Made by a program: the position numbers and the translations under genes
Shown: piece by piece, positions 1 through 64,000 of the stretch
Position numbering within the stretch: the stretch's first letter is position 1
How the letters are laid out: every line of letters begins with the position of its first letter
The notes under the pieces: model-generated
What the model was told of the DNA's origin: nothing
The model's input: the letters and a program-made list of their open reading frames with translations, nothing else
The model's database searches: none
DNA from: Bacteroidia bacterium
Lineage (GTDB): Bacteria > Bacteroidota > Bacteroidia > JADZBD01
NCBI GenBank assembly: GCA_020852255.1
Contig: JADZBD010000015.1
Span: 1 to 64,000 of the forward strand
DNA length: 64,000 bases
Direction of reading: 5' to 3'

Positions 1-1586
1 TCCGCAAAAAGGGACTTCCAACTTAAAAAAGGGGGAAGTCCCTTTTCTTCTTCCCCAAAACTGCCTGATAATCGAGCGATTTCAGCAATTACCGAATTTA
101 TTTTTACGGTTCGAAATGCGCCTAAATTCTTGTCATAGGCTAAACCGGAAGGAAAGACAAGTTTCTGCAATTTCTCCCGTAAGTTCAATCCTCCCTGCGC
201 CCATAATGAGGTGAGATTCAGGCAGAAATTTACTGCTTGCTTGAGTTTTCCTCCGAGGTTCGAAATGGCAACCCCCACTTTAGTCAACTCTGCGAGCATT
301 TTCTCCCGATCACCCGCCAGTTTGCTCGTTAGGCGTTCAAAAACTTCCCTGGTCATTTCTTCCTTGACATAGAATTTTTCTTCCAGCACAACCAAGCCGT
401 TTTCCAGCTCTCCTAATTGCTTTTGGAAGCGTATTTCCTTTTCAGAGCTATCCTTATTAGCTTCATTATAATCATGCTCCAGCTTCCATATAATAGCATC
501 TATAAGGGATTCCTTCACTTGATACTTTCCCAACTCCTCCAGGAACAGTTTGTGCATATCCTTTGCGCTTTTATTACACTTGCATCCTACTTTGCGGCAC
601 TTGTAGTAATAAAGATTCTTTTTCTTAACGATGTAGCCTGTTAAGGGTTCGTTGCAATCCGCACATTTTAGAAACACCTTCAGCGGCACTCCCTCGTTCT
701 CCCTTTTATGCGGTACTCCATATTTTGTGGAGCTAAGGCGAATGTCATTAACCTTATAAAACACTTCCTTGCTCACCATTGGCTCGTGTTTACCTTCAAC
801 CACCTTGCCGTCCAAAATTCCGTGTGCGATTAGACCAGCGTAAAATGGATTTTTAAAGATTTTATAAATACGCTGCTTGTAGGTTTTCACACCGATCTTT
901 TCCAGCATCTTAATGATCTCTTCGTTCTTATACCCCTCCAGCTTCCATTCCCAAGCCTTTCGGAGCTTCTTGCCGTATTCATTCAACACGATCTTTCTCT
1001 CTCCATTGATCTTGACCGTATCATATCCGACAGGGGCTGGAATACACCATTCCCCTTGCTCATACTTTGACTTCAAACCGGCATGAGTTACCTGTTGTCG
1101 TTGTACGTTGTCCCATTTTGCGAAGATGAGTTGCATTTCCTGAAAGAGAACACCATTGCTGTTAGAAGTATCAATAGGTTCGGTTACAGCAATAATGTGA
1201 ATGCCATACTTGCTTCTCAGTTCATCAGCAATAGAAATAGCTTTGCCTCCAGTGCGGCTGAACCTCGTCATTTTATAGACTAAGATAGTGCTGATCTTTC
1301 CCTTACTCCGTTTGCAGAACTCGATCATGCGTTGAAATTCTTTTCGCTCATCGGTCTTTGCGCTCTCATATGTTGCACCAAAGCCCGCTACGATTTGCAA
1401 CTTGAATCTCTTGGCAAATTCTTCAATCGCCTTGTTTTGGTTATCTATGGATTCGTTCGTATCAAACTGTTTTTTGCCCGACACCCGTGTGTACTTAATG
1501 ACCATACGCGAATCCACTTTTTTAATCGTGGTTTTACTCTTTCGCCCGAACTTGTGATTCAAAGCCGCTTGTACTTCTGTATTCAT
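1..1586 (-). CDS. Large serine recombinase/integrase (3' end beyond the window)
   Basis: Site-specific recombinase expected to integrate and excise the element. The reading frame is open from the ATG at 1586 to the window edge, so the C-terminus is missing. The N-terminal resolvase domain carries the YTRVSGKKQ motif with the presumed nucleophilic Ser, followed by KMTRFSR. A recombinase domain (KIFKNPFYAGLI) follows, then a zinc-ribbon segment (KCADC, YYKCRKVGC) and a coiled-coil tail. This is the large serine integrase layout, far longer than small resolvases. The start overlaps the stop of the upstream small gene by ATGA, so the two are translationally coupled. A 13-bp inverted repeat lies inside the visible 3' coding part. 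Confidence 0.93.
   Translation of the reverse strand, partial: MNTEVQAALNHKFGRKSKTTIKKVDSRMVIKYTRVSGKKQFDTNESIDNQNKAIEEFAKRFKLQIVAGFGATYESAKTDERKEFQRMIEFCKRSKGKISTILVYKMTRFSRTGGKAISIADELRSKYGIHIIAVTEPIDTSNSNGVLFQEMQLIFAKWDNVQRQQVTHAGLKSKYEQGEWCIPAPVGYDTVKINGERKIVLNEYGKKLRKAWEWKLEGYKNEEIIKMLEKIGVKTYKQRIYKIFKNPFYAGLIAHGILDGKVVEGKHEPMVSKEVFYKVNDIRLSSTKYGVPHKRENEGVPLKVFLKCADCNEPLTGYIVKKKNLYYYKCRKVGCKCNKSAKDMHKLFLEELGKYQVKESLIDAIIWKLEHDYNEANKDSSEKEIRFQKQLGELENGLVVLEEKFYVKEEMTREVFERLTSKLAGDREKMLAELTKVGVAISNLGGKLKQAVNFCLNLTSLWAQGGLNLREKLQKLVFPSGLAYDKNLGAFRTVKINSVIAEIARLSGSFGEEEKGLPPFLSWKSLFA
7..46. terminator. Terminator-like inverted repeat inside the recombinase 3' region
   Basis: Perfect 13-bp arms (AAAAGGGACTTCC at 7-19 and its complement at 34-46) enclose a 14-nt loop. 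Each strand ends its stem in four T, as in bidirectional rho-independent terminators. The recombinase frame stays open through it, so the last codons may belong to the hairpin or to DNA fused at the junction. Confidence 0.5.
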
Positions 1587-1819
1587 GCTGCCTGTTTTAA
1601 ATTATCCTGGTTATTTTTTTCGTTTAGCTCCTGCTGATATTGGAATTCAACAATAATGCTCACCAATGCTTCAATAGCGAAAAGGATTTCTTGCGCCTGT
1701 TCGTCTGTTAGCTTTTCACCTTTCATCAGTTCCTTTAATTTTTGCACCGTTAACGGTTCCTTCTTTGGATTGATTCCCTGGTACTTTCTTAGCTCAACTA
1801 TTTTTCCTTTTTCCTTCAT
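1583..1819 (-). CDS. Small protein coupled to the serine recombinase
   Basis: A 78-residue protein taken from the internal ATG at 1819; the longer frame to 1876 adds an unlikely N-terminus. It is helical and charged (EKLTDEQAQEILFAIEALVSIIVEFQ) with no recognisable domain. Its stop overlaps the recombinase start (ATGA), a strong sign of coupled expression. A role as recombinase partner or directionality factor is inferred from position only. I do not recognise the family. Confidence 0.6.
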   Translation of the reverse strand: MKEKGKIVELRKYQGINPKKEPLTVQKLKELMKGEKLTDEQAQEILFAIEALVSIIVEFQYQQELNEKNNQDNLKQAA

Positions 1820-1924
1820 GTTTCTATAATTGGAAAAAGGCCCCGCGTATCTTATTAATATATTGATTATCAACATATTACAAATGTACGGAGCCTTTTT
1901 GAATTGGCAAAATCCTAAATAATC

Positions 1925-3649
1925 CTACTCAAAAATGTCCATCGCCCCGCCCTGGTTATACCGTCCGAACTGCACGGCTTTACCGGGCTGGGGTATTTCG
2001 ATCACCACGTCCACATCATGCTGGAATTCGTTCTTGCCCCGGAAGTTTCCGTCTTTGGTCGTCTGAAAAACAAAAATGAATGACTTACCCTTGTGGGTTT
2101 TGCGAAGCGAATCCAGGTGAGCAGGTGAAAGACCGAGCTTGTTCACGCTGTCCAGGAAAATAAAATCATAGCCCGATAAATCTTCAGGAAGGTAATCGCT
2201 CACAAAAAGATTCGGGTGCTTTACGTTTTTATCATTAAGTTTTATCTGTAAGGTTTTGTCAAGCCCTTCTTCCCTTGCCACATACAATACCTTTCCGTGA
2301 TTACGGGCCAGATATCCGGCAAACTCCACGCACAGGTAAGACTTACCCATCTTTGGCCGTCCAAATACCATTGCTGAGAATCCTGGTGCGGGATCTCCTA
2401 TCAGCTCTCTCCACTTTCCGGTAAAGCCGATGGAATCAAATGTCATATCCGCGAATTCCATGCTGCTCATCAGCTTATTGTCCTCGCCTTCCTCGATTCC
2501 ATTCAATCCGCATTCGCACCCCTCAAGATCATCTCCGCTGTGAACTTGTTCCATCCATTCCCAATTAATCGCATTTAACAAGTCATCCATGCTTTTATAC
2601 CAATCGGAATCAAAGCCGAATCCTTCGAGCTTAATGGCTCCAGATTTTTCCTTGCGAATACCTGTAATTAAAATCTGTATTCTGCTCTCATCGGAAGTTC
2701 CTCTCGGATAAAACGGCTTTTTGAATGTGACTATGTTTCCCTTTTTTATCGTCTTAATTCTTTTCTCCCGCGTATCGTATAGCTTTTCTCTTTTACGTGT
2801 TCCCAATAATCCTAACAAGCCATTCAGCTCTGCCGAATTCATCGGAAGGGTTTTTGCTTTTTTATCTTCTAAAAATTCTTTGAGGGATTTCCAGATTTCA
2901 TTGAGCTTAACTGCGTACTTATCGTCCTTTACGATCTTTCCCTTTTTTACCGCCCGATTCATCTGCTCATAAAGCTTTGCTGCCTTCTCCTTTATACCGA
3001 CCTTCCCATGCAGGCTCACGTATCGCTTGATAAACTGGATTGACTTGAAAACACTTTCTCCATTGATCTCTTCCTTGAACTCAGCAATGACCTTTCCAGG
3101 AATCTCGATTTCAGCCGTGCGGCCTTTCATTCCATTGTAAACTTTGAGCAGGTTCTCCTGGATATAAAGCACTTGCTTTGCCCATTCAGATTCCTTCCTT
3201 ATTCTGCGCTCCAGTATCGCCCGCTGAAGGCCGTTGATAAACCGAAGCAGTTCATCTTTGGTCTTGCGCTTGCCATTCAGGTTGAGATACCTTTTCATAA
3301 AACGTAGTTCTTCCGGTATGCGTTCTACAAGCTCGACATCTTCTTCCTCCTCAGCCGCAGGTTCCTTTTCCTTGCGCTCCTTCCTGGGCTTTTCTTCTTT
3401 TGGTTTGCGCTCCTGCTTCTGCTCGGAGGATCGCTGCTTTTTCTCCTCCTTTACAGGAAGATGGCTCGACAGCTTTTCAAAATAGTCATCCACGACTTTC
3501 TTAATGGTGGGACTGGAGTGATAGGTATTCCAGTCCATTCCGCTTTGCGTAACCTTGTTCACGAATTCGTGTCCCTTCTGCAAAGGAGCAGGCAGGGATG
3601 AAATGTCGAGGGAGTTTACCTTGCTGTAATAATTGTCTGCGTTTATCAT
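1925..3649 (-). CDS. RadA/KaiC-like RecA-fold ATPase with duplicated N-terminal domain
   Basis: 574 residues. Residues 60-105 are a highly charged low-complexity linker. Two homologous units of about 60 residues follow (about 114-172 and 203-261; FMKRYLNLNGK against FIKRYVSLHGK), an internal duplication. The C-terminal third is a RecA-superfamily ATPase: Walker A GRPKMGKS (430-437), Walker B DFIFLD (495-500), then FQTTKDGNFRGKNEFQHDVD, which parallels the RadA KxG segment. It follows the giant helicase gene by 12 bp. It could serve in viral DNA replication or recombination. It is not an FtsK/HerA-type packaging ATPase by motif, and the ATPase sits too far C-terminal for a terminase. Confidence 0.75.
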   Translation of the reverse strand: MINADNYYSKVNSLDISSLPAPLQKGHEFVNKVTQSGMDWNTYHSSPTIKKVVDDYFEKLSSHLPVKEEKKQRSSEQKQERKPKEEKPRKERKEKEPAAEEEEDVELVERIPEELRFMKRYLNLNGKRKTKDELLRFINGLQRAILERRIRKESEWAKQVLYIQENLLKVYNGMKGRTAEIEIPGKVIAEFKEEINGESVFKSIQFIKRYVSLHGKVGIKEKAAKLYEQMNRAVKKGKIVKDDKYAVKLNEIWKSLKEFLEDKKAKTLPMNSAELNGLLGLLGTRKREKLYDTREKRIKTIKKGNIVTFKKPFYPRGTSDESRIQILITGIRKEKSGAIKLEGFGFDSDWYKSMDDLLNAINWEWMEQVHSGDDLEGCECGLNGIEEGEDNKLMSSMEFADMTFDSIGFTGKWRELIGDPAPGFSAMVFGRPKMGKSYLCVEFAGYLARNHGKVLYVAREEGLDKTLQIKLNDKNVKHPNLFVSDYLPEDLSGYDFIFLDSVNKLGLSPAHLDSLRKTHKGKSFIFVFQTTKDGNFRGKNEFQHDVDVVIEIPQPGKAVQFGRYNQGGAMDIFE

Positions 3650-3661
3650 GGTAATTAGTTT

Positions 3662-6600
3662 TTATGCTGCCATTAGTTCGAGTTCAAGAGCCAGGGCTTC
3701 TGCTTCCAGCTCATATATTTTCATCATGTCGCTATTTTCTTCCTCTGCCGGAGGAGCCAGAATCTTCCTTCGGGACGAACTGCGCTTGTGCTTTTCATCC
3801 TTTATCATATCAAACTGGAAGTTGGTGAGGGTTATGGCGGAACTGAATTTGTCCTGGAGGATTTCAATAAAGGGTTCAATCTTTTTGAAAGGAAACGTAG
3901 AGACCATTTTATCTGAAACCTTATCGAAATTGTTCCCGTCCACGATCTCCAGAATATCTCTATCCAGGTAAATTTCTCCGCCCTTAACACGCGAAGCAGG
4001 TACGATCACCTTGAACCCTTCGCCCTGCCGGAATATCCCGATGTTATTATTGGTGTAGATAGCAGCACCGTTAGCCAGGGATTTTATAATCGTGATCGCT
4101 TTACCAATAGGAACAACCACTTTATCTCCGATATGCTCTGCTGGAATCCAGTTCTCAGGCATCAGGATTCCCTTCTTGACCTCTCCATCCTTCATAGTAT
4201 AGCTCACCAGCTTTCCCTTGAAATCGCTGAACGCTTGGAGCAGGTTTCCGGTTATGATATGCCGGGTCTTGCGGTCCGTTACATTGTTCTTAATAGCCTT
4301 TTCCCAATCAGCCAGGAATTCTTCCTTCCCTGTGTCCTCAACCCCTGTGCTGGCTCCCATGATGGCTGTAATGTCATCCGAATAGCTGGCAGGAATAGCG
4401 ATGTACTTGCTGCTGTTTGCAATGGCAAAGCGCAGCTTCATCGCGCTGGGTGCGTACGGATTCTTCTTTTTCTTGTCTATAATGAATCCCAAAAAGGTTG
4501 AAAGGATGAGTTCCTGCCCTTCACTATATGACTGAATGGGATAACTCAGCCTCTTACCGATATGGAAGTATTTGAATATCCGCTTTAGATACTGCGAACG
4601 ATTTTCAAATGAGGTTTGCGTTTGCTCAAGCTGTTTCTCTCTTGCATCGTTGAGCTCTTTCTCGCGTTCATTTATAGCATCAAGCCTTTGCTTTTCGCTT
4701 TTGATCTTCTGAATTTTCTTTTCACCTGGAATCTCCTTTATCAGTTCATCATATTTATCATTCACTTCTTTCGTTTCTTCCTCCAGGCGTTTAGCAACGA
4801 AGATTTCATATTCGCTCTGAAGCTCTGCCTGTAACGCATGAGCGTCCATTTTGCCGAGCGATTCTTTAAGCAGGTTCTCCAACTCCGTTTTTGAGAAAGG
4901 TTTTTTCAGCACGTTAGCTTTTACCGTTTCCAGGATGCTGTCATCTCCGAAAGTGCTGTCACCGCCTTTGCCCATCTTGATAATGCTCCTGCCGGTACGC
5001 TCTGCTTGCAAATCCATTGCCTCCACTTCCAGATCATATTCGCCTATCTGTTTGAGGTATTCGGTAAAGTCATTGTACCGCTCCGCAATTTCATTGTAGA
5101 AGTCCTGCTGCATTTTGGTGGAAAGAACGGCTACTCGTCCGGAGACCTTGTGCGCTGCATCTTCCACCGTTTCCTTGTCATCACTTTTGGTTGTTTTCAG
5201 GTGAAGGGGATCATTGAGCAGTTCGTTTACTGCGGGATTCTCGATCAGGTATTCCTTCACGATCTTATCTCCGTATTTATTCAGGAAATCCGGCACATCA
5301 AGAATTTTAGTGCTTTGCTTTTGATTGGAGGTAGTATTTGCATCCAGGGACTTGAGTTTCTTCTGAAGCATCATCATCAGCCGCTTCTCTGCTGGTATTG
5401 CAGAGTTCACATAGTCGTAAATCGGTTTTAGAATTTGACCCGTGCGGTTAATGCGACCGCGCTTCTGCACTTCGGTATTGATGTCAAGCTCTGCCTGAAG
5501 CACGATCATTACACGCTGTTTTACTTCCGAGGCCGGAACCTTCGCAGTAGGAATTGCATGAGCCGATGCACCCGTGCTGCCGGACTGATTAATCATCAAC
5601 ACATCCACTTCGTTGTTGTTGAATTGACGGAAAGCATCATTGGTGTTGATGCGTTTGCGCTGAAGCACCAGCCCCTTGCTTGTTTTTGAATTGATTTGGA
5701 GTTCGTATTTCCTTCCGGTTACTTCGGCAACGGAATATCCTGCGTCCTGGATTTTCTTTATGACAATATCAATCGGAGAAATGGTGATCCCGGTGGAAGC
5801 CGCTTTTATCCTCTCCATGATCCGAGTGTACTCTACCTGGGCTTCTACCGATAAATCCGAAATCTCAAACTTTTTGTGAATGGGGTTTCCATCTACATCC
5901 CGCTCCGTATAGCGCAGAATTCCTTCAAGTCCGCGCTTGAGAACTTCGGTGAAGTCAGCATTGATAACATCTCCATCCGAAACGAACACGCCTTTTTCAT
6001 TTTCCATTTGCTCAATGAAACTGCCCATTGTGGAAGCAAATGCAATGATGGGTTTCTTGCCTTCTTTGAGCCGCATGATCGCTCTTTCGGCAACCGCTTC
6101 GGCTTTCAGGGAGAAAAGCATCTGGTTAATGACGTTGAAGACCTTTGAGAAATAAGGTTGGCTATCAACTCCGGCCTGTGAAGTTCCTTCACGCAGTTCC
6201 ACTTCCTTTCCCTCCGCAGCCGCTATTTTGTCAAGCTCCTCAACCTGCTTGTCAACGAAATGCTTTTGAAAGGAAATAATATCGCGGAGGATTTCCGTAA
6301 TGTTATCGGCAATGGCGTAGTGTTCCTGCTCCAAGTTGTCCAGCGTGATGTAATTCACTTCCACCCCCTCGAATGAACGCTCCCTGCGAAGCATCTGTCC
6401 TTCGGCTACAAGCTGACTGGATAAAACCTCCTGCAAAGCCACGCCTCCCCGGATAATGGCCTCTACAAGTTCATCCTTTGTCATGTTCGCATCTGAGATT
6501 GCAGTCTTCATCGCGTAGATGGGCATATTGTCCGCTCGTTTGGCGAAAGTTGCCGAGAGAAACACCACGCCCTTTGTATCGGCCACGACAGACTGCATGA

Positions 6601-8806
6601 ACTCTCCTGTGTTGGATGATCCGCTTGAGTTATGAGCTTCATCCAGGATCATAATGTTTCCCTGGGCAATTTCCCGCAGGAAGCCGGGCTTCTCCGGTTT
6701 TTTCTCCGGTGAATTGAACTGAGAATAGGTAGCAAGTACAAAGTGATACTTGCCGGGAACTTTGCGGCTTTCAAAAACCCTTTGCTGCTCATTAGCCGGT
6801 AATGCCTGGTGAATCACATTGCCGTCTTCGTCTTTTACATCTGTTTTGGATTCCCTGCCGTTCACAATAAACGGAATCAGGTTGGCCGAGCCTATTGCCG
6901 CAAGGTCGCGGTAGATGTCAGAGAAAAGATTGGCCTTTTCAGTAATAAAAACTGGCTTTAATCCCTGCTTTACCCCGTAACGGATCATCGAAGCTGCCAC
7001 ACGACCTTTGCCGATGCCTGTCTGATCCCCGATAATCATTCCCTGGCTTCGCGCCTCGATATTGTAGATAGCCATTGCAACCGCATCAATCTGCTCTGCG
7101 GATAAAGACTTGCAGAGTTCTGTTTTGGTGCGGTAACCCAGGCGATGACGCACAAAATTGTCAATATCCCCGCCAACTTCTTCCCGGATCAGCTCCAGGG
7201 CTTTCTGCGTTTCAAAGCTCATAGAATCGGGAACCTGGGTATTTAGCACAACGCAGGCTGCCGAAGCTGGAACATAGGGAGATCCCAAATCAGGAAAACC
7301 AAGCTGGCTTTGAAGTTCCAGGGCCTCTTTTTCTAACTGTGGTATATTTTGTTTCATGGCATTGGTTACTCTTTCGTATAGTGCCTCAAATGATTTTACA
7401 GTTTCAGCGATCACGCTGCTTTTAGTCGGGGCTGCGCCTCTGGCCGGACGTTTCCTTCCGTCAATAAGAATCATCCTCACGTCAAATGAAGTTCCCTGGC
7501 GGGAATAGAGGCTGCCGTCAATATTGATTACATCTATGACGTTATATCGGCTGTACAGGTAATTAAAAAAGATTCGATTCCTTCCGGCCTGAATCCTTCC
7601 CTTGTCGTCCCATCGCGTATGTCCCCCGATAATAATTGCAGCCCTGCCGCGATCCTTCATGCAGTCCAGCGCACGCAAAGCCATCAGGTGATCCAGCGTT
7701 CTGATCGGAAAAGTGTCGAACATCGCCTCCGTGTCCAGCGTTCCGAATGGTGGATTGGTAATGACTGCATCCATCTTCTGATAGAACTCCGGGAATGCAC
7801 TCGTGGCATCACGTTTCATTACCTGCTTAAAGCCTTGCGTTTGTAAGTTCTCCCTACGGAAAGGATCAATTTCATTGACCACGATATTTTTCTCATCTCC
7901 CGCGATAGTAAGCAGGCCATTTCCCGCGCTTGGCTCAAATACCATTGCTCCTTTATCGGCTCCTACGAATATTCCTGCAAGGAATCCGATGGGAGCTGGC
8001 GTAGAATATTGCTGAAGCAGTATGCTTTGGCTGGTGCGGTGGGACAGATTCACCTGACTTTTATAAAGCTCTACAATGGAATCATACCGTTCCTTTACTC
8101 TACCAGGTGTATGAGCAAGAACTCTTGCCCTGCGAACAATGGCCAGTTCGGTAAGTTCCTTGACCTGGTTCTTGTCATTAATACCGAATGTGGCTGCAAG
8201 TTTCTCAATGGAACGCTTGGTGTAATGAACTTTATTTGCCAAATCCTTTTCGACCCTCTCCACAAACTTCAACTTGGTATCGAAGCCGTTCAACTCCGTG
8301 CCAAGCATACCTTCATCTGCAAATGAAAAATAACTGTCAGCCGTAATGATTACATGGTCGAGCAGTTGTATTTCCATCGTTGCCGCACTCTCCTTTATTT
8401 TTTTAGTCAACTCAATGTCTGCCTCGCTGGGTCTGGAATTTCCGCTCGGATGGTTATGGGCAACGATAATGGAGGTACTTGCGCTCTTGAGAGCAGCCGC
8501 CAGGATGATTCTTATGTCCGCTACTGTTCCCGTGATCCCGCCAACTGCGTGTCTGTAATACCCGATGATGTTATTGGCCCTGTTCAGATAGAGAACAATG
8601 AACTGTTCCTGCAACTGGATTTCGCCTCGCCTGTAAACTTTGCGAATGAAATCGGCTGCATCCTGTGATCTGCCAACTGATCCGTAATGCTTTTTCCTGG
8701 ACGAGCGGTTAAGCCGAAGTTTCACTTCAGGAACCTCGCCTTCGCGCAAGACTCCCAAAGTGAAAATGGTTTCAGGTTTTTGAAAATATTTCTTCGGCCT
8801 CTTCAT
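3662..8806 (-). CDS. Giant fusion: RadC/JAMM domain, N6-type DNA methyltransferase, Strawberry-notch helicase
   Basis: 1714 residues. A RadC-like MPN domain comes first with a complete JAMM set (E67, HNHPSGNSRPSEAD at 117-130). A SAM-dependent methyltransferase follows (motif I EPSAGNG near 291; NPPF at 351-354). Then comes an SF2 helicase of the Strawberry-notch type: Walker A GDQTGIGK (593-600), DEAH (722-725), SAT (751-753) and the QKRGRINRTGQ arginine-finger region around residue 1150. The last 400 residues include a long coiled coil (RLDAINEREKELNDAREKQL). Comparable methylase-helicase fusions occur in phages and plasmids; DarB of phage P1, an injected anti-restriction protein, is the best-known analogue. 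Function here is inferred: genome protection or replication. Confidence 0.85.
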   Translation of the reverse strand: MKRPKKYFQKPETIFTLGVLREGEVPEVKLRLNRSSRKKHYGSVGRSQDAADFIRKVYRRGEIQLQEQFIVLYLNRANNIIGYYRHAVGGITGTVADIRIILAAALKSASTSIIVAHNHPSGNSRPSEADIELTKKIKESAATMEIQLLDHVIITADSYFSFADEGMLGTELNGFDTKLKFVERVEKDLANKVHYTKRSIEKLAATFGINDKNQVKELTELAIVRRARVLAHTPGRVKERYDSIVELYKSQVNLSHRTSQSILLQQYSTPAPIGFLAGIFVGADKGAMVFEPSAGNGLLTIAGDEKNIVVNEIDPFRRENLQTQGFKQVMKRDATSAFPEFYQKMDAVITNPPFGTLDTEAMFDTFPIRTLDHLMALRALDCMKDRGRAAIIIGGHTRWDDKGRIQAGRNRIFFNYLYSRYNVIDVINIDGSLYSRQGTSFDVRMILIDGRKRPARGAAPTKSSVIAETVKSFEALYERVTNAMKQNIPQLEKEALELQSQLGFPDLGSPYVPASAACVVLNTQVPDSMSFETQKALELIREEVGGDIDNFVRHRLGYRTKTELCKSLSAEQIDAVAMAIYNIEARSQGMIIGDQTGIGKGRVAASMIRYGVKQGLKPVFITEKANLFSDIYRDLAAIGSANLIPFIVNGRESKTDVKDEDGNVIHQALPANEQQRVFESRKVPGKYHFVLATYSQFNSPEKKPEKPGFLREIAQGNIMILDEAHNSSGSSNTGEFMQSVVADTKGVVFLSATFAKRADNMPIYAMKTAISDANMTKDELVEAIIRGGVALQEVLSSQLVAEGQMLRRERSFEGVEVNYITLDNLEQEHYAIADNITEILRDIISFQKHFVDKQVEELDKIAAAEGKEVELREGTSQAGVDSQPYFSKVFNVINQMLFSLKAEAVAERAIMRLKEGKKPIIAFASTMGSFIEQMENEKGVFVSDGDVINADFTEVLKRGLEGILRYTERDVDGNPIHKKFEISDLSVEAQVEYTRIMERIKAASTGITISPIDIVIKKIQDAGYSVAEVTGRKYELQINSKTSKGLVLQRKRINTNDAFRQFNNNEVDVLMINQSGSTGASAHAIPTAKVPASEVKQRVMIVLQAELDINTEVQKRGRINRTGQILKPIYDYVNSAIPAEKRLMMMLQKKLKSLDANTTSNQKQSTKILDVPDFLNKYGDKIVKEYLIENPAVNELLNDPLHLKTTKSDDKETVEDAAHKVSGRVAVLSTKMQQDFYNEIAERYNDFTEYLKQIGEYDLEVEAMDLQAERTGRSIIKMGKGGDSTFGDDSILETVKANVLKKPFSKTELENLLKESLGKMDAHALQAELQSEYEIFVAKRLEEETKEVNDKYDELIKEIPGEKKIQKIKSEKQRLDAINEREKELNDAREKQLEQTQTSFENRSQYLKRIFKYFHIGKRLSYPIQSYSEGQELILSTFLGFIIDKKKKNPYAPSAMKLRFAIANSSKYIAIPASYSDDITAIMGASTGVEDTGKEEFLADWEKAIKNNVTDRKTRHIITGNLLQAFSDFKGKLVSYTMKDGEVKKGILMPENWIPAEHIGDKVVVPIGKAITIIKSLANGAAIYTNNNIGIFRQGEGFKVIVPASRVKGGEIYLDRDILEIVDGNNFDKVSDKMVSTFPFKKIEPFIEILQDKFSSAITLTNFQFDMIKDEKHKRSSSRRKILAPPAEEENSDMMKIYELEAEALALELELMAA

Positions 8807-8809
8807 TAA

Positions 8810-9337
8810 TCAGGAGTATGAAAGTGTTTTTCTGTTATTCCAGATTTTGTCGAAATTCTTGTTGCCTCCAGCCCATTGGGTTGTAATTACGTCATTGCTG
8901 CTCGTGATTTTTTGAATTGCCCAGACAGGTGCGGTTGTCAATGATCCTGGGGTTGCATAGCCCTTGTAAACTGTGTTGGGTGTTTTTTCATCAGTAATTA
9001 AAGGTTCCGAGAGGAGCTGATTGGTCTTGATGCTTTGCAACTCCACAATTTCTGCATCCTGTTTTGTCTCTGTTGATACGCCCGCAAGATTTGGAGTGTT
9101 GAGCAACATAGCGTTAATCGCTTCTACCAATGCTTCGGCTGAAGCCGTAGCAGGATTAGTTACATCCGCATACGCTACAAAGATGTTGTTGAGTGCGCCC
9201 ATTCCGATGTCAATTTTCACAATGCCATCGTCAAGTGGACTTACTTCCCGTATCTGTTGTTTGAGGATATTTCTTGTTCCGTCTATCGTAATGATCTTCA
9301 GCGAAGCACCATTATTAATGATTTGAATAGCTGCCAT
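8810..9337 (-). CDS. Putative virion structural/attachment protein
   Basis: 175 residues, beta-rich. The C-terminus holds VWAIQKI, then TTQWAGGNKNFDKIWNNR, a pattern I associate with small structural or fibre-like proteins of Bacteroidota phages. The first half (IVKIDIGMGALNNIFVAYADVTNP) is regular beta with no signal peptide. It sits between the lysis block and the giant helicase gene, 4 bp from the latter. The assignment rests on the motif and context; no catalytic residues are evident. Confidence 0.5.
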   Translation of the reverse strand: MAAIQIINNGASLKIITIDGTRNILKQQIREVSPLDDGIVKIDIGMGALNNIFVAYADVTNPATASAEALVEAINAMLLNTPNLAGVSTETKQDAEIVELQSIKTNQLLSEPLITDEKTPNTVYKGYATPGSLTTAPVWAIQKITSSNDVITTQWAGGNKNFDKIWNNRKTLSYS

Positions 9338-9338
9338 A

Positions 9339-9542
9339 TTATTTGAATTTTTTAGGTTTATTATTATCGTCCTTGCCTACTACTTGGGAGATTGCTTCTC
9401 CAATCATTGCTCCTAAAAATCCGCTCACCATCATGTACGGCACAACGTCCTTTTGTGCCGCTTTCGCATAGAAATATGCACCCAATGAGGTTATCAGCGT
9501 AAAGGATGAAACAATGACTTTCTCCTTCATTGAACTGTTCAT
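9339..9542 (-). CDS. Small two-helix membrane protein
   Basis: 67 residues from the ATG at 9542, which overlaps the spanin-like gene stop (AAATGA). The longer frame to 9725 lies inside that gene. Two hydrophobic segments (VIVSSFTLITSLGAYFYA and VPYMMVSGFLGAMIGEAI) and a lysine-rich tail suggest an inner-membrane protein, perhaps holin, antiholin or virion membrane protein. Confidence 0.6.
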   Translation of the reverse strand: MNSSMKEKVIVSSFTLITSLGAYFYAKAAQKDVVPYMMVSGFLGAMIGEAISQVVGKDDNNKPKKFK

Positions 9543-10186
9543 TTTTGCAGTAGTAAAAAGGTTGTTGTACCTGATAAAATCATTGCTCCCACAGCAAGCA
9601 GTTTCGATCTTCGCTTTTCTTTTTTTAGCTGCTTGCTGGCTTTGTTCAGTTCGTCTGCCAGTCTGCTTTGCATTACTAAGGATGAATCCGTTACCTGTTT
9701 TAACATGGTAAACGAGCTTTGACAAACAATCATAGCTGAATCCTGGTTAAGGATGACTGTTTTCAGATCGGTAATTTCCGCGTTGCATAAACTGTCCTTT
9801 ACATTTGTTTCCGCAATGAACTCCGTTATCTTCTCCTTCAGCGTATCGCAGTTTGATATAATGGAAATGGTATCGGTCAAGGTTCGGCTGTCTGAAATCA
9901 GGGCCAGTATTTTTCCCTGGATGGATTTTTCCTTCATCCTGGACCGTTCTAATTCCAGGTCAGTCTGCTGAATCCGGCTTTGCAAGGCCATGTTTTTATT
10001 GACCCAATAGCGGATCTGCTCCTGGTAACTGGTTTCGATGGAACTTACCTGCTGTTGCATTTCTTTCACTACAATTTTCGATTCTTTAATTTCCTTTCGG
10101 AAGCCTTCCATTGAATCGAAAAGCAAGTAGGTTGAAATGGCTGAAATAAGTCCGAATAAAAATGTTATGATAATCGTCTTCCTCAT
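9539..10186 (-). CDS. Spanin-like coiled-coil membrane protein
   Basis: 215 residues. The N-terminal membrane helix (IIITFLFGLISAISTYLLF) is followed by a long coiled coil and a second hydrophobic segment at the extreme C-terminus (LLAVGAMILSGTTTFLLL). An N-anchored periplasmic coiled coil in a lysis block resembles i-spanins (Rz) and the unimolecular spanins that bridge both membranes. The start overlaps the stop of the holin-like gene (ATGA). Confidence 0.55.
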   Translation of the reverse strand: MRKTIIITFLFGLISAISTYLLFDSMEGFRKEIKESKIVVKEMQQQVSSIETSYQEQIRYWVNKNMALQSRIQQTDLELERSRMKEKSIQGKILALISDSRTLTDTISIISNCDTLKEKITEFIAETNVKDSLCNAEITDLKTVILNQDSAMIVCQSSFTMLKQVTDSSLVMQSRLADELNKASKQLKKEKRRSKLLAVGAMILSGTTTFLLLQK

Positions 10187-10425
10187 TGTTCTTCGTTTTT
10201 GTTGTTAATGTTTGTTTTTCCTTTCCGCTCGAATGAATAACCGAAACAACCGGCCCCGATGATGCTGACAAAGGAGTAGAACATATATTCGGGAATAGCT
10301 ATCCCGAAAAACTGCTGTGCGATCCAGCTTATGAGTGTAGCGGCCACAAACACAAGTGTTACGACTTCACGCAGACTGTAATTGCCATCCTTGTCGCGTA
10401 TCAGTTGTTTCAGAAATTCATTCAT
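10183..10425 (-). CDS. Holin-like protein with two membrane helices
   Basis: 80 residues from the ATG at 10425, 4 bp after the preceding stop; the longer frame to 10470 overlaps that gene needlessly. Two hydrophobic helices (VVTLVFVAATLISWIAQQFFG and YMFYSFVSIIGAGCFGYSF) and a charged Lys/Asn tail fit a small holin. It sits between the cell-wall enzymes and the spanin-like gene, the usual place for a holin. Confidence 0.6.
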   Translation of the reverse strand: MNEFLKQLIRDKDGNYSLREVVTLVFVAATLISWIAQQFFGIAIPEYMFYSFVSIIGAGCFGYSFERKGKTNINNKNEEQ

Positions 10426-10429
10426 CGGT

Positions 10430-11107
10430 TTAGGCTCTTTCTTCATTCGTGTCATAGTTGATGTAACCAATCAGTCCCAATCCCAGGGTGAATGTTCCGA
10501 CTAAAATTCGCTTGACAGATTCCCGCCTCATCGCCCGAAAGTCCAGGAGCGTATAGGTGAATTGATTTCCGTAAAGCGAGCTGTGTTTTTCGCACAAACT
10601 CATGAAGCGGTCGAAGTCTGCGGCATCCTGGAAAACCTGGCAGCCTGCCGAGAATTTGTCAATGAACTTCGTCTTTCCCTGCGCCAACGCCCGGTGAATA
10701 TTTATCCCGAACAGCCCTGTGTCTTTTCTTCCATTGAAGAAGTCGAGTTTTGCATTTCGGTCATAGTCCCGGATAATGGTGACGGGGGCCGACTGGACAA
10801 GCGCCTTGTATTTCCTCTGGTGAAATCCTATCCTGTACGCATTCACATACTGACCCTGGGCCAGGATAGCCGTTCCCTGTGGTTGCATGGGATTTTGCAG
10901 CCAGTAGGTTCCGGGATCAGTAGTTGCTTTGAAGATGTGATATTCCCATTTGAGTGGTTTACTTTTGTAGAATACGTGAATCTCATCGTCAAAGCGGTTC
11001 GGCTTCGTGCTACGTGTACGCACACCTACAATATTGAGTTCGTAAGGTCGCGTGTGGAGCTTGTACCCGTTACTGCGTAGGATGGATTTTACCCTGGGAA
11101 ATACCAT
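10430..11107 (-). CDS. L,D-transpeptidase (YkuD)-like peptidoglycan enzyme
   Basis: 225 residues from the ATG at 11107, whose TGATG overlap with the amidase stop decides the start; the longer frame to 11149 overlaps 43 bp. The segment GLFGINIHRA followed by KFSAGCQVF matches the His...SxGC arrangement of YkuD-fold L,D-transpeptidases, with Cys as nucleophile. A hydrophobic C-terminal segment (VGTFTLGLGLIGYINY) may anchor it. In a lysis cassette it more likely remodels or cleaves host peptidoglycan than builds cross-links. Confidence 0.65.
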   Translation of the reverse strand: MVFPRVKSILRSNGYKLHTRPYELNIVGVRTRSTKPNRFDDEIHVFYKSKPLKWEYHIFKATTDPGTYWLQNPMQPQGTAILAQGQYVNAYRIGFHQRKYKALVQSAPVTIIRDYDRNAKLDFFNGRKDTGLFGINIHRALAQGKTKFIDKFSAGCQVFQDAADFDRFMSLCEKHSSLYGNQFTYTLLDFRAMRRESVKRILVGTFTLGLGLIGYINYDTNEERA

Positions 11108-11541
11108 CAGGCGGCTTGTTTGAGATCGGGTTCGTAATTGCGGAGCCATTCTCTTACATCGAAAGAAGGACAGGCTTTTTTCACTCCCTGAAAATCTCGG
11201 TGGCCGAGTATCTGAGCCTGGGGATATTTTTCGCTCAGTTCAACCAGCTTGTCGAACATCGCGTGTTTCTGAAGTGTGGAACGGTTGTCCACCGGGTTTC
11301 CGCTCTTATCAATTCCTCCGATATAAGAGATATGCACGGAATCCTGGTTATGGCCATAAGCTCCATAGGAAACTTCCTTTTCGTCCAGGAGTTGCATGAT
11401 TTCCCCGTCACGCAGGATCAGGTAATGGTAGCCTGGCTTATCCCATTTGCGTACTTCTTTCCAGTATTTTTTTATCGCCTCAACTGTGGCTGTCGGCTCT
11501 GTTGCGGTGCAATGCACCACGATGTACTTGATCTTTCTCAT
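11107..11541 (-). CDS. N-acetylmuramoyl-L-alanine amidase (amidase_2/PGRP family), endolysin
   Basis: 144 residues, a single zinc amidase domain like T7 lysozyme. Visible motifs are IVVHCTAT with the first zinc His, the YHYLI region, and ILGHRDF...KKACPSFDV holding the second His and the Cys ligand. It cleaves the MurNAc-L-Ala bond. There is no signal peptide, so release needs a holin or delivery in the virion. It is coupled on both sides (ATGA with the 12.4-kb gene, TGATG with the YkuD-like gene). Confidence 0.92.
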   Translation of the reverse strand: MRKIKYIVVHCTATEPTATVEAIKKYWKEVRKWDKPGYHYLILRDGEIMQLLDEKEVSYGAYGHNQDSVHISYIGGIDKSGNPVDNRSTLQKHAMFDKLVELSEKYPQAQILGHRDFQGVKKACPSFDVREWLRNYEPDLKQAA

Positions 11542-12419
11542 AGGTATTTTATTGTTGAAGTTTTTACAATGAATTTTTGTCCGTTGTTTTCAAAGAGGGT
11601 AAATCCTCCGTTGGTAGCGATCTCTGTTCCCAGGATCATGTTGGCCGGTACTTTCGCTCCCTCACTTGGTGTTCTCCAAACCGTAGTGGCCGTTATGGTC
11701 ATCACTTTGAATCCGCCCAGTCCTGAAAGCGACCATTTGGTTCCATCGTATTTCAGACCCATGCGTGAGAACTCCAGGCGTATCTGCTGCTTTTGACTTT
11801 CGTCCGAGAAGCTGCCGAGCAGTCCATTGACAAGAGTTTGGCTTACTCCGCGAAGCGGGTACTTCTTGAACTCGTTGCTGACGGCTGTGTAATCCTCCTT
11901 GCTTCGCATCTTTTTCAGAGAAGCGATCACACCGCTCAGGTTCTTATTAGCTGCATCTTTATAAAGTGTTTTAGCAAGCTCTGTGGCATTGATGCTCGGA
12001 GTGGATACAAGTACATTGAAGGTTGTTTCGTCAATGGATTCGGGCAGGTTCAGCTTTTTAAGGGCTACAACCATTTCACTTCCGAAATCTCCATCCGCTC
12101 CATAGCGCGGAAGTATCTCTTTCCCATTCTTGGCAATGAGGGCATCCTGCACGGCTTTCACTCTTGCGCCTTTACTTCCTTTCTTCAGAGGGACTTCATC
12201 GTTGCGCTTTGTAGGTTGTGTGAAATATCCCGGCTGAAATGTGCTTTTCTGAGGGACAGGCAGGTTGGTTTCAGGTGGATTGTCCTCTGCATTTTCTTCC
12301 TGCTTGCGCTTACGCTTCTGGTAATAATCCCAGCCGAAATAACTGAGCAGGCCGGTAGCGGCTACGCCCAAGCCGATCATCAGGAACTTCTTTTTCTTAT
12401 TTGGTTTTTCCTTTTCCAT
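11538..12419 (-). CDS. Membrane-anchored peptidoglycan-binding protein with SH3-like tail
   Basis: 293 residues: a basic N-terminus, one membrane helix (12-29), a Pro-rich linker, a PG_binding_1 domain at about 80-138 (KKGSKGARVKAVQDAL, ADGDFGSEMVVALK), a helical segment (145-222) resembling the annexin-like repeats of the next gene, and a beta-rich C-terminus (238-293) that looks SH3b-like. It has no catalytic domain. It could tether virion membrane to cell wall during entry, or hold lysis enzymes at the wall. The stop overlaps the amidase start. Confidence 0.7.
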   Translation of the reverse strand: MEKEKPNKKKKFLMIGLGVAATGLLSYFGWDYYQKRKRKQEENAEDNPPETNLPVPQKSTFQPGYFTQPTKRNDEVPLKKGSKGARVKAVQDALIAKNGKEILPRYGADGDFGSEMVVALKKLNLPESIDETTFNVLVSTPSINATELAKTLYKDAANKNLSGVIASLKKMRSKEDYTAVSNEFKKYPLRGVSQTLVNGLLGSFSDESQKQQIRLEFSRMGLKYDGTKWSLSGLGGFKVMTITATTVWRTPSEGAKVPANMILGTEIATNGGFTLFENNGQKFIVKTSTIKYL

Positions 12420-12420
12420 T

Positions 12421-13107
12421 TTAATGCTGAGGTTTCGAGGTTATTATTTTCATGTAGTCCTTCCAGTCGTCCATTTCATCTTTCAGGTCGTCAAGCATAT
12501 TGCTGTTGTATTCCTTGTAATATGCTTTTGCCGTTTCAACAAATGCGGCCTGGGTTGGCATTTCGGTGAACACCGCTTTAACCGCATCTTCGTCCGTGCC
12601 GGGGAATGGTCCGTAGGTTTTATCGAATGCCGCCTTCATACGCTTCGCCCATTGAGTGTAATTAACTGAAGTGAGTTGCAGCGTTTCTCCTTTTTTTCCT
12701 ATCCTGTCAGGCTTCGCATTTATGATGGCAAGCATCTCGTTGTATTCGGTGCTTTGCAGTTCATCGCTCAAATCCTTGTACATACTGCTGTTGTAAAGTT
12801 TCTGATAGGAACTTGCCACTTTCGTTAAAACCTGCTTGCTTGGAATTGATCTCAACACAACCCGTAGCTTCTCTGTATCGGTTCCGAACCATCCGTCATT
12901 CTCAAAAGCCATTTTTATCTGTTTGGCATAAGTGGCGGGAGAATCTTCGGTAAGCGTTTTTTTCTCCTCACGGTTTGAAACAAGGCTTCGGACAATTTTT
13001 CGTCCCAAAAAGAAAGTACCTACCGTAACGATAACAGTACCACCCGCATAAAGGAGTTTTTCCTTCAGCGTGAATTCTTCCTGCTCCTTATGTTCAGCCG
13101 TCTTCAT
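12421..13107 (-). CDS. Membrane-anchored protein with two annexin-like repeats
   Basis: 228 residues. A membrane helix near 19-35 is followed by two homologous helical repeats, about 60-130 and 153-223. Each carries an annexin-like GTD(T/E) turn (75-78 and 170-173), then a Y(Q/Y)K.(L/E)Y and DL.(D/E)E(L/M) pattern. In annexins the GxGT turn with an acidic residue about 38 positions on binds calcium and membrane; here the spacing looks similar, but this is by eye. The partner gene starts 2 bp downstream. A candidate virion membrane or fusion protein. Confidence 0.6.
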   Translation of the reverse strand: MKTAEHKEQEEFTLKEKLLYAGGTVIVTVGTFFLGRKIVRSLVSNREEKKTLTEDSPATYAKQIKMAFENDGWFGTDTEKLRVVLRSIPSKQVLTKVASSYQKLYNSSMYKDLSDELQSTEYNEMLAIINAKPDRIGKKGETLQLTSVNYTQWAKRMKAAFDKTYGPFPGTDEDAVKAVFTEMPTQAAFVETAKAYYKEYNSNMLDDLKDEMDDWKDYMKIITSKPQH

Positions 13108-13111
13108 TACT

Positions 13112-13294
13112 TTACACTCCCAGGTAGGTCTTTGCCATTGAGGTTTTAATGGGATCGTTCTTTATAATCCAAGCCAGTTTCTCCAGTTCCTTTGCCGTGA
13201 GAAAAGTGGCCAGTACAGAAAGAGCTTTGAGCTTGGTTTCTGCCTCTGCCTGCGTATTGGCAGGCACAGAAAAATCAGAGTTGAATTTTTTCAT
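13112..13294 (-). CDS. Small conserved phage-type protein
   Basis: 60 residues: an N-terminal beta strand (KFNSDFSVPANTQAEAETKL), then helices (SVLATFLTAKELEKLAWIIK and NDPIKTSMAKTYLGV). This layout is familiar from short proteins of Bacteroidota phages, function unknown. Its first 10-15 residues resemble those of the upstream 101-residue protein (both begin K/Q-K-F-N), suggesting common ancestry. The start overlaps the previous stop (ATGA). Confidence 0.55.
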   Translation of the reverse strand: MKKFNSDFSVPANTQAEAETKLKALSVLATFLTAKELEKLAWIIKNDPIKTSMAKTYLGV

Positions 13295-13596
13295 TGCTTT
13301 GATGTTTGAGGTTTAACATTCACTCCGAGCAGTTCAGCGATCACGTCAATGTTCTTTTCGTCCATAACACATTTTTCGATGATGCCAACTACTTTCTCAA
13401 ACTGTCGGAACCCTTTGATGAGGTTTTCTTTCGGGTCGTGTTTCGGGAATTCCGGCTCTTTGATCTTTTCCTGGCCGTACTTTCCGCTCAGAAGCTCAAG
13501 CAGCCCGATGTTTTCTTTGCAGATATGCTCCATGAGCATTTCAGCGATTTCCCTGCTGGGAGCTTCGATGGTGATGGTGTAATTAAACTTTTGCAT
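13291..13596 (-). CDS. Unknown small protein of the structural operon
   Basis: 101 residues, soluble, beginning with a beta-alpha unit (KFNYTITIEAPSREIAEMLM) related to the 60-residue neighbour, then a charged middle and a C-terminal helix. It overlaps the preceding 270-residue gene by 14 bp. No catalytic motif is seen and no function is assigned; co-transcription points to virion assembly. Confidence 0.5.
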   Translation of the reverse strand: MQKFNYTITIEAPSREIAEMLMEHICKENIGLLELLSGKYGQEKIKEPEFPKHDPKENLIKGFRQFEKVVGIIEKCVMDEKNIDVIAELLGVNVKPQTSKQ

Positions 13597-14395
13597 TGGT
13601 TTGTTTTTTTAATGGTTGGATGTTTAATAGTTGGGTTACAGGTATGATGTTCGATTTATCTTTGCTGAATTCGCGGATGACGGAAAGGACCAGGTTGAAC
13701 TCCTCCTCGGTAAAGGAGGCTTTCATGTTCCTGCCCAGACCGATGAAAAACTGATCTTCCTCCGATGCAGCTTCCTCGTCTGATGGTTTCATCTTAAAGC
13801 TGGCCTCCTCCTGGGGCTTCTCATTTCCCGAAAGGGATTTGTCTTCCGATTTTTTTCCAAACAGATGAGGCAGAGCCAGGTCTTTAATGGCTGAGGCTAT
13901 TTCACCCATGCCTTTGGCTTCTGTCAGCTTGGTTTTGGTATCCTCGATGATGTCCTGGAGCTGACCGATGTATTCTTCAGCCTCACTCAGCTTCTCTTTT
14001 GTCGCGGTTAGGTCTTTCTTTACCTGGTCACATTCCCATCGTTCGCGCTCCTGGGAGACTTTTTCGCGTATTTGCTCCTGAATTTCTCCCAATCCGAACC
14101 CGTTTAATGCTCCACGCTTTTCCTCCTCTCCGAAAGTGAAATGATGTCGTCCGGTGATATGGGGTGATGTGGGCGATGCCGTATAGACATTGATGGTGAT
14201 TTTTCGGGTATCGGGATAGATGAATTCCTCGTACCTACTGAACTCATTCAGGTCGGTTGTTCGGTCAACCACTTTCACTCCGTCCACCCATATATCGTAA
14301 TAGGTCGGATTTCCTTTTCGCTCTGCGTTGACCAATGACATCCTGATTCTTTCGATACGGGAATGTTCGTATGTCTGTGTTTGCTCGTTATTCAT
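13583..14395 (-). CDS. Beta-domain plus coiled-coil protein, putative minor virion or scaffold protein
   Basis: 270 residues. Residues 15-90 are beta-rich (YYDIWVDGVKVVDR, KITINVYTA). Residues 105-165 form a coiled coil (QVKKDLTATKEKLSEAEEYI), followed by an acidic disordered stretch and a C-terminal helical segment (SFTEEEFNLVLSVIREFSK). No family was recognised. A coiled coil in a capsid-gene block would suit a scaffolding or spike protein; this is inference from context. Confidence 0.45.
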   Translation of the reverse strand: MNNEQTQTYEHSRIERIRMSLVNAERKGNPTYYDIWVDGVKVVDRTTDLNEFSRYEEFIYPDTRKITINVYTASPTSPHITGRHHFTFGEEEKRGALNGFGLGEIQEQIREKVSQERERWECDQVKKDLTATKEKLSEAEEYIGQLQDIIEDTKTKLTEAKGMGEIASAIKDLALPHLFGKKSEDKSLSGNEKPQEEASFKMKPSDEEAASEEDQFFIGLGRNMKASFTEEEFNLVLSVIREFSKDKSNIIPVTQLLNIQPLKKQTNAKV

Positions 14396-14400
14396 ATTGA

Positions 14401-14721
14401 TTACTTGTGTTTTTTAGGGATGACCTGGATGAAACGGATATGCTTAATCGAATCAGACTTGTTTTTGACCTCTACCAAACCCTGATGCTCATAAAGCATT
14501 TCGTTTACATTGTCGAGGCTCAAGTCAAAAGTTCCCAGCTCCGATTTCACGCTCACGTCCTGGGCTTCTTCAATCAGGATATAGAACTGATTATAGGAAG
14601 GCAGTTCCACCTTCTCCGAAGGCTGAAGTACCAGGTGACGGAAGCGCAGGGAATACCTGTCTCCGTGTCCCAGCTCACGCATTCTGCGGGGTATGTATTC
14701 AAGCGCAAGGTTGACAGTCAT
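14401..14721 (-). CDS. Small beta-rich putative capsid-associated protein
   Basis: 106 residues, almost all predicted beta (YSLRFRHLVLQPSEKVELP, FYILIEEAQDVSVKSELG, HIRFIQVIPKK), compatible with a single jelly-roll or immunoglobulin-like fold. It overlaps the upstream 200-residue gene by 23 bp. No motif was recognised. Size and strand pattern would fit a vertex or cement protein. Confidence 0.45.
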   Translation of the reverse strand: MTVNLALEYIPRRMRELGHGDRYSLRFRHLVLQPSEKVELPSYNQFYILIEEAQDVSVKSELGTFDLSLDNVNEMLYEHQGLVEVKNKSDSIKHIRFIQVIPKKHK

Positions 14722-15301
14722 CGGTTTTTTGCTTTATGATTTCTTCAGCTTCGTACCACACATACACTTTCACTGTGTACTGTGCATCTACATTGAGCCT
14801 TAATCCTGCGGCATCGGTATAGGTTCCCTGGATCACGGTGCAGCATTCATTCACGCATACGACATCTTCTTCTCTGCGATAGCCGTGTGTCCAGGCGCGT
14901 TGACGAAAGGAATTAGTTTGGGAAAAGTTGCCGTAGCCCAGGTTGTTATCCGTGAGCCACACATCTCCGGCATAGAAGATGTTGGCCTGTTCACAGCTTT
15001 GCAGCTTTAGGTAGCCCGCCAGGTAGGTTTCTCCCCAATGGAAATTATGTTGTGCAGAAGGCACTGCAAAAGCACCGAAAGCGGCAAAGGGAGCAAAACC
15101 TTCATCACCCAAACCTTCACTCGGTGCAGCCAGCGAAGGACCTCCGAAACCTCCTCCCGGAGTAATCAGCACGTCCAGATCCTTCACCGTTGTTTCGATG
15201 CCGATAATCCGCTTTGCATCTTCCGGCAGAATGATCTGAAAGGATTTGACTTCTCCTTTCTTCCTCACGGTAACGGGATATATGAGAACTTTTTCTTTCA
15301 T
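14699..15301 (-). CDS. Beta-rich protein with Gly/Ala-rich linker, candidate penton or spike
   Basis: 200 residues: an N-terminal beta segment (1-45), a low-complexity Gly/Ala/Phe/Pro linker (about 49-80, TPGGGFGGPSLAAPSEG), and a C-terminal beta domain with several Cys (VVCVNECCTV, DDCQPC). Two beta domains joined by a flexible linker resemble a capsid-embedded base plus an outer domain. It is coupled to the 127-residue gene by ATGA. Function inferred only. Confidence 0.45.
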   Translation of the reverse strand: MKEKVLIYPVTVRKKGEVKSFQIILPEDAKRIIGIETTVKDLDVLITPGGGFGGPSLAAPSEGLGDEGFAPFAAFGAFAVPSAQHNFHWGETYLAGYLKLQSCEQANIFYAGDVWLTDNNLGYGNFSQTNSFRQRAWTHGYRREEDVVCVNECCTVIQGTYTDAAGLRLNVDAQYTVKVYVWYEAEEIIKQKTDDCQPCA

Positions 15302-15681
15302 GCCATTTCACATTTTTCGCACTCGAAATAGTAGGAGACGCGGTATGGCTGGAAAAAAGCCATCGGATTCTGAGTGTCCTTGTAGTCAATCTTGATGCTC
15401 TTGTTTCCGGGATTCACGTTGCCGAGGTCGTAATACCTTGAACCTACCGGGGCGTTCACACCCGACATGAGCAGTTTGCTCTCGTAGTCGTCCGGAAAAA
15501 TTTCATCGCGGTTGATCTCTATGCGCTGCGATCCCCTGAAGTAGAGCAGATCATCCCGGTCGCTGGTAACTGTCAGGCCCCGGATGGAAACAATGTCCTT
15601 ATCCAGCTCGAATGACTTCGAGAAGATTTTGTCCTGCTGGGTCACTTCGATGTCGAAGCGTTTCTTTACGATCTTATTCAT
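15298..15681 (-). CDS. Beta-rich putative minor capsid protein
   Basis: 127 residues of alternating strands (IVSIRGLTVTSDRDDLLYFR, KSIKIDYKDTQ, YRVSYYFECEKCEM). The CxxC pair near the C-terminus could bind a metal or form a disulphide. It is the first gene after the strong terminator that follows the 242-residue candidate capsid gene, and is coupled to the next gene by ATGA. No family was recognised; a jelly-roll minor capsid protein is possible. Confidence 0.45.
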   Translation of the reverse strand: MNKIVKKRFDIEVTQQDKIFSKSFELDKDIVSIRGLTVTSDRDDLLYFRGSQRIEINRDEIFPDDYESKLLMSGVNAPVGSRYYDLGNVNPGNKSIKIDYKDTQNPMAFFQPYRVSYYFECEKCEMA

Positions 15682-15703
15682 GGTTGATCTTTATTGATTG
15701 TTT

Positions 15704-15742
15704 AAAAAAGGAGCGGGAGGGCATGGCTCCCTCTCCGCTCCT
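15704..15742 (-). terminator. Strong rho-independent terminator after the candidate capsid gene
   Basis: On the minus strand a GC-rich stem (GGAGCGG + GAGGG pairing with CCCTC + CCGCTCC) is followed by six T. It begins 11 bp after the stop of the 242-residue gene. Partial termination here would give a short abundant transcript for that gene. A second small hairpin (CCACGCC...GCGTGG, 15745-15764) overlaps the stop codon. Confidence 0.85.
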
Positions 15743-15753
15743 TGCCACGCGGA

Positions 15754-16482
15754 TTAAGGCGTGGTGATGGTTCCGTGCAGGCCAGCCCATACCTGGGTGT
15801 TGGGCGCGATACCTGCCATTGTGCCAAGCTCAAGGGTCAACTCGATGAGGATGTCATCGTGAATGAGCCTGGGGTTAGCGAGCTTGTAGTAGCCCATCGG
15901 AACGAGGTGGTTGGCTTGTGTTTTAAACACGCTGTTGCTGGTGTCGGGAACGATCTGCTTTTTGTTCGCCTTCAGGTTGAACTCCCCATTAGCAATAGCC
16001 GGGAACAGTTCCACGAAGTTGTAGGGCGTGGACATGATCGCATCCTTACTCGGGTCGGCAGCAACACCGCCCAACAAGATGATCCCGCTTACCAGGAGAG
16101 CCTGGTTCTTGGGCAGCTTCGCATTAGAAATGTTGCGAAGTCCGATCTCTTTGTCATCTTGCGTTTCAAACAGCTTGATCGTTTTGCTTGTCACGGGTTT
16201 GATCGAGTAGATCACCGTGTCGGCCAGGCGCAGTTCGCCTTTAGCCAGGGCGGTTTTGATGTGCGGAGGAAGCTCATTGAAATGTTTCTCCATTTCAGCA
16301 CGGCTACCCTTGCTCGGTGTCGGGTTGGTGGTGAGCTTGTTCAGCGTCCGCATCCTTTTCACAGGATTCATCTTCTGAAGTGCGCCCATTACTTCGCCCA
16401 CGAGTTCATCATTTTCTCCGTCCAGTCCCAGCAACGCTCCCGCGTTGTTGTACTCTTCTGTTGCGTTTAATTCTCCAAACAT
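15754..16482 (-). CDS. Candidate major capsid protein
   Basis: 242 residues with no signal peptide or membrane helix. The N-terminal 65 residues are helical (VMGALQKMNPVKRMRTLNKL); the rest is strand-rich and ends in DILIELTLELGTMAGIAP, then TQVWAGLHGTI. It stands alone between a 130-bp gap and its own strong terminator, as highly expressed capsid genes often do, and lies at the head of the beta-rich gene run. Length is near that of small double jelly-roll capsid proteins such as PM2 P2. No sequence motif proves it, and an HK97 fold is not excluded. Confidence 0.5.
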   Translation of the reverse strand: MFGELNATEEYNNAGALLGLDGENDELVGEVMGALQKMNPVKRMRTLNKLTTNPTPSKGSRAEMEKHFNELPPHIKTALAKGELRLADTVIYSIKPVTSKTIKLFETQDDKEIGLRNISNAKLPKNQALLVSGIILLGGVAADPSKDAIMSTPYNFVELFPAIANGEFNLKANKKQIVPDTSNSVFKTQANHLVPMGYYKLANPRLIHDDILIELTLELGTMAGIAPNTQVWAGLHGTITTP

Positions 16483-16537
16483 GGTTTTTTTGGTTTTTAG
16501 TGGTTATTATTTTCGTTTTGGTCAAGACTCACGCTTA

Positions 16538-16602
16538 ACCCTGCTATTTCAGGGGTCTTTGTAAGCTGTATTTTTCGGGATTTACTTTGCTGCGTATGCA
16601 GC
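16538..16602. other. Two small hairpins in the gap upstream of the candidate capsid gene
   Basis: CCCTG/CAGGG arms (16539-16554) and GCTGC/GCAGC arms with a GTAT loop (16589-16602) lie in the 131-bp gap before the 242-residue gene. Neither has a T run in the gene direction. They may be RNA processing or stabilising structures. No TAnnTTTG box was found in the gap. Confidence 0.3.
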
Positions 16603-16613
16603 CAATTCAATTT

Positions 16614-17228
16614 TTAGTAGTTCGTATCGCGTGGATCAATCTCGCCCATAAGGGTTCCCATGTTTTTCTGCTGAAAGGATTCTCCGCTTTCAACTACCTG
16701 CTTTTCCAACCTGTCCAGGGCAGTGAGATCAAGGTCCTTTCCCTGACCAAGCTCTTTGTTATCCGGGTAAGTGAAATATTGCACTTCACCTACGCCATTA
16801 GTGGCTTCTTTCTTTTCTTCTTTCTTCTTCATCACCTTATCCAGATAGAGTTTTTGGGAGAAGGTATCTTTGAATGCCACTACGCGATCCTTCGCGCCCT
16901 CGATCATGCCCTCCAGTCCTTCTTTCTGCGTTCCCTTCATTTCGGTGTTGCTTTGCTGAAAGCCATTTGCGGCCATCATGCCCACTCCGAATATGGAAGC
17001 GAGGCGGCTTTTGTAGTAGTGTCCGAGGCCGGTTATTGCTGCCCCTACGATCAGTGATGCCCTTCCGATTGCGGAACCGGCAACGCCTCCCGCCACCACG
17101 CCCACCACTACATCTTTCAGCGTTTCGATAGCGGAGTTCTTTGCATCGCCCTTCGTCTCCAGGTCTGCGGTAATGGAACCGAGTAGGGATTTTTTTTGGG
17201 CGGCTCGTTGATAAGAATTTTTGCTCAT
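16614..17228 (-). CDS. Glycine-rich membrane protein
   Basis: 204 residues. Residues about 37-110 hold a Gly/Ala-rich hydrophobic block (VVVGVVAGGVAGSAIG, SLIVGAAITGLGHYY, IFGVGMMAANGF) typical of glycine-zipper membrane proteins; the remainder is charged and helical. In membrane-containing viruses, similar small proteins sit in the internal lipid layer. It lies just upstream of the candidate capsid gene. No family was recognised. Confidence 0.5.
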   Translation of the reverse strand: MSKNSYQRAAQKKSLLGSITADLETKGDAKNSAIETLKDVVVGVVAGGVAGSAIGRASLIVGAAITGLGHYYKSRLASIFGVGMMAANGFQQSNTEMKGTQKEGLEGMIEGAKDRVVAFKDTFSQKLYLDKVMKKKEEKKEATNGVGEVQYFTYPDNKELGQGKDLDLTALDRLEKQVVESGESFQQKNMGTLMGEIDPRDTNY

Positions 17229-17262
17229 TGCTTTTTTTGTTTAATTGGTTTATGATTTACTT

Positions 17263-18762
17263 TTATCTGAGAGCCACCGCGTTTTTCTTCTCGTGGCCTT
17301 GCTTGCTTTTTGTTCCCGAAAGTGATTTTTGTTTTTGTTCCTTGCCGGATGAAATGGCCTTGTATCCGAGAAAAAGAAGGCCAACTCCAGTTGCACCGAT
17401 CAGCGTAGGCTTGAGCCAGCTTTTGTTTTTGTCCCAGAAGCCTTCTTTTTCAGATGTATCCTGGCTGTTGCTGTCAGAGGAAGTTTTCTGATTGCTTTCC
17501 GGTGAGGAGGAATCGCTGCCGGAATCCACACTCATGGTGCTGATCTCATTTTTGTTCTGCTCGATCTCGGCAGTCAGGTTGGTGCTGTCGCTCTGTTTTT
17601 CAGCAGTCTCGTATTCTTTGGATTCGGGTGAATCTTTCTTCGGGAAAATGTTGCCTATGGATTTCAAAAGTCCGGCAATGACGGCCAGCGCACCGGAAGC
17701 GGCAGTAATCGAGGCTGCGGTAACAGGTTCTCCTAGTTCTCCCAGGGTTTCTTCATTTTCTCCCAGGAAAATGTCGTTTCCGAGCAGTTCAGGAAGTGGG
17801 GTAAGCTGGTTCACGTTACCCAAACCCTTTACGTCATGGTTCTTGTTGCCCTTGCCGGTGAGAATTGCAGCCTTCAGGTTTTCCGGCTTTCCGCCCGCAC
17901 CGAAGAAAATGCTCTCCAGTTTGGTCTTGACCGTTTTCAACTTTTGAAACTTCGCCATGTCAACACCACGCTTCTGGGCTTCCGCATCACTCAGGTAAGC
18001 ATACTTCAGGCGACTGGCCACATTCATCAGGTTCAGCTTCATCGCAGCCAGCACTCCGTTGCGAAGCAGAACGGTTGCCGGGTTTGCACGGTTCACCACA
18101 TGGGCAGCCTTTTTCACGAACTGTTTCAGCCCGCCCTTCTTTTCCTTTTTTGGCGCAAAACTTCCTGCTGATTTTTTCTTAAAGAGTTTTCCGAACTCTT
18201 CCGTTTCACCAAATCCGCTGAGGTACTGTAATTCCATTTTTGTGTCTTTTATTTCTGTATAGGGTTCTTCGTAGTTGTAATAATCCACCACACAATCCAG
18301 GGTGATATACCTGCCGCCTGCCTTGTGTACAATCGGATAGATGTGCTGGAAGTAATCCTTCTTGTAGCGGGCTATCCGTAGGGAGTGCGGGATTTTCAGG
18401 TTCGTCAGAATGCTGCTGATGAATACTGAGTAACAATCGCAGTCAACTCCCCGGTGGCGGTCGTGCCACGTTCGGGCTGGGGATCGTATCTGTTCCTTCC
18501 CTTCCTCATCTTTGTGGTAGCGAATGTGCCTGTACACAAAATCCCAGATATTCTTACAGGTTTCATTCTGATTCTTTCCGCGAAGCATATCGGCAACATC
18601 CCTGGTTTGTGCAAGCGTGTCGCGTACCACTTTGGGAATGAACTTCACTGTATCGGAAACCGTAGCTCCCTTCTTCACCGTTTCCTCCTTGAGGTCAGCC
18701 GGTGGGAACAGAGCGTTATACTGCGTCCCTGATTCGATACTTCTATGCGTTAGTGCTTCCAT
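17263..18762 (-). CDS. Transglutaminase-like cysteine protein with C-terminal membrane segments
   Basis: 499 residues. The N-terminal domain is transglutaminase-like: RGVDCDCYS (Cys108), FQHIYPIV (His140) and YITLDCVVD (Asp156) form a plausible Cys-His-Asp triad. A basic helical middle follows, then a hydrophobic Ala-rich segment (ASITAASGALAVIAGLLKSI), a Ser/Glu-rich linker and a final membrane helix (TLIGATGVGLLFLGYKAI). Such domains usually act as peptidases or peptide hydrolases. The start overlaps the previous stop (TAATG). It may be a virion protease or entry enzyme; it is not a portal by any visible feature. Confidence 0.75.
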   Translation of the reverse strand: MEALTHRSIESGTQYNALFPPADLKEETVKKGATVSDTVKFIPKVVRDTLAQTRDVADMLRGKNQNETCKNIWDFVYRHIRYHKDEEGKEQIRSPARTWHDRHRGVDCDCYSVFISSILTNLKIPHSLRIARYKKDYFQHIYPIVHKAGGRYITLDCVVDYYNYEEPYTEIKDTKMELQYLSGFGETEEFGKLFKKKSAGSFAPKKEKKGGLKQFVKKAAHVVNRANPATVLLRNGVLAAMKLNLMNVASRLKYAYLSDAEAQKRGVDMAKFQKLKTVKTKLESIFFGAGGKPENLKAAILTGKGNKNHDVKGLGNVNQLTPLPELLGNDIFLGENEETLGELGEPVTAASITAASGALAVIAGLLKSIGNIFPKKDSPESKEYETAEKQSDSTNLTAEIEQNKNEISTMSVDSGSDSSSPESNQKTSSDSNSQDTSEKEGFWDKNKSWLKPTLIGATGVGLLFLGYKAISSGKEQKQKSLSGTKSKQGHEKKNAVALR

Positions 18763-19241
18763 TACTTTTTGAGCGTTGCTTCTTCCGTTTTTTCGTAAGG
18801 CAGTTTTTTCCAGCCCAGGTCAATCGTTGAAATCGTTTTGGTCGTGAGCTTGATGGATTCGCCTGCCAGTAGGGACTTAATCATGCCCGCGCTTATCGAA
18901 AAGATGTTGCGGGGCGGTATCGTAATCATGATCTTTTCCGCAACCGCTTCACCGTAGGCCGGGATTTCAATATCCTTGTTCACTACCTGAGAGCTGCCTA
19001 CCGTTGCATCTTTGTAGATGAGCTTGATGAAAGGAAACTTGATCTTGAATTTTGTCGCAGTCGGGTTTTTGAGCTGCACGTCCACACGAAGCACCAGGCC
19101 GCTCAGATCGAGCTTGAAGATGTTCACCGTCACTACGGATTCCAGTTCCACACCTGTTCGTTTCAGACGGAACAGATAGGTTGCCCCCGCAATGATTCCT
19201 CCACCAATGGCAGAGCCGACAATGATTTTCTTCAAGTTCAT
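18762..19241 (-). CDS. LEA14-like (LEA type 2) protein with N-terminal membrane anchor
   Basis: 159 residues: a Gly-rich membrane helix (IIVGSAIGGGIIAGATYLF), then an immunoglobulin-like beta domain with the LEA14/WHy pattern (LSGLVLRVDVQLKNPTATKF, then PFIKLIYKD and IPAYGEA). LEA14 domains bind surfaces and stabilise other proteins; a catalytic role is unlikely. It is the second gene of the late operon, coupled to the 66-residue gene by ATGA. A virion membrane protein or adaptor is possible. Confidence 0.6.
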   Translation of the reverse strand: MNLKKIIVGSAIGGGIIAGATYLFRLKRTGVELESVVTVNIFKLDLSGLVLRVDVQLKNPTATKFKIKFPFIKLIYKDATVGSSQVVNKDIEIPAYGEAVAEKIMITIPPRNIFSISAGMIKSLLAGESIKLTTKTISTIDLGWKKLPYEKTEEATLKK

Positions 19242-19438
19242 TTTCCCTTCTTGTTTTTAATTCTTTCGCTCAGGTAATCGCTTGCAATTTTGAACACCAG
19301 CCAGATTGAGCCACCAATAGCGGCCTTCACCGCGTATTCAGCCAGGCCGGAAGCATCCAGGTTGGCAAACAGGATGGCTCCGGTTAAAAAGAAGTTGGAG
19401 CTTCCATCGTTGTGTGTTGTTGTGTGTCTTGGTTCCAT
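19238..19438 (-). CDS. Small membrane protein, first gene of the late operon
   Basis: 66 residues. A hydrophilic His/Thr-rich N-terminus, a hydrophobic stretch (FFLTGAILFANLDASG) and a second one (AAIGGSIWLVFKIASDYL) are followed by a basic tail. It resembles holins or small virion membrane proteins. It lies directly downstream (minus strand) of the 20-bp repeat array, so its promoter is probably inside or next to that array. Confidence 0.5.
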   Translation of the reverse strand: MEPRHTTTHNDGSSNFFLTGAILFANLDASGLAEYAVKAAIGGSIWLVFKIASDYLSERIKNKKGK

Positions 19439-19483
19439 TTTTATCAGCTTTACAAGGCAAAAATGTGACGGTATTTTAACTTC

Positions 19484-19560
19484 ATTTCCAGTTCGCGTAT
19501 GTTCATGTCAGTTCGTGAAAAACATTTCCATATCACGTAGAACATTTCCAGTTTGTGTTA
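19484..19560. repeat. Array of four 20-bp repeats in front of the late operon
   Basis: Four units start at 19484, 19504, 19524 and 19544, an exact 20-bp period (two helical turns). The plus-strand consensus is ATTTCCAGTTCGTGTA plus four bases; the second unit is divergent (CATGTCAGTTCGTGAA). The same family occurs at 20337-20412, and both arrays contain the identical 17-mer GTTCATGTCAGTTCGTG. Position just upstream of a leftward operon suggests regulator binding sites; no standard -7 box was seen nearby. Confidence 0.8.
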
Positions 19561-19797
19561 CCGTTTTTCATCCTTGTTGGGGTCCATTGTATGTGGAAAG
19601 CAGAGGTTCTGAAAGATGACCTTCACCTGCGGAATGGTATAAAAGCGGCCTTTCTTTTCACCCACTTCATTTTTAAATTCGTTGATCCACTTTTTTAATG
19701 TCCTGTTGCAGACCCCGTAGATTTTCGCAAGCTCCGTAAGCGTGTAAGGCTTTACTGGAACCTGCATTTTTGCTTCTTCGTTGTTATTCTTTTCCAT
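19558..19797 (-). CDS. Small helix-turn-helix DNA-binding protein (paralogue of the one at 21.5 kb)
   Basis: 79 residues. KPYTLTELAKIYGVCNRTLK and WINEF form a helix-turn-helix like those of small MerR/excisionase-type proteins in Bacteroidota elements. GRFYTIPQVKVIF recurs as GKYYTLNQVRLII in the protein at 21450-21656, showing paralogy. It probably binds the control-region repeats; this is inferred from position next to the array. Confidence 0.7.
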   Translation of the reverse strand: MEKNNNEEAKMQVPVKPYTLTELAKIYGVCNRTLKKWINEFKNEVGEKKGRFYTIPQVKVIFQNLCFPHTMDPNKDEKR

Positions 19798-19809
19798 GTA
19801 TAGTTGTTT

Positions 19810-20247
19810 TTAAGCGCAGAAGTGAAAGTGATTGAGTATCGGGTTGAGATTTTCTTCGCAGCTCTGGCAGAACCTCGCCTGTTTCCGTCTTTCGAGGTTT
19901 CGGAGATACCATGCCTTCGTTCCGGAAAAGCCTTTGGGATTGTCCTTATGCAGCCAGATGCAGGGATGAGGGATGTAGCGGTGAGCAAAGCGGCTCACGT
20001 ATTCCTTCGCCAGCAGGATTCTTTCGCAGTAAGCTGTAAAATGCTTATGGGCTGTGGCGGTGAATTCCTCGGCAGGAATTTCTTCATAGTATTCCCGGAT
20101 AAAGAGTTTTGAAAGTTCTACTTCTGCTTTTCTGAAAGGATAACCACCCCACAGTATGCTGTGCGCGAAATCCCAGGTGGCATTCGTGAGAAGTTGGATC
20201 GCTGCCGGATGCACACGCATTTTTGAATTGTTCTTAATTGTTCTCAT
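19810..20247 (-). CDS. Unknown protein with C-terminal Cys pair
   Basis: 145 residues from the ATG at 20247. The longer frame to 20481 would put repeat array B inside the gene, so the short start is preferred. No family was recognised. The protein is rich in aromatic residues and His (FAHRYIPHPCIWLHKDNPKG) and ends with ARFCQSCEENLNPILNHFHF, where the CxxC and His could form a zinc site. It sits downstream of the repeat cluster and may be an early regulator or replication protein. Confidence 0.5.
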   Translation of the reverse strand: MRTIKNNSKMRVHPAAIQLLTNATWDFAHSILWGGYPFRKAEVELSKLFIREYYEEIPAEEFTATAHKHFTAYCERILLAKEYVSRFAHRYIPHPCIWLHKDNPKGFSGTKAWYLRNLERRKQARFCQSCEENLNPILNHFHFCA

Positions 20248-20296
20248 ATTGTCTGTATTGTTTTCTGATTGTTCAGTATTTGTTCCGTAATTGTTC
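20227..20296. repeat. Seven ATTGTTC repeats at about 10.5-bp spacing
   Basis: Copies of ATTGTTC (two degenerate, one ATTTGTTC) start at 20227, 20237, 20248, 20257, 20268, 20278 and 20290, close to one helical turn apart. The array covers the start codon of the 145-residue gene and its leader. Such phasing places all copies on one face of the DNA. Confidence 0.65.
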
Positions 20297-20336
20297 GGTG
20301 ATCTGTACCGCGAAAATGGGGTGGCATTTTGACCAC

Positions 20337-20412
20337 GATTCCAGTTCATGTCAGTTCGTGCAGGTTGACGCAGAACATTTCCTGTTCGCGTAAAACATTT
20401 CCAGTTCGTGTA
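20337..20412. repeat. Second array of the 20-bp repeat family
   Basis: AGTTCGTG-type cores lie at 20343, 20363 (degenerate), 20383 and 20403, a 20-bp period, with an extra core at 20353. The two right-hand units match the ATTTCCAGTTCGTGTA consensus best. It shares a 17-bp identical stretch with the 19.5-kb array, so one protein probably binds both places. Confidence 0.75.
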
Positions 20413-20550
20413 AGTGATTTTTGATTTTCCTGTGTTTCTCATTGGTAAAATGATTGACAGGCCAAAGGTCTGGCAGCGCAATGGGACGCTTGCCGGAAAG
20501 AGGAAGGAAGGGTATAGAAGTGTGTACTGAGGTAGATTGTAGCCTCAGAC

Positions 20551-20660
20551 TGTACTGAAATGTATCAGATGGTATTTTGGGGTACTAAACTGTACCTAAC
20601 CGCACAGCATTGCATGGAACTGCACGGCTCTGCATAGGATTGCATGGAATTGCAAGGAAT
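20551..20660. repeat. Eleven-unit array with an exact 10-bp period
   Basis: From 20551 to 20660 the sequence divides into eleven 10-bp units, mostly starting TGYA (for example TGTACTGAAA at 20551 and TGCATGGAAT at 20641). The first five units are TGTAC-like, the last six TGCATGGAA-like. A 10-bp period is not a multiple of three, so this is not protein repeat coding. It ends at the stop codon of the HNH gene. Candidate replication origin, curved DNA or cooperative operator. Confidence 0.8.
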
Positions 20661-21022
20661 TATTGGTTCTCCAATCTTTTCTTCCAGATGGCGGAGAAAC
20701 TTTTGCCAACCTCAAGAAATTCATCGTGAGAAAAGGTATCGGTTTTGGCGTTATTGCACCAATAACAGGAGAGAACAATATTGCTTAGATCGTTATAGGG
20801 TAATTCAGATTGCTTTCTGTCAAATTCAAGCCTGCGACCTCTGGTATCAATTCGTTTTGTAAAGAGAAGCTGTTTGTCCAGGAGAAATTTGATCTCGTCT
20901 TCGGTAATACCACAATAGCAGCATTTTTTCTCTATGGAATCATACCACTTCTTAAATTCTTCATACGGAGCTTCAATTTTCTTGCTCCGCCAGATAGCTA
21001 TTAGCCGCTTTTCGTCCAGCAT
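20660..21022 (-). CDS. HNH-family endonuclease
   Basis: 120 residues. The CYCG and CYWCN pairs give a four-Cys zinc site around a beta-beta-alpha core, with LEFDRK and SNIVLSCYWCNNAKTD typical of HNH nucleases; the downstream helix starts TFSHDEFLEVG. It is a short free-standing nuclease of the kind phages carry, perhaps for genome processing or as a homing enzyme. The stop codon abuts the 10-bp repeat array. Confidence 0.8.
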   Translation of the reverse strand: MLDEKRLIAIWRSKKIEAPYEEFKKWYDSIEKKCCYCGITEDEIKFLLDKQLLFTKRIDTRGRRLEFDRKQSELPYNDLSNIVLSCYWCNNAKTDTFSHDEFLEVGKSFSAIWKKRLENQ

Positions 21023-21023
21023 A

Positions 21024-21422
21024 TCAGGTTAGCTTACTTATCTCCCAAATAAAATAATTGCAGCTATTCTTCAGGTATTGATCCTTTAGCTCAATGTAGT
21101 CCGCTTCCAGCTTCTCCGAAATATCTTTCCAGAAAAGAATGAATACTTTCCTTTCTTCGCCCTGCAAGTCGGAATTATACTGGATCAGCTTCTTTGAAAA
21201 GGATTCCATCTTCCGGGTGAGGTTATCGTAGCGCACGTTGTCAGTCCGTTCAAAATAGGATTGAAACATCCTATGAAAAGATGGCCCGGCCTTTATTAAA
21301 TGTTCTTTTAAGTTCGTCAATGATTCTGCGGGCAATGAAACCCGGAGATCCGTGTACAGAAATTCATTGACCATTAAATTGAAGTCAGCAGGTGTATAAT
21401 CCTCCCTGATAATTTTCGCCAT
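21024..21422 (-). CDS. Unknown helical protein
   Basis: 132 residues from the ATG at 21422; the longer frame uses TTG. It is mostly helical and soluble (EDYTPADFNLMVNEFLYTDL at the start, LEADYIELKDQYLK near the end). No domain was recognised. It lies between the HNH gene (1 bp after its stop) and the small HTH gene, in the early leftward transcript. Confidence 0.5.
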   Translation of the reverse strand: MAKIIREDYTPADFNLMVNEFLYTDLRVSLPAESLTNLKEHLIKAGPSFHRMFQSYFERTDNVRYDNLTRKMESFSKKLIQYNSDLQGEERKVFILFWKDISEKLEADYIELKDQYLKNSCNYFIWEISKLT

Positions 21423-21449
21423 AATTATTTTTCTTTTTCTGTTCTGCAA

Positions 21450-21656
21450 TTATTCACCAACTGTACCAGGCAGGCCGATCAGTTTTATAATTAGTCTCAC
21501 TTGATTCAGCGTGTAATACTTTCCCGTTTTAGGGCCTACCTGTGGTTCAATTTTTTTGAGCCAGGTATAGAAACAGCGGGGACTTATTCCGTAAATGATC
21601 GCCAGTTCTTTCTTCGTGTAGGGCTTAATTTCTAACAATTTGTTTTTACTCTCCAT
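21450..21656 (-). CDS. Small helix-turn-helix DNA-binding protein
   Basis: 68 residues, paralogous to the 79-residue protein at 19558-19797 over nearly its whole length (PYTKKELAIIYGISPRCFYT). It is likely an excisionase-like or transcription factor. It is the first gene after the repressor-type gene in the leftward direction, the expected place for an early regulator. Confidence 0.7.
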   Translation of the reverse strand: MESKNKLLEIKPYTKKELAIIYGISPRCFYTWLKKIEPQVGPKTGKYYTLNQVRLIIKLIGLPGTVGE

Positions 21657-21686
21657 GACTAAATGGTATTTGTGGAACTTACATAT

Positions 21687-22733
21687 TTACTCAGCGTATT
21701 TGGCCATAAACTCCTCCAGTTCCAGATGCAACGATGCTGCCAGCTCTTTGGAAGTGAATTTATGGACGTTCTTGTATTTAGTAATCAGGTCGCGCATCAA
21801 AATGGATTTCTCTTTCGGAAAATCCAACTCGATGGGTTCGCGCCTGCGTATTTTTAATTGGTTGAATTGCGAAAGCAGGTATTTCTTTTGGTTCTCAGTA
21901 AAAAAACCCAGGTCGGCAGCACGGTACAGGAGCGAGATCATGGAAACCTTCCATTTGCGCTTCAGTTCTCCGAGCAAGGGAATGGTAACGCCTTTTTCAA
22001 ATTCCTTTCGCATTTCGTTTTCGGGCATCAAAAGGCCTGCTGCGAATAGGTTTGCCTCGTGCGAAATGTCCCGGTCATGTGATGGAAGCGTATGGCCGTG
22101 CATGACCAGGTGGCCCAACTGATAAGCCAGGCTGAACCGCTGCCTGTCGGCAAGGTGCAGTTTGTTCACTACAATGATCGGATGCTTGTCTTTGGTAAGA
22201 ATCGTACGGCTATCCACACGCTCAGTTCCGAAATCGAAAGAAATAACAATGATCCCATTGGCCTCCAGCAGTTCTGTAAGGTTGGTGATAGGGCCTTTCG
22301 GCATCTTCCAGGCTTTTCGCAATTGCATCGCTACCTGTTCTTCGGAGCCGACCTTTTTCAAGTCTAAATCAGGGATATTGGGAACCGGGAGCTTGATCTT
22401 ATGGCTGATGATTTCAGTATTGAGCCTGTAAATGTTGAGTTGAGCCTCCAAAGGCATCAGAACCTTTGCCGAAACGTGATCCCGTTTGCGGTAATTCAGG
22501 CTCATCGGCAGGTAGGCTTCTCCTTCCTGGTAAAAGAATTCCCTGGGATATTTGAGCAGCTTGCTCATCCGCTCCAGGGTAGGCTCAGGCATTGATTTAT
22601 TATCCGTCTCGATCTTGCAAATAAAGCCCGGAGAAGTGTTTAGCTTCTCAGCCAATTCCTTCTGCGACATAGCCCTGGATTCCCGCGCCAGGACGACCAT
22701 TTTAGGGTTAATCTGTATTTCGGTAGCAACCAT
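21687..22733 (-). CDS. XRE repressor fused to a degenerate ImmA/IrrE peptidase domain
   Basis: 348 residues. The N-terminal XRE helix-turn-helix (MSQKELAEKLNTSPGFICKI) is followed by an ImmA/IrrE-like domain. The usual zinc motif HExxH reads YQLGH (204-208), so the first zinc His and the catalytic Glu are replaced, while the downstream EANLFAAGLLMP element is kept. Family members usually sense damage and control mobile-element genes by cleaving a repressor; this copy is probably peptidase-dead and acts as a regulator. It reads divergently from the XRE gene at 22937. Confidence 0.8.
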   Translation of the reverse strand: MVATEIQINPKMVVLARESRAMSQKELAEKLNTSPGFICKIETDNKSMPEPTLERMSKLLKYPREFFYQEGEAYLPMSLNYRKRDHVSAKVLMPLEAQLNIYRLNTEIISHKIKLPVPNIPDLDLKKVGSEEQVAMQLRKAWKMPKGPITNLTELLEANGIIVISFDFGTERVDSRTILTKDKHPIIVVNKLHLADRQRFSLAYQLGHLVMHGHTLPSHDRDISHEANLFAAGLLMPENEMRKEFEKGVTIPLLGELKRKWKVSMISLLYRAADLGFFTENQKKYLLSQFNQLKIRRREPIELDFPKEKSILMRDLITKYKNVHKFTSKELAASLHLELEEFMAKYAE

Positions 22734-22875
22734 AATTGGTGTGAATCATTTATGCGGCAAAAGAATGTATATTTTCTGAATTGACCAAATAATTGACCTA
22801 TTTAATTTTATTAAAATTGATTTATGCCTGATTATGAGCATTTTAAAATTGTTGATAAATAGCACATCCTGATTA

Positions 22876-22919
22876 TTGGAAATAATTTCGGTTTCTATAC
22901 TTTTGACACGAATTGTCAA
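22876..22919 (+). promoter_or_regulatory. Bacteroidota-type promoter with overlapping palindromic operator
   Basis: TTG (22876-22878) and TACTTTTG (22898-22905) are 19 bp apart, matching the TTTG/TAnnTTTG promoter class. The perfect inverted repeat TTGACAcgaatTGTCAA (22903-22919) overlaps the -7 box and start site, ideal for repression. It serves the XRE gene that begins at 22937. The XRE protein itself is the obvious candidate ligand (autoregulation). Confidence 0.65.
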
Positions 22920-22936
22920 GATAATCCTATTCAAAC

Positions 22937-23242
22937 ATGAAAAGTCTCGGTGAGCAGATCAGGGAGCTACGCGAATCCCAGGATATACCTTTACGCATTG
23001 TATCCGCTTTTCTGGATGTTGACCCGGCCATCCTGAGCAAGATCGAACGCGGGCAACGCAGGGCCACAAAGGAGCAGGTTATAAAACTTGCCGGTTATTT
23101 TAAGGTAGATGAAGACGATCTTGTTGTTGCCTGGCTATCCGACAAAATCGTGTATGAAGTGGAAGACGAGGAACAGGCAATAAAAGCCCTGCACGTAGCC
23201 GAGGAAAAAGTTAAATACAAATCAAGATTAATAAAGAAATAA
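22937..23242 (+). CDS. XRE-family transcription regulator
   Basis: 101 residues. An XRE helix-turn-helix covers residues 5-60 (LGEQIRELRESQDIPLRIV, ILSKIERGQRRATKEQVIKL) with a charged helical tail. This type often precedes restriction or defence operons in Bacteroidota and acts like a controller protein. It lies 57 bp before the ABC-3C cassette and has its own promoter with palindrome. It may repress itself and delay defence gene expression. Confidence 0.85.
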   Translation: MKSLGEQIRELRESQDIPLRIVSAFLDVDPAILSKIERGQRRATKEQVIKLAGYFKVDEDDLVVAWLSDKIVYEVEDEEQAIKALHVAEEKVKYKSRLIKK

Positions 23243-23249
23243 TCCCAGT

Positions 23250-23280
23250 ACTACGATTCAAAGAAAAAACTACGAATCAA
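23250..23280 (+). promoter_or_regulatory. Direct repeat before the ABC-3C cassette
   Basis: Two copies of ACTACGAWTCAA (23250-23261 and 23269-23280) lie 19 bp apart in the short gap before the 60-residue gene. They could be operator half-sites, but no test is possible from sequence alone. Confidence 0.3.
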
Positions 23281-23299
23281 TTCATGTAAAACCCACATC

Positions 23300-23482
23300 A
23301 TGAGTACAACCGCGCAAATAATTCTGGCAATAATAGGCCTTTTGACTGTCCTTGCAGGAGGAGCATTAATCTCAAAAAAAATATCGAAGAAAAGAAACAC
23401 AAAATCGTTTCAATCGAACATTAAAATGAGTGGAACAGGAAATAAAGTTATTGGAGGTGATGATAATTCCGCGAACAAATGA
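23300..23482 (+). CDS. Small membrane protein with C-terminal GNKVIGGDDNS motif
   Basis: 60 residues: one membrane helix (AQIILAIIGLLTVLAGGALI), a basic hinge (SKKISKKRNTK), and a tail ending GTGNKVIGGDDNSANK. The same motif opens the next protein. The stop overlaps the next start (ATGA). It is a plausible membrane effector of the ABC-3C system, recruited through the shared motif; effector function is inference. A 17-bp DNA repeat at 23453 and 23539 encodes the shared core. Confidence 0.65.
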   Translation: MSTTAQIILAIIGLLTVLAGGALISKKISKKRNTKSFQSNIKMSGTGNKVIGGDDNSANK

Positions 23483-24063
23483 TTGAGAATAAAAAACAAG
23501 AAAATATTGAAGTAGGCGGCAGCGATAACAAAGTTGTAGGAGGTGATGATAATTCAAAGCACACGACCCACAACTATGTTTTAAGCAGTAAAGGAAAGCT
23601 GGGCAACCTTTTCAAGAAACTTACCGAAAAATACGAGAACAATGACACTATTAACCAAATATCCGAAGATTTAAAAAGATATACGGATGGCAGAGATACC
23701 ATTGGCTTGGAAGAAAAATTAAAGCAAGCAAACAAGAGCCATTTGTTTGATGACTTTTCCTGGTTAAAGCAGGAATTCTACAAGAAACTTGTAAAATACC
23801 AGAACTATGAACCCGCGCAGGAAATATTTGCCTTCATTTTAGCCATTGTTCTTGAGAGGTATCGCAACTACATACGCCCGAAGATTGCTAATAATGAATC
23901 CGAAGAGCAAATACTAAACTGTTTGTCCTCGGAAGTAATTCAACCGATTTTAAAATTGATTCACGATGAGGGCTGCGATGATATAATGCAGCTTTCCGCA
24001 ACAGAAATTGAAGGAATGTTTCATTATCTGACAGGTAATTGTCATATAAAGTGGTCATCATGA
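23479..24063 (+). CDS. ABC-three-component system C-terminal-domain protein
   Basis: 194 residues. The N-terminus carries GGSDNKVVGGDDNS, followed by a helical body ending in ATEIEGMFHYLTGNCHIKWS, which I recognise as the ABC-3C CTD signature (GM.YYLTGNCH..W). In ABC-3C systems this component normally carries or recruits the effector and works with a middle component and an SMC/Rad50-like ATPase. All three are here in order. Overlaps of ATGA type on both sides couple its translation to its neighbours. Confidence 0.75.
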   Translation: MIENKKQENIEVGGSDNKVVGGDDNSKHTTHNYVLSSKGKLGNLFKKLTEKYENNDTINQISEDLKRYTDGRDTIGLEEKLKQANKSHLFDDFSWLKQEFYKKLVKYQNYEPAQEIFAFILAIVLERYRNYIRPKIANNESEEQILNCLSSEVIQPILKLIHDEGCDDIMQLSATEIEGMFHYLTGNCHIKWSS

Positions 24064-24578
24064 TAGTCTATCAACAGGCATTTGATATTTATCATTCGGT
24101 ATTCCGATTGCTTCGGCTTCTCGACTTTTTCAATCGATCAGAAAGTGTGGAGGTAGAAAGATTAAGAATTTGGGACTTCTACTTACTCTACCCAAACAAA
24201 ATGTCGGAAATTAAATTACGGAGGGAGGAGGAAGATATAAGAAAGTTAATCCGAAACTATATTGTCAAAAAGGAAAATCCCTATGAAGAACTGAATGACT
24301 GCCGTATAATGTTTGAGAAAATACAGCCGTATCAAATTACTGCGATGAAGTGCCTTGCTTCCTATGGAGTAATCAATAAAGAAACACTATCTCTAAATAG
24401 AGTTTCTGTAATTAATAAAAACGAGTTACGTGCAAAGCTTGCGAATCTTCCTGTCTTAACAGACAAAGAAACGAATGCAGTAAAATTATTGACCTCACAT
24501 TTTTTCTTGATGCCTTTGGCTGGAGAATTCGGATTAAAGCAGCGCACTGGGTTGATAGAAAGCAAATATGATGCATAA
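24060..24578 (+). CDS. ABC-three-component system middle component
   Basis: 172 residues from the ATG at 24060, which overlaps the previous stop (ATGA). It begins YQQAFDIYHSVFRLLRLLDF, typical of ABC-3C middle components, with predicted winged-helix content. It probably bridges the ATPase and the CTD protein and may contact DNA. Its 3' end overlaps the ATPase gene by 11 bp. Confidence 0.7.
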   Translation: MIVYQQAFDIYHSVFRLLRLLDFFNRSESVEVERLRIWDFYLLYPNKMSEIKLRREEEDIRKLIRNYIVKKENPYEELNDCRIMFEKIQPYQITAMKCLASYGVINKETLSLNRVSVINKNELRAKLANLPVLTDKETNAVKLLTSHFFLMPLAGEFGLKQRTGLIESKYDA

Positions 24579-26484
24579 CAACCTTTACATAAACCGATTG
24601 GTCATCCTTTCTAATGAAGGGAAAGTCGCTTATGATGAAAAATATCATAAAGGTGTAAATATTATCCGAGGCGAGAATAGTAGCGGTAAATCGACAATAA
24701 GCCATTTTATTTTTTATGTTTTAGGGGGAGCATTTCATGAGTGGGTTAAGGAGGCTCGTAAATGTAATTGCGTTTTTGCGGAAACAGAATTAAATGGAGC
24801 TACGGTAACTTTAAAGCGCCATTTAACTTTTAATGAGCAGGGCCGTGCTAATGACAAGGAGGGCATATACTTTTTCTGGGGGCCATACGAAGACGCAAAA
24901 AAAGCGGTGGAAGGTTGGCTTTACTTTGGCTACAATAGCACCTCCGATAAAAAAAGTTTTTCAAATGTAATTTTTGAGAATCTAAATATACCCGTAGTAA
25001 AAGGAGATAACAATATTACCATACATCAGCTCCTGCGTCTTATTTACGTAGATCAGGATTCTCCAACAAGCTCTTTATTCCTATACGAACAATTCGATAC
25101 CACCCTTACAAGAGAAACGGTTGCAGAATTGCTTCTGGGCGTATATAATCAGGAGTTATATGACAAAAAACAGCGTGCATTGGAAGTAAGTAGTGAACTT
25201 GAAACAACACGGACTGAAATAAAAGTTATTAAAAAGTTTACGCCCGACCCGTACCACTTGATACCTGCGAATATTAAGACTCAAATTGAGCAAAAAGAAA
25301 AAGAGATCGAGGAGGTAGATAACGAGATAGTTGCCCTATCAACCAAAGCAAAGCAGGTGCGATATGCTAAGAGTACCAAATTGGAATTCGAGAAATTAAA
25401 TGAGGAAGCGATTGCACAAAGAAAAAAAATAAAGGAGCTTGCCAATGATTTAAGTAAGCTGACGCTTGAAGTTGCAGATACTGAACTTTTCATTGATGCC
25501 CTTGAGAACAAAAAGAGAGCAGTTAGTAGTTCTATCAGTACCAGGGAGCTTTTAGGGGCATTTGAGTTAGATTTTTGTCCAGAATGTCTTAGTGAAATCC
25601 CTAAAATTGATAATAAGGAGATTTGTAAGCTATGCAAAACGCCCGTCCAAGATTCGATTGGAGTGACGAAAGCCCGAAAGATTGAGCAGGAAATTTCGTT
25701 TCAGATAAAAGAATCAAAAAAGATTGTAGAGCAACGGAAACGTTCAGAGCTGGAGTTGAAAAGCACATTTGATTCTGAACAAATTAAATTACATCAGATC
25801 CAGGAAAAGGTTAATCAGGCACTAAATGACGTAAGTTCTTATAGGGAAGAGAAGATAAATAGTCTATATACGGGGCGAGGGTTTATTGATGGAGAAATTA
25901 TTCAGCTCCGTACACTTTTAGAAAATGCTGAGTTATATGAAAGGCTAATCAAAAAACAGAGTGAGCTTGAGCAGGAACAAGATGCTTTGGACTACTCGAT
26001 TAAGATATTAATACAGCAACAGGAAAAACTCAAGAAAGATATTAATGTTGCAACTGAAGGTAAAGGTATATATCTGTTAAATAATGATCTTAAAAGGCAG
26101 GATGAATTTTTTGAAGCTAAGGAATTTCACATTGACTACCGTAACAACATTGCTTTTATCGCAGATAAGGAGGCAAAATATTCAGCCAGCTCCAGCTTTT
26201 ATTTAAAAACATCTGCCAGGTATGCGATATTCTTTGCATCCTTAGAAATTGAACGCATGAGATTCCCTCGATTTATTTTATGCGACAACATGGAAGATAA
26301 AGGAATAGAAAAAGAGCGCGCACAAAATTTCCAGCGCATCATCGTAAAAGAAGCTGAAACTCATTCCGAAAACTCATATCAGGTCATTTATACTACGTCC
26401 TTTATACCTGACGAATTGAATAATGAAAAATACTGTGTTGGAGAATTTTATACAGAGCAATCACGTAGTCTAAAGAATGTATAG
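24568..26484 (+). CDS. Rad50/SMC-like ABC ATPase of the ABC-3C (Lamassu-like) system
   Basis: 638 residues (an in-frame ATG at 24571 is the alternative start). Walker A GENSSGKST lies near residue 36. Two coiled-coil arms flank a four-Cys hook (FCPEC near 336 and CKLC near 352), as in Rad50. The C-terminal half holds ASSSFYLKTSARYAIFFA (signature region) and FPRFILCDNMEDKG (Walker B/D-loop). Such ATPases sense unusual DNA or phage replication and license an effector. This is the core sensor of the cassette. Confidence 0.85.
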   Translation: MMHNNLYINRLVILSNEGKVAYDEKYHKGVNIIRGENSSGKSTISHFIFYVLGGAFHEWVKEARKCNCVFAETELNGATVTLKRHLTFNEQGRANDKEGIYFFWGPYEDAKKAVEGWLYFGYNSTSDKKSFSNVIFENLNIPVVKGDNNITIHQLLRLIYVDQDSPTSSLFLYEQFDTTLTRETVAELLLGVYNQELYDKKQRALEVSSELETTRTEIKVIKKFTPDPYHLIPANIKTQIEQKEKEIEEVDNEIVALSTKAKQVRYAKSTKLEFEKLNEEAIAQRKKIKELANDLSKLTLEVADTELFIDALENKKRAVSSSISTRELLGAFELDFCPECLSEIPKIDNKEICKLCKTPVQDSIGVTKARKIEQEISFQIKESKKIVEQRKRSELELKSTFDSEQIKLHQIQEKVNQALNDVSSYREEKINSLYTGRGFIDGEIIQLRTLLENAELYERLIKKQSELEQEQDALDYSIKILIQQQEKLKKDINVATEGKGIYLLNNDLKRQDEFFEAKEFHIDYRNNIAFIADKEAKYSASSSFYLKTSARYAIFFASLEIERMRFPRFILCDNMEDKGIEKERAQNFQRIIVKEAETHSENSYQVIYTTSFIPDELNNEKYCVGEFYTEQSRSLKNV

Positions 26485-26505
26485 ATATATGCTTCAAGGA
26501 AAATC

Positions 26506-28374
26506 ATGGAGAATCAAACAGACAAATTTAATGAACGCCAAAGGAAGCAGAAATTTCTATCCTTCCTGCTCCATCTCCATAGGATTATTCCAAAAGATTC
26601 TTTCGTTTCTATTACTCTTGAAAAGGTAGTCGAAAAATTTTCGGTTCCTCCTACTTTTGTTCAAATTCTTCTCTGGAAAAAAATCATTTGTTTGGATGAA
26701 GGGAAGGTGGATTGTTACCGATGGGATAGTATTCATCCAAACGTCTATATGGCTGAAAAACTACTTGCTTCGGAGCAGGAATATATCGCTGGCCAGAAGC
26801 AAATAATAGAAGAAAGGAAAGAACAAGCCAAAGCGGAGCAAGTAGTTGTTACGAATGCAATAACGACCGAGACGTATAGAGTTTCCGGTGAAGAACTGCG
26901 ACCCTATCAGAGAAATGGTATTGCTAAGATTTTTGAAAAGTGGAAGGAGGGAAAAAGAAGTGTTCTTTTCCAAATGCCCACCGGGACCGGAAAAACTGTC
27001 CTCTTCAATGAAATTGTGAAGATGGGCTTTGACAAGAACAGGAAGGTGCTGATTGTGGTGCATCGGATCGAATTGGTAGATCAAATAACCAAAAAGCTGA
27101 TTAAAAAAGGTGTTAATGTGGGACAAATTATCGCTGGACAGAAGGTTGACTATTCAAAAATTGTTCAGGTGGCGAGCATTCAAACTCTCTCAAGGAGGGA
27201 TCATCCTGAAGCGAATTTGATAATTATTGATGAATGTCACCATTCAAAAGCTGCCACATACAAGAAGCTCTGGGAGATTTACCCGGAAGCTAAATTCTTA
27301 GGTGTAACGGCCACGCCATATAGATTAAGTGGAGAGGGATTTGATGATCTGTTTGACGACTTGATCGTTTCAATGTCAATAAATGATTTTATCCAGAGGG
27401 GCTATCTCTCGGAGGTAACGCACTACTCGTGCTCAACTCCCGATTTATCGAGTGTAAAGCAGAGCAAGGGCGACTATGTTACCGGAATGCTTTCAAATGT
27501 TATGCTTGATAATTCAATTATGAAGGACATTGTTGAAAGCTATCAAGAGATTTGTCCGGGAAAGTCTACCATTGTTTTCGGTGTAGATGTTGAGCATAGC
27601 AAAGAAATGGTTTCCCGTTTTAAGCAAGCGGGGGTTTTAGCTGAACACATAGATGCTAAAACCCCAAAAGAACAACGAGAGGCGATTTTGAGTGACTTTA
27701 GGAAAGGTATTATCAAGGTCGTCAGCAATGTGGAGATTATTACTGAGGGATTTGATTTTCCAGAGTGCGAAGCGGTAATTCTTGCAAGACCCACGAAGTC
27801 TCTTTCCCTTTATCTGCAAATGGTAGGCCGGGTCATGCGGCCAGCTCAGGGAAAAAAGGAGGGCATCATACTGGACAATGCTGGATTGTGGTTGGAACAC
27901 GGCCTATCTACTATCGACAGAGAATGGTCTTTATATCCGGTAAAGAAAAAGCGCAAGAAGGACCTTATGCCTACGAATGAAGTTGCCTTAGATAAGGACG
28001 GCATTATTCGGGAGGTAGATAGATTCCGGCCAACTGAGGTAAAGAATATGAAACTTGTGCCCGTTTCAGTAGCGTTAAAGCGACTGCTTCATTTTGAAAC
28101 GCTGGTATCGAACGCAAAGTTCAGGGGCTATAAACTTCATAATGCTTATTATAAGTATGTCGAATATGTGGAGGAAGAAGAGCAAACAATTACAAAGGAG
28201 GAATTTGATTACATCAAGAAAAGGCTTTCATATCTCAGTACGTTGGTTGAGCCTGATAAGGCTATTCACCCTGGTTTTTGGTATCACGAGGATAAACGCA
28301 TTACTAACGCTCTTGCTGAAGAAAGACAAAAGATTTTTTCTGAAAAATCCGTTCAAGCGCCTTTTAACATATAA
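26506..28374 (+). CDS. SF2 (DECH-box) helicase
   Basis: 622 residues. Residues 1-125 look like a winged-helix-containing leader. The helicase core shows Walker A MPTGTGKT (157-164), IIIDECHHSK, GVTATPYR, then the C-terminal domain with VEIITEGFDFP and QMVGRVMRP. It is close to the SSL2/UvsW-like DNA helicases found beside nucleases in defence loci. It starts 21 bp after the ABC ATPase gene, so co-transcription is likely; whether it belongs to the same system is open. Confidence 0.85.
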   Translation: MENQTDKFNERQRKQKFLSFLLHLHRIIPKDSFVSITLEKVVEKFSVPPTFVQILLWKKIICLDEGKVDCYRWDSIHPNVYMAEKLLASEQEYIAGQKQIIEERKEQAKAEQVVVTNAITTETYRVSGEELRPYQRNGIAKIFEKWKEGKRSVLFQMPTGTGKTVLFNEIVKMGFDKNRKVLIVVHRIELVDQITKKLIKKGVNVGQIIAGQKVDYSKIVQVASIQTLSRRDHPEANLIIIDECHHSKAATYKKLWEIYPEAKFLGVTATPYRLSGEGFDDLFDDLIVSMSINDFIQRGYLSEVTHYSCSTPDLSSVKQSKGDYVTGMLSNVMLDNSIMKDIVESYQEICPGKSTIVFGVDVEHSKEMVSRFKQAGVLAEHIDAKTPKEQREAILSDFRKGIIKVVSNVEIITEGFDFPECEAVILARPTKSLSLYLQMVGRVMRPAQGKKEGIILDNAGLWLEHGLSTIDREWSLYPVKKKRKKDLMPTNEVALDKDGIIREVDRFRPTEVKNMKLVPVSVALKRLLHFETLVSNAKFRGYKLHNAYYKYVEYVEEEEQTITKEEFDYIKKRLSYLSTLVEPDKAIHPGFWYHEDKRITNALAEERQKIFSEKSVQAPFNI

Positions 28375-28405
28375 CCTATTTTTTTAATACTCTAATCTTA
28401 TAACA

Positions 28406-29434
28406 ATGGCAAAGACAAGTAAAAAACACAAGTGCCCCCTTTGCGGTTCACTCCTGGCAGAAATTAAATATTATGAAATTGTTGGGGTATGGGACGCTAA
28501 GGCTAAGGCCGAACAGCAAATAAAAAAGGAACTGGCAACAGCGCGACAACAGACACAGAAATTGGCTGCCGAGCATAAAGCCACTATGAAAAAACTGGAA
28601 AAGGAAAAGCGGCTTGCAATCAAAGATGGAATTGAAAAAGGAAAGCAGAAAGAGAAATCAAGGGCCGATAGACTGTCAAAACTTGTGAACAAGCAATCTG
28701 AAGATTTACAGCAGGCAACCAGAAAGATCAAAGAACTTGAGAAGCATCTGAAAGACGGGACAACTCCCCAAACCGCTGGACACGATTTTGAAAGGGAAAT
28801 TGTCAAGCAACTTGAAAAGGAATTTCCTTCAGATAAAATTGAACATCATGGAAAAGGTGGTGACATTTTTCATAGAGTATTTTTTAAATCGAAGGAAATC
28901 GGAAGTATTTTGTACGAGTGCAAGAAAACAACCAAATTCCTTCCCGATTACGTGCATCAGACAAAACGAGCAATCTCGTCCCGAAATGCGAGTTATGGTG
29001 TTTTAATAACATTTGCAACGAGAAAAAATGCACAAGGATTCTTTGTGGACAACGACATAATTGTTGTCCATCCATACGGCACGATTCACATTGCTCAGGT
29101 TTTACGCAATTTCCTGCTGGGGCAACATACATTAAATCTTAGCCAGCAACAGCTCGAAGAGCGGTCGCGTAATCTTATGGAATTTATCAAGGGCGATGAC
29201 TTTAAAAACTCAATGGACAACACAATTTACCGAACACAGGAGCTTGCCAAAATTCTAATGCAGGAGCATAAAGATCACATGAAAAGTTGGGGAAAGAGAT
29301 TTCAGCACTATAATGGCATACATGGCAACACAAGCGGGCTGCAAATCGCTACTAAAAATATTCTCAATGGATTGCCTATCAATAAAAATCTGATTAAATC
29401 GGAAATTAAGCAGTTGCCTTCACCTGAACTGTGA
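28406..29434 (+). CDS. DUF2130-like protein: zinc knuckle, coiled coil, PD-(D/E)xK nuclease domain
   Basis: 342 residues. An N-terminal CPLCG motif is followed by a Lys/Glu-rich coiled coil (about 30-118). A restriction-endonuclease-like domain then begins at GHDFEREIVKQL, with HHGKGGDIFHRVF and ILYECKKT giving the D...ExK catalytic pattern (ECK). A helical tail ends the protein. It fits the DUF2130 layout. It is probably a DNA nuclease partner of the helicase, 31 bp upstream. Confidence 0.75.
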   Translation: MAKTSKKHKCPLCGSLLAEIKYYEIVGVWDAKAKAEQQIKKELATARQQTQKLAAEHKATMKKLEKEKRLAIKDGIEKGKQKEKSRADRLSKLVNKQSEDLQQATRKIKELEKHLKDGTTPQTAGHDFEREIVKQLEKEFPSDKIEHHGKGGDIFHRVFFKSKEIGSILYECKKTTKFLPDYVHQTKRAISSRNASYGVLITFATRKNAQGFFVDNDIIVVHPYGTIHIAQVLRNFLLGQHTLNLSQQQLEERSRNLMEFIKGDDFKNSMDNTIYRTQELAKILMQEHKDHMKSWGKRFQHYNGIHGNTSGLQIATKNILNGLPINKNLIKSEIKQLPSPEL

Positions 29435-29456
29435 CATTTCTCGACTGTTATGTAAA

Positions 29457-30212
29457 ATGAGTGCCTTAATCATTCCATGCTATATAAAATCACAATGGGA
29501 CATTGACTGCCTGAACAGGCTGCTGAACAGCGTTAGGGAACAAAATCAACCCTTCGAGAGGGTTTATCTGATTGACGATGCAAGCCCTTTGAAATATGCC
29601 CCTCGACATGATTTTATCGAACACATTATCTTGAGTGTAAACGGAGGCCCTGCAAGAGCAAGGAATGCGGGAATTGACCGCGCCCTGAAGCTCGGCATTC
29701 AGCATATTCTTTTCACCGATCACGACTGCATACTTGACAAGCAATGGAATGCCCAAATGGTTTCATTCCTGGATCAAACCGACTTTGCTGCGGTAGGTGG
29801 AATGACCCATTCCTGGGGGAACACATTCCTGGATCACTACCATGACATTAACGGAACCCTGGCAGGTAAATGGCTTTTGCCGGATAGAAAAGAGCTATGG
29901 TATATGCCTTCCTTGAATTTCGGCATGAAGGCATTTGCGGCTGAACAATTTCCCTTTGATGAAAGATTCCCAACTGCTGCCGGAGAGGACGTTGATTTGT
30001 GTTTGAGGCTACGCAGCAAATACAAGATCGGCTTTTGTCCCGATGCAAAACTATGGCACGACTACGGGTATAAAAACTCGATTTCAGGTTTCGGTAAGTT
30101 CGTTAAGCTATTCAAGAAATACAAAAGCTCCAGCGCAACGGTTTACGAGGGGCATACTGTACTGATGTGGGATTCTTCCGAATCGATCTTTAAAGGGAAC
30201 ATGATACAATGA
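29457..30212 (+). CDS. Family 2-type glycosyltransferase
   Basis: 251 residues with a GT-A fold: LIIPCYIKSQ at the start, VYLIDDASPL, NGGPARARNAGID, and the metal-binding DHD in FTDHDCIL. GEDVDLCLRLRSKY near 180-195 is the acceptor-side motif of many GT2 enzymes. No membrane helix is evident. It is the first of three tightly coupled genes, overlapping the radical SAM gene by ATGA. The acceptor is unknown. Confidence 0.85.
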   Translation: MSALIIPCYIKSQWDIDCLNRLLNSVREQNQPFERVYLIDDASPLKYAPRHDFIEHIILSVNGGPARARNAGIDRALKLGIQHILFTDHDCILDKQWNAQMVSFLDQTDFAAVGGMTHSWGNTFLDHYHDINGTLAGKWLLPDRKELWYMPSLNFGMKAFAAEQFPFDERFPTAAGEDVDLCLRLRSKYKIGFCPDAKLWHDYGYKNSISGFGKFVKLFKKYKSSSATVYEGHTVLMWDSSESIFKGNMIQ

Positions 30213-31228
30213 GTTTGATTTACCGGCTTAGGAAAAAGCAACCCAATTTAACGCATGGCTTCTTCGATTATCTCGGAGAAATCAGGCCATTTGTGAAAAG
30301 AGTGAGGAAACCTCACCTGGTTATTCCTATGGTTCTATTAAAGTCAATAGAATGGAGCATTTACAGATGGTATAAAACCCCTATAAGACGTTTTTACGGG
30401 ATCAAGGGGAATGAGCTGATCTACATGATAACAAACGCCTGTAATGACCGCTGTCCGAAATGCGGAATCTGGGAAAGGCCGGAACCGCAAAGCCAGCATT
30501 TGATAGTTGCTCACTTTATTAATTGCTTAAAGAGGCTTCATCACAATTTATATCAGGTTACATTGACGGGCGGTGAACCATTGCTGTTTAAAAAAGACGT
30601 AATGCTGATTGCTGAAGAAGCGAAGACGTTGAATGTTCCTATGGTAACTGTTACCAATGGACGATTTCTTGACGAAGCATTTTTAACGCGATATAAGGAG
30701 CTTGGTCATATACTTGTGATTTCGGTAGATTCGGTAAATAAGGATAAGTGGAATGAATTTAGGGGCAGAAAAAACTTTGGCATTGTAATGCCTAAGATCA
30801 TGCTTGCAAAACAAATTTTGGGCGATCAACTCAGAATTCAGGGAGTGCTTTCAAAGGAAACAGCAGAGGAAATACCAAAAGTAAGAGACTGGTGTAAACA
30901 GCATGGTCTTCAATTCAACGTCCAATTCAACCAGGACTTTGGCGGCCATTGGAATAACGCTTCGGGGGAGCAAGTCAATTATGAGAACGATACCCCATGT
31001 GCTGCACGGAAAAATATTTGCATCTATCCGAATGGAGATGTCGTAAAGTGTTTTGACCATCGGAGGATTCCTTTGGCAAAAGAGCCATTGGGTAACATAT
31101 CCAGGCAAGATATTATCGAAATCCTCTGCACCAAGCAATCAACAGAGGTGTCAAAAATTATGAAGACCTGCAATTTACCCTGTAAGAATATGTCGTGCAA
31201 TAAGCCTCAATCCCTGCTTTTCAACTGA
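30209..31228 (+). CDS. Radical SAM enzyme with SPASM-like C-terminus
   Basis: 339 residues. The N-terminal 65 residues form a basic leader. The cluster-binding motif CNDRCPKC (Cys78, 82, 85) follows, then TLTGGEPLLF and VTVTNGRFL, the standard radical SAM elements. The C-terminal part has several Cys (DTPCAARKNICIYPNGDVVK, CNLPCKNMSC), consistent with auxiliary iron-sulphur binding as in SPASM peptide-modifying or sugar-modifying enzymes. No small precursor peptide gene is seen beside it. Confidence 0.85.
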   Translation: MSLIYRLRKKQPNLTHGFFDYLGEIRPFVKRVRKPHLVIPMVLLKSIEWSIYRWYKTPIRRFYGIKGNELIYMITNACNDRCPKCGIWERPEPQSQHLIVAHFINCLKRLHHNLYQVTLTGGEPLLFKKDVMLIAEEAKTLNVPMVTVTNGRFLDEAFLTRYKELGHILVISVDSVNKDKWNEFRGRKNFGIVMPKIMLAKQILGDQLRIQGVLSKETAEEIPKVRDWCKQHGLQFNVQFNQDFGGHWNNASGEQVNYENDTPCAARKNICIYPNGDVVKCFDHRRIPLAKEPLGNISRQDIIEILCTKQSTEVSKIMKTCNLPCKNMSCNKPQSLLFN

Positions 31229-31758
31229 TGCCGGAGAATAAAACTGACATAATAATCCTTCGGGGAGCGCCTGGATCGGGCAAGTCGCAAACCGCAAAAA
31301 GTTTATCCAGGTATTTTCCGAAAGGGGCCCGGCTGGAAGTTGACACGATCCGTCAAATGGTGATCTCCGTTGACTGGAAAAACCAGCAAGAGCATATCAA
31401 TATGTTGCAAGTTTCAACTGGCTTGGTGAATGATTTCCTCAAGCATGGTTTCAGACCTGTCATCGTGGTTGATACCTTTAGCGGAAATAAAATCGAAAAA
31501 TATCTGGAAACACTTCGTAACCTGGATGGTAATCTCATCATTAAAATATTCGGCCTTTATGTGTCGGGCGAGGAGTTGAAAAAGAGACTGGAACTTCGGT
31601 CGAATGATGAGTTTCGGGATTTTCCAATATGCAGAAAACTGAATAATGACGTTCAGAATATAAGGTACGAAAGCGAATTTCAAATTGATACTACGGGTCT
31701 TATAGCGAATAAAACGGCTGAAATAATATTTAGACAACTCTGCAAGGTGAAGATATGA
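31228..31758 (+). CDS. P-loop kinase (AAA_33/zeta-toxin-like)
   Basis: 176 residues. Walker A GAPGSGKSQ lies near residue 12, VDTIRQM near 38, and a basic lid (KKRLELRSNDEFRDFP). The fold resembles small-molecule or nucleic acid end kinases and zeta toxins. The start overlaps the radical SAM stop (TGATG). With the two upstream genes it forms a glycosyl-radical-phospho modification cassette of unknown product. Confidence 0.7.
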   Translation: MPENKTDIIILRGAPGSGKSQTAKSLSRYFPKGARLEVDTIRQMVISVDWKNQQEHINMLQVSTGLVNDFLKHGFRPVIVVDTFSGNKIEKYLETLRNLDGNLIIKIFGLYVSGEELKKRLELRSNDEFRDFPICRKLNNDVQNIRYESEFQIDTTGLIANKTAEIIFRQLCKVKI

Positions 31759-31791
31759 TACAAATACTTGTAATATTTTTTCTTATCCTGC

Positions 31792-32451
31792 TCAATCCAT
31801 AGAAATGGATGGAGTTGTTTGAAAATACTTTTTATCCTCCAAAATATCGAGCATAAATTTTGCTACATCTTTTCTGTTAATTGTCATCCGTAATTTATTT
31901 TCTCCTTTAAAACTCACTCTTATAGGAGAATGCCAATTCTCGTTGGTAAGTCCGACCGGGCGAACTGCCGTCCAATCAAGCCCGCTTTGACGAAGCACCT
32001 TCTCCTGATCCTCATGCCCGGCATAAGCAATGCCAACCTTTGTTTTATTAATGAGGAAACGAAACATCCAATTGACTTCGCTGTAACTATCGCCTACTCC
32101 CCATGCAGAAACAGTTATAACTCTTCGAACACCGCTATCGTTCATTGCTTTTACAATATTTTTCATAGCTATATCTAACAAGTTTGGAGGCGTTACAACT
32201 TTTGCCCAGGGCCAGTCGGATTTCCGAGCAATGTTCAATGCTACTAAAACTGCATCGCAACCTTCTATGGTTGCAAGTACATCTTCATATTCTAACGGAG
32301 AACCAATAATGGAAAAGGCTTTCCTCTCTGTAATTTTTTCTTTGGATTTTTCCCTAACGAGGCAAATAGGTATAATGCCCCTCGCTGCAACTTGCTCTAC
32401 GAGATGTTTCCCTGTTCTTCCGGTTCCACCGAAAATGGCAACTTTTTCCAT
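31792..32451 (-). CDS. NAD(P)-binding SDR-like oxidoreductase (NmrA/atypical SDR)
   Basis: 219 residues with a Rossmann start VAIFGGTGRTGKHLVEQ (GxxGxxG), GCDAVLVALN and VITVSAWGVGDS. It lacks the usual YxxxK pair, as in atypical SDRs that act as reductases or redox sensors. It ends 3 bp before the DoxX gene start region, likely in one transcript with it. Convergent with the kinase gene across 33 bp, where an island boundary may lie. Confidence 0.8.
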   Translation of the reverse strand: MEKVAIFGGTGRTGKHLVEQVAARGIIPICLVREKSKEKITERKAFSIIGSPLEYEDVLATIEGCDAVLVALNIARKSDWPWAKVVTPPNLLDIAMKNIVKAMNDSGVRRVITVSAWGVGDSYSEVNWMFRFLINKTKVGIAYAGHEDQEKVLRQSGLDWTAVRPVGLTNENWHSPIRVSFKGENKLRMTINRKDVAKFMLDILEDKKYFQTTPSISMD

Positions 32452-32454
32452 TCA

Positions 32455-32835
32455 TTACTTTTTAAAACTCGCCAGCATTTCGGGGTTACGCAAATAGTTG
32501 GCAACCCAAACCAATAACAGCATTATTGCTTGTGGAATGTACATTTCTCCGTGCTCCATGTGTGTGGCTATTGAACCGCCTAAATGCGCAGATAGCAACA
32601 AAACGCCTAATGATGATGTTCGGGGAATTAGAAATAAAATTGCTGCAATGAGTTCGCCCAATCCTATTAACATCAATTTGCCTTCCAAGCCCCATTTGAC
32701 AAAGTTAACAGCAATTTCTGCATCCTTACCTGCCATCAATTTCATGGTTGCACTCATTATGAATAATGCTGACATTAGTCCGACAAATATCCATGCGGTT
32801 ATTTTTCTGCCTTTTGATAATGGTTTTGTTTCCAT
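32455..32835 (-). CDS. DoxX-family membrane protein
   Basis: 126 residues with four membrane helices (ITAWIFVGLMSALFIMSATM, LMLIGLGELIAAILFLIP, LGVLLLSAHLGGSIATHM, AIMLLLVWVANYL). The HMEHGEMY segment is usual for DoxX-like proteins. The family is loosely linked to redox control or small-molecule transport; function here is not defined. Confidence 0.8.
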   Translation of the reverse strand: METKPLSKGRKITAWIFVGLMSALFIMSATMKLMAGKDAEIAVNFVKWGLEGKLMLIGLGELIAAILFLIPRTSSLGVLLLSAHLGGSIATHMEHGEMYIPQAIMLLLVWVANYLRNPEMLASFKK

Positions 32836-32895
32836 AGTTGTTTGAATTTATTGATTAATGTATTTGGTTGCTTTCACCCACGATAATTGCTGCAT

Positions 32896-33348
32896 TTACA
32901 CAGGCAAAAGATAGTATAAGAAACCCGCCAGCAGTCCAAACCCGACACCCGAAATAATCATTTGCCATGCTTTTATTCGGTCTTTCCTGAAATCTTCCTT
33001 TTGATCTATTGAAAATGATTTGCCAATGTCTCCGAAATTAAACACGCCCTTTATTCCGAAAGCCACGCAAAATTTAAAATACCACTGTTGGAAACTTACG
33101 CCAAGCGAAGCCGCAGGTATGAATAAAAGGAGTTTCCAGATTTTATCCGCCTCATACCATTGCATGAAGGCAATGAAAAGAACGCAAAGCGTAAAACTGA
33201 AGATAGCAGCTCTTTTTCTACGCTCAATTTCTTTTTTACCGATATTGCAAGTTCCGGGAATGTAACCCTCCTGCTGCTGTTTTGGCGAACCTGAATCCGA
33301 AGCTGCTAAGCTCATAAACAGCGGTTCATTTTTTACTGTTGTTATCAT
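32896..33348 (-). CDS. Conserved Bacteroidota membrane protein
   Basis: 150 residues from the ATG at 33348; the longer frame to 33423 overlaps the intergenic region with an unlikely Cys-rich leader. The motif GTCNIGKKEIERRKR precedes two or three hydrophobic segments (AAIFSFTLCVLFIAFM, LLLFIPAASLGVSF, and IISGVGFGLLAGFLYYLLPV). Function unknown. Confidence 0.6.
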   Translation of the reverse strand: MITTVKNEPLFMSLAASDSGSPKQQQEGYIPGTCNIGKKEIERRKRAAIFSFTLCVLFIAFMQWYEADKIWKLLLFIPAASLGVSFQQWYFKFCVAFGIKGVFNFGDIGKSFSIDQKEDFRKDRIKAWQMIISGVGFGLLAGFLYYLLPV

Positions 33349-33444
33349 TTGATTTGGTTTTAAAAATGGTGGGGAAGCAGGCAATTTTAATAATGAATGC
33401 ATGGAACAACAATCACAACGCAATTGCCAGTTCCCCGTATATTG

Positions 33445-33810
33445 TTAATTGGCTGAATAATAAAAACGCTCATGGATTATTTTTCCGTCTTTCCATTTCT
33501 GAACAGCAACCTGTTCCATTTTTGAACGCTGTCCGCCTTTGTAGGTCATATCAAACGCCCATTCTACCATTGTTGTATCATCGCCAATTGCCACCGCTTT
33601 AGCCTGTGCCCCGTGAAACTGTTCTATGGATGCCATCATCTGCTCCTGCGCCTTTTTCTCGCGCTCGCGGTTAGCTGCCTTTCCTGCGGTGGGCGGATGA
33701 TTATTTTCCTGCATGACCACATCATCATGGTAGTATTTTTCAAATGCTTCCATGTTATTACCGCTTATTATCATGCGGTTCATTTCTTCAATTTTTTCTT
33801 TAAGATTCAT
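33445..33810 (-). CDS. SnoaL-like/nuclear transport factor 2-fold protein
   Basis: 121 residues with the cone-shaped NTF2-like pattern (EAFEKYYHDDVVMQENNHPP, VEWAFDMTYKGGQR, VQKWKDGKIIHERFYY). These folds bind or isomerise small hydrophobic ligands. It is probably co-transcribed with the membrane protein that follows. Confidence 0.75.
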   Translation of the reverse strand: MNLKEKIEEMNRMIISGNNMEAFEKYYHDDVVMQENNHPPTAGKAANREREKKAQEQMMASIEQFHGAQAKAVAIGDDTTMVEWAFDMTYKGGQRSKMEQVAVQKWKDGKIIHERFYYSAN

Positions 33811-33894
33811 AATTTCGGTTTTTAGGTTTAAAATGGTTTTTACCAGTCAAATGTAATAGATATATTTATATGTATCTATATATTTATTAAAAAA

Positions 33895-34161
33895 TTATTT
33901 AACCAAGTCGCCTTCAATGGTCTGAAGATATTTTTGAAGTGTTTTCTTATTGACGGACAATAACGAATGTTGTCCATCCTTCTGAGCAGTGATAAGTCCG
34001 CAATCATAAAGTATTTTAAGGTGATGCGAAATGGTGGGTTGGGAAAGCGTAAAATGGCTCTCTAATTCACCGCAACTTATTTCACCTTTATCCATAAGAG
34101 TTTTCAATATTTTGTAGCGGGTTCCGTCAGCTAATGCTTTTGATATCTTCAGTAAGTTCAT
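33895..34161 (-). CDS. ArsR-family winged-helix regulator
   Basis: 88 residues. The winged helix (SCGELESHFTLSQPTISHHL, LSVNKKTL) is complete. No CxC metal site is visible in the recognition helix, so it may answer to a non-metal signal. It is the likely regulator of the SnoaL-like, membrane, DoxX and SDR genes downstream on the same strand. Confidence 0.85.
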   Translation of the reverse strand: MNLLKISKALADGTRYKILKTLMDKGEISCGELESHFTLSQPTISHHLKILYDCGLITAQKDGQHSLLSVNKKTLQKYLQTIEGDLVK

Positions 34162-34308
34162 TTTTGGGTTTATTTAATCAAATAGACGAGCAAAACAGCA
34201 AATGCTTTACCAAGCAATAAGTTTTCCATGAACACAAGTATAGTTAATTTAATTAACAGTTCATCCTATTAACTGTTTTTAAATAATTTTTAAGTCAAAT
34301 TTTCCAAC

Positions 34309-34779
34309 CTATCCCAGTTTTGTTTCCATTACAGCGATGTCTCTGTCTTTAGACCTAATTCTCGCTATTTCTTGCCAGCCAAGTCGTTTATAAAGCGTTT
34401 CTCCGGTGTATGCAAATAGAAAAATTTCTTTTAGCCCAAACCCTTTTGAAAGGTCTTTTATTTTTTCACAAAGCAATGCCCCATAGCCACGATTCCGATT
34501 TTCGTTTGTTGTGTACATCAGGGTAAACCAAGCTCCGGAAATTTTAAAGTATGGTTCATGGTCGTGTTGTGCAATGTGGTTATAAAGCCCCCCTGTTGCT
34601 ATTGGCAATCCGTCAAGTGTCATCATTACTTGAAATGGCACACTTTCAAGCGGCAAGGCTGTCAGTCGTTGAATTGTTGTATTTGCAGGAATGTTCCATT
34701 CCTTTAAATACCAATCGGCAATAAGTTCAATTGCTTTTATGTCGTCAGGTTTTACGATATAATATGCGATGCTGTTCAT
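34309..34779 (-). CDS. GNAT-family acetyltransferase
   Basis: 156 residues. The acetyl-CoA-binding segment NENRNRGYGALLCEKIK (R/QxxGxG/A) and a later YTGETLYKRLGW are typical. The substrate is unknown. Confidence 0.85.
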   Translation of the reverse strand: MNSIAYYIVKPDDIKAIELIADWYLKEWNIPANTTIQRLTALPLESVPFQVMMTLDGLPIATGGLYNHIAQHDHEPYFKISGAWFTLMYTTNENRNRGYGALLCEKIKDLSKGFGLKEIFLFAYTGETLYKRLGWQEIARIRSKDRDIAVMETKLG

Positions 34780-34820
34780 CTTTTTGGATTAAGTGAATTG
34801 TCTTTATGAATTATAGTAAG

Positions 34821-35588
34821 TTAAAAATGTCCGACACCAAATCCTGCAAAGGCAAGGAAAACACGCACTCCGTCCTTTTTCTCCTCATCAAAATTATATT
34901 TGATGCAATTGGTAAAATAATCATGCAGGTCAATTTTTTCATAAGATTTTTCCTTTTTTATTTCTCCAATCATTTTCTCAATCTGATTTACTCCGTTACA
35001 AAGGGCTGAATTGAAATCGTTCACAAATTGGGGAGGGAGTTTCTTGTTTGCCACCCAGCAGGCAAAAGTGAATGGGAAGTGGGTTACTTTATTCCATTCA
35101 GTTACCAGATCATATTTATAAGTGAATTTATGAGATAAAAGTAACGCCCTGTCGCCAATAATTAATCCGGCAGTATCATTTTGTATTTCCTTCTCATATC
35201 CCTCGCTGGCATCAATCCATTCAGGAGAGATACACCAATGGTGCTTTGCCAAAAATTTAACAAGAAGAACAGATGTTTTGGATTGGTAATCAAGGTATAT
35301 TCTTTTCACTTGGTGGATAGGCACATGGCTGAACAACATGACAGAAGCAACTATTTTTTCGGCACTTATGCAATAATCCGATACTATGATTTTTCTTTTC
35401 AAGAGAGGAAACTCTCCAACCGGAATCAAGGCAAGGTCAACTTCTCCTGAAAGGAATTTCTCAGCACAGCGGGCGGGATTGTCAAGAGTAAGGTCAATCG
35501 CATGAATCAAAGAAGATTTTTTAAGTCCGTATATGAATGGCTTTGCATTGAGGTATGATACACATGCTATTTTAATCTTTTCATTCAT
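34821..35588 (-). CDS. mqnA: MqnA-like menaquinone biosynthesis protein (chorismate dehydratase family)
   Basis: 255 residues with the periplasmic-binding-protein-like fold of MqnA: IACVSYLNAKPFIYGL at the start, GEVDLALIPVGEFPLL and GLIIGDRALL. MqnA converts chorismate to 3-enolpyruvyl-benzoate in the futalosine route to menaquinone. No other mqn gene lies in the window. The related MqnD family is an alternative, but length and N-terminal motif favour MqnA. Confidence 0.75.
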   Translation of the reverse strand: MNEKIKIACVSYLNAKPFIYGLKKSSLIHAIDLTLDNPARCAEKFLSGEVDLALIPVGEFPLLKRKIIVSDYCISAEKIVASVMLFSHVPIHQVKRIYLDYQSKTSVLLVKFLAKHHWCISPEWIDASEGYEKEIQNDTAGLIIGDRALLLSHKFTYKYDLVTEWNKVTHFPFTFACWVANKKLPPQFVNDFNSALCNGVNQIEKMIGEIKKEKSYEKIDLHDYFTNCIKYNFDEEKKDGVRVFLAFAGFGVGHF

Positions 35589-35646
35589 GTATTTTTAACT
35601 CTGTTTCAATATGGCGAAGGTTTTACCTAATAGTTATTTTTGGCAT

Positions 35647-35955
35647 CTATTTTTTAAATCGACAGCTTATTGATTGGAAAAGTTTCTTTTCTTTCTCCCA
35701 AAAGAAGGAAAACTGTCCTAACAGGAATCCATAAAGCAATAACAATAACTGGTAAGCAGGAAAGATAAACAGTATATAGGTAATTGTTTTTATCCATAAA
35801 GCGGTATCGTCTTCTATCCCTACAAGCATGAAAAACAGTTTGCGAAATTTAACTACAGAGAACCCTGCAAGTGAGAAAACAAGAAAGATCAACAACAACT
35901 GCCAATTGCTGTTAATCTTCCATTTTGTTTTCAGCTTATTGAAATACAACTTCAT
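35647..35955 (-). CDS. DUF6787-like two-helix membrane protein
   Basis: 102 residues with two hydrophobic segments (WQLLLIFLVFSLAGFSVV and TYILFIFPAYQLLLLLYGFL) and the FSFFWEKEKK ending seen in a family of unknown function widespread in Flavobacteriia. It starts 4 bp after the RND permease stop, so it is the last gene of the efflux operon or co-transcribed by chance. Confidence 0.6.
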   Translation of the reverse strand: MKLYFNKLKTKWKINSNWQLLLIFLVFSLAGFSVVKFRKLFFMLVGIEDDTALWIKTITYILFIFPAYQLLLLLYGFLLGQFSFFWEKEKKLFQSISCRFKK

Positions 35956-35958
35956 TTA

Positions 35959-38900
35959 TCAGTTTCCGTTCCTTTCCACTGATTTCGGGCTGAAGCGTTT
36001 GCCTGCATCGGAAATTTTAACTCTCACTTTTTTTACGCGCTCTTTTGTTTTGGCCGCCATTAAATAAAGAACAGGAACAATGATGAGTGTGATGAAAGTG
36101 GCAAACAACAAACCAAAAATGATTGTCCACGAGAGAGGACCCCAAAAAGCAACGCTGTCTCCCCCGAAATGAATTTTAGGATTGAGTTCGGAGAACATCG
36201 TTACAAAATCAATATTGAAACCGATGGCAAGCGGTATCATTCCAAGAACAGTAGCGGTTGCGGTTAAAAGAACAGGGGTCATCCTGATTCTTCCTGCCTC
36301 AATAATGGCATCTCTAACAGGTTTGCCTTCTTCCATGAGCATATCCGTAAATTCCACCAGCAAAATTCCGTTCCGAACCACAATTCCTGCAAGAGCCACT
36401 ATACCAATTCCAGTCATTACAATAGTCAAATCCATACGGAAAATGGCTAAACCGAGAAGCACACCAATAATGCTGAAAATAATTTCACTCAGGATGATGA
36501 GTGTTTTGCTTATGGAGTTGAATTGCATAATCAGGATAAGCAGAATAATTCCGATAGAAATAAGGAGGGAGTTTCTTAGAAAGGTGGCGGCTTCCATTTG
36601 CTCCTCTCGTTCACCCGTCATGTTTATTTCCACACCTTCCGGAACATTTAATCCCACCAATGCTGTCTGAATACCTGAAACTACATTGTTCGGATTATAA
36701 CCGCTTAGTACATTTGAAGTAAGAGTTACCACCCGCTTCTGATTTTTTCGTTTTATGCCTCCATAAGTATTTGTATATTTTACCTCGGCAAAGGCGGAAA
36801 GAGGTACTTGGCGGATTGCGCCTCCCATGTTCATATCGCGGTAAGTGATTTTAAGGTCCTTGAGCACTTCGATGTTTTTCCTTTGTTCTTCAAGATACCT
36901 GAGTTGAATTGGATAATCGTCATTTTCATCTTTGTATCTCGAAATTTCTTTTCCAAATACCGCATTTCGTATTTCCATCCCAATTTGCCCTGTTGAGATG
37001 CCTTCGCGGTTGGCGCGTTCTCTGTCCAGCACAAATGCTATTTCCGGCTTATTGGTTTGCAAATCGGATTTTAATTCCTCAACTCCCGGAATCTGCAATG
37101 AATCAAGATACTTTTTTGCCAATTGTGAGGCATAAATCAGGTCTTCAAATTTTTCACCGCTTATTTCAATATTTATGGGTTTACTCACGGGTGGTCCGAA
37201 CTGCTCCTGGTCAACCGATATTTCAACACCGGGAAAATCTTTTACCGCATCGCGTATTTTGTTAAGATATTCCATAGTGGATTCTCCATGCCGTTCTGCA
37301 AACTGAACGAATTCAACTCCCACTTTGGCTTTATTAGTATATGCGCCTCTGTCATCCCTTGATTCTGATGCGCCAATGGTTACATTAGTAATTACCGATT
37401 TTACCATCGGGTTGTTTTCACCGATAACTGAATATACTCTTTTCTCCACAATTTTTGCAACCGAATCGGTATGCGCCTGATTTGTACCCACAGGAAGCGT
37501 TAAGTAGACATACACAAAGTTTGGATCTGCTTTAGGAAAAAAAACAACCTTCGGATTTCTGATTACGGTAAGAAAAACAGCCAGTACAAGCAAGCCGATA
37601 GTTCCAAATACAATTGTTCTCGGTTTGTTCAATGCCCAGTTCAAAAATTTCGCGTAGATGTTTTGTACGGAGGGCCATGTATGTTCCTGAAACCTGAAAA
37701 TTACTTTTTTAAGGAATAAATGATAAACGAGATAAAGAATCAACATCAATACAATAAAATTTCCAATGCCGAAGGAGCCAAACAGGTAAAATATAACAGA
37801 AATGGCAAGGAAGGGAATGGTTCTGATAAAAATTGCCCTGCGATTTACAGCGGTAGCATTTTCTTCATCCTTTTTCATAAAATCAACTGCAAAAACAGGA
37901 TTTATTATGTATGCTACAACAAGAGAGGCAGTGAGGGTAATAATAAGCGTGATAGGCAGAAAGTGCATGAACTTGCCGATAGTGCCGCCCCAAAACGCAA
38001 GCGGGAAAAAAGGAGCGAGGGTCGTGGCGGTTCCAGATAACACAGGAAGAAACACTTCGCCCACAGCTTTTTTAGCGGCACTCTTAATATCCAATTTGCC
38101 CTGCTGATAGATCCTGTGTGTGTTTTCAATTACAACAATAGCATCGTCCACCACTATACCCAAGCCGAGAAGGAATCCAAAAAGCACAATCATATTGAGT
38201 GTAAATCCGATTCCCGGAAGAATAAGGAATGCGATGAACATAGAAAGCGGAACGGATAATCCGACAAACATGGCATTGGTCGCTCCCATAAAAAACATAA
38301 GGATAATGGTAACAAGTATGAAACCGATGACAATCGTATTGATGAGGTCATGAAGCGTAATTCTTGTTCTGTCCGACAGGTCTCCTGAAACGCTCACATT
38401 CAATCCTTCAGGAAAGGACACTTTTTTCATCTGTTCAATAATGTCCTTAATCTTATCAGAAGAATTGATAAGATTTTCTCCGCCTCTTTTGATTACATTG
38501 AGGGTAATTACATTTTTTTTATCCAGCCGTCCATAACTTTCCTGCTCTTTGTAACTGTCTTTTATTTCAGCAACATCTTTTAGATAAACCGGAGCGCCTG
38601 ACATGGAATTGACCACCATGTTTTTCAGAGTTTCAATATCCCTTAATTCTCCGCTTATGCTGATGGTGCGGTTCATTTCGTTCATGGTAACATATCCTCC
38701 CGATACAGTCTTGTTTTCAAATGAAACAGCCCTTTCTATATCTCCCATAGTAAGTTTCACGGCATTCATCTTGTGCATATCCACATTAATCTGTATCTCA
38801 CGGTCAAGAGCGCCAACAATATCAACACGGGTGATTTCCTTTAACGCTTCTATTTTATCCTGAAGTTCATCAGCATATTTTTTAAGTTGAGCAAGATCAT

Positions 38901-39363
38901 AGTCACCCGAAATATTTACAAAAAGTATCGGAAATTCAGAGAATTCAACTTCCATTACATTGGGGTCGGCTGGCAAATCGGTGGGCAAGTCCTTTTTTGC
39001 TTTGTCAACTGCATCCTTCACTTTTTGCTTTGCAACGGGCACATCCACATTGGTATTGAATTCCACAATAACATTGGAAAAATCCTGTATGGAGTTACTC
39101 GTTATTTTTTTTACACCCGATATGGATTTCACCTGTTTTTCAATCTGTTTTGTAACAAGATTTTCAATATCCTTCGGAGAAGTTCCGGGATAGGGTGTGC
39201 TGACATAAATTGTTGGTATTACGATGTCAGGAAACTGCTCCTTGGGCAAACTATTGTAGGACATAAGCCCCGCTATAGTTATGAACATGGTGATAATATA
39301 TATGGCGCTTTTATTATTTATCGCCCAGCTGGATGGTTTGAATTCTTTGAATTTCTCTATCAT
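35959..39363 (-). CDS. RND efflux permease (AcrB/MMPL-type, HAE1-like)
   Basis: 1134 residues with twelve membrane helices and two large periplasmic loops. Visible signatures are the first-helix start (SAIYIITMFITIAGLMSYNS), LGIVVDDAIVVIENTHR in helix 4, and GIVALAGIVVRNGILLVEF in helix 10. It is somewhat longer than the about 1040 residues of AcrB, with an insertion around helices 6-7. It exports drugs, bile salts or lipids by proton exchange with the MFP and TolC-like partners encoded upstream. Confidence 0.93.
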   Translation of the reverse strand: MIEKFKEFKPSSWAINNKSAIYIITMFITIAGLMSYNSLPKEQFPDIVIPTIYVSTPYPGTSPKDIENLVTKQIEKQVKSISGVKKITSNSIQDFSNVIVEFNTNVDVPVAKQKVKDAVDKAKKDLPTDLPADPNVMEVEFSEFPILFVNISGDYDLAQLKKYADELQDKIEALKEITRVDIVGALDREIQINVDMHKMNAVKLTMGDIERAVSFENKTVSGGYVTMNEMNRTISISGELRDIETLKNMVVNSMSGAPVYLKDVAEIKDSYKEQESYGRLDKKNVITLNVIKRGGENLINSSDKIKDIIEQMKKVSFPEGLNVSVSGDLSDRTRITLHDLINTIVIGFILVTIILMFFMGATNAMFVGLSVPLSMFIAFLILPGIGFTLNMIVLFGFLLGLGIVVDDAIVVIENTHRIYQQGKLDIKSAAKKAVGEVFLPVLSGTATTLAPFFPLAFWGGTIGKFMHFLPITLIITLTASLVVAYIINPVFAVDFMKKDEENATAVNRRAIFIRTIPFLAISVIFYLFGSFGIGNFIVLMLILYLVYHLFLKKVIFRFQEHTWPSVQNIYAKFLNWALNKPRTIVFGTIGLLVLAVFLTVIRNPKVVFFPKADPNFVYVYLTLPVGTNQAHTDSVAKIVEKRVYSVIGENNPMVKSVITNVTIGASESRDDRGAYTNKAKVGVEFVQFAERHGESTMEYLNKIRDAVKDFPGVEISVDQEQFGPPVSKPINIEISGEKFEDLIYASQLAKKYLDSLQIPGVEELKSDLQTNKPEIAFVLDRERANREGISTGQIGMEIRNAVFGKEISRYKDENDDYPIQLRYLEEQRKNIEVLKDLKITYRDMNMGGAIRQVPLSAFAEVKYTNTYGGIKRKNQKRVVTLTSNVLSGYNPNNVVSGIQTALVGLNVPEGVEINMTGEREEQMEAATFLRNSLLISIGIILLILIMQFNSISKTLIILSEIIFSIIGVLLGLAIFRMDLTIVMTGIGIVALAGIVVRNGILLVEFTDMLMEEGKPVRDAIIEAGRIRMTPVLLTATATVLGMIPLAIGFNIDFVTMFSELNPKIHFGGDSVAFWGPLSWTIIFGLLFATFITLIIVPVLYLMAAKTKERVKKVRVKISDAGKRFSPKSVERNGN

Positions 39364-39397
39364 AATATTGTCTTATATATTTTAATGTTTCCCTGAA

Positions 39398-40501
39398 TTA
39401 GAATTTTATCAATGTGCCATCGTTCAAATCCTGAAATCCGGTAACAATAAGTTTATCTCCTTTATTTAAGCCGCTCTTGATTTCTACAATTCCGTTGTAA
39501 AACTGGCCTACGGAAATTATTCTCTTTTTTGCGATTGTTTTTCCTCCTTCGTTTACGGCAACATACACATAATCGCTTCCGTCCGTATTCTGAATAAGGT
39601 TTAAAGGAACAACAATGCTTGAATCCTGTTTGTAATCAACAATTTTTAATACCGCTATCATGTTGAGTTGATATTCCGAATCATTTTCCAAAGGGCTTTC
39701 TACCATAAATGTACGCGTGGTATTGTTAATCATTTTTGTGGAATATCCGATTACCGAGCGCACTTCCCTTTTCATATCGGGGAAATAGATAAGCACTTCA
39801 TTACCCTTTTTTACCTTGGGGGAATATGATTCAGCCACTTCAGCTTTCACTTTCAAGTTGGAGAAATTCACTACGCGAATAGCAGGCATACCGGGCATGA
39901 TGGTTTGACCTATTTTAATGTCAATTCCGTCAACGGTTCCGTTTATGGGTGATTTTAATTGCATCATTTCCAATTGCTCCTGTAATGTTGCAAGTTTCTT
40001 TTCCAAACTTTCCTTGTTGCTTTTTGCCGACAGGTATTGCACTTCGGTCCCGATTTTCTGTTCCCATAAATTTTTTTGTTTATCGTACATCGTGCTGGCA
40101 AAATTCAGAGCTGTTTTTACTTCTTCCATTCCCTGCAAAATCACCTGATTGTCTAATTCGGCAAGAACCTGCCCCATCGTTACATTATCACCCACTTTTA
40201 CAATGATTTTACTCACTGCGCCACCCATCTTCGCACTAACCACTACATTTTCGTCTCCATCTACTTTTCCCTGCACCTCAATGTAATGCTGAAACGGCTG
40301 ATAACCGAGTGTACTTATTGATACACTTTTTGTTCTCACATTTTCTTTATTGCTGCCCGATAATTCTGACTCAAGAATTTTAATTTGGGCATCTATCTCC
40401 GAGCGCTGCTTTTTCAGTTTGTCAATTTGAGCTTGCTTATCGCTATTTCCGCAAGAAGCAAGTATGCTAATGGCCGCGATTGAAAGAATCAGTTTTTTCA
40501 T
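39398..40501 (-). CDS. RND periplasmic adaptor (membrane fusion protein), lipoprotein
   Basis: 367 residues from the ATG at 40501, giving a lipoprotein signal (LSIAAISILASC). An alpha-helical hairpin with coiled coil (TLQEQLEMMQL) is flanked by lipoyl-like halves (VVSAKMGGAVSKIIVKVGDN and SPINGTVDGIDIKIGQTI) and beta-barrel domains. It links the permease to the outer membrane channel. Operon order is TetR, TolC, MFP, RND. Confidence 0.92.
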   Translation of the reverse strand: MKKLILSIAAISILASCGNSDKQAQIDKLKKQRSEIDAQIKILESELSGSNKENVRTKSVSISTLGYQPFQHYIEVQGKVDGDENVVVSAKMGGAVSKIIVKVGDNVTMGQVLAELDNQVILQGMEEVKTALNFASTMYDKQKNLWEQKIGTEVQYLSAKSNKESLEKKLATLQEQLEMMQLKSPINGTVDGIDIKIGQTIMPGMPAIRVVNFSNLKVKAEVAESYSPKVKKGNEVLIYFPDMKREVRSVIGYSTKMINNTTRTFMVESPLENDSEYQLNMIAVLKIVDYKQDSSIVVPLNLIQNTDGSDYVYVAVNEGGKTIAKKRIISVGQFYNGIVEIKSGLNKGDKLIVTGFQDLNDGTLIKF

Positions 40502-40536
40502 AAGGGTATGGTTGTGTTTTATATTCATAATTAAAT

Positions 40537-41895
40537 TTATTTGATTAATCCTGTTGCTTTATCCAAGTCCACCTTTGCCACATAGTATTCATACAACGCG
40601 TTGTAATAATTGGTCTGCGATTCTTTTAATGATGTTTCCGCATTCATTACTTCAAGGTTTGAACCCACGCCTGCATCATATTTCTTTTTAGCGGCATCAT
40701 AAACCCCTTCTGCGAGTTGCATATTTTTCTTTTGCGTTGTCAATGATTGAATCGCATTTTGGTAAACAGCAAGCGTAGAACTTATCTCCAGCTTCATGGC
40801 GTTTTCCGTATAAGAGATAAGATTCTGAGTTTTTATCAGGGAAAGTTTTGATTGTTGAATGCGATAATTTTTCTGAAGCCCGTCAAATATTGGAACATTC
40901 ATGGTGAACCCGATAATCCCTATCGGATACCACTTCTTGCTCGTATTGAAAATATCAAACTCGTTTCGCTGTGCTTGCGTGCTGAGATTACTGTAAAGAA
41001 AAACGGTAGGCAAATAACCCATTCTGTTTCTTTTCAAATCCAATTCATTTAATTTTCGTTGGTTCAAAAGAAGAGAATACTCAATGCGGTTTTTAAAATC
41101 AAATTTTTCGGCAACAGATGTATCAGGCATCTGTGGAATTTCATTAAAGTTCATAGTATCGGTAAGCAGGATAGGAGTTGAAATATCAAGTCCCATCTGG
41201 AATTTCAGCAAACACTCTGTTACAGTAATCAGGCGCGATACTTTTTCTTTTTCAGAAATCAGATTGTTATAGGACACTTCCACGCGGTCAACATCTATTT
41301 TTTCCACAAAGCCGTTTTGACTCAGCGTTTTGGTGTCGTCAAGCAGTTTTTTTAACCGTAGTATGTTGGCTTCCAGCAATTGCATTCGCTGCCGGTTAAT
41401 CAGAACGGCATAATAGCCTTTTGATACTGCTACAACGGTTTCGATCTTGGTGCGCTGGGCATTTTTTTCGGATAGTTCAAGAAATGTTTTTGAGGACTGG
41501 AGCGCAACGATATAATCGCTGTTGAATATTCCGAGTGTGGCTTGGATTCCACCGGTTGCATTATATTTTGTTCCGAACTGTACCGGGATAAACGAACCCG
41601 GAGGCCCACCGAAAACTTCGCCCGGTAAAAGCTGGGTAGGCAATTTTTCGTAGTCCTTCAAGTCGAAACTGCCGCTGATTTGCGGAAAACCAAGACCCCT
41701 GATTTCATTTTTCTTTGCAACAGACATTTGCACATCAATCCCGGCATTCACATTGAGCGCATTATGCAGTAAAGCATAATCAATGGCTTCTTTCAAAGAA
41801 AAAGATTGGACTTGTTCGGTCGTGGATGTTTGAGCCGTTATACACATGTTCACCCCGAATAAAGCAGCAAGGAATAGTATTTTTACTCTGTTCAT
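40537..41895 (-). CDS. TolC-like outer membrane efflux protein
   Basis: 452 residues from the ATG at 41895 (the first ATG at 41925 is 13 bp into the TetR gene). A signal peptide (ILFLAALFGVNMCITAQ) is followed by two outer membrane efflux protein repeats: long helices such as KIDVDRVEVSYNNLISEKEK and YDAGVGSNLEVMNAETSLKE. It forms the trimeric outer membrane channel of the pump. Confidence 0.9.
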   Translation of the reverse strand: MNRVKILFLAALFGVNMCITAQTSTTEQVQSFSLKEAIDYALLHNALNVNAGIDVQMSVAKKNEIRGLGFPQISGSFDLKDYEKLPTQLLPGEVFGGPPGSFIPVQFGTKYNATGGIQATLGIFNSDYIVALQSSKTFLELSEKNAQRTKIETVVAVSKGYYAVLINRQRMQLLEANILRLKKLLDDTKTLSQNGFVEKIDVDRVEVSYNNLISEKEKVSRLITVTECLLKFQMGLDISTPILLTDTMNFNEIPQMPDTSVAEKFDFKNRIEYSLLLNQRKLNELDLKRNRMGYLPTVFLYSNLSTQAQRNEFDIFNTSKKWYPIGIIGFTMNVPIFDGLQKNYRIQQSKLSLIKTQNLISYTENAMKLEISSTLAVYQNAIQSLTTQKKNMQLAEGVYDAAKKKYDAGVGSNLEVMNAETSLKESQTNYYNALYEYYVAKVDLDKATGLIK

Positions 41896-41911
41896 ATTTT
41901 TTTTATGGTTT

Positions 41912-42526
41912 CTATTCATCTTCATTAATGTTTTTGTACTTGTTTAAGAGCTTATGTCCTTTAAGGGTTGTTATCCCATGAAGAAAATGGTCAATCATGG
42001 TAAGCTGAACTTCCATAATATTAAATTTATCAGGCGGGAATGTCATCGGATTCATTGCCATTTCCACCTGCTCAATACGCATTTTTGCGAGTATCTTCAC
42101 ATCTATGTCATTCCTGAAATATTTTTCCTGAATTCCTTGTTTAAGATTCGTCTCCACCATTTTAATCATTGACTGTTGCTTGAATTCCTGAAACCGTTTC
42201 CATGCTTCAGGATAATACTTCTGCATATCATAAAAGAGATTGGGATTAATCCGGGAGAACATTTCAGAAATATGTTTCATAATGAGAATAATCTCCTGAA
42301 CTGCATCCTTTGAATCCTTCTCTAATTGTTTTAAACGCTCATCGTTAATTTTAAGACTTGTTGCCAATAGCGTATTGACAATCTCGTCTTTATCTTTGAA
42401 ATTTTGATATACGGTTTTTTTAGACATCCCCAGGTGGCGCGCGATGTCGTCCATAGAAACACTCCGTATGCCATAGCTGAAGAATAATTCTCTGGCTCCT
42501 TCAAGTATTCTATCTCCTGTTTCCAC
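41912..42526 (-). CDS. TetR-family regulator of the efflux operon
   Basis: 204 residues. The N-terminal helix-turn-helix (GIRSVSMDDIARHLGMSKKT, VYQNFKDKDEIV) is followed by a helical ligand domain. It is the first gene of the efflux operon, and an inverted repeat lies 30 bp upstream, so it probably represses its own operon until a ligand binds. Confidence 0.9.
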   Translation of the reverse strand: METGDRILEGARELFFSYGIRSVSMDDIARHLGMSKKTVYQNFKDKDEIVNTLLATSLKINDERLKQLEKDSKDAVQEIILIMKHISEMFSRINPNLFYDMQKYYPEAWKRFQEFKQQSMIKMVETNLKQGIQEKYFRNDIDVKILAKMRIEQVEMAMNPMTFPPDKFNIMEVQLTMIDHFLHGITTLKGHKLLNKYKNINEDE

Positions 42527-42555
42527 TCTTAATCAAAAATGAGCGGCAAAACTAC

Positions 42556-42583
42556 GGAAACTTTTTTATGTTTTATAGTTTCC
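42556..42583. promoter_or_regulatory. Candidate TetR operator
   Basis: GGAAACT (42556-42562) and AGTTTCC (42577-42583) form a perfect 7-bp inverted repeat with a 14-bp AT-rich centre in the 250-bp gap upstream of the TetR gene. Position and symmetry fit an autoregulatory operator. The rest of the gap is AT-rich with no further structure I can support. Confidence 0.45.
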
Positions 42584-42776
42584 TGCAAAATTAATTTTCG
42601 TATTAAATGATAAAAAAGTGTTAATTTTAGACTATTATATAAATGAATATCAGCTATTTATGATTATTTGGAATAGATTATTTCAAAATTAACGAGCAAT
42701 AATTGTTTAAACAAACAACGGTTAGACAAATGTGTTGAATTAATCATAAATTCGCTTCCCATAAAAAAAGATATGC

Positions 42777-43418
42777 ATGCTTTGGTTTAATCAATTATTA
42801 TCAGACCTAACCCACGATACCGCTTTTAGTAAAAAGTGTGCTGCCGCGCTGGTGGAGGAAAAAAGATATACCGATATTAAAACATTAATTCTGGCATGTG
42901 AAGAGGAAAATGAAGATGCGTGTTTAGTTGCTTCAAGCATTATATATGAAATAAGTCAAATCAATCCTTCTTTACTGGAAAAAGAAGTTGATTCATTTAT
43001 TAAAATATGCGTAGGAGAAAAGGATATACTTTATAATAATTCCCTAAGAATCCTGATTGCTCTTGCTCCTGCCAAACACAAAAAAATATTTAAGAAGTTG
43101 GATGTGATTTCAGATGTTATATTGAAAGGCGGTGATGATGTAAGAGATAGTCTCCTTGAACTTCTGGTAGTGCTTGCTAAGATTTCCCCCGATTATTATA
43201 AAGAAATTTGCGATGCTTTAAGAGTGGTGCTTGAATTTTCTCCCTCAGACGCTTTTATTGCCTGTGTAGAGAAAATACTTCCGGTTGTAGATAAAAACAA
43301 TTTTGAATGTTTTCAAAAGATATTAATGAAGCGTAAAAATGACCTGCATATATCAGATCAAAAAAAGGCTAACAGGATTCTATCCCATATTTTACTCAGA
43401 ATATCTTCGGAAAATTAA
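42777..43418 (+). CDS. HEAT/ARM-like helical repeat protein
   Basis: 213 residues of paired helices (LVASSIIYEISQINPSLLEK, VRDSLLELLVVLAKISPDYY, FIACVEKILPVVDKNNFECF) in the style of HEAT or ARM repeats, a protein-binding scaffold. No signal peptide or catalytic motif. Function unknown; it precedes the MarR gene by 51 bp. Confidence 0.6.
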   Translation: MLWFNQLLSDLTHDTAFSKKCAAALVEEKRYTDIKTLILACEEENEDACLVASSIIYEISQINPSLLEKEVDSFIKICVGEKDILYNNSLRILIALAPAKHKKIFKKLDVISDVILKGGDDVRDSLLELLVVLAKISPDYYKEICDALRVVLEFSPSDAFIACVEKILPVVDKNNFECFQKILMKRKNDLHISDQKKANRILSHILLRISSEN

Positions 43419-43469
43419 AGCACCCTTTCAGGGAAGCCAATTAACCTTAAATTTGTCAAAAGAATATGT

Positions 43470-43931
43470 ATGAGGTTAGAAAAAGAGGTTAATTACCATC
43501 ACTTCAGAAGTGAATACGAAAAAATTCTTGTAAATATATATTATACTAACAGTTGGCTATTTGACAACTACCAGCAAATTCTGAAAAAATACAACCTGAC
43601 AGCACAGCAGTTTAATGTCCTTAAAATTTTATTTGCCAGTTACCCTAAACCCATAATGATTTCAAATATTAAAGGACGGATGCTGGATAAAAATTCTGAC
43701 ATAACACGCATTGTGGAAAGGCTTTTGGGGGAAAATCTTATTGCAAGAAGGCGAGATCAATCTAATCGCAGAAAAGTAATTGTTAAATTAAATGTCATAG
43801 GCTATCACCTGATGGAAAAAATGAATAAGGAAGTTCAGGTATTTGAAAAACTTGTTAGCCACCTCACTCCCAAAGAGGCAATTGAACTAAATAGGTTGCT
43901 TGATAAAACACGGAAAAAATCCGGGAAATAG
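43470..43931 (+). CDS. MarR-family winged-helix regulator
   Basis: 153 residues. The winged helix spans roughly 45-110 (LTAQQFNVLKILFASYP, NSDITRIVERLLGENLI, RRRDQSNRRKVIVKLN), with the conserved Asp and Arg of the MarR wing. Its target is not evident; the gap that follows has no gene. Confidence 0.9.
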   Translation: MRLEKEVNYHHFRSEYEKILVNIYYTNSWLFDNYQQILKKYNLTAQQFNVLKILFASYPKPIMISNIKGRMLDKNSDITRIVERLLGENLIARRRDQSNRRKVIVKLNVIGYHLMEKMNKEVQVFEKLVSHLTPKEAIELNRLLDKTRKKSGK

Positions 43932-44450
43932 TTTTGTATTGGTACGACATAAGGTTAAAATGACATTGTTCTTTGAGTGACTTTCAAGAAATCATTTCCT
44001 CTGTAATTGTATGTGGCAGGGCTGTTTTACTCAGGTTATTAAAAGTTCTCTTTATATTAGCTAAGCCAAGAGCGAAGGTGGAGAAGAATAGAATTTGACT
44101 AAGGCTGTTGGAAGTTTTTACGAGGTTTCATTATTAAAGCATCCTTTTTGTACCTTTGAGTTGTTTAAATCAAATTCATGTCCATATTGTTCAATAAATG
44201 CAATTATTAACTCTAAATCTTGGGGATTGAGGTTCGAACTGTGAACCTCCTTTCCCGCCTGATGATCAAATCAGTCAGGCCCAATGGAATGAAGGAAAAG
44301 CAAGCTTGCTTGAATTTTCTGAAATGTAATGGGGCCCGACGCGTAAGCGTCACTGATTTGATCCACTGCATGGGAGAGCAGGGATCACGCAAGTAATCCC
44401 ACCCTCTCCGCAAAAAATCTATATTAAATCTGAACGGCGGAAACAGCCGT
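43932..44450. other. Gene-free stretch with nested inverted repeats
   Basis: No gene is seen in 519 bp. The left half is AT-rich. The right half contains: GAGGTTC/GAACCTC (44229-44249); a 12-bp inverted repeat GATCAAATCAGT (44264-44275) with its complement at 44352-44363, enclosing the 14-bp palindrome AAGCAAGCTTGCTT (44298-44311) and the hairpin GACGCgtaaGCGTC (44338-44351); and a hairpin GGAGAG...CTCTCC (44373-44409) with inner GGGAT/ATCCC arms. Its end ATCCCACCCTCTCCGC looks like a tRNA-Ser 3' end, but no complete tRNA folds. Base composition changes across this stretch. Confidence 0.55.
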
Positions 44451-45671
44451 TTATCGGTTCCCGCGAAAAGATTTCTTTCCTCCCCGGTGAAAACTTTTCT
44501 TTCCTCCGCCGGGTGGTTTTTTAGAAGGATCCCAAACGGGTCCGGGAGCCATGCCCTGCGGCATGGGAAGTTTGGGCACTTCCTTTTCCATAAGACGTTC
44601 AATCCGCTGAAAAGATCGTTGATCAAAACCATTGATAAAAGTAATCGCACGACCCGTTCTTTCAGCACGCGCTGTTCGACCGATGCGGTGGATATAATCC
44701 TCCGCATCCGGCGGCACATCGTAATTGATCACCAATTCTATATTCTCAATGTCGATGCCGCGCGATAAAATATCTGTTGCTATTAAAATACGCACACGTC
44801 CGGATGAAAAATTCCTCAGGGTCTCCTCCCGTTCATGCTGCTCCCTGTCTGAATGAATCGCATCTACATCCAACCCAAGCTTTTTCAGATCAAACCGCAA
44901 CACCTTCACTTTTTCCTTACGGGAACAGAAGATCAGCACACTCTTGTAATCTGTTTCCTTCAGAAGACGGGTGATCAGCTCGTTTTTCTGGGGATCATGA
45001 ACCAGAAAAGCTTCCTGCCGGATCTTCTCGGCGGGTTTGGAAATAGCTATACTTATTTCCTCCGGGGCATTCAAAATCTTCTTTGCGAAAGATCGTATCT
45101 CCGGTGGCATGGTCGCGGAAAACAAAAGCGTCTGGCGCACTTTGGGAAGATGGCTGATGATCTTCAGAATGTCTTCCTGAAAACCCATATCCAGCATACG
45201 GTCTGCCTCGTCGAGAACAAGATGTTTGAGTTCCCCGAACTTCACATATTGCTGATTGATGTGCGCGATCAACCGGCCGGGGGTGGCAATAATCACATTG
45301 GCGCCTTCGGTAAGCGCTCTCTTTTCCCTTTCAAAGGTAATGCCGTCCGTTCCTCCGTAGATCGCAATGGAACTTACGGAAGTAAAGTAGGAGAAACCAT
45401 CCAGCGCCTGGTCAATCTGCAGGGCGAGTTCCCGTGTAGGAACCAGTACAAGCGTATTACACGTAGCAACCCGATGATCCGTTAGCCTGCTGAGAATGGG
45501 AAGTAAAAAGGCGGCGGTTTTACCAGTACCTGTCTGGGCGCACGCAATCAGGTCCTTTCCGGAGGTTATAACGGGAATGGCCTTTTCCTGGATCGGGGTG
45601 GCTGTTTCAAACCCGATGGAGGCAATGCCTTCCATCAGATCCTTGTTCAGATTAAACTCTTCAAATCGCAC
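44451..45671 (-). CDS. rhlE: DEAD-box RNA helicase, RhlE-like
   Basis: 406 residues from a GTG at 45671. Motifs include the Q motif (FETATPIQEKAIP), AQTGTGKTAA, PTRELALQ, VLDEADRMLDMGF, SATMPPE and HRIGRTARAERTGRA, with a short basic Gly/Arg/Lys-rich tail (GGGKKSFHRGGKKSFRGNR). It unwinds RNA in ribosome assembly or decay, often at low temperature. Confidence 0.93.
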   Translation of the reverse strand: MRFEEFNLNKDLMEGIASIGFETATPIQEKAIPVITSGKDLIACAQTGTGKTAAFLLPILSRLTDHRVATCNTLVLVPTRELALQIDQALDGFSYFTSVSSIAIYGGTDGITFEREKRALTEGANVIIATPGRLIAHINQQYVKFGELKHLVLDEADRMLDMGFQEDILKIISHLPKVRQTLLFSATMPPEIRSFAKKILNAPEEISIAISKPAEKIRQEAFLVHDPQKNELITRLLKETDYKSVLIFCSRKEKVKVLRFDLKKLGLDVDAIHSDREQHEREETLRNFSSGRVRILIATDILSRGIDIENIELVINYDVPPDAEDYIHRIGRTARAERTGRAITFINGFDQRSFQRIERLMEKEVPKLPMPQGMAPGPVWDPSKKPPGGGKKSFHRGGKKSFRGNR

Positions 45672-45720
45672 GTACAGCTAATTCGGCCCTAAAGGTAACT
45701 GATTTATCGGCGGCAAGGAT

Positions 45721-45728
45721 TATATTTG
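45721..45728 (+). promoter_or_regulatory. TATATTTG -7 box 3 bp before a start codon
   Basis: A perfect TAnnTTTG box ends 3 bp before the ATG of the M23 peptidase gene. With transcription starting about 6-8 bp downstream of the box, the mRNA would begin at or just inside the start codon. Confidence 0.45.
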
Positions 45729-45731
45729 CCT

Positions 45732-47048
45732 ATGCTGAAACTGTTCCTTCCTTCCCTGCTCCTTATGGCGGCAATGCCTCTGTACTCCCAAAACAGCGGC
45801 TTCGGACAAATCCACTCCCATGATCCCGGACATTCTGAGTGCCTCAATGATGAACAGCGCACAATGATCATGGCAAAAATTGAGGAAAACCGTGAGCGGC
45901 TCATGGCAGAAGGTCTCCTTCCCCCTCCTCATCCTGAAATGCTTACCCTCCTGAACTGGCCTATGCAACTTCGCAGCGGCCTGAATCAGTACGGGTATCA
46001 TTCCATCTCCGGCGGCGTAGATCACAATCCTGCCTATCCCAACCAACTTCTGGATTATAACTGCGGAACACGAACTTATGACACACCCAGCGGCTATAAC
46101 CATAAAGGCACAGATTTTTTTCTGTGGCCCTTCTCCTGGAATAAAATGGACAGTCTGGATGTAGAAATTATCGCCGGAGCCGCAGGAATCATTGTGTACA
46201 AATCGAATGGGAATTTTGACCGGAGCTGCGGCTTCAACAACAATAACTGGAACGCCGTTTATGTTCAGCATGCCGACGGATCCGTGGCCTGGTACGGGCA
46301 TATGAAAAACGGTTCTCTTACCTCCAAACAGGTAGGCGATGCTGTGGCACAGGGCGAATACCTTGGCGTGGTAGGAAGCTCCGGCAATTCCACCGGTCCT
46401 CACCTTCACCTGGAAGTGTATGATTCCGGCAACAACCTGATCGATCCCTGGCAGGGAAGCTGCAACTCCATGAACTCGCAATCCTGGTGGGCAGCACAGC
46501 GACTTTACCTCGACCGCGCCATTAACCATATTCAAACCAACAATGCACCTCCGGTATTCAGCAGCTGTCCGAACCAGGACATAAAAAATGAACAGGATCT
46601 GTTTCTTGGAACGGATACCATCTTCCTGATGACCTATTACCGCTTTCTCCAAAATAACGATGTGGTGAATATCACCATCACGCAACCCAATAATGCCGTA
46701 TGGTCGAGTTGGCCGTGGACCAATACCTGGGGTAATTTCAACGCAGCTTATGTATACTGGTGGATGATTGCAGGAAGCAATGCCATGACCGGTCAATGGA
46801 AGTTTGAAGCCACATACAACAATATTACTTACACAGATTATTTCTGGATAGGACTCACCGGTATGCAGTCTGCACAGGAATTAAACACCAATCAACCCAT
46901 AGAACTCTTCTCTCCCGAGGGAAAACTCCTGCGCCGGACTACTGTTTTACAACTTGATCCGGAAGAAATTCTGCGAGATCTTGCTCCGGGAATGTACATC
47001 TGGAGGAGTGCCGATGGCAGGACGGGTAAGCTAATGAAAATCAAGTAG
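45732..47048 (+). CDS. M23-family metallopeptidase with signal peptide and T9SS sorting tail
   Basis: 438 residues from the ATG at 45732. A signal peptide (LFLPSLLLMAAMPLYSQ) precedes an M23 domain with HKGTDFFLW (zinc His/Asp) and GPHLHLEVYD (HxH), plus VQHADGSVAWYGHM. The C-terminus (PIELFSPEGKLLR to LAPGMYIW) is a Por/T9SS-type sorting domain. It probably cleaves peptidoglycan or extracellular peptide bonds at the surface. Confidence 0.9.
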   Translation: MLKLFLPSLLLMAAMPLYSQNSGFGQIHSHDPGHSECLNDEQRTMIMAKIEENRERLMAEGLLPPPHPEMLTLLNWPMQLRSGLNQYGYHSISGGVDHNPAYPNQLLDYNCGTRTYDTPSGYNHKGTDFFLWPFSWNKMDSLDVEIIAGAAGIIVYKSNGNFDRSCGFNNNNWNAVYVQHADGSVAWYGHMKNGSLTSKQVGDAVAQGEYLGVVGSSGNSTGPHLHLEVYDSGNNLIDPWQGSCNSMNSQSWWAAQRLYLDRAINHIQTNNAPPVFSSCPNQDIKNEQDLFLGTDTIFLMTYYRFLQNNDVVNITITQPNNAVWSSWPWTNTWGNFNAAYVYWWMIAGSNAMTGQWKFEATYNNITYTDYFWIGLTGMQSAQELNTNQPIELFSPEGKLLRRTTVLQLDPEEILRDLAPGMYIWRSADGRTGKLMKIK

Positions 47049-47055
47049 CTGCCTA

Positions 47056-47087
47056 TTTGCAATTCCGTATTGAACTTAGTAGCTTTG
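47056..47087 (+). promoter_or_regulatory. Promoter of the hmgA-hppD genes
   Basis: TTTG (47056-47059) and TAGCTTTG (47080-47087) are separated by 20 bp, an exact Bacteroidota TTTG/TAnnTTTG promoter. Start of transcription would be near 47093, leaving a 5' leader of about 150 nt before hmgA. Confidence 0.6.
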
Positions 47088-47241
47088 TTTCATGCAAGGA
47101 CCCTGCTTTTCCCGTACATGGGAGTTGACGAACTACAAGCGTATCACCAGGCGCAATCCGGAATGATTCTGTTCTCATCCGCCCATTCCGTTCTTTACAG
47201 CCGCCTCATCTATCAATATTTTTTTCTATTCTTTTTGACCT

Positions 47242-48399
47242 ATGCCTATCTATCATAAATCCGGCAGAATCCCGCATAAACGACACGTGGTATTCCAGTC
47301 GCCCGGAAAGAAACACTATTACGAGCAGTTGTTCGGAACAGAAGGATTTTCAGGAATGTCTTCCCTGCTCTATCATGTGCACCGGCCTACGCAGATCAAG
47401 GAGATTTTGAAGTCTTATTCCGTGGAACCAAAGATTGCCGTTGGTAAAAATATCCGCCCAATGCTTCTGGAAGGTTTCAGCGTTAAGCCAAAAGAAGATT
47501 TTCTGGAAAGCCGTGTTCCGTTGCTCGTAAATAACGATGTATATCTCGGATTGGCAGCACCTACGAAAAGTTTGAAAGGCTATTTCTACAAAAATGCAGA
47601 TGCAGATGAACTGCTTTTCATTCACAGAGGTTCCGGAACATTGCGTACCATGATGGGGAATATTGATTTTAAATACGGCGACTACCTGATCATTCCTCGC
47701 GGGATGATCTATCAGATCGAATTTGACGGAAAAGACAACCGTTTACTGTATCTCGAATCTTTTTCACCTATTTATACCCCTAAGAGATACCGGAATCACT
47801 TCGGACAATTGCTGGAACATTCCCCTTTCTGTGAACGCGATTTCAAACTTCCCAAAAAACTGGAGACTCATGATAAGAAAGGGAACTTTCTTATAAAGAT
47901 CCGAAAGGAAGGCATGATCCATGAAGTGGTGTATGCCACACATCCTTTTGATGTTGTTGGATGGGACGGATACAATTTTCCATATGGATTCTCCATCCAT
48001 GATTTTGAACCAATAACCGGAAGAGTACACCAACCTCCTCCTGTACATCAGAATTTTGAAACAGATACTTATGTTATTTGTTCCTTTTGTCCGAGATTGT
48101 ATGATTACCACCCAAAAGCTATTCCGGCACCTTACAATCACAGCAACATTGACTCGGACGAGGTGCTGTATTATATTGACGGGGATTTCATGAGCCGGAA
48201 TAATATCAAGCAGGGTCATATTACATTGCATCCAAAAGGAATTCCTCATGGTCCTGCCCCCGGGGCGATGGAACGATCCATCGGTCAAAAAGAAACTCAG
48301 GAATTGGCGGTGATGGTTGACACGTTCAAACCTCTCAAAGTCACGGAAGCAGCCATGAAAATTGACGATGGGAAATATTATAAAAGCTGGACGGAATAA
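47242..48399 (+). CDS. hmgA: Homogentisate 1,2-dioxygenase
   Basis: 385 residues of the cupin-type iron dioxygenase that opens homogentisate to maleylacetoacetate. Visible are the N-terminal GFSGMSSLLYHVHRPTQ, the iron-binding SDEVLYYIDGDF region (Glu) and HPKGIPHGPAPG (His ligands), plus YNHSNIDSDE. Length is shorter than the about 440 residues of the classic enzyme, as in bacterial short forms. With hppD downstream it forms the tyrosine/phenylalanine degradation pair. Confidence 0.93.
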   Translation: MPIYHKSGRIPHKRHVVFQSPGKKHYYEQLFGTEGFSGMSSLLYHVHRPTQIKEILKSYSVEPKIAVGKNIRPMLLEGFSVKPKEDFLESRVPLLVNNDVYLGLAAPTKSLKGYFYKNADADELLFIHRGSGTLRTMMGNIDFKYGDYLIIPRGMIYQIEFDGKDNRLLYLESFSPIYTPKRYRNHFGQLLEHSPFCERDFKLPKKLETHDKKGNFLIKIRKEGMIHEVVYATHPFDVVGWDGYNFPYGFSIHDFEPITGRVHQPPPVHQNFETDTYVICSFCPRLYDYHPKAIPAPYNHSNIDSDEVLYYIDGDFMSRNNIKQGHITLHPKGIPHGPAPGAMERSIGQKETQELAVMVDTFKPLKVTEAAMKIDDGKYYKSWTE

Positions 48400-48445
48400 G
48401 TAAATGGGTAAATGGCAAGTAAACTAAAACGGGAAAATTAAGAAT

Positions 48446-49606
48446 ATGTCAAAGCAGGTTAAAAATGTAGAATACGGACTGGAGAAGATCTTTGAGGGAG
48501 CTCAGGATTTTTTGCCTTTACTGGGTACAGATCATGTGGAGTTTTATGTGGGAAATGCAAAGCAGACCTCTCACTATTACAAAACTGCATTCGGTTTTCA
48601 ATCTCTGGCGTATGCAGGCCTGGAGACCGGAGTACGAGACAAAGCTTCTTATGTACTGAAACAAGATAAGATCCGGCTGGTGCTAACCACTCCCCTCAAC
48701 AGTGCTTCTCCGATCAATGACCATCTGCGAAAACACGGCGACGGGGTAAAAGTGATTGCCCTTTGGGTAGAAGACGCTACAGCAGCTTTTGAAGAAACAA
48801 CCAAACGTGGAGCAAAACCGTTCATGAAACCTACGCTGGAAAAAGATGAACATGGTGAAGTTGTTCGCAGCGGAATCCATACTTATGGAGAGACGGTTCA
48901 CATTTTTGTTGAACGGAAAAATTACAAAGGCCCCTTTTTACCGGGGTATCAGGAATGGAAGTCTGACTACAACCCTTCGTCTGTTGGATTAAAATTTATT
49001 GATCATATGGTGGGAAACGTAGGCTGGGGAGAAATGAACACCTGGGTGAAATGGTATGAGGATGTCATGGGCTTTGTGAACTTTCTATCGTTCGACGACA
49101 AGACCATTCACACCGAATATTCTGCTCTGATGTCAAAGGTGATGTCTAATGGGAATGGCCGGATAAAATTTCCGATCAATGAGCCGGCAAAGGGAAAGAA
49201 AAAATCTCAGATTGAAGAGTATATCGACTTTTACGAAGGTCCCGGAGCGCAGCATATTGCTGTGGCCACGGATAATATCATTGATACCGTTTCCCAATTA
49301 CGTGCACGTGGTGTAGAATTTTTGTCAACCCCTCCCCCCGCCTATTATGAAGAAATTCCGAAACGACTTGGGAAGCACATGGAGATGATGAAAGAAGACA
49401 TCAAGGTGCTCGCCAGTTTGGGAATTTTAGTGGATGCGGATGAAGAAGGTTATTTATTACAGATCTTCACTAAGCCGGTTGAGGACAGGCCCACCCTATT
49501 CTATGAGATCATTCAGCGCATGGGCGCACGCGGTTTCGGTGCAGGGAATTTCAAGGCCCTCTTTGAGTCCATTGAGCGGGAGCAAATGAAACGGGGAACA
49601 TTGTAA
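48446..49606 (+). CDS. hppD: 4-hydroxyphenylpyruvate dioxygenase
   Basis: 386 residues. Two VOC domains are seen: DHVEFYVGNAKQTSHYY (first) and FIDHMVGNVGWGEMNTWVKW (second). The iron triad fits His in FIDHMV, His in GAQHIAVAT and Glu in FYEIIQRMG. GARGFGAGNFKALFESIE is the C-terminal signature. It converts 4-hydroxyphenylpyruvate to homogentisate, the substrate of the upstream enzyme. Confidence 0.95.
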   Translation: MSKQVKNVEYGLEKIFEGAQDFLPLLGTDHVEFYVGNAKQTSHYYKTAFGFQSLAYAGLETGVRDKASYVLKQDKIRLVLTTPLNSASPINDHLRKHGDGVKVIALWVEDATAAFEETTKRGAKPFMKPTLEKDEHGEVVRSGIHTYGETVHIFVERKNYKGPFLPGYQEWKSDYNPSSVGLKFIDHMVGNVGWGEMNTWVKWYEDVMGFVNFLSFDDKTIHTEYSALMSKVMSNGNGRIKFPINEPAKGKKKSQIEEYIDFYEGPGAQHIAVATDNIIDTVSQLRARGVEFLSTPPPAYYEEIPKRLGKHMEMMKEDIKVLASLGILVDADEEGYLLQIFTKPVEDRPTLFYEIIQRMGARGFGAGNFKALFESIEREQMKRGTL

Positions 49607-49616
49607 CTTTACCGGC

Positions 49617-50129
49617 ATGTCGCGACGATCGGTTTTCCTTCTCACCTGCGTACTGGGGCTTCTGACTGCCTGCGGACCAACCAGTTCTGATGCTGCGAAA
49701 TACAACGACCAGCTGATAGAAGAACAGAATAAAGTAGCGAACAAAGGTGAAGCCTTTTTTACCGCACTGGACGGGGGCGTGGAAGACATGGAAAAAGCTT
49801 ACGGCGAATTCCGGGAGCAGGTGGCCTCCAGCCTCAGCGCCACAAAGGAGATCAAACCTTTTCCTGAAGACAAAACGTTTCTTCCTGCCTGCGTGCGTGC
49901 GCTTGAACTTCAGCATTCTTTATGCGAAAATGAGTATAAAACCATTGTTGCCCTGCTTTCCAAACCGGACGACCAGATATCAGAGGAAGATACGGACGAA
50001 TACGGGAAACTGATCGCAGACATTGACCTGCGTCAGAAAAAAGCGATGAATGATCTGGATAATGCCCAACGCGACTTTGCCGCGAAATGGAATTTCATAA
50101 TTGATCCGACCAAGACCTTCTCCGAATGA
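49617..50129 (+). CDS. Lipoprotein of unknown function
   Basis: 170 residues. The lipobox LLTAC follows a short signal; the mature part is helical and acidic (GEAFFTALDGGVEDMEKAYG, EDTDEYGKLIADIDLRQKKA). The stop overlaps the next gene (ATGA), so the two lipoproteins are made together. No domain was recognised. Confidence 0.7.
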   Translation: MSRRSVFLLTCVLGLLTACGPTSSDAAKYNDQLIEEQNKVANKGEAFFTALDGGVEDMEKAYGEFREQVASSLSATKEIKPFPEDKTFLPACVRALELQHSLCENEYKTIVALLSKPDDQISEEDTDEYGKLIADIDLRQKKAMNDLDNAQRDFAAKWNFIIDPTKTFSE

Positions 50130-50632
50130 AGTATTTCCTTCCCGTGCTGCTGTTCTTCGCAGCCTGTTCCGGTGAACCGGAATGGAAGGAAGTCACGGTG
50201 AATTCCCGCGTACAATTCGCTTTGCCGGAGGGCCTCATGCTGAGCGCCGACCCGAATCCACACGCGCTGGCTCATTATGAGGATACCATGAAAAGCATAT
50301 TCCTTCTGATAATTCCTGAATCAAAGGATACAATGAAGGCATATGAATTGGATCATAACCTGAGTACCTATTTCGACGAGGTATGCCGGGACATATCTTC
50401 CCGGTTGAGCGGTCCTTCTATTCATGGAATGCACGCGGAAAAAATCGGCAACCAGGATGCCTATATGGCCATTATCAGCGGTACCTCGGGAACAAAAAAA
50501 GTACACTACGTTCTGGCGGGTATTGAAAGCCCGCGGATGTTCTACCAGCTGATCACCGCTTATCCTGCGGAAGACTCGGTAAAACTCGGTCCGCAAATGG
50601 AAAAGATTCTTCGCTCGTTCAGGGAATTATGA
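50126..50632 (+). CDS. Lipoprotein of unknown function
   Basis: 168 residues with signal and lipobox (LLFFAACS). The mature part mixes strands and helices (RVQFALPEGLMLSADPNP, VHYVLAGIESPRMFYQLITA), resembling PsbP/DUF1795-type surface proteins in pattern only. Coupled by ATGA to the preceding lipoprotein gene. Confidence 0.65.
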   Translation: MKYFLPVLLFFAACSGEPEWKEVTVNSRVQFALPEGLMLSADPNPHALAHYEDTMKSIFLLIIPESKDTMKAYELDHNLSTYFDEVCRDISSRLSGPSIHGMHAEKIGNQDAYMAIISGTSGTKKVHYVLAGIESPRMFYQLITAYPAEDSVKLGPQMEKILRSFREL

Positions 50633-50669
50633 AGTCGTGCGTTAGGAGATAATAGGGTAAATTAGGGCA

Positions 50670-51245
50670 GTGAAGATCGGACTGTATTTCGGCACATTTA
50701 ACCCCATTCACATTGGCCACATGGCCATTGCCGGTTACATGTTAAGTTTCGGTGGGCTCGACAAAGTCTGGTTCATCGTAACCCCCCGGAATCCTCTTAA
50801 GAAAAAAGACTCGCTTTTGCCGGAGGTGCAGCGGTTGCGGATGGTGCGGGAGGCGATTGGTGACGATACCCGTTTTAAAGCATCAGATGTAGAGTTCAAG
50901 CTGTCGCAGCCCAATTACACCATCCATACATTGACCTACCTGCAGGAACAGTTTCCGAAAGAAGAATTTCTACTGATTCTGGGCAGCGATAACCTGGAAG
51001 GTTTCCTGAAGTGGAAAAATGCCGGCCGGATTCTGGAAAAGCACCAATTACTGGTCTATCCGAGGCCCGGGCACGAGGGCGGAGCGCTGAAGGATCATCC
51101 CCGGGTAAAATTGCTCCCCGCCCCCCTGATGGATATCTCCAGTACTTTTATCCGGGGTGCCATTGCCGCAGGGAAAGATGTGAAGCACTTTCTTCCGGAA
51201 GCTGTGTGGAAATACATCGGCGAAATGGGATTTTTCAGGCCGTAA
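50670..51245 (+). CDS. nadD: Nicotinate-nucleotide adenylyltransferase
   Basis: 191 residues from a GTG start. [20 protein letters not shown] holds the HxGH nucleotidyltransferase motif; [16 protein letters not shown] and the [10 protein letters not shown] motif near the C-terminus complete it. It adenylates nicotinate mononucleotide in NAD synthesis. The 3' end overlaps purQ by 11 bp in convergent orientation. Confidence 0.95.
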
Positions 51246-51927
51246 CCATACGGATCATGCTTTCGAAAAGAAAGCGACCATCCGTGTTGCCCAGGTTCGG
51301 ATCTGAGGCACGCTCCGGGTGAGGCATCATTCCGAATACATTCTTCCCCTCATTGCAGACACCGGCAATATTTTCCAGTGATCCGTTGGGATTGGATTCC
51401 GGAGTAACATTACCGCTCTCATCGCAGTACCGGAAAAGGATCTGCCCGTTCTCATTCATCTTTTTAAGTGAAGCCGCATCGTTGAAATAATTTCCTTCTC
51501 CGTGGGCGACCGGAATTTTCAGCGCCTTGTCGCGCGGAACGGCAGAGGTAATCAGCGAATCATGGTTTTGGGCTTTGATGAAAACATTTCTGCAGGTAAA
51601 TTTTCTCTCTGTGTTATGGAGTAGAGCGCCGGGTACCAGGCCTGCTTCACAAAGGATCTGGAATCCGTTACACACCCCGAGGACCGGTCCGCCTTTTCCC
51701 GCAAATTCCATCACTTCGTGCATAACGGGAGAAAAACGTGCGATCGCCCCGGAACGCAGGTAATCACCGTAGGAAAACCCGCCGGGCAGTACGATAAAAT
51801 CACACTGCTTCAGAGAGTGTTCCTTGTGCCAAAGCTCCTTTACCTCCTGTCCCATGATATCCCGGAGAACATATATCATATCCTGATCACAATTGGATCC
51901 CGGAAAAATAACAACACCGAATTTCAT
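51235..51927 (-). CDS. purQ: Phosphoribosylformylglycinamidine synthase, glutaminase subunit
   Basis: 230 residues of a class I glutamine amidotransferase: [14 protein letters not shown] at the start, [16 protein letters not shown], the nucleophile in [11 protein letters not shown], and [11 protein letters not shown] with catalytic His and Glu. It supplies ammonia to PurL in purine synthesis. purD lies 1.3 kb away. Confidence 0.95.
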
Positions 51928-51974
51928 ATTTCTGCTTTGATTTTCAGTGTTAAAGTTAATAATTATCAGCGCCT

Positions 51975-52964
51975 TCAGTGGCTGAAAATATGAACCGCAT
52001 GATGTACTATGGAACAGGCAGATAGCAGATAAAAAAGAAAGTTTGACCAGCCTGCACTTTTGGTTGCCAGCAGATAATTGGAAAGAAAAACCGCGCCAGA
52101 CACCGCAACAAACGAAAAAGCCGATGCATTCCAGACCGGACTAAACAGCACACTTGCCAGTCCGAATAGGCCGGACCATATCAGGAGATTCAGATTTTTC
52201 CTTGCACGCAGTATCGAATAGGTGACTCCACCGTAAAGCCGGCTGAGAGAAAGCAGAATGACCACTGCCAGTGTTCCCAGCGTAAAATATTCCGTGTTTC
52301 CGAAGGTAAGGTTGCCGGGAAATTTCATCCAGTGCGGAATATATATGTCCGGTTGCAGCAAATCCGAACGATCAAAAAGGTAGAAAACAGAAAGAACCAG
52401 GACAAAAGATAATAAGAAGCCAATCAGGCCGGTTACCCACTCCCGCCATACAAAGGGCCGGATAAGAATGAGAGCGATCCAAACCACAGGCATAAATACA
52501 AAGGAAGGAATGTAAATGAGCGTGGCCAGTCCGAGAATGAATCCGATGTCGAAATAATCGCTGATTGCCGTCTCTTTACGATAGGAGCTGATCAGCTTTT
52601 GAAGAATCACCAGCACCAACACGCATGAAAGCATCAAGGGATGAAAAGTAGTTTGAGCCGGCGTAAGGCTCATCAGGGAAACATAACAAAGTCCGGTAAC
52701 GTGAGTGGTACTGTTGAGCACCTCCTGCCCGATGGCCAGCCGGTTTACAAGGTAAGCACCGGTAACCAGGGTGCATAAACCGACAAGTGTTCCCACCACA
52801 GGCAGCATATACAGGCCCTTGTGCATTAGCCGATAAAGCGGTCCGCCGCTCTCCGGGGAAGGAATTTCAGGAGAATATATAGATAATGCCCACAAAATCA
52901 GGGCAATAAACGGCAAGGCAATAATGGATGCCGGGCGAGAAACCTTAAAAAAGGAAATGACCAT
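51975..52964 (-). CDS. DUF6427-like polytopic membrane protein
   Basis: 329 residues with about ten membrane helices ([76 protein letters not shown]). This family of unknown function is usually found beside purD and the small DUF6341 gene in Flavobacteriales, exactly as here. No catalytic motif is evident. Confidence 0.75.
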
Positions 52965-52992
52965 TGCCCGGGAGACTTTCGGCTAAACTTTT

Positions 52993-53000
52993 TACTTTTG
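52993..53000 (+). promoter_or_regulatory. TACTTTTG -7 box before the DUF6341-like gene
   Basis: A perfect TAnnTTTG box lies 18 bp before the ATG at 53019. It also decides that the upstream in-frame TTG at 52998, which falls inside the box, is not the start. Confidence 0.5.
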
Positions 53001-53018
53001 GTAAAAATACTCAAATCT

Positions 53019-53198
53019 ATGGACGCTGTTTGGTATTGCATTGCGGATGTCTCCTACCAGGTATTTGGTATCCTCGAAAAGCTGGGTATGTTACCTAATT
53101 TCTTTTTCATGGCCTGCGGCGGTTGTGCGTTCCTGTACTGGATGTACTCGCAGAAAAAGTATAACGACGAGGCGGACGCCCGCGGTACTTTGAAGTGA
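53019..53198 (+). CDS. DUF6341-like small membrane protein
   Basis: 59 residues from the ATG at 53019: YCIADVSYQVFGILEKLGML, then a membrane helix (FFFMACGGCAFLYWMYSQ) and a short acidic tail. It is typical of the tiny protein that flanks purD in Flavobacteriales. Function unknown; divergent from the DUF6427-like gene. Confidence 0.7.
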   Translation: MDAVWYCIADVSYQVFGILEKLGMLPNFFFMACGGCAFLYWMYSQKKYNDEADARGTLK

Positions 53199-53208
53199 AA
53201 GGAAGGCC

Positions 53209-54483
53209 TCAGAGGAGATCTTTTCCTATATCTGACCGGTAGTATTTTCCGTCGAATTTTATTTTAGCGGCATTCGTCAGCGAGGCGGAGACCGCTTCTT
53301 TTATATCCTGTCCTAAAGTTGTAACAGCCAGCACACGTCCTCCTGCAGAAAATATTTTACCCTCCTTTTCCGAGGTGCCGGCATGAAAGATTTCAGAACC
53401 TTTGCACTGATCCAGGCCGGTGATCTCCTTTCCTTTTTCATAATCGCCCGGGTATCCTCCGGACACAAGCATTACGGTAACGGCGGTACGGGGATCTGTT
53501 TTAAGCCGGTGATTCGCTAAAGTTCCGGTGCCCACAGCCGAGAGCAGTTCAAGGAGATCTGACTGGATTCGGGGAAGTACAACTTCCGTCTCGGGGTCTC
53601 CCATTCTGCAGTTATATTCAATCACAAACGGATCTCCGCCGCAATTCATAAGTCCGATGAAAAGGAATCCTTTATAATCGAGTTTTTCCTCAAGCAAGCC
53701 TTTCATAGTAGGTTTCACAATACGTTCCTCCACTTTCCGGAGGAAAGCATCATCGGCAAAAGGCACCGGTGAAACTGCGCCCATACCTCCTGTATTCAGA
53801 CCGGTATCGCCTTCACCCACTCTTTTATAATCCTTGGCAGAGGGCAGGATCATGTATGTATGCCCGTCCGTAAGTACAAACACGGAGAGTTCGATACCCT
53901 TCAGAAATTCTTCAATAACCACCCGTGAAGAAGCTGTGCCGAATTTGGCATTACCCAGCATATCCCTCAGTTCCTGCCGGGCCTCATCCAGTGTTTCCGG
54001 AATCACCACTCCCTTTCCTGCGGCAAGCCCGTCGGCTTTGAGCACGAACGGTGGCTGTAGTGTTTCCAGAAATGCCATCCCCTCCTCCATTTCATCTTTA
54101 CGGAAAGTTCGGTACGCTGCGGTGGGAATGGAGTGGCGGAACATGAACTGTTTGGAAAAATCCTTAGAACCTTCCAGGCGGGCTCCTGCCATAGAAGGAC
54201 CAATCACCGGTATATCTGCAATGGAATCATCCGATTGAAAATAATCCCGGATCCCTTTCACCAGTGGTTCTTCGGGACCTACCACCACCAGGTCTACCTC
54301 GTTGTCGGTAACAAAGCGGCGGATGCCGTTAAAATCCGTGGGAAGCAGAGCAACGTTTGTTCCGCAAGAGGCAGTACCGGCGTTTCCGGGGGCAATATAG
54401 AGTTTAGAGAGAAGGGGGCTTTGGGAAATTTTCCAGGCAAAGGCATGTTCCCTCCCGCCCGATCCGAGTAACAATACTTTCAT
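53209..54483 (-). CDS. purD: Phosphoribosylamine-glycine ligase
   Basis: 424 residues with an ATP-grasp fold: VLLLGSGGREHAFAWKI, APGNAGTASCGTNV, KADGLAAGKGVVIPETLDEA and FIGLMNCGGDPFVIEYNCRM with GDPETEVVLPR. It makes GAR, step two of purine synthesis. Confidence 0.95.
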   Translation of the reverse strand: MKVLLLGSGGREHAFAWKISQSPLLSKLYIAPGNAGTASCGTNVALLPTDFNGIRRFVTDNEVDLVVVGPEEPLVKGIRDYFQSDDSIADIPVIGPSMAGARLEGSKDFSKQFMFRHSIPTAAYRTFRKDEMEEGMAFLETLQPPFVLKADGLAAGKGVVIPETLDEARQELRDMLGNAKFGTASSRVVIEEFLKGIELSVFVLTDGHTYMILPSAKDYKRVGEGDTGLNTGGMGAVSPVPFADDAFLRKVEERIVKPTMKGLLEEKLDYKGFLFIGLMNCGGDPFVIEYNCRMGDPETEVVLPRIQSDLLELLSAVGTGTLANHRLKTDPRTAVTVMLVSGGYPGDYEKGKEITGLDQCKGSEIFHAGTSEKEGKIFSAGGRVLAVTTLGQDIKEAVSASLTNAAKIKFDGKYYRSDIGKDLL

Positions 54484-54536
54484 TTAAGATCAATTCAGTA
54501 CAAAGAAAACGAAATATCGCGCAGGGAAGGAATTTG

Positions 54537-55166
54537 TTAAAATCTTAGTGTAAGACCTGTATTTACGATATTCACACCGTAACCGGCCTCCACATAGAAT
54601 CCCAGGGGCTGGAAGAAATAGATATTCGCTCCTACCTGTATATCAAATGCAAAGCCTCCTTTCTGAGGATCAAGGTAATTGGCATCGCCAAAAGGTGTTG
54701 AACCCAGAGCATGCATTCCAACCATTCCCTGTACGTAAGGATCAAACCAGAGCATTGATTTTCCCATATAAGCGTGATAGGCCCCGTTCACTCCAAAAGT
54801 CCAGGATTTATAATTCCATCCGTTCACGTTGTAATCATTCGTACGGTCGCGGATGCTGGTACTTGCGCCAAATTTATTCACAAATATCCCTGCGGAGATC
54901 TGATCTGTGACGCCGTAATCCACCCTTACATTAATGGGCATCTGGTACTCGCTGCTCACTTTGCCATAAACCAGGTAATCGTCGTGTGAGGGATACTGCA
55001 GAGAAAAAAATCCAACACCGGCATGAACAGCGGTCTGCCCTTTGAGAAAGGCGTTTCGCAGAATGCCTTTCCCCTTTACAGCAGTTACCCTATATCCTGT
55101 GCTGTACCCTGCAGTGGAAGAAGTGGCAAGAGTCAGTAACCATGCGTAAAGAAGAACCTTTTTCAT
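54537..55166 (-). CDS. Outer membrane beta-barrel protein
   Basis: 209 residues. A signal peptide (VLLYAWLLTLATSSTAGYST) is followed by regular amphipathic strands (VHAGVGFFSLQYPSHDDYLV, FQPLGFYVEAGYGVNIVNT) ending in F (LTLRF), as outer membrane barrels do. A TAATTTTG box lies 4 bp before the ATG (55178-55171). Function unknown. Confidence 0.8.
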   Translation of the reverse strand: MKKVLLYAWLLTLATSSTAGYSTGYRVTAVKGKGILRNAFLKGQTAVHAGVGFFSLQYPSHDDYLVYGKVSSEYQMPINVRVDYGVTDQISAGIFVNKFGASTSIRDRTNDYNVNGWNYKSWTFGVNGAYHAYMGKSMLWFDPYVQGMVGMHALGSTPFGDANYLDPQKGGFAFDIQVGANIYFFQPLGFYVEAGYGVNIVNTGLTLRF

Positions 55167-55247
55167 ACCACAAAATTAAAATGTTACCCGGATTTTCAAT
55201 AAAAAAGGGAGTCCCTCCGGAACTCCCTTAAAATGATTATAAGCCTA

Positions 55248-56027
55248 TCAGTTATTACCGTTGGTGGTATTGCAGTTTATCACCTCAACAGGGTCTGCCC
55301 CGTTCATCTTGTAAATCACCGCTACTACCTCCAGATTTGAAGCATTCCAGTACTCCACACCAATGGTACCCAGATTATAAGTAAAGCTGTGATCAGTGAT
55401 GCCACCCTTGCTTGTTGCGGTGAAGTCCGAACCCCACATGCCATTCGCAGAACCTCTCAGCACACGGCTGTGCTGAATATTGCCTGCCCCCACCTGATCC
55501 GCCCAGCATCCATTCTCCACAATGTAGATGGCCATGTTGTATTCACCGGAAGGAAGATCCTTGAAACATTGAGTTTTCACTTTAATGTTCATTGTATTTC
55601 CGGAAACAGATTTATGAATGCCGATCCCCACATCCGCTGGCTTATCAATAGTAGCCAAAGCCGCCGAACGTGCTACGCCCCAGGAAGTATCCTGCTTCAT
55701 AAAACTACCCTCTGAGAAACGGGGAGTTCCGGGTATATCGTAAGCATTGGTAAACCACAGAGAAAAACTGGTGTTCAGGGTGTCATCTACTCCGCAATGG
55801 ACGTGAAGGCCAACCATTTTTCCGGCGTTTGTATCCAAACATCCTTCATAAATTGGATGATACGCTGTACATGCTCCGCAGTTCACCCCGGTGAACTTGA
55901 AAAGCAGGGCTTTACGGGCGGTGGATAGATTGGTGATTTCATTTTCATCTACCGGTGCCTCCACAACTTTGGTACAGGAGTAGGCAAAAATGGAAACGGT
56001 GGCTACAAGGAACAATCTGAACTTCAT
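55248..56027 (-). CDS. Omp28-like lipoprotein with thioredoxin-type CxxC
   Basis: 259 residues. The lipobox FAYSC follows a signal peptide; FKFTGVNCGACTAYHPIYEG is the thioredoxin-like CxxC of Omp28-family outer membrane lipoproteins, followed by a beta-sandwich C-terminus (YNMAIYIVENGCWADQVG). It may act in surface redox folding. The gene has a TATATTTG box at 56055-56048, 20 bp before the ATG. Confidence 0.8.
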   Translation of the reverse strand: MKFRLFLVATVSIFAYSCTKVVEAPVDENEITNLSTARKALLFKFTGVNCGACTAYHPIYEGCLDTNAGKMVGLHVHCGVDDTLNTSFSLWFTNAYDIPGTPRFSEGSFMKQDTSWGVARSAALATIDKPADVGIGIHKSVSGNTMNIKVKTQCFKDLPSGEYNMAIYIVENGCWADQVGAGNIQHSRVLRGSANGMWGSDFTATSKGGITDHSFTYNLGTIGVEYWNASNLEVVAVIYKMNGADPVEVINCNTTNGNN

Positions 56028-56167
56028 AAGGACGATTTTTGTTTTATCAAATATAACCAGAAAACTCTGGGTTTCATTGTATAAGACCCGAACAAGAGAG
56101 TAAAAGTTGCCCCCTGTTGTAGAAATTTAAATCTCTGAGTAAATGTAAGTTAATTATAATCAATCAC

Positions 56168-57709
56168 TTACAATGGAATATTACCATGTTTTTTTCTGGG
56201 CAGGCTAACGGATTTGTTCGCCAGCATTTGAAAGGCAGAGATCAGGCGCAAGCGGGTATCCTCCGGCCTGATCACTTCATCTATAAAACCTCGTTCGGCA
56301 GCGCGGTAAGGGTTAGCGAACATTTCGTTGTACTCTGCTTCCTTTTCCTTCCATTTCTCTGCCGGATCCTTTGCCTTGGAGATCTCATTTTTGAAGATGA
56401 TCTCGGCGGCACCTTTGGCTCCCATCACAGCGATCTCTGCGCCGGGCCAGGCGAAGTTAAGATCCGCGCCAATGTGTTTGGAGTTCATCACATCATAAGC
56501 TCCGCCGTATGCTTTCCGTGTGATTACGGTGATGCGAGGTACAGTGGCTTCACAGAAGGCATAGAGCAGCTTGGCTCCGTTGCTGATGATGGCATTCCAT
56601 TCCTGATCTGTTCCGGGAAGAAACCCGGGAACATCTTCGAATACCAGCAGCGGAATATTAAAACTGTCGCAGAAGCGAACAAATCGTGCCGCTTTGGTTG
56701 ACGCATGGATATCGAGTACTCCGGCGAGGTAGGCAGGCTGATTGGCCACAATGCCTATGCTGCGGCCGGCCATACGGCCGAAACCGACCACAATATTTTC
56801 TGCAAAATTCTTATGCACCTCAAAAAAAGAATCATCGTCCAGCACTCCGTTGATCACATCCCGCATATCGTAGGGCTGGTTGGGACTTTCGGGAACGATA
56901 GTGTTCAGTGCAGGACGGGTTTCCGTTCCGGATTCATAGGTAAGCGAGGGAGCCTCTTCCTCGCAGTTCTGGGGAATATAACTGAGCAGTGATTTGATGT
57001 TCCGGATGCATTCAATTTCGTTGGCACAGGAAAAATGGGCCACGCCGCTTTTAGCAGAGTGTACCGAAGCACCTCCCAGGTCTTCGGAGCTCACCTCCTC
57101 ATGGGTAACTGTTTTCACCACATTAGGGCCGGTCACAAACATGTAGGATGTATTCTCCACCATCAGGATAAAATCAGTGATGGCAGGGGAATAAACTGCT
57201 CCACCTGCACACGGTCCCATAATAGCAGAAATCTGCGGCACCACACCGCTGGCGATGGTATTCCTGTAAAAAATATCAGCGTATCCTCCGAGCGAAACCA
57301 CGCCTTCCTGAATGCGTGCTCCTCCACTGTCGTTCAGGCCAATCACAGGAGCACCGTTTCGCATGGCATGGTCCATGATTTTGCATATTTTCTCGGCGTG
57401 GGTTTCAGACAGCGAGCCACCGAAGACGGTAAAATCCTGTGAGAAAACGTAAACCAGTCGTCCGTTGATCGTACCATAACCGGTTACCACCCCGTCACCA
57501 GGGTATTTTTCCTTATCGAGTCCAAAATCCGTTGAGCGATGCGTCACCAGCATTCCGATCTCGCAAAAGCTTCCTTCATCCAGCAGGAAATGCAGCCGTT
57601 CTCGCGCCGTCAGCTTTCCTTTCTTATGCTGGGCTTCTATTCGCTTTTCTCCTCCGCCTTTAAGGGCATCGGAGATCTTTTCGTCAAGGATCCTGAGTTT
57701 GTCTTTCAT
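56168..57709 (-). CDS. Acyl-CoA carboxylase carboxyltransferase (beta) subunit, propionyl-CoA carboxylase-like
   Basis: 513 residues of the carboxyltransferase type: [65 protein letters not shown] and the C-terminal [20 protein letters not shown]. It transfers CO2 from biotin to propionyl-CoA or methylmalonyl-CoA analogues. Its biotin and carboxylase partners are not in the window. It stands as a single gene. Confidence 0.93.
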
Positions 57710-57732
57710 GGGTATGTCCCCGAAATTACGAA

Positions 57733-59001
57733 TTAAACCCTACGAAGACGGATGATTTTAACGGCGGCGGTAACGAAAAATCCGCTCATATCAACGTCCT
57801 CTCTGTTCGTCAGCGGTGAATCCAGCAGGTGCCACCGGGCATTGGAAAGCGCGACATGGTAACCGGCTTTAATCTGCAGCCCGGGAGTATAGGTTCCTTT
57901 AAAGCGGAACCGAAGGTCGTAACCCAGCGCAGGAGTGATCATGGGACCCTGTTTCAGGGAACTCAGTTCAAAATAAGACTTGCCCTGGCTACCGGGTTCA
58001 TCCAGATCACGAGAGGAAACATCCGCATAGCCCAGTGTAATTCCCAGCATTCCGCTGAAGGATGACCGGGGGCGACTGAGAAATCCCCTTCCGCCCGCGA
58101 AACTGAAGTACCGCGACTCCACTCCTGCTTTTACCTTCGATCCCTGAAACTCACCCGACACAAAGGGAAGCATCCACCGGCAGTATTCCATCACTGCAAA
58201 CCATTTTGCGGGATCCCACAACTGCAGTCCGATGGTGGCGGTGATATTCTGATTTTCCGGCTTTCCCAAAAGAGAAGGGTAATTCATATTGAACATCCCC
58301 GGTGCTGTGATGATACCACCTCCCGCGTACAGGCTCCAGACCTGCGCAAACTTTTCCTCATGAATCTGCCATGCAGGAGGGTTTCCTTTGAGTACGGAGT
58401 AAGGCACAATGAGATAAGGCTTCACGGGAGTACGGGCTACAACGGAACTATATCCGTTAGCATGCGGCCTTTTGAGTATTCGCTCTGATTCTTTTTCACC
58501 TGCCGAGAACTTCTGAACCATGGTTAACTTACCGGTGGAATCAAACCGTTGCCACTGGTCATCCGGTTTACCATTGGAATAAGCGCCGGTCTCCTTTACC
58601 ACTCCCTGCTTCCAGTAAGCTAAATGGGTGCCGTTCTTACGTCCTCTTTCGTTGAGGACATCATATCTTTTTATGTAGCCGTCGGGATAATGTTCAGATA
58701 CGATGAATTGATAAATATCAGGAGCCAGTTCCCGCTTCCACATCTTGGCAATATAACGGCTGCTATCCGATGGATCCATCAGATAATAAGGGTCATTCGA
58801 TGCGGCGAGGGTTTTTAATAAGGCCACCACAGCACTGTCGGAGAACACCCAACTTTCGGGTACACGCACGGTAATTACTTTCTTACCGGAACTGGCATCC
58901 GTGCTGCGGGAAGGATACTGAATCAGTACCTCTTCGCGGATGCTCTGAGCCGAGAGGAAAACCGAAACGGTCATAACTATAACCAGGAGGGGGCTTCTCA
59001 T
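57733..59001 (-). CDS. Secreted protein with MORN-like repeats and predicted barrel
   Basis: 422 residues. A signal peptide ([17 protein letters not shown]) is followed by MORN/YwqK-like repeats ([40 protein letters not shown]) and then a strand-rich half that resembles an outer membrane barrel ([20 protein letters not shown]). Function unknown. Confidence 0.7.
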
Positions 59002-59101
59002 GGGACGGGGCAGCCCAAAGGTGATACTTTCTACCGAAACGGCAAAACCCCGCCCCCGGGAAATCCGGGATGCGGGGTTTTCACATCAAACCACCCACTG
59101 A

Positions 59102-60469
59102 TCAGAAGGGAACCAGCCGAACTCCCACCGAGAAGGGATAGAGTTCAGGTCCTTTATTCTTTTCAAAGAGTTCCGACAAGGCATAATTGGCGAACAGCGT
59201 AAAGTCGCCATAACCGGCACGAACGGTTGCACTGTATCGGAAGGGATTGATGTTATAATCATCCTTTCGGGTTACGTCCACATCGTATCCGTTCATCACA
59301 TACTCCTTCAGCGATTTGCTCTTAAAGATGTACTGCAGTGTTACGCCTGCGGCCAGGTGAAAGGAACGGCTGTTCTTTTTGTGGGAATTGAATTCAAGAA
59401 GCAGCGGCATAGTTACTCCTGTGGTGCGAAGTTTATTTTTCTCGTACTCGATTCCGGAATCCACCCACAGTGTGGTGAAGGTGCTGTCGGGGTTCATAGT
59501 AACCGGGTTACGAAAGGCATAACTGTTCCACTCGAAGCCGAAGCCGGTAACCAGGTTCACATAGTTCTTATAGATATGGAAATCGTACTCTCCCAGATTC
59601 AATCCCACATGCACGGAGCGGCCGTAATTAAGATCCCAGCTGCGATTGGTGTCGCTGATCCCGAATCCGAAGGCTTCATCGCCATATGCGCTCACGCCGA
59701 GATCCAAACCTGACCAGTGATGAAAATTTTGCTTTGGCTTATAGCGAAATTTTGTGCCGCCCAGGTCCACTTCGTTGGAATCCTTCTGAGTAATACCGGT
59801 ATCGCCGGTCTTTTTTACGTTGGCCGAACCGGAAACATTCGCATTTATGCTTTTCGGTTCCACCGTATACTTAACCGAGGAGGCACCTGACGCATTCACC
59901 GTGAGTACATTTCTGGGCATCACACGTGCCGAAGAGGATCCACTTGTGGTAATGGTAGCATCCTGCACCTCAAATTCTCCTGCCTTTAAACTGGATGCTC
60001 CGCCAATATCACCGTTAAGGGTTTCGCCGGTTCCCGAAAGCGAGATTTCTGAAGCTCCGGTAGCGCTTGTTTTGACAACGCCGGAAGCGGTGAGTTTAAG
60101 TTTGATCTTCGAGGCGCCGTTGGCGGTAAGTTCCACATCTTTCACCACAAAATTGCCGTCCGATTTCACCACAGAGGCTCCGTTGGCACTGATTCCCGAA
60201 ATCTCCCTGAGTCCGACCTTCACAAGGCAATCCGATCCCTTTCCTGCTCCGTTCACTTTCAGCATGCCGTCGGCTACGGACCAGATAATTTTTCCGGCAT
60301 CCTCTTTGTCTTCGCATTCCACTTTTACAAAACCGGAATCGGACTTACTCAGTACAATGGTGACTGCTCCGGTCGCTTCAACACGGGTGAAGGTGCTGGT
60401 TCCGCCTTGCGCGCAGGCAATGCCTGAAGCGCAGCCTGCCATAATTAGTATCCACTTTTTCATAATCAT
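59102..60469 (-). CDS. DUF2807-type head domain with C-terminal beta-barrel
   Basis: 455 residues (ATG at 60469 or 60463). A signal peptide precedes a DUF2807 right-handed beta-helix-like domain (FTRVEATGAVTIVLSKSDSG, repeated GASSVK/GASEISL units), then a strand-rich C-terminus ending in YPFSVGVRLVPF, an outer membrane barrel signature. It is the third gene of the sigma/anti-sigma group and probably its target, an envelope protein. Confidence 0.75.
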   Translation of the reverse strand: MIMKKWILIMAGCASGIACAQGGTSTFTRVEATGAVTIVLSKSDSGFVKVECEDKEDAGKIIWSVADGMLKVNGAGKGSDCLVKVGLREISGISANGASVVKSDGNFVVKDVELTANGASKIKLKLTASGVVKTSATGASEISLSGTGETLNGDIGGASSLKAGEFEVQDATITTSGSSSARVMPRNVLTVNASGASSVKYTVEPKSINANVSGSANVKKTGDTGITQKDSNEVDLGGTKFRYKPKQNFHHWSGLDLGVSAYGDEAFGFGISDTNRSWDLNYGRSVHVGLNLGEYDFHIYKNYVNLVTGFGFEWNSYAFRNPVTMNPDSTFTTLWVDSGIEYEKNKLRTTGVTMPLLLEFNSHKKNSRSFHLAAGVTLQYIFKSKSLKEYVMNGYDVDVTRKDDYNINPFRYSATVRAGYGDFTLFANYALSELFEKNKGPELYPFSVGVRLVPF

Positions 60470-60518
60470 AGTTTCTTTGGTTATTTCCTGTAAGACGAAC
60501 AGCTTCTGGAAAATGTTA

Positions 60519-61535
60519 CTAAGGATTTAATTCTTTTTCTATTGTGTATTTACCAAAATCTATCCGATAAGCCAGAAGTTTGCCGTCTTCGGTAGTTTGC
60601 TTATTCATCCGGAAAGGTTTTCCCGTTAAGGCGGCAAGTCCCCTTCCGGCCATATCTACGATCTCAAACCAGCGGATCTTCCCGGGTACGCGTTGCTCAT
60701 CCTCGTTCCGGTAGATCCTATCCTTCACTTTTTCCGTAACCGCATCGCTGAGAGTTACCGCACCGGCATTCTCATCAGGATTATAGTTCACCATTGAACC
60801 TTCAGGAGATTCCGTTACCGGTTGTATCCGGATATTTCCGCTGAACATAACTGTATTGATCGTGCGCGGATGTATTTCCATCATTGAGGCATAACGGGGT
60901 TCCTTTTGCGGGGAAGAATGGATCACCGGGGAGTAAATGGGTGCAGTTACAGGTACGGTAAGTACACTTTCAGGATTCTGAACCGTTCCGGAATTATTAT
61001 ATGACAGCAAAGGAAACTTCTCATGTGAGGAAGAACGCAGTGCAATTCCTTTCCCGGAATCATCTCCGCGGAATAAAAGCATGGTGGCAACCAGCAGCAC
61101 GGACGCGGCAGCAGCGATACGGTAGTAAAGCGGACGGATGACCGGTTCTGATCGCCGGTAGAGACTGCCTTTAGCGGGGAACGCAATTTCTTCAGCGGGC
61201 AATTTCGTCTTTATATACATTGCCAGATCTTTCCTGAAATCCGGAGCGCTGTTCTCCTCGATTAGCCGGCGGTCGGATGCGGAGAGTGTTTCTTCAACAT
61301 AAGCAATCAACATTCCGTCGCGGTTCTCAGCGGTAATTTCCTTTTTCAATGATTTTTTATCGCCGAAACCAGGTGCTTCCTTCTCCAGTGTTACCGGTTC
61401 AAACTGTTCCAATTCATCGCGAAGATCCGGATGCAACAGCAGAAACACCCTGAGTTCCTGCTCTGCCTCCGCACTTAGCCGCCCCTCGATGTGATCGATG
61501 AACCAGGCTTCGTAGTTTTCTCTCGTAATCTTCAT
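60519..61535 (-). CDS. Probable anti-sigma factor
   Basis: 338 residues. A cytoplasmic N-terminus (WFIDHIEGRLSAEAEQELRV) of the zinc-less anti-sigma pattern, one membrane helix (YYRIAAAASVLLVATMLLF), and a periplasmic C-terminus. The start overlaps the sigma factor stop (ATGA), the usual layout for an anti-sigma gene. Confidence 0.7.
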   Translation of the reverse strand: MKITRENYEAWFIDHIEGRLSAEAEQELRVFLLLHPDLRDELEQFEPVTLEKEAPGFGDKKSLKKEITAENRDGMLIAYVEETLSASDRRLIEENSAPDFRKDLAMYIKTKLPAEEIAFPAKGSLYRRSEPVIRPLYYRIAAAASVLLVATMLLFRGDDSGKGIALRSSSHEKFPLLSYNNSGTVQNPESVLTVPVTAPIYSPVIHSSPQKEPRYASMMEIHPRTINTVMFSGNIRIQPVTESPEGSMVNYNPDENAGAVTLSDAVTEKVKDRIYRNEDEQRVPGKIRWFEIVDMAGRGLAALTGKPFRMNKQTTEDGKLLAYRIDFGKYTIEKELNP

Positions 61536-62017
61536 ACCAGGTTTTCGATCTTACCTAACATTTCTTTAAGCGCTTTCCGCGCACGAAAAATATACACCTT
61601 CACCTGTTGCTCACTTAAGGACATGATCTGGCCAATTTCCGTATAGCTGTAACCTTCATAGTCGCGCAACATAACCACGGACCGTTGCACTTCGGGTAAA
61701 CGTTGAAGCGCGGCATTCAGTACTTGTTTCAGATCTGAATACTGCCCCTGGTGAGCGCTTTCCGGCAGTTCCGCCTCCTCCATAAATTCCAGCTTCTTAT
61801 CTCTCCTGATCGCGTCTATCATCGTTCTGTATGCCGTGGTAAACATTAACGATTTGGCATTTGTTGCGGGAACTTCCGAAACTTTTTGCCAGAGCTTTTC
61901 ATACGTATCCTGCACAATATCCTTCGCCTTTTCCTCATCCCGGATATTTTTCAGAATGAAGCGATACAAGCCATCGGCATGCTGATCAACACATTCATTG
62001 AATTCCCGGACTGTCAT
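61532..62017 (-). CDS. ECF-type RNA polymerase sigma factor
   Basis: 161 residues: region 2 (LYRFILKNIRDEEKAKDIVQ, DTYEKLWQKV) and region 4 (RLPEVQRSVVMLRDYEGYSY, TEIGQIMSLSEQQVKVYI). It governs an envelope-related regulon with the anti-sigma and DUF2807 genes downstream. A TACCTTTG box (62030-62023) ends 5 bp before the ATG, as expected of near-leaderless host genes. Confidence 0.92.
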   Translation of the reverse strand: MTVREFNECVDQHADGLYRFILKNIRDEEKAKDIVQDTYEKLWQKVSEVPATNAKSLMFTTAYRTMIDAIRRDKKLEFMEEAELPESAHQGQYSDLKQVLNAALQRLPEVQRSVVMLRDYEGYSYTEIGQIMSLSEQQVKVYIFRARKALKEMLGKIENLV

Positions 62018-62157
62018 TCGTGCAAAGGTAGGACGAACAAGGGTGGGAGAATGTTACTGCTAAACTCTTTCATAATGATTCAATTATCATAACTCATTGA
62101 TTTTCTGACATTTTCATTGGCCCAGGGTTAGCAACTTCCAAAATTGAATTCCGTCTA

Positions 62158-63732
62158 ATGTATGTGAGAATCCTCTTCCTGTTAACTTTTTTTGCTGGTG
62201 GTTTCCCAAGCTTTAGTCAAGGTTGGATAAAGACTTATCCCAATCCGGATAATTATCTTATCAACAGAACAGCTTATGATATTTTAGAACATTCTGACGG
62301 GAGTTTATATTTTACCATGAGCAAAACCGATACGCTCGGAGATGGCGGAATTCTCAAACTAGATTCCGACGGAAATGCCCTCTGGGCAAAGGCTTATTAT
62401 TTCTACGCGGGACTTTACCCAAGTGTCATTGAACTTCCGGATAGCAGCATTGCATTTTGCGGTTATTTGGGTGCGGGACCGAGTTCTGGCGCGGGTCAGT
62501 CGGGATATTACAGAATCGATTCCATGGGAGTGGTTCTAGGAACCTCGGCTTTTTCAGATTTTTCACCGAACAACCAGTCTGCCAATCAGATCTATTGCTC
62601 CAAATTAGATAGCTCTATCTATGTTGTTTTTACACGTAGAATTTCCAAGTATTCGAAATCAGGTACCTTCATCCGCGCCTTTGATCTGGCTCCCCAGAAC
62701 AATCTTTATAATCTTTCTTTGTCGGAGGTGGTGGAAGATTCAACCGGATCCCTGTACTTCTGTGGCACATTGCTTTCGAATCAATCCTTTGCAACAAAGG
62801 ATGGTATTGTGTTAAAATCAGACACTCTATTTAATTTGCTTTTTTCAAATACATATTCTTTGCCTAATCTTTCCAGCTTTCGAAAAATCCACTTTTCAAA
62901 TAACAATTTATTTGTTACCGGAACCGAAGATTCCGTAATAAATAATTATGCCCCTTCGATCCGTCCAATAATCATTTGCATGAACCTGAATGGAAACGTG
63001 AACTGGGTCAAAGGCATAAATTCAACTTATTGGGCATCTGAATCAAACTCGTTGATCTCCACTGGAAACAAGATCCGGGTACTTACAACGGATTATATTC
63101 CTACTTCCTGTAATGCCTGGAATACGGATATATCTGTTGTTGCCCTTGACTTTTCAGGAAATGTTCTATCCTCATTCTCATTTGGAGACTGCAACGAAAA
63201 CACCGGGGGTGCCTTTGAGGAGCTTCGGGATGGTTCGCTTGTGATCGGTACATGCTCCAATAACAATTTCACCTGGTCCTCTCAAGTGGTATTTATAAAA
63301 ACAGATAGCACGGGATCCTCACCCTGTTTCTCCATTCCAACTCAACCTCACTGGACCTCTCCCCGGCCTGTTACAGTCTCACCTTTCTCCATTCAGTTTA
63401 CTTCCAATGTACCGGGCCCGTTCTGGTATTTGGTTGACTCCTCTTACCTCTCTACGGGCAATTGGTGCCCGACAGACGGAATTACAGAAAACCACCTGGA
63501 TCTACACCTGAATGTGTATCCCAATCCGGCATCCCATGAAATCAATATCATTCCCAGCGAGAGATTCTACTTCCTAAGTATTTACAATGGCTTTGGTCAA
63601 TGTGTAAAAGAAATGTCTGTTGAATATACGGGTGATATACACATTCACATAGAGGATTTAGCCCCTGGAATGTACTCTGTCAGAGCCGTTGCAAAGCAAA
63701 GGGCGTTTACATCACGATTTATTAAAGAATAG
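62158..63732 (+). CDS. Secreted protein with T9SS type A sorting domain
   Basis: 524 residues. A signal peptide (ILFLLTFFAGGFPSFSQGWI) is followed by a beta-propeller-like body of repeated strands (GGILKLDSDGNALWAKAYYF, IICMNLNGNVNWVKGIN), and the C-terminal YPNPASHEINIIPSERF, then LAPGMYSVRAVA sorting domain. It is exported by the type IX system to the surface. Function of the body is unknown. Confidence 0.88.
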   Translation: MYVRILFLLTFFAGGFPSFSQGWIKTYPNPDNYLINRTAYDILEHSDGSLYFTMSKTDTLGDGGILKLDSDGNALWAKAYYFYAGLYPSVIELPDSSIAFCGYLGAGPSSGAGQSGYYRIDSMGVVLGTSAFSDFSPNNQSANQIYCSKLDSSIYVVFTRRISKYSKSGTFIRAFDLAPQNNLYNLSLSEVVEDSTGSLYFCGTLLSNQSFATKDGIVLKSDTLFNLLFSNTYSLPNLSSFRKIHFSNNNLFVTGTEDSVINNYAPSIRPIIICMNLNGNVNWVKGINSTYWASESNSLISTGNKIRVLTTDYIPTSCNAWNTDISVVALDFSGNVLSSFSFGDCNENTGGAFEELRDGSLVIGTCSNNNFTWSSQVVFIKTDSTGSSPCFSIPTQPHWTSPRPVTVSPFSIQFTSNVPGPFWYLVDSSYLSTGNWCPTDGITENHLDLHLNVYPNPASHEINIIPSERFYFLSIYNGFGQCVKEMSVEYTGDIHIHIEDLAPGMYSVRAVAKQRAFTSRFIKE

Positions 63733-63736
63733 AAGA

Positions 63737-64000
63737 TCAGTGCGCTGCTAACCAGTTCTCTCCGGTTCCCATTTCTACTAAAACAGGAACTTTGAGTTGG
63801 ATGGCTCCTTCCATGAGAGACTTCACCACCGGTTGGATCTTCTCCACTTCGGTCTTGTGCACATCAAAAACCAATTCATCATGCACCTGGAGGATGAGGC
63901 GCGACTTGAATTTCTTTTCATTCAAAACGTTATGCAGGTTGATCATGGCGATCTTGATCATGTCTGCCGCTGAACCCTGGATGGGCGCGTTGATCGCATT
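63737..64000 (-). CDS. polA: DNA polymerase I, C-terminal end (5' part beyond the window)
   Basis: The visible 87 residues are the family A polymerase C-terminus: NAINAPIQGSAADMIKIAMI, then LILQVHDELVFDV (motif C, catalytic His-Asp-Glu) and the final helix. The frame is open at the window edge, so the start is outside. It fills gaps and matures Okazaki fragments. Confidence 0.97.
   Translation of the reverse strand, partial: NAINAPIQGSAADMIKIAMINLHNVLNEKKFKSRLILQVHDELVFDVHKTEVEKIQPVVKSLMEGAIQLKVPVLVEMGTGENWLAAH

Follow-up and report, generated by a model that had tools for sequence, protein, structure and literature searches.

Candidate integrated tailless virus with predicted single jelly-roll capsid proteins in a Bacteroidia genome

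The window is a 64,000 nt stretch of a contig from a Bacteroidia bacterium, and its positions 1–22,733 constitute the left-hand half of an integrated element, which probably extends to about 44.4 kb. There are five related copies in the host genome: C15, which is the window copy, C18, C16, C22 and C1. The ends and the integration genes comprise:

1..5, plus strand: attL, the final 5 bases (TCCGC) at the 3′ end of a tRNA-Ser gene; the contig breaks here
1..1586, minus strand: large serine recombinase (integrase) of at least 528 aa, running off the contig
1583..1876, minus strand: 97-aa accessory protein, encoded downstream of the integrase and kept beside it in C18 and C16
44402..44416, plus strand: candidate attR, a repeat of the tRNA-Ser 3′ end (CCCTCTCCGCAAAAA; 15-base match only)

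The attL junction TCCGCAAAAAGGGAC is identical at complete tRNA-Ser genes in copies C18 and C16, where the serine recombinase gene adjoins and overlaps the tRNA-Ser gene. Homologues of the integrase abut tRNA-Ser(TGA), tRNA-Ser(GCT) and tRNA-Leu in C18, C16 and C1, respectively, and the integrase profile matches the DNA invertase gp3 of phage SSIP-1 (E 2.5e-9). An earlier note, made from the sequence alone, had ended the block at 22.7 kb; instead, the element continues, with the candidate attR (ca. 44,402–44,416) situated at a step from low to host G+C. A search for direct repeats at the right ends of C16 and C1 found none, and C18 shows a weak right-end repeat candidate at C18:113,212. The searches yielded no free circular genome, and the only two contigs retrieved in IMG/VR scans are both classed as linear.

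The remaining genes of the left half, and those immediately beyond it, are:

1925..3649, minus strand: 574-aa protein with a C-terminal RecA/RadA-like ATPase, last gene of the conserved module
3662..8806, minus strand: 1714-aa RadC–N6-methylase–Strawberry-notch helicase fusion (Pfam)
8810..9337, minus strand: 175-aa fast-evolving protein (46 of 50 full-length loci)
9539..10186, minus strand: 215-aa spanin/holin-like protein with a membrane segment at either terminus, judged by hydrophobicity (47/50 loci)
10183..10470, minus strand: 95-aa protein with a hydrophobic segment, holin-like
10430..11149, minus strand: 239-aa lysis-type protein (PHROG endolysin, E 5.9e-19)
11107..11541, minus strand: 144-aa N-acetylmuramoyl-L-alanine amidase, endolysin (Pfam Amidase_2, E 1e-17)
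11538..12419, minus strand: 293-aa protein with an N-terminal membrane segment and an endolysin/peptidoglycan-binding-like region (PHROG endolysin, E 5.9e-8)
12421..13107, minus strand: 228-aa membrane-anchored core protein (50/50 loci; kept in diverged loci)
13112..13294, minus strand: 60-aa core protein (50/50 loci; kept in diverged loci)
13583..14395, minus strand: 270-aa core protein (50/50 loci)
14401..14721, minus strand: 106-aa core protein (50/50 full-length loci)
14699..15301, minus strand: 200-aa spike or receptor-binding candidate, far more variable than the 127-aa protein
15298..15681, minus strand: 127-aa predicted single jelly-roll capsid protein, candidate penton or second major capsid protein
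15754..16482, minus strand: 242-aa presumptive major capsid protein, with a predicted helical arm (1–83) and single jelly roll (85–242)
16614..17228, minus strand: 204-aa Gly/Ala-rich hydrophobic virion-membrane candidate (hydrophobic segment in 82 % of relatives)
17263..18762, minus strand: 499-aa homologue of SSIP-1 virion protein gp34, transglutaminase-like and carrying hydrophobic segments
18762..19241, minus strand: 159-aa core protein with an N-terminal membrane segment (50/50 loci)
19238..19438, minus strand: 66-aa small core protein, weakly hydrophobic (48/50 loci)
19558..19797, minus strand: 79-aa HTH-like regulator or excisionase candidate, kept upstream of the module
19810..20361, minus strand: 183-aa protein, conserved upstream of the module (60 loci)
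21450..21656, minus strand: 68-aa HTH-like protein adjoining the repressor
21687..22733, minus strand: 348-aa lysogeny repressor, HTH plus M78 (IrrE-like) peptidase (Pfam Peptidase_M78, E 2.5e-19; HTH_3)
22937..23242, plus strand: 101-aa divergent XRE-type regulator (C18 copy 87.6 % identical)
24039..26484, plus strand: Lamassu-like LmuC/LmuB defence cargo (PADLOC; LmuB E 9e-39, LmuC E 5e-4)

All the minus-strand ORFs named in the earlier note, those of 66–499 aa and of 242, 127, 200 and 106 aa as well as the 1714-aa fusion, are present on that strand with the sizes it gave. Its integration and repression genes were likewise recovered as the serine recombinase and, by Pfam, the HTH-M78 repressor. 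A small-terminase/HTH match of the adjoining 68-aa protein is at noise level only.

The gene order of a 17-gene module is kept in ca. 90 Bacteroidota loci, and in three of the five copies in this genome the integrase gene directly adjoins a tRNA gene. A diverged tier of ten loci keeps the core order and three of these, once extended, end in the same ATPase gene; none of the loci compared contains an extra conserved structural gene. Values of dN/dS between C15 and C18, the two closest copies, were 0.00–0.11 for nearly all the module genes, and lowest for those of the 127-aa (0.00) and 242-aa (0.015) proteins. This strong purifying selection indicates that the module genes are functional and, together with the five recurrences in one genome and the ordered loci, that the block is more than a chance assemblage. 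Several copies per genome, strong conservation and defence cargo could also be found if the host had retained the element as a domesticated particle or as a machine resembling a gene-transfer agent. We consider this very unlikely, because the element has its own integrase, repressor and tRNA junctions, its distribution is patchy (the capsid profile matches 3 of 395 genomes of the phylum) with variable cargo and ends, and co-resident capsid proteins are 73–99 % identical, as from separate infections.

The hosts are Bacteroidota, many of Chitinophagaceae type, and include soil, freshwater or groundwater MAGs as well as cultured strains of Chitinophaga, Flavisolibacter, Flaviaesturariibacter and Puia, for instance Chitinophaga sp. 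S165, Flavisolibacter nicotianae X7X and Puia dinghuensis. The 127-aa profile matches 32 of 395 sampled genomes of the class, whereas the capsid protein had no match in the GenBank phage set and IMG/VR matches were sparse, so virus-finding seems to overlook this group.

Modeling of the beta-rich 242- and 127-aa proteins highlighted in the earlier note predicts a single jelly roll for each. The 242-aa model is of medium confidence (pLDDT 73.6; five models, 58–74), and its first match is the capsid protein of SPV1, a vertical single jelly roll (chain 6oj0_A), both in Foldseek (E 6e-5) and in VIA (Z 10.3, 151 residues, 3.4 Å). After SPV1, the fold list contains mostly viral capsid jelly rolls and PHM, and includes SH1, HCIV-1, HHIV-2 and P23-77 VP17 chains (Z 6.8–7.5). 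BFVD matches include I1ZBH9 (211 aa) and I1ZBI0 (256 aa). Identified by length and by their consecutive accession numbers, these two fit gp46 and gp47 of SSIP-1. The model thus suggests a vertical-type single jelly roll, and we designate this product the presumptive major capsid protein.

The PM2/PRD1/FLiP-like placement proposed earlier would make the element a double-jelly-roll membrane virus, and proteins of that class do appear in the 242-aa fold list (Z 7.5–8.8), with the FLiP penton appearing weakly in the Foldseek list and the host phylum being that of FLiP. However, in the double-barrel proteins a single barrel accounts for the alignment with the 242-aa protein, each of the two folded capsid candidates has one jelly roll, and PHROGs, Pfam and the phage records contained no homologue. 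Since the best match is SPV1 and gene content points to SSIP-1, we abandon this placement as very improbable.

The AlphaFold2 model of the 127-aa protein (pLDDT 93) is a jelly roll of eight strands with middling fold matches, the top one being PHM, a cellular jelly roll. The 200-aa protein, which is 22–37 % identical to its C16, C22 and C1 counterparts, is probably paralogous to the 127-aa protein: an hhalign comparison of profiles without shared members gave 66.7 % (E 5.3e-5, 116 columns), and diverged homologues match both profiles. Neither the 242-aa protein nor the other capsid candidates matched SSIP-1 in sequence, even with expanded profiles, and they likewise matched no capsid protein of solved structure; no capsid sequence homology to Helvetiavirae/Halopanivirales members was found in PHROGs, phage records or PDB sequence profiles. 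In some loci a gene of ca. 180 aa lies between the 242- and 127-aa genes; it was discarded as a second capsid protein (hhalign to the 242-aa protein, 0.09 %) and its product, which has no Pfam match, is presumably lysozyme-like.

Two further proteins connect the module with the SSIP-1 virion. Among 50,697 phage records, the sole match of the 499-aa protein is SSIP-1 gp34 (E 8e-5), with profile comparisons giving E 3.7e-13 and 1.1e-16 and hhalign 96.5–97.4 %; gp34 scores 51.7 bits with the 499-aa profile versus 29.6 with the best Pfam transglutaminase model. The 574-aa protein matches PHROG 6891 “ATPase” (E 1.8e-19) and, by profile, the SSIP-1 virion ATPase gp40 (E 4.8e-12); its diverged relatives (E 1e-134 to 1e-145) match gp40 with E values of 1e-12 to 1e-14. 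This link is weaker than that of gp34 because the family of RecA-type ATPases is broad: gp40 scores about equally well with Pfam AAA_25, and the ATPase of the element matches AAA_24/AAA_25 and RadA/DnaB-like PHROGs. No FtsK/HerA/A32-type packaging ATPase was matched in Pfam or PHROGs.

Phage P1 DarB is a giant methylase-helicase protein, and we propose by analogy that the 1714-aa fusion may be a DarB-like virion-borne, injected anti-restriction protein. Its homologue in Bacteroides phage BS-TP4 (34 % identity over 85 %), likewise a giant methylase-helicase protein, forms part of an ORF of 5391 aa directly preceding the portal gene; the protein of the element differs from both in being fused to RadC. 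A relationship of the 1714-aa protein to SSIP-1 gp43 reached only E 0.008 and is not claimed.

The proteins of 159, 204, 228, 293 (81 % of relatives) and 499 aa carry conserved hydrophobic segments, as do the lysis-type proteins of 95 and 215 aa. Of the six membrane-segment proteins listed in the earlier note, the 66-aa one is only marginally hydrophobic. That the virion probably contains an internal membrane is a prediction from sequence, plausible from these segments and from SSIP-1.

In Pfam, PHROGs and NCBIfam the window element matched none of the families for a large terminase, portal, HK97, tape measure, tube or sheath, and packaging- or tail-labelled matches were at noise level (E 0.004 or weaker). 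The searches thus gave no portal, large terminase or HK97 match that would have pointed to a tailed phage. A tailed-phage remnant, or a satellite borrowing a helper's capsid and tail, could still carry jelly rolls as decoration, spike or fibre, as single jelly rolls do occur in such tailed-phage domains (the Pam1 capsid chain is in the 127-aa list) and some of the lysis genes are common to crAss-like phages; the 239-aa protein is shared with these and other Bacteroidota phages at 37–45 % identity. Against this, the element contains no terminase, portal or capsid remnant and the loci compared no extra conserved structural gene; the module is complete, is under strong selection and encodes two homologues of SSIP-1 virion proteins. 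We regard either origin as highly unlikely.

The integrase, repressor, lysis genes, single-jelly-roll proteins and two SSIP-1 virion homologues, without the packaging or tail genes of tailed phages, support the tailless temperate virus envisaged in the earlier note. We consider it likely that the element is an integrated tailless virus with a capsid of upright single jelly-roll proteins, belonging to a large, apparently undescribed Bacteroidota group. Following this interpretation, the serine recombinase would insert the circular genome at the tRNA-Ser 3′ end and the HTH-M78 repressor would hold lysogeny until induction, when the leftward operon would build a capsid from capsomers of upright single jelly-roll proteins, the 242-aa one being the major component. 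The 127- and 200-aa paralogues may supply a second capsid or penton protein and a variable spike, and the 159-, 204-, 228-, 293- and 499-aa proteins could line or cross the internal lipid membrane. The gp40-like ATPase would package the genome, and the RadC-methylase-helicase, as P1 DarB, would travel in the virion and shield the entering DNA. Lysis would involve the amidase, the peptidoglycan-binding protein and the holin- and spanin-like proteins, with the defence genes being carried beside the repressor. More tentatively, and as a possibility rather than an expectation, the group might represent a new family- or order-level lineage, with an SPV1-like capsid protein and a RecA/RadA-like virion ATPase replacing the FtsK/HerA motor; its members would occur in several percent of Bacteroidia genomes and often several per cell.

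The nearest known relative is SSIP-1, an orphan membrane-containing phage of a salt-loving bacterium, for which a single-jelly-roll capsid has been suggested (PMC6260650, PMC6356626). Both share a gp34-type protein, transglutaminase-like with a C-terminal hydrophobic segment, and a gp40-type ATPase. SSIP-1 also has a giant 2319-aa methyltransferase annotated as a virion protein and a genome of 43.8 kb, versus 44.4 kb for the candidate provirus, so the size and the methylase-helicase fusion that the earlier note found unusual are in keeping with this group. SSIP-1 is tailless, with a T=49 capsid, an internal membrane and circular dsDNA, and the element is proposed to be tailless and membrane-containing as well. 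The two differ in that their capsid proteins share no detectable sequence, gp34, gp40 and gp43 of SSIP-1 precede gp44–48, unlike the module order, and the SSIP-1 integrase is of tyrosine type.

SPV1 (Portogloboviridae) is the closest solved fold for the 242-aa protein, a match of fold only, and differs in its archaeal host, with no sequence similarity or common genes found. SPV1 has no packaging ATPase and is viewed as representing the single-jelly-roll state that preceded duplication (PMC8812541). Halopanivirales (Sphaerolipoviridae, Simuloviridae, Matshushitaviridae; SH1, HHIV-2, SNJ1, P23-77) also have upright single-jelly-roll capsid proteins, but the barrel proteins of the element are not related to theirs in sequence and its ATPase is RecA/RadA-like, not of FtsK/HerA type; the element is far larger than Simuloviridae genomes (16–19 kb; PMC12642351). 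PM2, PRD1 and FLiP are similar in being tailless with, as probably here, an internal membrane, but have double-jelly-roll capsid proteins, and genomes of about 9–15 kb (PMC6260650). The marine “Charybdis” single-jelly-roll elements, small, circular and of different anatomy (PMC12324425), were rejected as members of the same group.

The few known tailless single-jelly-roll viruses of bacteria were isolated from extreme habitats (PMC6356626, PMC5332951), and GenBank contained almost nothing similar to SSIP-1 (PMC6356626). The relatives described here occur in dozens of ordinary environmental Bacteroidota, and those in cultured strains make the particle, its membrane and its packaging testable. 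If the proposed lineage is real, it would connect SSIP-1, an orphan so far, with the base of the lineage of single-jelly-roll viruses, and its RecA/RadA-like ATPase bears on the origin of packaging motors in jelly-roll viruses.

The left end of the element coincides with the end of contig JADZBD010000015.1, where the window begins, and its opening bases, TCCGCAAAAAGGG, form the same tRNA-Ser junction as in the provirus copies on contigs C18 and C16 of this genome. The leftward block of genes described in the earlier note was confirmed, and the ORF sizes reported there are correct. These 22.7 kb would be just one half of the element, with the integrase, virion and lysis genes, together with the repressor. 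A 15-base repeat of the tRNA-Ser end is present at 44,402–44,416, where the G+C content rises to the host value, which argues for a provirus most likely spanning positions 1 to ca. 44,416, with a candidate right border. Its main features are:

Minus strand, leftwards from the repressor: tight operon of small genes
Minus strand, in the leftward block: 1714-aa RadC-methylase-helicase
Minus strand, in the leftward block: 574-aa ATPase
Minus strand, continuing past the contig end: large serine recombinase
22900–44400, between the repressor and the candidate attR: low-G+C stretch
24039–28374, adjoining the repressor: Lamassu-like LmuC/LmuB pair and restriction-type helicase

The 3.28-Mb genome contains five provirus copies in all, the four others being on other contigs, with 242-aa proteins 99, 88, 75 and 73% identical to that of the window. 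The recombinase adjoins tRNA-Ser(TGA) in C18, tRNA-Ser(GCT) in C16 and tRNA-Leu in C1. Between the window and the C18 copy, dN/dS was 0.00–0.11 for nearly every module gene, at a synonymous divergence of ca. 0.3–1.5, with the strongest constraint on the 127-aa (0.00) and 242-aa (0.015) genes; the 101-aa ORF reached 0.18, and a few fast genes were saturated. Such low values are not expected of decayed or chance ORFs and, on this sequence evidence, the module genes are functional. Synonymous divergence from C18 falls to 0.29 and 0.44 in the capsid genes (15298–16482), being ca. 1 elsewhere, from either strong codon bias or exchange among co-resident proviruses.

A profile of the 242-aa protein identified 101 loci in a collection in which each species is represented by a single genome. 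Of these loci, 80 were listed, all in Bacteroidota records except a few titled just "bacterium"; many are from Chitinophagaceae or Chitinophagales, and several genomes have two or three loci. This profile was positive in 3 of 395 sampled genomes of the phylum. For the class, the farther-reaching profile of the 127-aa protein was positive in 32 of 395 genomes. Of the 50 loci whose flanks are complete, all have each of ten genes (159, 499, 204, 242, 127, 200, 106, 270, 60 and 228 aa), 48 have the 66-aa gene, and between 41 and 48 have the various lysis-side genes. Ten diverged loci retain, in the same order, most of the 159, 499, 242, 127, 200/106, 270, 60 and 228 families and, once extended, three of them terminate in the same ATPase as the window module. 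Contigs JAIUNM010000001.1 (L057/L060) and JALHRL010000001.1 (L064/L090) each carry two copies ca. 44–60 kb apart, possibly tandem lysogens. In several loci (L022, L039, L058, L078, L092 and others), the capsid genes of 242 and 127 aa are separated by a ca. 180-aa lysozyme-like gene; its product has a hydrophobic N-terminus and is possibly a virion-associated cell-wall enzyme.

In this virus group, the region beside the repressor is a hotspot for defence cargo that differs among copies: the window has Lamassu-like genes there, and C18 a type III restriction-modification system. The C1 copy has a row of helicase-type genes inside the element, and the gene taken as its cargo (stretch L020) matches an HKD/SNF2 helicase model. 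The low-G+C stretch also contains odd cargo for a virus: an operon of RND-type efflux genes and a TetR-type regulator (35,959–42,526), together with one radical-SAM-like and one glycosyltransferase-like gene. A lysis-type protein (10430–11149) has 37–45% identity to proteins of crAss-like and large Bacteroides phages and of Pseudoalteromonas phages ACA1/ACA2; its gene seems to have been exchanged across the divide between tailed and tailless viruses.

The AlphaFold2 model of the 242-aa protein, from a 55-sequence alignment (mean pLDDT 73.6), combines a helical arm with a single beta sandwich (residues 85–242). Against the PDB, the capsid protein of the archaeal virus SPV1 (Sulfolobus polyhedral virus 1) ranked first with both Foldseek (E 6e-5) and VIA (Z 10.3, 151 residues, 3.4 A), and it alone rises above the common score range. 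Next ranked double-jelly-roll capsid proteins, matched over a single barrel (Z 7.5–8.8), and PHM, a cellular jelly-roll protein earlier compared with these capsid proteins (PMC8812541); single-barrel capsid proteins of HHIV-2, SH1, HCIV-1 and P23-77 scored Z 6.8–7.5. Two of the matches among predicted viral structures are I1ZBH9, of 211 aa, and I1ZBI0, of 256 aa; from their fitting lengths and consecutive accessions, we infer them to be gp46 and gp47 of the tailless phage SSIP-1. The 127-aa model is an eight-stranded jelly roll (pLDDT 93) with middling matches (PHM, Z 8.5; an HHIV-2 chain, 8.3; SPV1, 7.8). The 200-aa protein, probably its paralogue, is far more variable among co-resident copies, as expected of a putative receptor-binding spike.

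Genes for integration, repression and lysis were recognised by domain content, and would act through the recombinase at tRNA ends, an HTH-M78 protein, and an amidase, a peptidoglycan-binding protein and holin-like and spanin-like proteins, respectively. Upright barrels would assemble the capsid, an internal membrane would carry the hydrophobic 159-, 204-, 228-, 293- and 499-aa proteins, and the gp40-like ATPase would package the genome. The methylase-helicase would be injected, for which P1 DarB offers a parallel; this is proposed because SSIP-1 gp43 is an annotated virion methyltransferase and because, in Bacteroides phage BS-TP4 (PQ571277.1), the ORF of 5391 aa that immediately precedes the portal gene (1511–17686) includes a homologue along 85% of the 1714-aa protein. 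In C1, C22 and many loci elsewhere, the RadC-methylase-helicase is replaced or joined by a ca. 275–290-aa gene whose sequence suggests a D12/Dam-type methylase. The module's ATPase resembles RecA/RadA instead of FtsK/HerA; this need not be fatal to the reading, as SPV1 likewise lacks a packaging ATPase (PMC8812541).

The sole match of the 499-aa protein among 50,697 phage records was SSIP-1 gp34, annotated, as is gp40, as a structural protein. Profile comparison of its family with gp34 gave E 1.1e-16, and gp34 scores 51.7 bits against the module's profile, versus 29.6 for the best Pfam transglutaminase model. The 574-aa ATPase matched gp40 at E 4.8e-12, and those of diverged loci at 1e-12 to 1e-14 in single-sequence searches. 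The earlier interpretation is partly supported: the reading as a tailless provirus stands, now related to SSIP-1, and the suggested membership among double-jelly-roll viruses does not, since the 242- and 127-aa models are single jelly rolls. We call the group a large SSIP-1-related set of predicted tailless single-jelly-roll proviruses, and place it outside the double-jelly-roll viruses and Caudoviricetes and, on present tests, outside Halopanivirales. No account of it was found in the literature searched, which has few subscription journals or preprints. According to reviews (PMC6260650, PMC6356626, PMC5332951) and its GenBank annotation, SSIP-1 is tailless and membrane-containing, of ca. 44 kb, with a T=49 capsid suspected to be of single jelly rolls; the capsid genes of the present element are linked to SSIP-1 by fold and neighbourhood, without a sequence match.
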